Of a stretch of DNA of 18,877 nucleotides, positions 1 through 18,877 are shown one piece after another. A model generated the notes under the pieces. That model did not search any database and was not told the origin of the DNA. It saw only the letters and a list, made by a program, of their open reading frames with translations. A program made the translations under genes and the position numbers. Every line of letters starts with the position of its first letter. The stretch's first letter is position 1. The stretch covers positions 1 through 18,877 of the forward strand of contig JADIIU010000189.1 of the NCBI GenBank assembly GCA_027603945.1, written 5' to 3'. Source of the DNA: Terramyces sp. JEL0728. Lineage: Eukaryota > Chytridiomycota > Chytridiomycetes > Rhizophydiales > Terramycetaceae.

Positions 1-635
1 GAGACTGAGCACAAGTTGTTGAATGGGTTAGAGTCAGAACCACATCCGCCAGCACAGTTTCCACCTTGATCTGGGATGATACCGTAAAAGATGTATCCTT
101 TTCCGTTTTGGATGGTGTTGTGGTATGCACAGAATTCTTGGCAGGAGCTGCTTCCTCCTTGAGTGATGGAAACGCCAGGAGCAAAGTGGATAGCGTAGTA
201 GGTGTTTGCATCAGCAGCTGGGACTTTTCCAGATGAAATCAACGATTGAAGGGTAGATTGAATGGTTGAATCATCAAGGGTTCCAGTTGCTGCACCAGTG
301 TAGTCGTAGGATCCGATAAAGCTACCACGTCCAATGGATTGGGTTGGGGTGTTGTATTGGGTCAACATGTCAAACAATGCAGAGTTGGTGACGCCAGTGT
401 AGAATTGGTTGATTTGAGAAGCGTATTGAACCTTGGATTGTCCTCCCCAGAAGATGGTGAATACCTTGACGTTGGAGATAACTGGACCACCGTAGTAGAC
501 CAACTTTGCACCAGCTGGAGCTGCAGCATTTTGAATACCAGCAGAGTTGTGTGGGCGAGAAAGGTGATGGACATTGTTTGGCTTGGTGGTTGCCAAAGCC
601 ATTGAGACAAGAGTAGCTGCTGCAAGGAATTTCAT
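1..635 (-). CDS. Secreted EXORDIUM / phosphate-induced protein 1-like protein (partial, C-terminus off window)
   Basis: The frame is open from the ATG at 635 to the window edge, about 211 codons, with no intron. The N-terminus (MKFLAAATLVSMALA) is a signal peptide, so the product should be secreted. After it come KLVYYGGPVISNVKVFTIFWG, a Thr/Asn-rich middle with NTPTQSIGRGSFIGSY, then QEFCAYH and a Cys/Gly-rich PDQGGNCAGGCGSD. The order of a GGP(V) strand, a CxYH motif and a CxxGC motif is that of the Phi_1/EXORDIUM family (Pfam PF04674), known from plant cell-wall proteins and from many fungi and bacteria. The biochemical role in fungi is unsettled. The remaining C-terminal part lies beyond position 1. 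A TATA box sits 43 nt upstream of the ATG. Family call fairly confident, function not. Confidence 0.75.
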   Translation of the reverse strand, partial: MKFLAAATLVSMALATTKPNNVHHLSRPHNSAGIQNAAAPAGAKLVYYGGPVISNVKVFTIFWGGQSKVQYASQINQFYTGVTNSALFDMLTQYNTPTQSIGRGSFIGSYDYTGAATGTLDDSTIQSTLQSLISSGKVPAADANTYYAIHFAPGVSITQGGSSSCQEFCAYHNTIQNGKGYIFYGIIPDQGGNCAGGCGSDSNPFNNLCSV

Positions 636-671
636 TTTATTGTATGATGTTAATTAAAGTGTTCTCACGGC

Positions 672-678
672 TTTTATA
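672..678 (-). promoter_or_regulatory. TATA box of the EXORDIUM-like gene
   Basis: TATAAAA on the minus strand, in the context GGTATAAAAG, with its first T 43 nt before the ATG at 635. If transcription starts about 30 nt downstream, as is usual for TATA promoters, the leader is only about a dozen bases. Confidence 0.6.
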
Positions 679-860
679 CCCCTGCTGCAAGGATATCATA
701 ATTGTCTCTTGCACCGTGGTTCTCAGCTTTGCATGTGTTAGCTGTGTGTTACGCAGAATCATGGAAACCGTACCAAATGTGTAAAACGAAAACAGTTTAA
801 AATTTCTTGTAGTGCGAGAATCACATTGAAAGCACGTACTAAATGAATGAGATCACAGCT

Positions 861-1340
861 TTACCTGGGTTTATTTTCATTTGTTTTTCTTGTAAAGTTC
901 AGCTCGATTTGTATGGCAGATCGGGACTCTGAACTAAAATCTGGTACCACAACCTCATGCCAATGAGTCCCAGATGAAAAATCATCAAAAACTGCAGTGA
1001 TCAATGGAATTTTGTTGTATTCCGAAATTGGTAGTAGTAGCTTGCAAGATTCCAAGTATAAACATGGTTTCCAATTGAACCCGCTTGGCAGTTTTTGTAT
1101 TAAATTGCCAATTTTCTTTGATTGTTGAATTAACTAAATGGCGGTGTTGGTACTCATATGTCCCACTTTCGAGGTAACTAACCATCCGTTTGCGTTTCGG
1201 CTGACAGATACCACAAATGGGCTTTTACTCAAGGAAAGGAAATGAACACAGATGCCATCAAAGAAATAGCAATCAGGACAATATCGACAGATCGCAGAGT
1301 AGTGTACAATTTCGGTTATTTCCTTTAGAAGACGATTCAT
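861..1340 (-). pseudogene. Possible broken ORF with a SWIM-zinc-finger-like Cys/His motif
   Basis: One minus-strand frame from an ATG at 1340 to a TAA at 861 (160 codons) is interrupted only by a TAG at 1134-1136. The first part holds CRYCPDCYFFDGICVHFLSL, which resembles the C...C...CxH core of SWIM zinc fingers, found among others in MULE-type transposases. The part after the TAG also reads like protein (GFNWKPCLYLES, then LITAVFDDFSSGTHWHEVVV). A 20-nt GTA...TAG segment at 1134-1153 could be spliced out, but that shifts into a third frame that stops after about 50 codons. Either this is a decayed gene with one nonsense codon or a short spliced gene. The SWIM assignment is weak. Confidence 0.3.
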
Positions 1341-2246
1341 ACAGAATCATAGTTGGTGAAAATGCCCAATTATGACAGCGGATGAATCAATTTGATCATA
1401 GTGAAACTGATTAGAAAGCTTTATTGGCTTTGATGATCTCACATCTTGTAACCAGAATTGAAATCGCTCCTATGTATTGATTTGGCTGCCTGAAAACTAA
1501 AGAGCTATGGTAATGGTCATTGATCATGCCATATGAATTTTGTAGTTACAATGTCCCTGTCGAAACATGTTCCCGAGCGATGCTGTGAACTATGATCACC
1601 CTGCACATGCGTATACCTCTGCGATCCAATATGTCTGTTATTCAACAAATACTTTAAAGCTGCCATTACTACCAATTATTTACAAAGAACGCATCTAGAA
1701 TGGTATAGCCTCAGCAGGATGGCTTTATAAGATTTGGACGGTGGGTTTTCGTCACACCTTGTGCAAGAATTATTGTCCAGTTTATAACGAGACTGTCTTT
1801 CCACGATATTTGTCTTTTGAAATTCCAACACAATCTCGAGTAGTAAATTGTGAAATTTGATATCAAGCTTACAGAATTGTTGAGTAAATCAGACTGACCA
1901 AATAACGTAGTCTTTTGCATGGATTGGCCAAATTAAAGTCCTAGTGTATGAGGTTACTCCAGTGCAGCATAAAGCTAAATAGTGTAGCATGGCTTCCTAC
2001 TTTTAAGGTGATGGAGACAAACCCTTATCAGCTCAAATTGAATGGAGATTACAAATCACCATCGAGCTTAATAATAGTGCAGTGGACAAGCAATATCGCC
2101 AAGCTCAATTTCATTCACCATTCCTAAAGCCAGTTTCATTTCTGTTGTTTCATCGCTGATAGGGGTAGTCTCCCCCGAACTTTTTCGAAGGCTTGCTTTT
2201 TAAAAAACTTGCTCAAAATAAACCAAACAAAGAAAAGCTACTACAA

Positions 2247-2762
2247 ATGTCCGCAGCGACCGTATCTCAAAGTATCCTTCTATTAACAACAGAAAAAACC
2301 CCGAAATCCAAAACCCCAAAGAAAAAGGAAGTTTTGTACGCAGGAGCAACCTTTCAAAACTCACCTGCTCCGTCCTCACTTCCAATTCCTACTTTTACTC
2401 AATCAAGTCCATTTAAAAGAAGCTCTCCTCTCGACGGATCTGTAAATTCTTTTTCTAGTTCTTCTGAAATGAAGAAGGGCTTTCCGCCGTCCCCTTCAAA
2501 AGATTATCAATTTAATCCGCAGTTTACTCCTCAGCAATTTACTCCTCATATCAATCGTAAGCAATCACTTCCGGATGAAATGTTTCAAATGGAAATGGAT
2601 CATTACCAGTATCCTCCACCATACCCAATCTTCCTCAATCAACAACAAATGCATTTTTACCAAAAACAAGATCAACCACTGTATTATCCACCAGTCTCAA
2701 CTCAAGATGGAGAGTTGGACGTTATGAGCCAAAACCTTAAAAACGTTCTTGGCCTCCCTTGA
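2247..2762 (+). CDS. Edc1/PNRC-like mRNA-decapping activator
   Basis: 171-residue, low-complexity, proline- and glutamine-rich protein. Residues about 29-50 hold EVLYAGATFQ followed by NSPAPSSLPIPTF. This YAG...F...SPxPxxLPxPxF pattern is the decapping-activation/proline-rich motif of yeast Edc1/Edc2 and animal PNRC2 (PF15365 type), which binds the EVH1 domain of Dcp1 and activates Dcp2. The N-terminal part is Lys-rich (TPKSKTPKKK). The C-terminus ends in MSQNLKNVLGLP, a short amphipathic tail also seen in fungal members of this group. The frame is open from a TTG at 2193, but the first ATG at 2247 is the sensible start. No intron. Role inferred from the motif; the rest of the protein is probably disordered. 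Confidence 0.72.
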   Translation: MSAATVSQSILLLTTEKTPKSKTPKKKEVLYAGATFQNSPAPSSLPIPTFTQSSPFKRSSPLDGSVNSFSSSSEMKKGFPPSPSKDYQFNPQFTPQQFTPHINRKQSLPDEMFQMEMDHYQYPPPYPIFLNQQQMHFYQKQDQPLYYPPVSTQDGELDVMSQNLKNVLGLP

Positions 2763-3144
2763 TTTTTGTTTTTTTTTCTTAATTGTATATTAATTATCTA
2801 ATAGATTTTAATACCCTTTAAATTTGTTTTTGGTTTAGTCTTGCTCTTGGTGCCAGCATTGTCTGGCAAAGAGAGAGCGATTAGTACAATAGCAATTCAA
2901 CAGCAGGTGTGTAAAATGCCTCCTATTCTTTACATGCGGTTCCAATCACTGTTCTTACACAGCGGTTCAATCACTGTTCCAATACGTACAGAATGGTAAA
3001 TATAAAGCACTGTTGCAACAACTAGCCCGCTCTATTGCGAATGCAGATATAAAACAAACTGGACCCAATTATCACTTGAGCAACACCTGATCCAATGGAC
3101 GGTTTTGGCGTCGCAGCCTTTTTCAATTTGGCAAAAAAAAGAAA
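2763..3144 (+). promoter_or_regulatory. Promoter/leader of the cystathionine beta-synthase gene
   Basis: 382-bp intergenic region between two same-strand genes. It carries an imperfect direct repeat (CGGTTCCAATCACTGTTC from 2937 and CGGTTCAATCACTGTTCC from 2963), a TATAAA at 3001-3006, and a TATAAAA at 3048-3054, 97 nt before the ATG. An out-of-frame ATG at 3095 lies between the second TATA and the real start and opens a 70-codon overlapping frame. Confidence 0.45.
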
Positions 3145-4645
3145 ATGTCTGCACAGAAAGCTGAAGAAGGAAACAAGATATTACCAAACATTCTCGAACA
3201 TATCGGAGGAACCCCAATGGTCAGAATCAACCGCATTGGAAAAGAAGAAGGAATCGAATGCGAGATTGTTGCCAAATGTGAATTCTTCAACAGTGGTGGT
3301 TCTGTAAAAGACAGAATTGGAAAGAGAATGGTGGAATACGGCGAAAAGGACGGTATCCTAAAACAAGGAGCAACAATCATTGAACCAACCTCAGGCAACA
3401 CTGGGATTGGTTTGGCTTTGGCTGCAGCTGTAAAAGGATACAGAGCAATCATCACTCTACCTGAAAAAATGTCGCAAGAAAAAGTAGATGTATTGAAAGC
3501 CCTAGGTGCTGAGATTATCCGTACTCCAACTGAAGCAGCTTGGGATTCTCCTGATTCTCATATTGGAGTTGCAAAAAGACTAAACAAAGAAATTGACAAT
3601 TCTTGGATCCCTGACCAATACTCTAATATCAACAACCCAGATGCCCATTATTATGGAACGGCTGAAGAAATCTACGCTCAATGCGATGGTAAGCTGGATA
3701 TGTTTATTGCTGGTGTTGGTACTGGCGGTACTATTGCTGGTATCGGTAAAAGATTAAAGGAATTGATTCCTACTGTCAAAATCATTGGTGTTGATCCTTT
3801 TGGTTCCATCTTGGCTTTGCCTGATTCCCTCAACCACGAAGGTATCCATTCTTATCAAGTAAATAGTACTAATGTAGGTCGAAGGCATTGGTTATGATTT
3901 CGTTCCTGATGTATTAAACAGATCCTATGTGGATGAATGGATTAAAACGAACGACAAGGAATCTTTCTTGATGGCTCGTAGATTGATCAAGGAAGAAGGC
4001 TTGTTGTGTGGTGGTTCTTCAGGAACTGCGATGGTTGGTGCATTAAAAGCAGCCAAGATGTTGAAAAAAGGACAGCGTGCTGTTGTCTTGCTTCCAGATT
4101 CCGTCAGAAACTACATGACCAAATTCTTGAATGATGGGTGGATGAAAAAGATGGGCTTTAGCGATGAAAAGACTTTGAAGGAAGAAGAAGAAAGAAAGAG
4201 TCAGTGGGAAGGAGCCACCATCAAGGTAATGTTATTTTGACGACAGGATTTAAATCTTCCACATGCAATTACCGTTCCAGCAGCAATTTCAATCAAAAAC
4301 GCCGTTGAAATCATGAAATCTAACGGATTCGATCAATTGCCAGTAACTTCTGCATCAGATTCTAAACACTGCATCGGATTAGTAACTCTTGGAGGTCTAT
4401 TGGCTAAAATCGGGTCTGGCAGATGTAAACTCACTGATTCCTGCGACTCAGCAATGTACCAATTCAAATTAGAAAAAAAGTTCAAAGAAATTACGGTTGA
4501 TACTCCATTAGATCAAATGACAAAGTTCTTTGAAAACCACAGTAGTGCAGTTGTTACCAAGCGATCACCATTGAATGAACTATTGATTGTTTCTGTTGTT
4601 ACCAAAGTGGATTTGCTTTCTTTTTTGACCAGCAAGCTCAAATAA
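3145..4645 (+). CDS. CYS4: Cystathionine beta-synthase (three exons)
   Basis: Condenses serine and homocysteine to cystathionine in transsulfuration (PLP enzyme, cytosol). Exons are 3145-3858, 3878-4225 and 4247-4645, with introns of 19 nt (3859-3877) and 21 nt (4226-4246), giving 486 residues. The splice sites follow from family continuity: [10 protein letters not shown] joins [16 protein letters not shown], and WEGATIK joins [10 protein letters not shown]. The PLP lysine is in [16 protein letters not shown] (about residue 55), the substrate loop is [15 protein letters not shown], and the phosphate-binding loop is [20 protein letters not shown] and [16 protein letters not shown] close the catalytic core. 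Residues from about 355 form the regulatory CBS-domain region. The protein starts directly at the catalytic core, so it lacks the N-terminal heme domain of animal enzymes, as in yeast. An AATAAA overlaps the stop codon. Confidence 0.95.
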
Positions 4646-4646
4646 A
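4641..4646 (+). terminator. AATAAA polyadenylation signal overlapping the CBS stop codon
   Basis: The hexamer spans the last codon and the TAA stop (CTC AAA TAA A), which implies a 3' UTR of only a few tens of bases. Confidence 0.5.
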
Positions 4647-4792
4647 TCATTTTTTACCATTATTTTGGTCTACCTTTAAATAGTTTTCTAACAACCATCG
4701 TTACTGTTCCGTCTACTTTCATTTCTGTTTGTGTGTAGTAATTCGGTTACCCAGAGTAAATTTTTTAATTGAACATCTGGTAATCAAAAAAT

Positions 4793-6323
4793 ATGAGAAG
4801 CAAAAGTGAATTCGCTGCAGTATTGCTGGGGATATCCAGAGTAATAAACCCCAAACAGTATCCAGCGTACAAAACCATACCTTCAGTCGATATTCCAGTC
4901 GCCAAACAAAGAAATACATTTGAACATGAGGAACCAGTAAAGGTTGAAATGAAACCATCGAAAATACCTTCAACTAGGCTTGGAAGGATATACGAGTTCA
5001 CTTCTCTCGGGATTGGATTAACAGGCGGAATTATATCAGACAAAATCAAACAAACTGTTGGACTATCGTCGGGAAATTCAATCTTTTCGCCATCGAATGT
5101 TGAACGAATTGTACAGAAATTGATAAAAATGCGAGGGGCTGCATTAAAGCTTGGGCAGATGCTTAGTATTCAGGATGCGAAAACGATTCCAGCAGAAGTA
5201 CACACTATAATGAGACGAGTGCAAAACAGCGCTGATTTTATGCCTGAATGGCAACTAGACGTACAATTTGCTAATGTAGGGTGTATTGGAAAAAGAATTG
5301 GGAAGCGATTGGATGAAAGACTACGAATGCTTTGAAAAGATTCCGATTGCTGCAGCTTCAATTGGTCAAGTACACAAAGCCAAGTTGAAAACCGGAAAAG
5401 TAGTAGCTGTAAAAATACAATATCCTGGAGTTGTAGAATCAATTGATTCTGATTTGGACAACTTGATCATGTTGCTTTCACTGGGACAGCTATTGCCAAA
5501 GGGCTTGTACTTGGATAATACTGTGCGTGTCGCAAGAAATGAATTGAAAATGGAGTGCGATTACTTGAGGGAAGCTGACTCAATGGAACGATTCAGAGAA
5601 TTGATCAAGGCTGTGGATATGGACAGAGTATTCCATGTCCCAAAAGTATACAAGGGATTGTCAACCGATAAAGTATTGGTAACAGAATTTGTATATGGGA
5701 AACCAATAGACACAGCTACAAACATATCGCAAATAGACAGGGACAATGTACTACGTATTAATATTAGCTGGGCTCTAATTTATTAAAACTCTGTTTATTG
5801 GAACTATTCGAATTCAGATTCATGCAAACCGATCCAAACTGGTCAAATTTCCTTTACAACGAAAAGACAAGAAAGATTGAACTACTCGACTTCGGAGCAG
5901 CTCGAGACTTTCCAAAATCATTCACTGATACTTATTTGAAACTGTTAAAAGCCGGTGCAGACCAAAACAAGGAAAAAGCCATCAAGTACTCTATTGAACT
6001 TGGGTTCCTAACCGGATTAGAAAGCCAGGTAGCTAACACTAACATAGCAAATGACAAATGCACATGTAAACTCTTTATTTACACTCGCGCTTCCATTCTA
6101 CAACACTGGTTCAATTTATGACTTTGGCAAATCAGGCGAACTTACTGAAAAAGTACGCAGTGATATTCCAACAATGTTGAGAGAGAGACTAACACCTCCG
6201 CCTGACGAAACTTATTCTTTGCATAGAAAGCTATCGGGATGTTTCTTGCTCTGCGGTAAACTCAAATCACGTATTAATTGTGCCAAAGAATTTGAAACCA
6301 GATTCAACTCATATAAATTTTAA
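4793..6323 (+). CDS. COQ8: COQ8/ADCK-type atypical kinase for coenzyme Q biosynthesis (four exons)
   Basis: ABC1/ADCK/UbiB family protein that supports the CoQ biosynthetic complex at the mitochondrial inner membrane. Exons are 4793-5260, 5280-5747, 5768-6028 and 6048-6323, with introns of 19, 20 and 19 nt, giving 490 residues. The family hallmarks are intact: KxGQ motif in [11 protein letters not shown] (about 119-122), Ala-rich loop in [14 protein letters not shown], the lysine in VAVKIQYPG, the catalytic loop in [16 protein letters not shown] and the DFG motif in [10 protein letters not shown]. Each intron is fixed by these conserved blocks; for example [16 protein letters not shown] is only readable after removing 5748-5767. 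The basic, Ser-containing N-terminus fits a mitochondrial presequence. It converges with the STPG-like gene, with only 50 bp between stop codons. Confidence 0.94.
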
Positions 6324-6330
6324 TACATTA

Positions 6331-6336
6331 TTTATT
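6331..6336 (-). terminator. AATAAA signal for the STPG-like gene
   Basis: AATAAA on the minus strand, about 37 nt after the stop at 6374. It lies in the 50-bp gap between the convergent COQ8 and STPG-like genes, close to the COQ8 stop (6321-6323). Confidence 0.35.
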
Positions 6337-6373
6337 GTTCTTTTAAATCGACATTTACATCACACAGAAACCC

Positions 6374-7502
6374 TTATTGTGCAGTATCGGGTTCAATTAC
6401 TATATCAATAGGTGAAATTGGAGAATTTGGTTCTATATCAGCGCCAGGAATATCGATTTTCTCAGCCGCACTTTTCCTAGCAGACGACATTCGTACTTTT
6501 GACAGTCTACTCGCAACAGATAACTTCAAATCTTGTCGGCTTCCAATATCCAACCTAGATACTACCAATTAATATTTTTTACATCGAGAGTCTTCTGGCG
6601 GTAACAGTGTAGGAATATTTGTATTCAAACTACTAACTAGATAAATGGGGTTGTAAGGATTCAGCGTAGTTTTCGCACTAGGATTAACTGTAGTTACCCC
6701 AACAATCCATCTTGTTTGATTTGTGGCGTATCTTGTTTTTGATTATTCAATTCGTTATTCTAAGTAAAACTGATAATTACCATTCGGTTTTTCGTTTCAA
6801 TAAAGGACGGTTTACATGTGACTGTGGTTGATAGTTCTTGCAAAATTTGCGATTCAGTGCCTGATGTTTTCTTTATTCGCGGTGGATCTAGCATTCTGCC
6901 TAGCCTAGTCGACAAAGTTTCTATCCATGGTCTCCAACAATGCACTACATGTACAGGTTCCAGCTAAATAAAGGAAAACATACGTTATACGATGAAGGGG
7001 ATATTTGATTGGTCTGTGGGGGTTTAAATCTCCTTGCTGTGCTTTTGAATGAGCTGCATACTGGTTTTGAGGTGTACAGATCTGTGTTTTGGTAAGATCC
7101 TGGCCCTAGCTGTGCTTCAACCTCTTTTTCTGCAAATCTTTCACTTGTTTTCCCCCAGTCGTTACTATTTCTGTTCCCTTTATCCCACGTTTGAGGATAC
7201 GGATCATACGTGCCAACAGCTGCTACAACATCCTTATGATACTTGTTGATTAATCGATTGTTCAATCGCTCTGACTCTTTAATCTTGTAGAAATGCGGGA
7301 CAAATTCTTTACGCTCTTTGATATCTTCCAATTCGAATTTTAACTTTGGTGGTTTTGAGGCAGTGTCTGCTGGACTGCTTTGTACACTCTGTCGACGACT
7401 CTGCATACTTTGTCGCCGACTGTTTGACCGACTGTTCAGATTGCTTGCAGGTCTGCTGGTTGCTGGTGAGCTTGGTATTATATTTATTTTTGCTGCACTC
7501 AT
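6374..7502 (-). CDS. SHIPPO / sperm-tail PG-rich repeat-like protein (five exons)
   Basis: Exons run 7502-6984, 6963-6781, 6759-6698, 6677-6583 and 6561-6374, with introns of 20, 21, 20 and 21 nt, giving 348 residues. The start is the ATG at 7502. After a Ser/Arg-rich N-terminus, exon 1 contains VGTYDPYPQTWDKG, LGPGSYQNTDLY, FKSTARRFKPPQ and SPSSYN. The GPGSY core and its degenerate copies (VGTYDP, SPSSY) followed by an F.STARRF element resemble STPG/SHIPPO repeats (PF07004), associated with axonemal and microtubule-linked proteins. If correct, the organism makes a cilium or flagellum. The C-terminal exons are not recognisable. Around the third intron (6678-6697) another frame also looks coding (see rejected items), so exons 3-4 are less certain than the rest. 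Confidence 0.6.
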
Positions 7503-7545
7503 TAACAATGGAAAATATTTACTTTTCCTGTCTGTTTACGCACTA

Positions 7546-7880
7546 TGGGTCAATGCCACCATTATCCAAGGCAATCCAGGAGTGTAAGACATTTATATAT
7601 TCCTCGCCATATCGATTTTTTTCTTTCTTCAATCTGAAAATACTAACCTTCATGCTCCTCTGCAGGAGATTACTCTGTAAACAAGAAATGTACTCTGAAT
7701 AGTCATCTGCAGAGCCGTATTTGAAACCCCTTTATAGTAGAAGTTGTCAATTTTATTCAGTAAATTCGATGACTGGGAAAAACTGGGGAAGAACAATGGT
7801 GAAAAGTCGTGAGAAGGAAACTGTTTTTCTTTACTGATTTTTTCAACTACATTTGAGTATCCTGTGGTTATTTGGTCTCC
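7546..7880 (-). other. Unresolved coding-like stretch between the ATRIP-like and STPG-like genes
   Basis: The 417-bp gap 7503-7919 contains two overlapping minus-strand open frames that both read like protein. One (7880-7653, 76 codons) includes FPSHDFSPLFFPSFSQSSNL and STFLVYRVISCRG. The other (7731-7546, 62 codons) includes FKYGSADDYSEYISCLQSNL and ends YINVLHSWIALDNGGIDP before TAG. The first has no early ATG, and no 19-21-nt GTA...YAG segment joins the two in frame. TATATAAA at 7592-7599 may be the promoter of the STPG-like gene. I recognise no family. It may be a small multi-exon gene I cannot assemble, or a relic. Confidence 0.3.
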
Positions 7881-7918
7881 TTATCAGAACCACAATTTGC
7901 GAGTAAAGACAGAATCAA

Positions 7919-7924
7919 TTTATT
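7919..7924 (-). terminator. AATAAA polyadenylation signal overlapping the ATRIP-like stop codon
   Basis: On the minus strand the end of the gene reads GAA TAA ATT, so AATAAA contains the stop codon itself. This argues that the gene ends here and does not splice onward. Confidence 0.5.
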
Positions 7925-9452
7925 CAAATACAGTCCACCGCTTTTCCAAGTCATATTCTTCCAGGAAGATCTTAACCATGCAAAATTCTTTGAAATCAAG
8001 CATCTCTTTATCAAGGTAATTCATATGCAGGAGGTAAAACACCAGACTATCTTTGCTTTCTTTGTAATACTCGAGTACTTCAAGTACCCGGTTGGACTGT
8101 TTTAGTGTGCAGTACAGTCCGACTAGTTCATGAGAAATCGTTACGCTATTTAATTGATGTACATCTATTTCGTAGTTCTGTTTGAGGTGTACCAAATGAA
8201 GCAGTCGAATATAGTCTGTACTATCGTAATTTGGCGATATTTGCTCAAATTCGATAACATGTCCATCCTGAACCAGTAGGATAAGCAACTTGTACAGTTT
8301 ATCAGATTCGCAATGATACAATTGTGGTATCAATTCAGACGGCAGCTTGTAATCCTGAAACTCAATCAATAATAATACAATTTCCACGATATATGGATGT
8401 TGGTGGAGAAACTCTGCTTTATCCAAAAAGAAGGATTCTATGTCTGAATATGACAAATATTGCGACAATAGTAGGATTAATTCTTTGTCGGTGTTGACAT
8501 CAATCAATCGAAATGTACTGGTTTCCACAGAACTCGTTTTAGCCTGTGGCATCTCTGGAACAGGCTCTGGTGCAAAATCGACATCCATTGCATCAAAAGT
8601 ATCCAGCACTGCATCTCTACCTTTTATTCCAGAATTTTCTTGAAATGCATCCTTCTTTTTCAAGTTCTTTACTTTGTGTATGCTCATATCAAAATCGTCC
8701 ATCTTTTTCCTTTGGCTACTATTGTTTCTAGGATACACTGGTATATTTTGACTAAAATTCTGCAACGGTTCCTGATTCACTCTCTTGCTATCCCGAACAG
8801 TCTTGAGTTCTTGCTTCATAAACTCCAACTCTACTTTTAATCGTTCAATCTCAGACTTGTGCCCAGTATCTTCTCTAATACTGTTTTTCTTGATCAATTC
8901 ATTATTCATTTCAGTTAGTTTCAGCATTTTGTTTCTTATGAATGTAATTTCCCCTTGTTTTTCCATTAACGCTGATTCTAATTCTTTTAGTTTTGGGTCT
9001 TCATGCTTTTGAGATGATATTGGGTACATCATCTGGCTGCTCATTACTGGCGGTGCTTTAAATGTTGCTGGAGTAATAAATGCATTGTTTATTTGTTGAA
9101 CTGGTACAATTGGTTGAACTGTAGGTGGATCGTACTGTTTAGATTCTGAGTCTATTGCCAACAGCTTTTGAGTTGCTTGTTCCTGTAATTCATTCCAAGT
9201 TTGCTCATCAATATTGAAATCATCATATTCATCAACGTCAAGATCTTTATCATGATCATTAAATAAATTATTTCCGTTATTTGGATAAGTGATATTTGCG
9301 GTTTTCTCGATTTGGTTGCTGTTGTCGAACGATAGCAAATCATCATTGATTCCTTCTTGCAGGAGAATATCCCTGATGGATTCAATGTCTTTAATTTCTT
9401 GCTGATTCAAATTCGTCAATTCAATCCTTGGTCGTTTTCTAATTTGTTCCAT
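7920..9452 (-). CDS. ATRIP: ATRIP / Rad26 / Ddc2-like checkpoint protein
   Basis: Intron-less, 510 residues, ATG at 9452. The N-terminus has a basic KRPR nuclear-localisation-like motif. Residues about 70-98 are an acidic stretch ending DEYDDFNIDEQTWNEL, like the RPA-binding segment of ATRIP. Residues about 154-222 form a coiled coil with the phrase ALMEKQGEITFIRNKMLKL, matching the EKQGEI.ILR signature of the ATRIP/Rad26/UvsD coiled coil. The remaining 280 residues are Leu-rich and helical, as expected for the ATR-binding C-terminus. The known role is to recruit ATR/Rad3/Mec1 to RPA-coated single-stranded DNA in the nucleus. It is shorter than the 600-790 residues I expect for characterised homologues. 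Assignment rests on motif order rather than strong conservation. Confidence 0.7.
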   Translation of the reverse strand: MEQIRKRPRIELTNLNQQEIKDIESIRDILLQEGINDDLLSFDNSNQIEKTANITYPNNGNNLFNDHDKDLDVDEYDDFNIDEQTWNELQEQATQKLLAIDSESKQYDPPTVQPIVPVQQINNAFITPATFKAPPVMSSQMMYPISSQKHEDPKLKELESALMEKQGEITFIRNKMLKLTEMNNELIKKNSIREDTGHKSEIERLKVELEFMKQELKTVRDSKRVNQEPLQNFSQNIPVYPRNNSSQRKKMDDFDMSIHKVKNLKKKDAFQENSGIKGRDAVLDTFDAMDVDFAPEPVPEMPQAKTSSVETSTFRLIDVNTDKELILLLSQYLSYSDIESFFLDKAEFLHQHPYIVEIVLLLIEFQDYKLPSELIPQLYHCESDKLYKLLILLVQDGHVIEFEQISPNYDSTDYIRLLHLVHLKQNYEIDVHQLNSVTISHELVGLYCTLKQSNRVLEVLEYYKESKDSLVFYLLHMNYLDKEMLDFKEFCMVKIFLEEYDLEKRWTVFE

Positions 9453-9501
9453 TCAGATTATCTTTTTTTCGGACAAGGATAAAGTGCAGCATATAAATGC
9501 A

Positions 9502-9610
9502 GTTGATATTAATGGAAATACAAGTTGATATTAATGGAAATACAAGCTGATATTAATGGAAATACAAGTTGATATTAATGGAAATACAAGTTGATATTAA
9601 TAGGAATATA
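9502..9610. repeat. 22-bp tandem repeat, about 4.9 copies
   Basis: Units start at 9502, 9524, 9546, 9568 and 9590. Each begins GTTGATATTAATGG and ends AATACAA. The third has one substitution (GCTG), and the fifth is truncated with changes. The array begins 50 bp upstream of the ATRIP-like ATG and ends one base from the stop codon of the NDT80-like gene at 9612, so it fills the whole promoter/3' flank between them. Unit length not a multiple of three; non-coding. Confidence 0.9.
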
Positions 9611-9611
9611 T

Positions 9612-10544
9612 CTATTGAAACAATGCAAAACTAGGTTGATAGGTAAAATAATCATGAGTGGGATTCAGGTACTGAACATAGAGCTGTTGATCGAATGAAA
9701 TGGGACTGTACTGACTTTCAGGACTTTGATTAGCACTGTACTGACTCTGGCTATCCACCATTGAAATAGGAGCAGCGAATCGCAAATCTGGACTTGGTAT
9801 AGTTGAAATTACAAGATTTGGTGAGAATCTTAAAACAGGACTAGGCAACGACGGTTTTAGATTCAACTTTTTCAATTCACATGAAGGTATCTTTTGGAAT
9901 GCTAGGATTTCCTTGTACAGCTGAGCACTAAACGATCGTTCTCTATCTCTAGCTGGGATGCCACGTAAATCAGAGTTTTCTGAGCAGTTGCCAAACCGGA
10001 CGTTGATTGTGTTTGATGTCCATTCGCCAATATATACAAATCCATCTTCAGTTTCAGCGTACAAAGTAACTGTCAGATTGATAAAGTTGTGTCTTCTATC
10101 TCTGATACCCAGCTTGATTCGTTTATGCTTGATGCACAACTCATCTGCTTTTAGCTTTTCAAGAGCTACTTTTTTTGGGTTGAGTGTTTGGCAGTCAAAG
10201 AGTACATCTTCCGGTTCTTGAGTCATTGACCGTCTGTTTGGATCGACTACTTGCTCTATTCTGTAGCCAGCTTGGTTTGTAATACAAGTTTTGAACTTGC
10301 CAAGGAATTTCTTTCCTTCAATGTAAATATCTTTTCTGCATAGTAGCTGATAAAACACTGGTTGCAACCGCAGATAAATAAACAGGTAATTGGCTTTTAG
10401 ACAGGTGATGTATTCTTGATCTTGATAGTTTGCCCAGAACATGTTTTTTTCGAGGGATACATGGAAGCAATCCTGCAAGGCAACAGACTCTCCACAGATG
10501 TCAAAAGATTTGCCGGTCCAGGTGCCAATGAATGAAGGAGACAT
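9612..10544 (-). CDS. NDT80/PhoG-fold (MYRF-like) DNA-binding protein
   Basis: 310 residues from the ATG at 10544; a longer frame to 10646 begins only with TTG and its segment contains the TATA box. The N-terminal part (CFHVSLEKNMFW, then ANYLFIYLRLQPV) and the later block LNPKKVALEKLKADE followed by HNFINLTVTLYAETEDGFV and SNTINVRFGN follow the strand pattern of the NDT80-type immunoglobulin-like DNA-binding domain shared by yeast Ndt80, fungal Vib-1/PhoG proteins and animal MYRF. The C-terminal third is Ser/Pro/Gln/Tyr-rich (SQSQYSANQSPESQYSP), like a transactivation region. Likely a nuclear transcription factor; target process unknown (relatives act in meiosis, nutrient stress or protease secretion). 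Other Ig-fold factors remain possible. Confidence 0.55.
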   Translation of the reverse strand: MSPSFIGTWTGKSFDICGESVALQDCFHVSLEKNMFWANYQDQEYITCLKANYLFIYLRLQPVFYQLLCRKDIYIEGKKFLGKFKTCITNQAGYRIEQVVDPNRRSMTQEPEDVLFDCQTLNPKKVALEKLKADELCIKHKRIKLGIRDRRHNFINLTVTLYAETEDGFVYIGEWTSNTINVRFGNCSENSDLRGIPARDRERSFSAQLYKEILAFQKIPSCELKKLNLKPSLPSPVLRFSPNLVISTIPSPDLRFAAPISMVDSQSQYSANQSPESQYSPISFDQQLYVQYLNPTHDYFTYQPSFALFQ

Positions 10545-10911
10545 TTTTACTAAAAAGTCGAGGTTTTCAGGGTTTATATACTCGGCCCCATCGGGAAAGG
10601 AAAAAGCAATGCTTTGTCGTAAATTTACCGCTTCTATCAAACACAAGAAAAATCACGAAATATTTAAAAACGAGCAGAGATGCGAGTAAAACACCTTTGC
10701 AAACTGGTTTATTATCTACAGAGTTATCCTTTCCGAACAAGTTGCTTGTTTCTGCCGCGAAATCGGTAATATGCCAAATATGTTACAAGCAGCAATTAGC
10801 TGAATATGCTAGGTGCATTGCTTATAATGTTTCCAGTTGTTAAACAACGAATATGTCAGTATTTGATTCACCTCCCAATTCCCGTTTTGGATGCTTTAAA
10901 TGCCGCATTGA
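10545..10911. other. Upstream region of the NDT80-like gene, no gene seen
   Basis: About 370 bp. Apart from the TATA box at 10573-10580 I see no supported gene. A plus-strand frame at 10532-10843 overlaps the NDT80-like gene at its start and shows no recognisable motif. Confidence 0.4.
10573..10580 (-). promoter_or_regulatory. TATA box of the NDT80-like gene
   Basis: TATATAAA on the minus strand, with the TATAAA core starting 34 nt before the ATG at 10544. It supports that ATG rather than the upstream TTG and implies a very short leader. Confidence 0.55.
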
Positions 10912-11232
10912 TCACTGATCATTTGAAACACAACTGCAAATGCAAATAAAAGTGCAATCCTGAGCCAAAATACAAGGTGGAACCCGGATTAAAGTAAACT
11001 GGCTGTTGTCTTGAAATTGATGCCTGTACCGAACGGGTTTCTCAATCTTTGCTATCTCGCTATTGGTACAAAAGGTGCGTTTGGGAACCCATGCTTTTTG
11101 ATACATTTGCCAATCCCGGTCAATGGTATATACAGAGCAATTGTAGAAAGGTGTCCATCGTTGGTAAGATACAGCAAGAGATAGGAATTGTAAATTCCTA
11201 AGAGTAAGAGAAGCGGTTACGACTAATTTCAT
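10912..11232 (-). CDS. Doubtful small Cys-rich hypothetical protein
   Basis: 106 codons from an ATG near 11232. The N-terminus (MKLVVTASL, then LQFLSLAVS) could be a weak signal peptide, and the C-terminus is Cys-rich (CILAQDCTFICICSCVS), which would suit a small secreted protein. Against it: no TATA box, no AATAAA near the stop, and no family I recognise. It sits between the SET-like gene and the NDT80-like gene, both on the same strand. It may be chance or a relic. Confidence 0.25.
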   Translation of the reverse strand: MKLVVTASLTLRNLQFLSLAVSYQRWTPFYNCSVYTIDRDWQMYQKAWVPKRTFCTNSEIAKIEKPVRYRHQFQDNSQFTLIRVPPCILAQDCTFICICSCVSNDQ

Positions 11233-11391
11233 ACCGCTAATACAAATTACATTGACAAAAGTCGTACAATTTGGTAGAATTCAGAATATGAATCTGCCAG
11301 TGGTGGATGTCTCTAGTTATCCTGCACAATTCCTTCCAAACATCCAGAAATTGTCTGGCGACATTCAAATCACATTCAAAAACAATAATAA

Positions 11392-11397
11392 TTTATT
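11392..11397 (-). terminator. AATAAA polyadenylation signal overlapping the SET-like stop codon
   Basis: The minus strand reads AAG CAA TAA ATT at the gene end, so the stop codon lies inside AATAAA. Confidence 0.5.
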
Positions 11398-11891
11398 GCT
11401 TGGCCAATTCAAGGATATGCTTGTTGTAGAAATACCCTTCCTTCAATCCACTCTTGGCTCCGTTAATTAACCCAACACACCCCTTGTATCCACACCAGCA
11501 CTGGAAAGGTTGGTCCATCTCCCATTCAGTGCTAGGATAAAAAAAGGTAACTTCATCGCCAACATTGAAATCCTTATTGGCAACCAAACACATTCTGGTT
11601 GTATCTAAAAGAACAGATGGGTCACAAGAATGATTCATGTAAACCAACTCGCTGTTCAATTCAACGTGTTCGTCAACGCCAACTTGTACAGAAGTCCAGC
11701 GTTTCTTTGATTTAGTAGTACCAGTAATATCCAAAATAACGCTCCTAAATTAATCATTCTTACCCTTTTTTCACTGGTTTTTTGATGGTTGCTTTCGATG
11801 TGTAGTTTTGGTTTATTATTATTTCTACATCAGATGGGTAGACTGATTGAGAAGTGAATGGCGGTTGATACGTTTCTGCTACTTGGGTCAT
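11393..11891 (-). CDS. Small SET/post-SET domain protein (two exons)
   Basis: Exon 1 is 11891-11764 and exon 2 is 11744-11393, with a 19-nt intron at 11745-11763; 159 residues. The spliced start gives MTQVAETYQPPF, whereas the exon 2 frame alone has only a TTG. NHSCDP (80-85), VGDEVTFFYPSTEWEM and the Cys cluster CWCGYKGC (125-132) are the C-terminal half of a SET domain plus a post-SET zinc site. The N-terminal SET half, which binds much of the S-adenosylmethionine, is largely missing. Similar short post-SET proteins occur widely in fungi. Methyltransferase activity is therefore not assured. It is divergent from the uS11m gene, with 393 bp between start codons. Confidence 0.8.
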
Positions 11892-12284
11892 TTTTGAAAA
11901 AGATATTTCATCTCCACACGCGGAAATTTACCGTTGTCCGTTGTGATGCCGCCTGTCAGGTGGGATATATGGTAAATGTGATAATTGGTAAATACCAGTG
12001 TTTCCCTTTATCAAATTTCTTAATCTTTCCGCTGCCTCCGCAATGTAAATATTATGTTTATTTAAATTAGTTATGGAAGCAAAATATCCCTTACCAGGAC
12101 TATTCAGATATCACATTGCAAGAGATTTCTGTATTCGCTGTCAAGGTCTAGCAAGATATTTGCAGGCACTAAAATTAAACTCACAGATACTAAAGATATT
12201 TTTCACGGAACCACATTAATATCCTGGCTTATTGGATATCCAGCACAAATAATGCATGAGATTCCAAACTGAAATTTTTTTTAA
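11892..12284. other. Divergent intergenic region with a possible 48-residue ORF
   Basis: It lies between the SET-like gene (minus) and uS11m (plus). It contains a plus-strand ORF at 12073-12219 (48 residues, starting MEAKYPLPGLFRYHIARDF) with a protein-like composition but no recognised family, and several GATAT/ATATC motifs. No clear TATA box for either flanking gene. Confidence 0.35.
12073..12219 (+). CDS. Possible small ORF, 48 residues
   Basis: ATG at 12073, stop TAA at 12217-12219. It contains RDFCIRCQGLARYLQALKL, amphipathic and Lys/Arg-rich. It has no intron or known motif and lies directly upstream of uS11m on the same strand. It could equally be chance or a leader element. Confidence 0.2.
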   Translation: MEAKYPLPGLFRYHIARDFCIRCQGLARYLQALKLNSQILKIFFTEPH

Positions 12285-12807
12285 ATGGCATTGGGAATCT
12301 TTAAGCGAGGATTTTCTTCAATTATAAACAATATCCCCAAACCATACACTGAAACATTCCAAAAAGCCATAAACACAACCAAAGAAAAACTCGCATTCGA
12401 TTTCATTCCTCCAAAACGAATCATCCAGCCAACGAATTTATTCACAGTCTCAATTACAGCAAACAGAAACAACACTCTATGTTTTCTGTTTGACAAGCAA
12501 GGTACTCGTTGCTAATGTAGGTAAAGCCATTTGCTGGGCTTCAGCGGGAACTGTAGGATTGAAAAAGGCAAACAGAGGGACTAGCGATGCAGGGTACCAA
12601 GCTTGTTTATCAATGATTGAAAAAGCACAAGAAAAAATAGGGAATATAAAGACTCAAGGGGTTTGTATTCGGTTTAAAGGCTTTGGACCGGGAAGGGATC
12701 AAGCTTATAGGGCTATTGTTGCTAATGAATGGAAGATTAATCGGCTGGTTGATGTTACTCCCATTAGACATGGTGGCTGCAGACCTAAAAAGAAGAGAAG
12801 AATATGA
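12285..12807 (+). CDS. MRPS11: Mitochondrial small-subunit ribosomal protein uS11m (two exons)
   Basis: Exons 12285-12501 and 12521-12807 with a 19-nt intron at 12502-12520 give 167 residues. The junction restores FLFDKQGKAICWASAGTVGL, matching the conserved uS11 strand that continues into (F/W)ASAG. The downstream blocks GVCIRFKGFGPGRDQAYRAI and VDVTPIRHGGCRPKKKRRI are diagnostic: the C-terminal GCRP followed by a basic tail contacts 16S-type rRNA at the platform. The roughly 50-residue N-terminal extension begins MALGIFKRGFSSI, which fits a mitochondrial targeting sequence, and the family match is to the bacterial-type rather than the cytosolic protein. It lies 157 bp upstream of dihydrofolate reductase on the same strand. 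Confidence 0.92.
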
Positions 12808-12964
12808 GTCTAAATATATTGTGTGTTTTATTGAATTTCTCAATTTGTCATCGCATTGAACTGGTATTCCCTGTATTGCAATTATGATACATATGTGCTG
12901 ATATTTGAATTGTGTCTTTAAATTTTGTATTCCTGGAGATCAAAGTTACTAGATTCAATCAGAA

Positions 12965-13486
12965 ATGACAAAAAGGAGGGATTTCAAAGCGATCGTAGCA
13001 GCAACTGTAAAACATGGAATTGGAATCAACAATACTCTACCATGGCGAATACCAAAAGACATGCAATTCTTTAAGGACGCTACAATCTCAAAAACCTCCA
13101 AACCAAACGTAGTAATAATGGGTAAAAAGACATTCGACTCGATACCGAAACGGTTCAGACCGTTGCAAGATAGAACAAACATTGTCCTAACCCGACAATC
13201 CATCAAAGACGAATCAGTAATCTACTGTAACTCTGTCGATCAAGTATTCAAAGAGTTGGAAAATATTCAACATGAGAACGTATTTGTAATTGGAGGTAAA
13301 CAGATTTACGAATTATTTTACGAGTTTATTGATACGTTTTATTTGACTAGAGTTTATACTGATTTTGAATGTGATACTTTCTTGGAGCTGCCGGATTACT
13401 TTCAACTTTTTCACAAAGATGGAGTGCAGAAACAGGGTGATGTTGAATTTGAGTTTCAAGTATTCAAGAATAAAAGCATTTTGTGA
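12965..13486 (+). CDS. DFR1: Dihydrofolate reductase
   Basis: Intron-less, 173 residues. Reduces dihydrofolate to tetrahydrofolate with NADPH for thymidylate and purine synthesis. Visible motifs in order: FKAIVAATVKHGIGINN, the substrate loop LPWRIPKDMQFFK, the NADPH-binding VVIMGKKTFDSIP, NIVLTRQ, and VFVIGGKQIYELF containing the GG loop. The C-terminal part (FYLTRVYTDFECDTFLELPD) is the usual final strand set. Length is close to bacterial and animal enzymes and shorter than the yeast one. It is a stand-alone protein with no thymidylate synthase fusion. It converges with the sedolisin gene about 107 bp downstream. Confidence 0.96.
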   Translation: MTKRRDFKAIVAATVKHGIGINNTLPWRIPKDMQFFKDATISKTSKPNVVIMGKKTFDSIPKRFRPLQDRTNIVLTRQSIKDESVIYCNSVDQVFKELENIQHENVFVIGGKQIYELFYEFIDTFYLTRVYTDFECDTFLELPDYFQLFHKDGVQKQGDVEFEFQVFKNKSIL

Positions 13487-13586
13487 TTATTCCATCTTTA
13501 CAGATTAAGAGTTGTCAAGTTCTGAATTGCTACTACCATGCAGAGCTTGAGCTATTAATACCACAATGAAACTAAAATTTTACGCG

Positions 13587-13592
13587 TTTATT
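13587..13592 (-). terminator. AATAAA signal just after the sedolisin stop codon
   Basis: AATAAA on the minus strand starts one base after the TAG stop (13596-13594). Confidence 0.5.
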
Positions 13593-13593
13593 T

Positions 13594-15297
13594 CTAGACA
13601 AGTGCCAATAATTTCTTGAAATCAGGAGTTCCCAAACCAGTAACAGGATCATACCCAGCAGTTGCAGAAAATCCATCAGTGTCGCATCCAGGGTTGTTTC
13701 CAGAAGTAACATCATTCAAGCCTTTGTAACCTTTGGAGTACAACCATGGGTTCAAGAATCCTAGAGCGCTCTTGCCCTTGTTCAACAAGTTGTCGTTGAT
13801 CAAAGATACGATTGCAGCGAAAGCTGGTGAAGAGCAGGAAGTACCGTCAACACCTTCGACTTGTCTGTTGGAAACGATTTGATAGTTTTGACCTTGAGCA
13901 GAAACATCAGGGAAGGCACGGCCAGAAGAATTGTAGTAACCGCTGTAAGTGCTACCCAAAAAGTTCAAGTAAGAGTTGACGGCACTATCTTGGTACGATG
14001 GACGTGAGAAGTAGTTGCTAAATCCACCTGATGATAATTGAGCAGCAGTTTCAGGAATATCGGTAGTTGCACCAACTGAAGTAATGAATGGACATGTAGC
14101 TGGGAATACTGGAACGAATTGTGTGCTGCCATCAGCTCCTTGGCATTGTGATTGCCCATGACCACCATTAACACCACCGTCACCAGAAGCGAAAATCAAT
14201 GAAACACCTCTTGCTCCGAGTTTAGCAAAGTCGTTGCAAGCACGCACAGCAAAATCGCTTGGGTAGTTTGGCTCGTCGTCACCGTAAGAAGTTGAAACTA
14301 CTTGAGGTAACTGAGAGTTTGATTTAGCAAGTAGAGCTAATGCCCAGTCATCTGGTTGATGGAAATATTGGATTGAAGTATCACCATCGCCAGTTGAGTA
14401 AAAGATGTTTTGAGTAGGATAAGTCAACCCGACAGTGGTTTCGATATCAAGAGCGGCTTCAACTCCAGAGCTACCTGGACTATCAACGTTTTTTCCTCCG
14501 TTAACAGAGACGAATTTGAAGGTGGCCTTCTTTGCTGTTGGATTGTATTTGCCAAGGAATTGTTGCAAATCAGCAGTTGAAGCATATTGTCCTTCATATG
14601 ACGTTACTGCAACTTGGTTGTTCTTGTTGGTTGGAGCATAAGTACCGATATTGTAGAGTGACTTTAAACAACTTGGAGTAACCCCGTTTGAGCAATCTGC
14701 AGATCCTGCTAATGACTTTAGCCCAGATGCTTGTGATTGAGCAATCTTTTTTGGTCTAGCGCCAAACAAAGTGGTTGGCTTTACCAAATCAATGTGTTGG
14801 TGGACTTTTTCAGGAAGAGAGAATTCAGTGGTTCTGACAACAGTCTTTCCAGATTCCGGATGGGTGAAAGACTTGTAGTTGGCTTTCAACAGTTGCTGGG
14901 CTTTCGAGAGTGGCAGCTTGACGTGCAACCAGTCCTTGGCAGAGTTGAGGGAAATTTTGGATGCGTCCACTCCGTTTTCAACCAACCAGTCGGTAACTGC
15001 CTTGATAGTTTCCTGAGAAGGAGCAGTCAAAGCATCAACTTGCTCTTTGGTCAAGTGCTTTCCATAGTTTGAATGCGAGGGGTCGGAAACTTCAAACAAC
15101 TTGGCAACCAATTGATCCATGTTGGTTTGCTTCAATCCAAATCCAAAATCGACAGTTTGGTCCAAATTAACGAAATTATGTTGTTCAACCCAGCCAGTAG
15201 GAACCTTGATGGAGTCCTTGAGAACAAAAGAGTTTAATGCTGGATTTGGCATGGATAAAACGACAGCAGCCAAGAGGTAGGAAGTGTAGAGCTTCAT
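13594..15297 (-). CDS. Secreted sedolisin (S53) serine-carboxyl peptidase, tripeptidyl-peptidase-like
   Basis: 567 residues. The start is the ATG at 15297: it gives a signal peptide (MKLYTSYLLAAVVLS) and lies 37 nt after a TATA box, whereas the longer frame begins at 15387 inside the promoter. Residues about 30-180 are the pro-kumamolisin-type propeptide (LFEVSDPSHSNYGKHLTKEQV). The catalytic set is complete: E280 and D284 in SGVEAALDIE, the oxyanion D373 in FASGDGGVN, and S487 in VDGTSCSSPAFAAI. The C-terminal calcium site is visible around NDV (529-530) and AGYDPVTGLGTPDF. Such enzymes are made as zymogens, self-activate at acidic pH and cleave peptides outside the cell. Single exon. Likely well expressed, judging by the promoter. 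Confidence 0.95.
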   Translation of the reverse strand: MKLYTSYLLAAVVLSMPNPALNSFVLKDSIKVPTGWVEQHNFVNLDQTVDFGFGLKQTNMDQLVAKLFEVSDPSHSNYGKHLTKEQVDALTAPSQETIKAVTDWLVENGVDASKISLNSAKDWLHVKLPLSKAQQLLKANYKSFTHPESGKTVVRTTEFSLPEKVHQHIDLVKPTTLFGARPKKIAQSQASGLKSLAGSADCSNGVTPSCLKSLYNIGTYAPTNKNNQVAVTSYEGQYASTADLQQFLGKYNPTAKKATFKFVSVNGGKNVDSPGSSGVEAALDIETTVGLTYPTQNIFYSTGDGDTSIQYFHQPDDWALALLAKSNSQLPQVVSTSYGDDEPNYPSDFAVRACNDFAKLGARGVSLIFASGDGGVNGGHGQSQCQGADGSTQFVPVFPATCPFITSVGATTDIPETAAQLSSGGFSNYFSRPSYQDSAVNSYLNFLGSTYSGYYNSSGRAFPDVSAQGQNYQIVSNRQVEGVDGTSCSSPAFAAIVSLINDNLLNKGKSALGFLNPWLYSKGYKGLNDVTSGNNPGCDTDGFSATAGYDPVTGLGTPDFKKLLALV

Positions 15298-15644
15298 TTT
15301 ATTGATAAAGTCTTGTTCTATCCTACAATTTATACTTTTCGATTGTTCAGGCGTTTGTGGTGCAATGTGCAGTCCATGCCCAACCACATGTATTTGGTAA
15401 AAAGATCACGCAATGGCCGTTTCATATGGTCTTGAAAGTAAAGAGGTTGAATGAAATAACCATTATGTACACTGCGATTGCAGGTTTAGCAATTTCCAGG
15501 TGATCCTGACTATGAGATCGTCCAAGTGATTATGCGCAGTGAAAACCCAAAAGGCGAGACTCATGCTTTGACAGACACAAAGACACAATATGACATCTTT
15601 GTCAATGAATGAAGGAATTCCGGAATAATCAAACGGTTGGTTTA
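15298..15644 (-). promoter_or_regulatory. Promoter region of the sedolisin gene
   Basis: 347 bp between the sedolisin start and the end of the same-strand alpha/beta hydrolase gene. Besides the TATA box it has GGAATTCCGGAAT at 15614-15626, a short palindrome-like element. No gene is supported here. Confidence 0.4.
15328..15334 (-). promoter_or_regulatory. TATA box of the sedolisin gene
   Basis: TATAAAT on the minus strand, first T 37 nt before the ATG at 15297. It confirms the internal start and implies a leader of under 10-15 nt. Confidence 0.6.
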
Positions 15645-15646
15645 TT
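15641..15646 (-). terminator. AATAAA polyadenylation signal overlapping the hydrolase stop codon
   Basis: The minus strand ends AAT CCC TAA TAA ACC, so AATAAA starts inside the first TAA stop. Confidence 0.5.
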
Positions 15647-17237
15647 AGGGATTCCGAATACCCTTATTTTTTCGCAAACCATCAGAATATATCCATTCCA
15701 TAACTCTGGCAGGCGATAATACTTTGCAGTAGTGATACCCGTTGGAATCAGGATACAGATGCGTTACAAATGAATCCTCAGGGGTTTTGAATCCAACTGA
15801 TGTTACCTGTAATTGCCACTTGCCGTCGACTTGGGCATCCTTAAACCCCAACTTTGAATTGATGAATAACGGACCGATTGGTAAAATCGGTGCTGAATCA
15901 GGCTGCATCACCATTGGTTGTCCATATTGGCTGAATCTATTGTTAGCTTTTTCAGTTGCAGTTTCTAAAGCCCAATTATAAGACGCTTGATTGATATCAG
16001 CGCAGATATTTCCTTGATCAATGGAATCTAAAGGTACGTTGGGATCAGACGAAAATAGTTTGTAAATTTGTCTGGCTTTCATCTTGACCCTGATTTCATA
16101 TGCAGTGGCACTTGGGAAACCAGAATCTGAGGAATCTTCTTCGTACATAACTTGCGATACCGTGGTAGAGTTCATTAAGCAAGGCAAACTACCAACGGTA
16201 CAGTTGGACCAAATGTGAGCGTGATGGTAAGGTTTAGTGTCTGACACATCATGAATCGCATCAACATTGATTAGTGGATATTTGGACTCATCTAACCCAG
16301 CCATTATATGAGCAGCAGTGTTTGTAAACGGAACACCACAAACGCAGTCAGAATCTCCAGACATTGTTCTATTTGGCTGCAATGGCCATGCCGGATAGTA
16401 TGGACAATGTGGTGATGGCTTGTCCGAGTTGCAAGCAGTGTACAAGTTTGGTGATGCCTCCATCGCAAAAGCTTTCAACATAGGGTCAAGGAATCGCCTA
16501 GTATTTTGAACCAATGTGACCAAAGGAGATGCATCATCACAAGTTTGCTGTTGCAGACACAGGAAGTATGAACTTGCTGCCGCAACTTGTTGATGAGCCT
16601 GGTCGGTAGAGATATCTGGTTTCAAATCCAAGTAGGACACTGTAACTGGTACCCTCTTACCATCTGCATATTGAATATGTGACATTCCTTCAACAACAAC
16701 GATCGGATTCTTGGCAACTGTGGTAGCATCAATGTCCAACCTTTTCCTGTCAAAATAGTTATAAAATGCTTCGCCAACTCGAGATACCCTTTGCAAACCA
16801 TCTAATTCTGCGTTCACAGCAAGAATTGGGATTGGAAAGTTGTATTCATATTTTCTATTAACCGAAGCTCCATAGATAATGCACGCTTTGTAAAGTGATG
16901 GATAAGCAGATGCTTCTTCCATCGCTGCAGCTGCACCCAAAGAATGGCCCGCAATGTAAACAGGTAAATCGGATGGAGCAAGTTTCAAAGCATTTTGAAT
17001 ACCACTGTGCATGTAAGATTGAATAGGTAAAGCTAGATCCAACAGGAATTCAGGTAAAAGGGCATGAATAGGAAAGTTTGCAGCGTCTTGGATTGCTCTA
17101 ACTGTATCTACGTATGATCCAGACGGAATTTGGGCACCTTGGATGAAAACAAGAACTGCTGCTGGTCCAATTTTAGATGCTGGTGGTGCCAAATAAGTAG
17201 CTGCAGCTGCAATTGAGGAAATTAATAAGCTGAACAT
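15645..17237 (-). CDS. Secreted alpha/beta hydrolase (lipase/esterase-like) with a long C-terminal region
   Basis: Intron-less, 530 residues. The N-terminus (MFSLLISSIAAAATYLA) is a signal peptide. A chlorophyllase/cutinase-like alpha/beta hydrolase core covers about residues 25-195: oxyanion region VLVFIQGAQIPSGSY, nucleophile elbow IAGHSLGAAAA with S99, acid D146 in NAELDGLQ, and H187 in VEGMSHIQY. Beyond residue 200 is a Cys-containing extension of some 330 residues with HHAHIWSNCT and SDCVCGVPF, not recognised as a known domain. Substrate unknown; an extracellular ester or lipid is likely. Same strand as the sedolisin gene downstream, and divergent from the nucleoporin-like gene. A TATA box lies 31 nt before the ATG. 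Confidence 0.85.
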   Translation of the reverse strand: MFSLLISSIAAAATYLAPPASKIGPAAVLVFIQGAQIPSGSYVDTVRAIQDAANFPIHALLPEFLLDLALPIQSYMHSGIQNALKLAPSDLPVYIAGHSLGAAAAMEEASAYPSLYKACIIYGASVNRKYEYNFPIPILAVNAELDGLQRVSRVGEAFYNYFDRKRLDIDATTVAKNPIVVVEGMSHIQYADGKRVPVTVSYLDLKPDISTDQAHQQVAAASSYFLCLQQQTCDDASPLVTLVQNTRRFLDPMLKAFAMEASPNLYTACNSDKPSPHCPYYPAWPLQPNRTMSGDSDCVCGVPFTNTAAHIMAGLDESKYPLINVDAIHDVSDTKPYHHAHIWSNCTVGSLPCLMNSTTVSQVMYEEDSSDSGFPSATAYEIRVKMKARQIYKLFSSDPNVPLDSIDQGNICADINQASYNWALETATEKANNRFSQYGQPMVMQPDSAPILPIGPLFINSKLGFKDAQVDGKWQLQVTSVGFKTPEDSFVTHLYPDSNGYHYCKVLSPARVMEWIYSDGLRKNKGIRNP

Positions 17238-17260
17238 TTGAATTGACTATTCCCCCCTGG

Positions 17261-17268
17261 TATTTATA
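17261..17268 (-). promoter_or_regulatory. TATA box of the alpha/beta hydrolase gene
   Basis: TATAAATA on the minus strand, first T 31 nt before the ATG at 17237. Conventional start-site spacing would place transcription start at or almost at the ATG. Confidence 0.6.
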
Positions 17269-17416
17269 TCATCCTTTTTGGAAATATCTGGACTGGAGCT
17301 TCGAGGGAACATCGGCCCACACCCAATTGGGAAATCGTTTGCATCAACCGCATTCCTTGTACAGACCAGCACTGCACAAGAAATTCCATATAATTGTGCA
17401 CTACAAAGTCTTGCTA

Positions 17417-17453
17417 GTTCCATTTATTGCAAATGGATTGCAATAGATGGAAC
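17417..17453. repeat. 16-bp inverted repeat in the divergent promoter
   Basis: Left arm GTTCCATTTATTGCAA (17417-17432), 5-nt spacer, right arm TTGCAATAGATGGAAC (17438-17453). The arms are complementary except for one T/G position. It lies in the 376-bp region (17238-17613) between the alpha/beta hydrolase and the nucleoporin-like gene, which otherwise holds only the hydrolase TATA box and no supported gene. Confidence 0.75.
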
Positions 17454-17613
17454 AGCATCGGTTAGCCTCGGAAGCTGATCTATACTCATTCAATGGTGCT
17501 CGTAGTTGTCTATATCGAAATCTCGTACTAGCAAGAGTAGATAACGACACAGACTATTTCCAGTCAAAATATTTATTATGCTGCGAATTCTTTTTGGAAA
17601 AAAATAAATCTGG

Positions 17614-18877
17614 ATGACTAGCAATTCATCGATCAACAATATCAACGCGAATGAGTTACTAGTCCGCTTCATGTCATTAAAAAATGGGATATTTTCAGAA
17701 AAAGAGATATCCTATTGCAATGAATTGATGACAGGAAAGCTCACACAATCTACTTTTCAAGCAGTTACTGAAATAATGGAAGCCTTGGGAAAAGAAAAGC
17801 AGAGTCAGCACCAACCAAATCTTGCCAGCGATGCTTCAGAAATTGAACAATCCCAGCCAACTGCTGCAAAATCATTGAAAAGACCGTTGTTTTCATATCC
17901 GTCTACCCTGACCAGCAAACCATCAAAACCAAATACAATCAGAAAGAATCTAAAAGTCAAAATAACAAAGAAGCCATTTCAGTATTTGTCGTATTCAAAA
18001 AAGCCTGCACCAGTATTTGATCTCAATCAAAGAGTGGATATAAAACGCCAGAAATTGGATACCACAGTCAAAGAAGAGCCAGCAAAGGAGAAAACAGCCA
18101 AACCACAATCCGGAGCAGCAAAGGTGATTTTAGATTCCTTGGCTCCTATAGATTTGTTATTTGGAAATGTTGAACCTCTTCCAAACCCATACATGGCCAA
18201 AGTACCAGAATTTACCCCAAACAAAGGGAATAAGTCTGTATCATCATCGGCTGAATCATCTCCAGTTAAATCGTCAACTAAAAGCCCTGTTAGATCGATT
18301 ATTCCAACAACTCCTGGAAAGTCTGTACTAGTTACACAACCTGAACCTATTAAATCAAAAGCTGCTGAAATTCTAAAGTTTATTGTTAATGATGACGAAC
18401 AGGAAGAAATAATTCAAGATGCAGCACCATTGTTTACATTTGGAAATACTGCTGTGCCCCAAACTTCGAACGAGTCTATTCAAGACAAACCAATGATATT
18501 CAAATCACCAGTAACATTGAAGAACGATTCACCCAAACACACGATTCCTAAAAATCCAATTTTACCGCTTGTTTCAAAGTCCAAAGCTAAGTTGCCCTCC
18601 CATAATGTTGCCCTCCCAACCTTTGTAGAAATTATTTAACTTTAGGAATTTACATGGTCTAAACCTGAAGTTAATCTTCCCATATGGCTATCTTCACACA
18701 CGGTATGGAATAATGTTTTACCTGACACATCATTTAAGTGGACAGAGATAGATAGCAATATCGTTGCTAAAAATGCAGGCTTCAACTTTGCAGCGTCTGG
18801 ATATACTTTACAGAAAAAACCAGGATGGAAATGCGATACATGCATGGTGGATAACAAGGAAGACTCTACCAAATGTG
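17614..18877 (+). CDS. Nucleoporin-like protein with RanBP2-type zinc finger (Nup153-like, partial)
   Basis: Exon 1 is 17614-18624 (337 codons), intron 18625-18645 (21 nt), and exon 2 runs off the window. The long N-terminal part is Ser/Pro/Lys-rich and disordered, with basic clusters (NLKVKITKKPFQYLSYSKK), repeated SSPVK/KSPV phosphosite-like motifs and an FG-type element in AAPLFTFGN. After splicing, PTF joins EFTWSKPEVN. Near the edge GWKCDTCMVDNKEDSTKC is a RanBP2-type zinc ribbon (WxCxxC...N...C), the type found in Nup153 and RanBP2 that binds Ran. The mix suggests a nuclear-basket nucleoporin. The fourth zinc ligand and any FG repeats lie outside the window. Other RanBP2-finger proteins remain possible. 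Confidence 0.65.

Follow-up and report, generated by a model that had tools for sequence, protein, structure and literature searches.

The 12 introns of an 18,877-nucleotide stretch of DNA (the window) from a chytrid are, judged from sequence, almost certainly U2-type spliceosomal introns whose lengths have collapsed genome-wide to 19–22 nt, and they would be spliced by the mechanism proposed below. The organism adjoins the chytrid Boothiomyces (Terramycetaceae, Rhizophydiales), and the finding is read as one more case in which introns have independently become tiny, here in a fungus. The original prediction, namely a nuclear genome of fungal type whose introns keep to a narrow minimum of about 20 nt, is supported by the 15.0 Mb assembly (231 contigs), by its grouping with Boothiomyces, and by a single narrow mode of intron lengths over the sampled 1.5% of the genome.

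Introns of the window and their host genes

All 12 predicted introns, described as running from GTA to TAG or CAG over 19–21 nt, were recovered when extracted at their coordinates and strands (Table 1). Five are 19 nt long, three are 20 nt, and four are 21 nt; GTA opens each of the 12, while TAG closes 11 of them and CAG only 4226–4246. Ten of the 12 contain a YTRAY pentamer whose A falls on nucleotide 14 or 15 of the intron; 6964–6983 and 6760–6780 contain none.

Table 1. Host genes and tiny introns of the window, with the evidence for each
Feature	Coordinates	Strand	Description and evidence
Cystathionine beta-synthase (CBS) gene	3145..4645	+	Two tiny introns; alignment to solved CBS
CBS intron 1	3859..3877	+	19 nt; predicted branch A at 14; gapless junction against solved CBS
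CBS intron 2	4226..4246	+	21 nt; predicted branch A at 15; gapless junction; retention gives an in-frame stop
COQ8 (ABC1 kinase) gene	4793..6323	+	Three tiny introns; solved homologue and chytrid proteins
COQ8 intron 1	5261..5279	+	19 nt; predicted branch A at 14; homologue alignments
COQ8 intron 2	5748..5767	+	20 nt; predicted branch A at 14; homologue alignments
COQ8 intron 3	6029..6047	+	19 nt; predicted branch A at 14; homologue alignments
STPG-like gene	6374..7502	-	Four tiny introns; Boothiomyces proteins
STPG-like intron 1	6964..6983	-	20 nt; no YTRAY; Boothiomyces protein comparison
STPG-like intron 2	6760..6780	-	21 nt; no YTRAY; Boothiomyces protein comparison
STPG-like intron 3	6678..6697	-	20 nt; predicted branch A at 14; Boothiomyces protein comparison
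STPG-like intron 4	6562..6582	-	21 nt; predicted branch A at 14; Boothiomyces protein comparison
SET-domain-like gene	11393..11891	-	One tiny intron; SET match
SET-like intron	11745..11763	-	19 nt; predicted branch A at 14; SET match in spliced product
Mitochondrial ribosomal protein uS11 gene	12285..12807	+	One tiny intron; solved homologue
uS11m intron	12502..12520	+	19 nt; predicted branch A at 14; gapless junction
Nucleoporin-like gene	17614..18877	+	One tiny intron; passes window end; weak RanBP zinc finger
Nucleoporin-like intron	18625..18645	+	21 nt; predicted branch A at 15; weak RanBP zinc finger once spliced

The claim that these introns are needed to keep six genes in frame stands for CBS (two introns), COQ8 (three), and uS11m (one), the spliced products of which align to solved homologues with gapless junctions; COQ8 is confirmed also against seven chytrid proteins, one of which (P0004) is short of 11 residues ahead of intron 2. 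It is supported for the STPG-like gene, in which two Boothiomyces proteins match much of the exons and break down at some junctions; for the SET-like and nucleoporin-like genes, frame and motif point to probable introns. The SET match in the spliced product reaches 30.4 bits, with the intron outside the matched region, and the spliced nucleoporin-like product yields a weak RanBP zinc-finger match (17.1 bits against a cut-off of 27). Because the STPG-like protein matched no Pfam family, "STPG" serves as a name only.

Seven junctions in two genes could be compared with public Boothiomyces gene models, and at three or four of them these models seem to be in error. The COQ8 model of Boothiomyces sp. 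JEL0866 (P0004) is missing 11 residues just upstream of the intron 2 junction. For the STPG-like gene, P0124 seems to run into intron 6964..6983, whereas P0123 is missing seven amino acids just upstream of the junction of 6760..6780 and seems to terminate by reading through into 6562..6582. The proteomes of the family may therefore need re-annotation.

Intron lengths in the sampled genome

Lengths were sampled over 218,877 bases on 21 contigs, about 1.5% of the genome, by scanning for frame-bridging GTA...YTRAY...AG segments with an open frame of at least 90 nt required on either side; a codon-score filter of the candidates was abandoned for the branch motif, because it cost too much sensitivity. 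The scan recovers just six of the 12 window introns, misses any that lie in untranslated regions, and is poorly suited to detecting long introns if these are rare. It returned 42, 52, 27, and 18 motif-filtered candidates at 19, 20, 21, and 22 nt, respectively, against a mean of 2.4 at 24–53 nt. The predicted range of 19–21 nt, which holds within the window, thus extends to 22 nt in the sampled genome; a distribution dominated by introns above 50 nt, the outcome that would have spoken against the prediction, was sought over the sampled 1.5% and not seen. The same pattern recurs in 14 further loci (47,684 bases), with 6, 9, 9, and 2 candidates at 19–22 nt. Seven 49-nt candidates in this second set are scattered, one of them sharing its 3' end with a tiny intron, and form no common class. 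Among long open frames, stopless 21-nt introns show no excess (2 at 21 nt against 0–6 at other lengths of 12–30 nt).

That the narrow lengths are an artifact, produced by sequencing or assembly errors or by chance frame joins chosen by the reader, is scarcely credible. Single-base errors can force frame shifts, the joins were first picked by eye, and some scan candidates are certainly due to chance, about 10 of the 137 motif-selected introns being expected at the background rate. However, the 19–22 nt peak far exceeds both controls and background, appearing for GT..AG and for none of five control dinucleotide pairs and becoming sharper with the branch motif, and the spliced products fit conserved proteins. 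A second genomic copy also speaks against error: in two copies that are 98.9% identical, the same intron measures 21 nt in one and 20 nt in the other, and the spliced 136-residue ends are identical.

A mixture of many tiny introns with ordinary introns of 50–300 nt that escaped the scan is unlikely, although the scan background rises with length, so that a small long-intron class could hide, and introns of untranslated regions are invisible to it. Motif-filtered candidates at 24–300 nt number 1051, against 1070, 748, and 1124 in three controls, a similarity that speaks only against a large class of long introns. No second mode appears up to 300 nt in the scan of about 1.5% of the genome, and a long intron is needed by no window gene, as had been predicted. 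A homology route covered 21 pairs of neighbouring kinase exons. In 10 of these pairs the pieces lie in different frames and are separated by 19–23 nt, none by more, with gaps of up to 800 nt allowed and 21-nt introns lying outside what the method can detect. The other 11 pairs (36–201 nt), all multiples of three and reported in one frame, are read as protein insertions and not as introns; some of these same-frame rows hold stops and may enclose tiny introns.

Splice signals, splicing machinery, and proposed mechanism

The tiny introns carry two marks of the U2-type class, namely GT...AG ends and a branch site matching the GUAGUA box of U2, and two of a tiny-intron genome, namely one narrow length mode that does not exceed about 25 nt (in about 1.5% of the genome) and a near-fixed predicted branch position. 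The predicted branch A lies at position 14–16, or 13–15 nt past the first G, in 130 of the 137 motif-selected introns; in 111 of the 137 it is 5 or 6 nt away from the last G, and both spacings vary by just 1–2 nt. A branch A at 14–16 leaves too little space for a polypyrimidine tract downstream of it, and usually 2–3 nt lie between branch site and AG. At the 5' end, the top hexamers of the 137 introns are GTAATT, GTATTT, and GTAATC; a G at +5 is mostly lost (17/137), GTAAGT occurs in only four, and the GURAGU consensus is not matched, though GTA is kept. GURAGU is a tendency and no absolute mark of U2-type introns; the mismatch therefore does not exclude this class. None of these top hexamers matches RTATCCTT, the 5' end of U12-type (minor) introns. 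GTA starts, predicted throughout, are universal in the window, but at least one intron elsewhere, in the U2AF65 gene, begins with GTG.

Those components of the splicing machinery that were open to checking appear ordinary; the survey proposed with the original prediction located U2, U2AF65, and SF1 but not U1. The U2 snRNA scores 140.2 bits and bears GUAGUA, while the SF1 gene carries its own 19-nt intron, which lacks YTRAY. U2AF65 rises from 251.7 bits for the best unspliced piece to 334 bits after the removal of four introns of 19–20 nt (cut-off 310.3), and Cwc25, present in two near-identical copies, has an intact N-terminal GGG plug, MGGGDLNLKKSWHP. Searches that had no positive control from a related genome found neither U1 snRNA (model search) nor U6 snRNA (covariance model and, for an interrupted or diverged U6, BLAST, a gapped pattern, and two patterns allowing mismatches). 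Two weak U6 covariance hits were rejected as coding sequence: both are the terminal part of a protein-coding gene, present in two copies.

DNA elimination, translational bypassing, or Ire1/tRNA-type ligation can each yield short in-frame gaps, yet removal by such a non-spliceosomal route is very improbable here: the excess is by far greatest for segments with a GTA start and an AG end, YTRAY stands at a fixed place and complements GUAGUA in the U2 snRNA of this genome, and SF1, U2AF65, and Cwc25 are retained.

Under U2-type splicing, SF1 and U2 would recognize the strong YTRAY site directly. With usually just 2–3 nt separating the branch site from AG, no downstream polypyrimidine tract is available to U2AF65, which would either bind U-rich sequence on the upstream side of the branch site or act via protein contacts alone, and the first AG past the branch site would serve as the 3' splice site. 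A shortened helix between U6 and the 5' splice site may allow the U6 and U2 helices both to fit on about 14 nt of intron, and such shortening would fit the lost preference for G at +5. Introns below 19 nt would go unspliced and deletion would have removed the longer ones, so that only a narrow peak is left. The branch point, the shortening of the helix, and what U2AF does are inferred from these patterns. In the excerpts of PMC6692369 cited here, the distance from 5' splice site to branch site implied by the structure of the human B complex is about 52 nt, and assembly on a test pre-mRNA from adenovirus fails at 35 nt; because a human-type B complex would need about 52 nt, the mechanism would have to depart from that model. 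A broader joint reading is advanced only tentatively, in which the whole nuclear genome of this chytrid lineage, with Boothiomyces, would be practically free of introns longer than about 23 nt, the order or geometry of spliceosome assembly would be compacted, with the U6 and U2 helices shortened or formed sequentially on 14 nt, U2AF65 would work without a downstream tract, and U1 and U6 would have diverged beyond standard models.

Comparison with known tiny introns and significance

The parallels drawn in the original prediction, to nucleomorph introns of 18–21 nt and Stentor introns of 15–16 nt, agree with the excerpts of the sources cited here, with the addition that four nucleomorph genomes reach 18–23 nt. 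The Bigelowiella natans nucleomorph has hundreds of introns of 18–21 nt (PMC6461891). Chlorarachniophyte nucleomorphs resemble the chytrid in their narrow length range; they are, however, reduced endosymbiont nuclei with shrunken U1 and U5 snRNAs, whereas the chytrid has a 15 Mb fungal nuclear genome. Stentor coeruleus, as described in the excerpts of PMC9505925, has its branch A at position 10 of 15, no strong branch consensus, a Cwc25 that has lost its GGG plug, and GUAAUU as the start of its most abundant single intron. Its likeness to the chytrid lies in a host that is free-living, as the chytrid presumably is, a rigid branch position, a distance of 5 nt to the intron end (the commonest in the chytrid), and GUAAUU, which is the commonest start in the chytrid; the chytrid differs in its 19–22 nt introns, its usual YTRAY, and its Cwc25, where the plug loss noted in Stentor was not found. 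Mikrocytos mackini shares the narrow intron length, with numerous conserved introns of nearly one length (16–17 nt), but lives as an obligate parasite, and its spliceosome is strongly reduced, with 17–19 proteins identified in the excerpts of PMC10245619. Paramecium is free-living, as the chytrid presumably is, and has very short introns read as U2-type, as in the chytrid, but with a far broader spread (P. bursaria, median 24 nt, range 15–100; P. tetraurelia, median 25 nt; excerpts of PMC12862383). Cryptococcus neoformans is likewise an intron-bearing fungus with short introns, but their mean is 63 nt, called relatively short among the 644 fungal genomes analysed (excerpts of PMC8476143).

At 19–22 nt, the introns of the chytrid are close to the shortest known, and they appear to be so wherever they were looked for. 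A predicted distance of 13–15 nt from 5' splice site to branch site, in a fungus that retains SF1, U2AF65, and the Cwc25 plug, separates hypotheses; loss of the plug, as in Stentor, would be unneeded at 14 nt, and a strongly reduced parasite or organelle genome would be unneeded as well, if the chytrid is free-living like its relatives. These relatives are free-living and are kept in culture collections; therefore, experiments in a chytrid might come to address how small a workable spliceosomal intron can be.

Short introns in the window and in a sample of the assembly

The introns of only 19–21 nt that the original prediction placed in six genes were all extracted at their predicted positions, with lengths of 19 (five), 20 (three), and 21 nt (four), a GTA start in 12 of 12, and an end of TAG (11) or CAG (one). 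The branch-site pentamer YTRAY occurs in ten of the 12, its A falling at position 14 or 15; introns 1 and 2 of the STPG-like gene hold no YTRAY, and near that place have only TTTAT or TTTAC. The claim that these introns keep the proteins in frame holds by gapless homologue junctions for CBS, COQ8, and uS11m, and by frame and motif for the candidate introns of the SET-like and nucleoporin-like genes. After intron removal, query residues 7–481 of CBS align with the solved CBS structure 4l0d, which we take to be the human enzyme, with both junctions gapless; the three COQ8 junctions and the single uS11m junction are likewise gapless against solved homologues. Spliced COQ8 also joins without gaps against seven chytrid proteins, except that P0004 (from Boothiomyces sp. 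JEL0866) lacks 11 residues before intron 2. Pfam recognizes PALP and CBS, ABC1, SET, and ribosomal S11 in the unspliced exons taken singly. Separately, GTATCCTTCTATTAACAACAG, stopless within the open frame 2169–2762, matches the intron motif and is possibly a thirteenth intron.

The assembly, in which the window is contig C189, comprises 15,016,339 bases in 231 contigs. Its 20 largest contigs contributed 10 kb each, which together with the window made a scan set of 218,877 bases (1.5% of the genome), whose length histogram peaks at 19–22 nt, as expected of a narrow genome-wide class near 20 nt. The first scan, in which GT..AG removal joins two open frames, each 200 nt or longer, and the unspliced frame closes, counted 38, 53, 24, and 13 candidates at 19, 20, 21, and 22 nt, with 3–8 at lengths 12–18, 4–15 at 23–27, and beyond 27 nt a peakless background climbing slowly to 17–30 near 120; the control pairs TG..GA, GA..TG, AG..GT, GT..GA, and TG..AG had no peak at 19–22. 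The motif scan (GTA start, YTRAY 0–5 nt upstream of AG, and 90-nt open flanks), which recovered six of the 12 window introns, counted 42, 52, 27, and 18 at 19–22 nt, three at 18, five at 23, and none at 24, with a mean of 2.4 at 24–53 nt; the Poisson tail for the 20-nt count is about 1e-49, with neighbouring candidates not fully independent. Nor do introns over 50 nt dominate, as a second length mode was looked for up to 300 nt in this 1.5% of the genome and none was seen.

Two of four motif-scan controls were flat (GAT and ATG starts). The permuted branch motif shares TAAT with the real one and therefore peaked as well, with 23 candidates at 19 nt and 25 at 20 nt; a GA tail gave 11 candidates each at 21 and 22 nt, which is what a real AG with an A after it would produce. 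A GG tail rose slightly (22 at 19–22 against 10 at 12–18 and 13 at 24–33), probably from a real AG followed by G; these explanations of the offsets are our reading. At 20 nt, small rises also came with other starts (GTG 8, GTC 5, GTT 10, and ATA 8, against 52 for GTA). In a repeat set of 14 loci outside the scan (47,684 bases, after 10 of 24 short loci were dropped as overlaps or near-duplicates), counts were 6, 9, 9, and 2 at 19–22 nt and never above 1 at any single length of 12–18 or 23–30; one 5' site enters twice, as 19 and as 22 nt. Seven 49-nt candidates in this set were inspected and share no class.

Protein fits and near-identical copies

For kinases, at least 143 match rows yielded 21 adjacent exon pairs with gaps below 800 nt; ten change frame, with estimates of 19 (one), 20 (six), 22 (one), and 23 (two), two of them probably being copies of one gene on contig C42, and the other 11 keep one reported frame with estimates that are multiples of three. 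Against TIGR01642, whose cut-off is 310.3 bits, the U2AF65 gene reaches 251.7 bits with its best unspliced piece and 334 bits as the 440-residue product left by removing four introns (20, 20, 19, and 19 nt, one beginning GTG).

Two loci, L029 and L030, are 98.9% identical with five indels, one of which lies inside an intron, the other four falling outside that coding stretch; this comparison of intron lengths is a single case. Spliced, both encode an identical 136-residue protein end; without splicing, one reading ends at a stop within the intron, and the other runs into a stop after a frameshift. Further near-identical copies (L002/L003, L004/L005, and L042/L043) bring the range of all pairs to 98.0–99.2%, some on one contig, and kinase match rows hint at more on contigs C3, C18, C26, and C42. 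Such copies point to alleles left uncollapsed or to a recent segmental duplication.

Positions of predicted introns and neighbouring features
Sequence	Positions	Strand	Length (nt)	Feature
L029	1513–1533		21	intron copy
L030	1513–1532		20	intron copy
Window	6964–6983	-		STPG-like gene, intron 1
Window	6760–6780	-		STPG-like gene, intron 2
Window	6562–6582	-		STPG-like gene, intron 4
Window	2272–2292	+	21	possible thirteenth intron
Window	7920–9452	-		gene of 510-aa protein
Window	13594–15405	-		intronless peptidase gene

Intron anatomy and splicing machinery

Anatomy was tabulated for 137 distinct motif-selected introns, about ten of them expected by chance, in which the presence of YTRAY is by construction and its narrow placement within the allowed range less so. 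The branch A lies at position 14 (63), 15 (53), 16 (14), 13 (3), 17 (3), or 12 (1), and its distance to the last G is 5 (62), 6 (49), 7 (12), 4 (9), 8 (3), or 3 nt (2). Pentamers are TTAAT (47), CTAAT (30), TTAAC (21), CTAAC (17), TTGAC (9), TTGAT (8), and CTGAT (5); 3' ends are TAG (81), CAG (34), AAG (21), and GAG (1); phases 0, 1, and 2 number 42, 53, and 42. At +5, T is found 73 times, A 26 times, and G just 17 times, and only four of the 137 start with GTAAGT. The gap between branch site and AG is usually 2–3 nt, and therefore no polypyrimidine tract fits there; a T-rich stretch (493 of 1181 letters) lies upstream of the branch site.

The proposed survey of splicing components recovered U2, SF1, and U2AF65, and not U1. 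U2 snRNA has one full-length copy (140.2 bits) carrying GUAGUA, and SF1-HH is found in two halves (66.2 and 42.9 bits) separated by a 19-nt GT..AG intron in which YTRAY is not present, the spliced frame having 304 residues. Covariance-model searches for U1, and covariance models, patterns, and BLAST for U6, were negative; no related genome served as positive control for them, and so they show neither absence nor divergence. The genes may have diverged, may be interrupted or left out of the assembly, or may have been missed by the search. Cwc25, in two near-identical copies, has MGGGDLNLKKSWHP, its GGG plug, intact at 14 nt. Stentor has lost this plug, and the authors of that study conjecture that branching-factor changes avoid a clash with a 10-nt loop (PMC9505925). 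In the proposed mechanism, signals and spacings are the observed part, and the remaining steps are those we infer: the branch site would be recognized first, U2AF65 would act without a downstream tract, and the U6/5' splice-site helix would be shortened. In human cells, SPF45 is reported to replace U2AF on some of the short introns whose tracts are truncated (PMC8363638), and a short distance from 5' splice site to branch to require Smu1 and RED (PMC6692369).

Tiny introns in other genomes and, probably, in Boothiomyces

Genomes with tiny introns are already known from chlorarachniophyte nucleomorphs (PMC6461891), heterotrich ciliates (PMC9505925), and mikrocytids (PMC10245619). The accessible text of the Batrachochytrium genome paper gives intron numbers, not lengths (PMC5364385). 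Among the matches listed from an open-access library, in several searches a minor share of the total, none described introns near 20 nt for any chytrid or for Boothiomyces.

Boothiomyces belongs to Terramycetaceae (Rhizophydiales), and its COQ8 proteins are 84% and 82% identical to that of the window, the next by score being Globomyces (57%). The 510-aa protein has two relatives at E <0.001 among the best 8000 candidates, both from Boothiomyces (63% and 59%); the acidic stretch at its N terminus and its coiled coil are reminiscent of an ATRIP/Rad26-like checkpoint protein. The intronless gene in the table encodes a peptidase of secreted type, in which a pro-kumamolisin activation domain and a subtilase hit were recognized.

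Judged from its protein models, Boothiomyces probably carries the same tiny introns, as its public proteins break at the same junctions as the window introns. Past the junction of STPG-like intron 1, the matching protein P0124 reads V-T-F-T-D-I-A-G-T, whose back-translation is compatible with GTNACNTTYACNGAYATAG (19 nt, a possible CTGAY with A at 14) and then with CNG GNA, which can encode L-E as in the window. A second match, P0123, terminates R-C-N-Y-C at the junction of intron 4, and this end plus the next stop codon, in the correct phase, is compatible with GTAAYTAYTGYTRA, A14 lying within the stop codon. The seven residues missing from P0123 before intron 2, like the 11-residue loss in P0004, look as if the gene finder had been forced into a longer intron; the COQ8 homologue P0003 is correct at all three junctions. 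The Boothiomyces models P0004, P0123, and P0124 drop residues or seem to read into introns at tiny-intron junctions, and proteome-based work on the Boothiomyces family may be affected.
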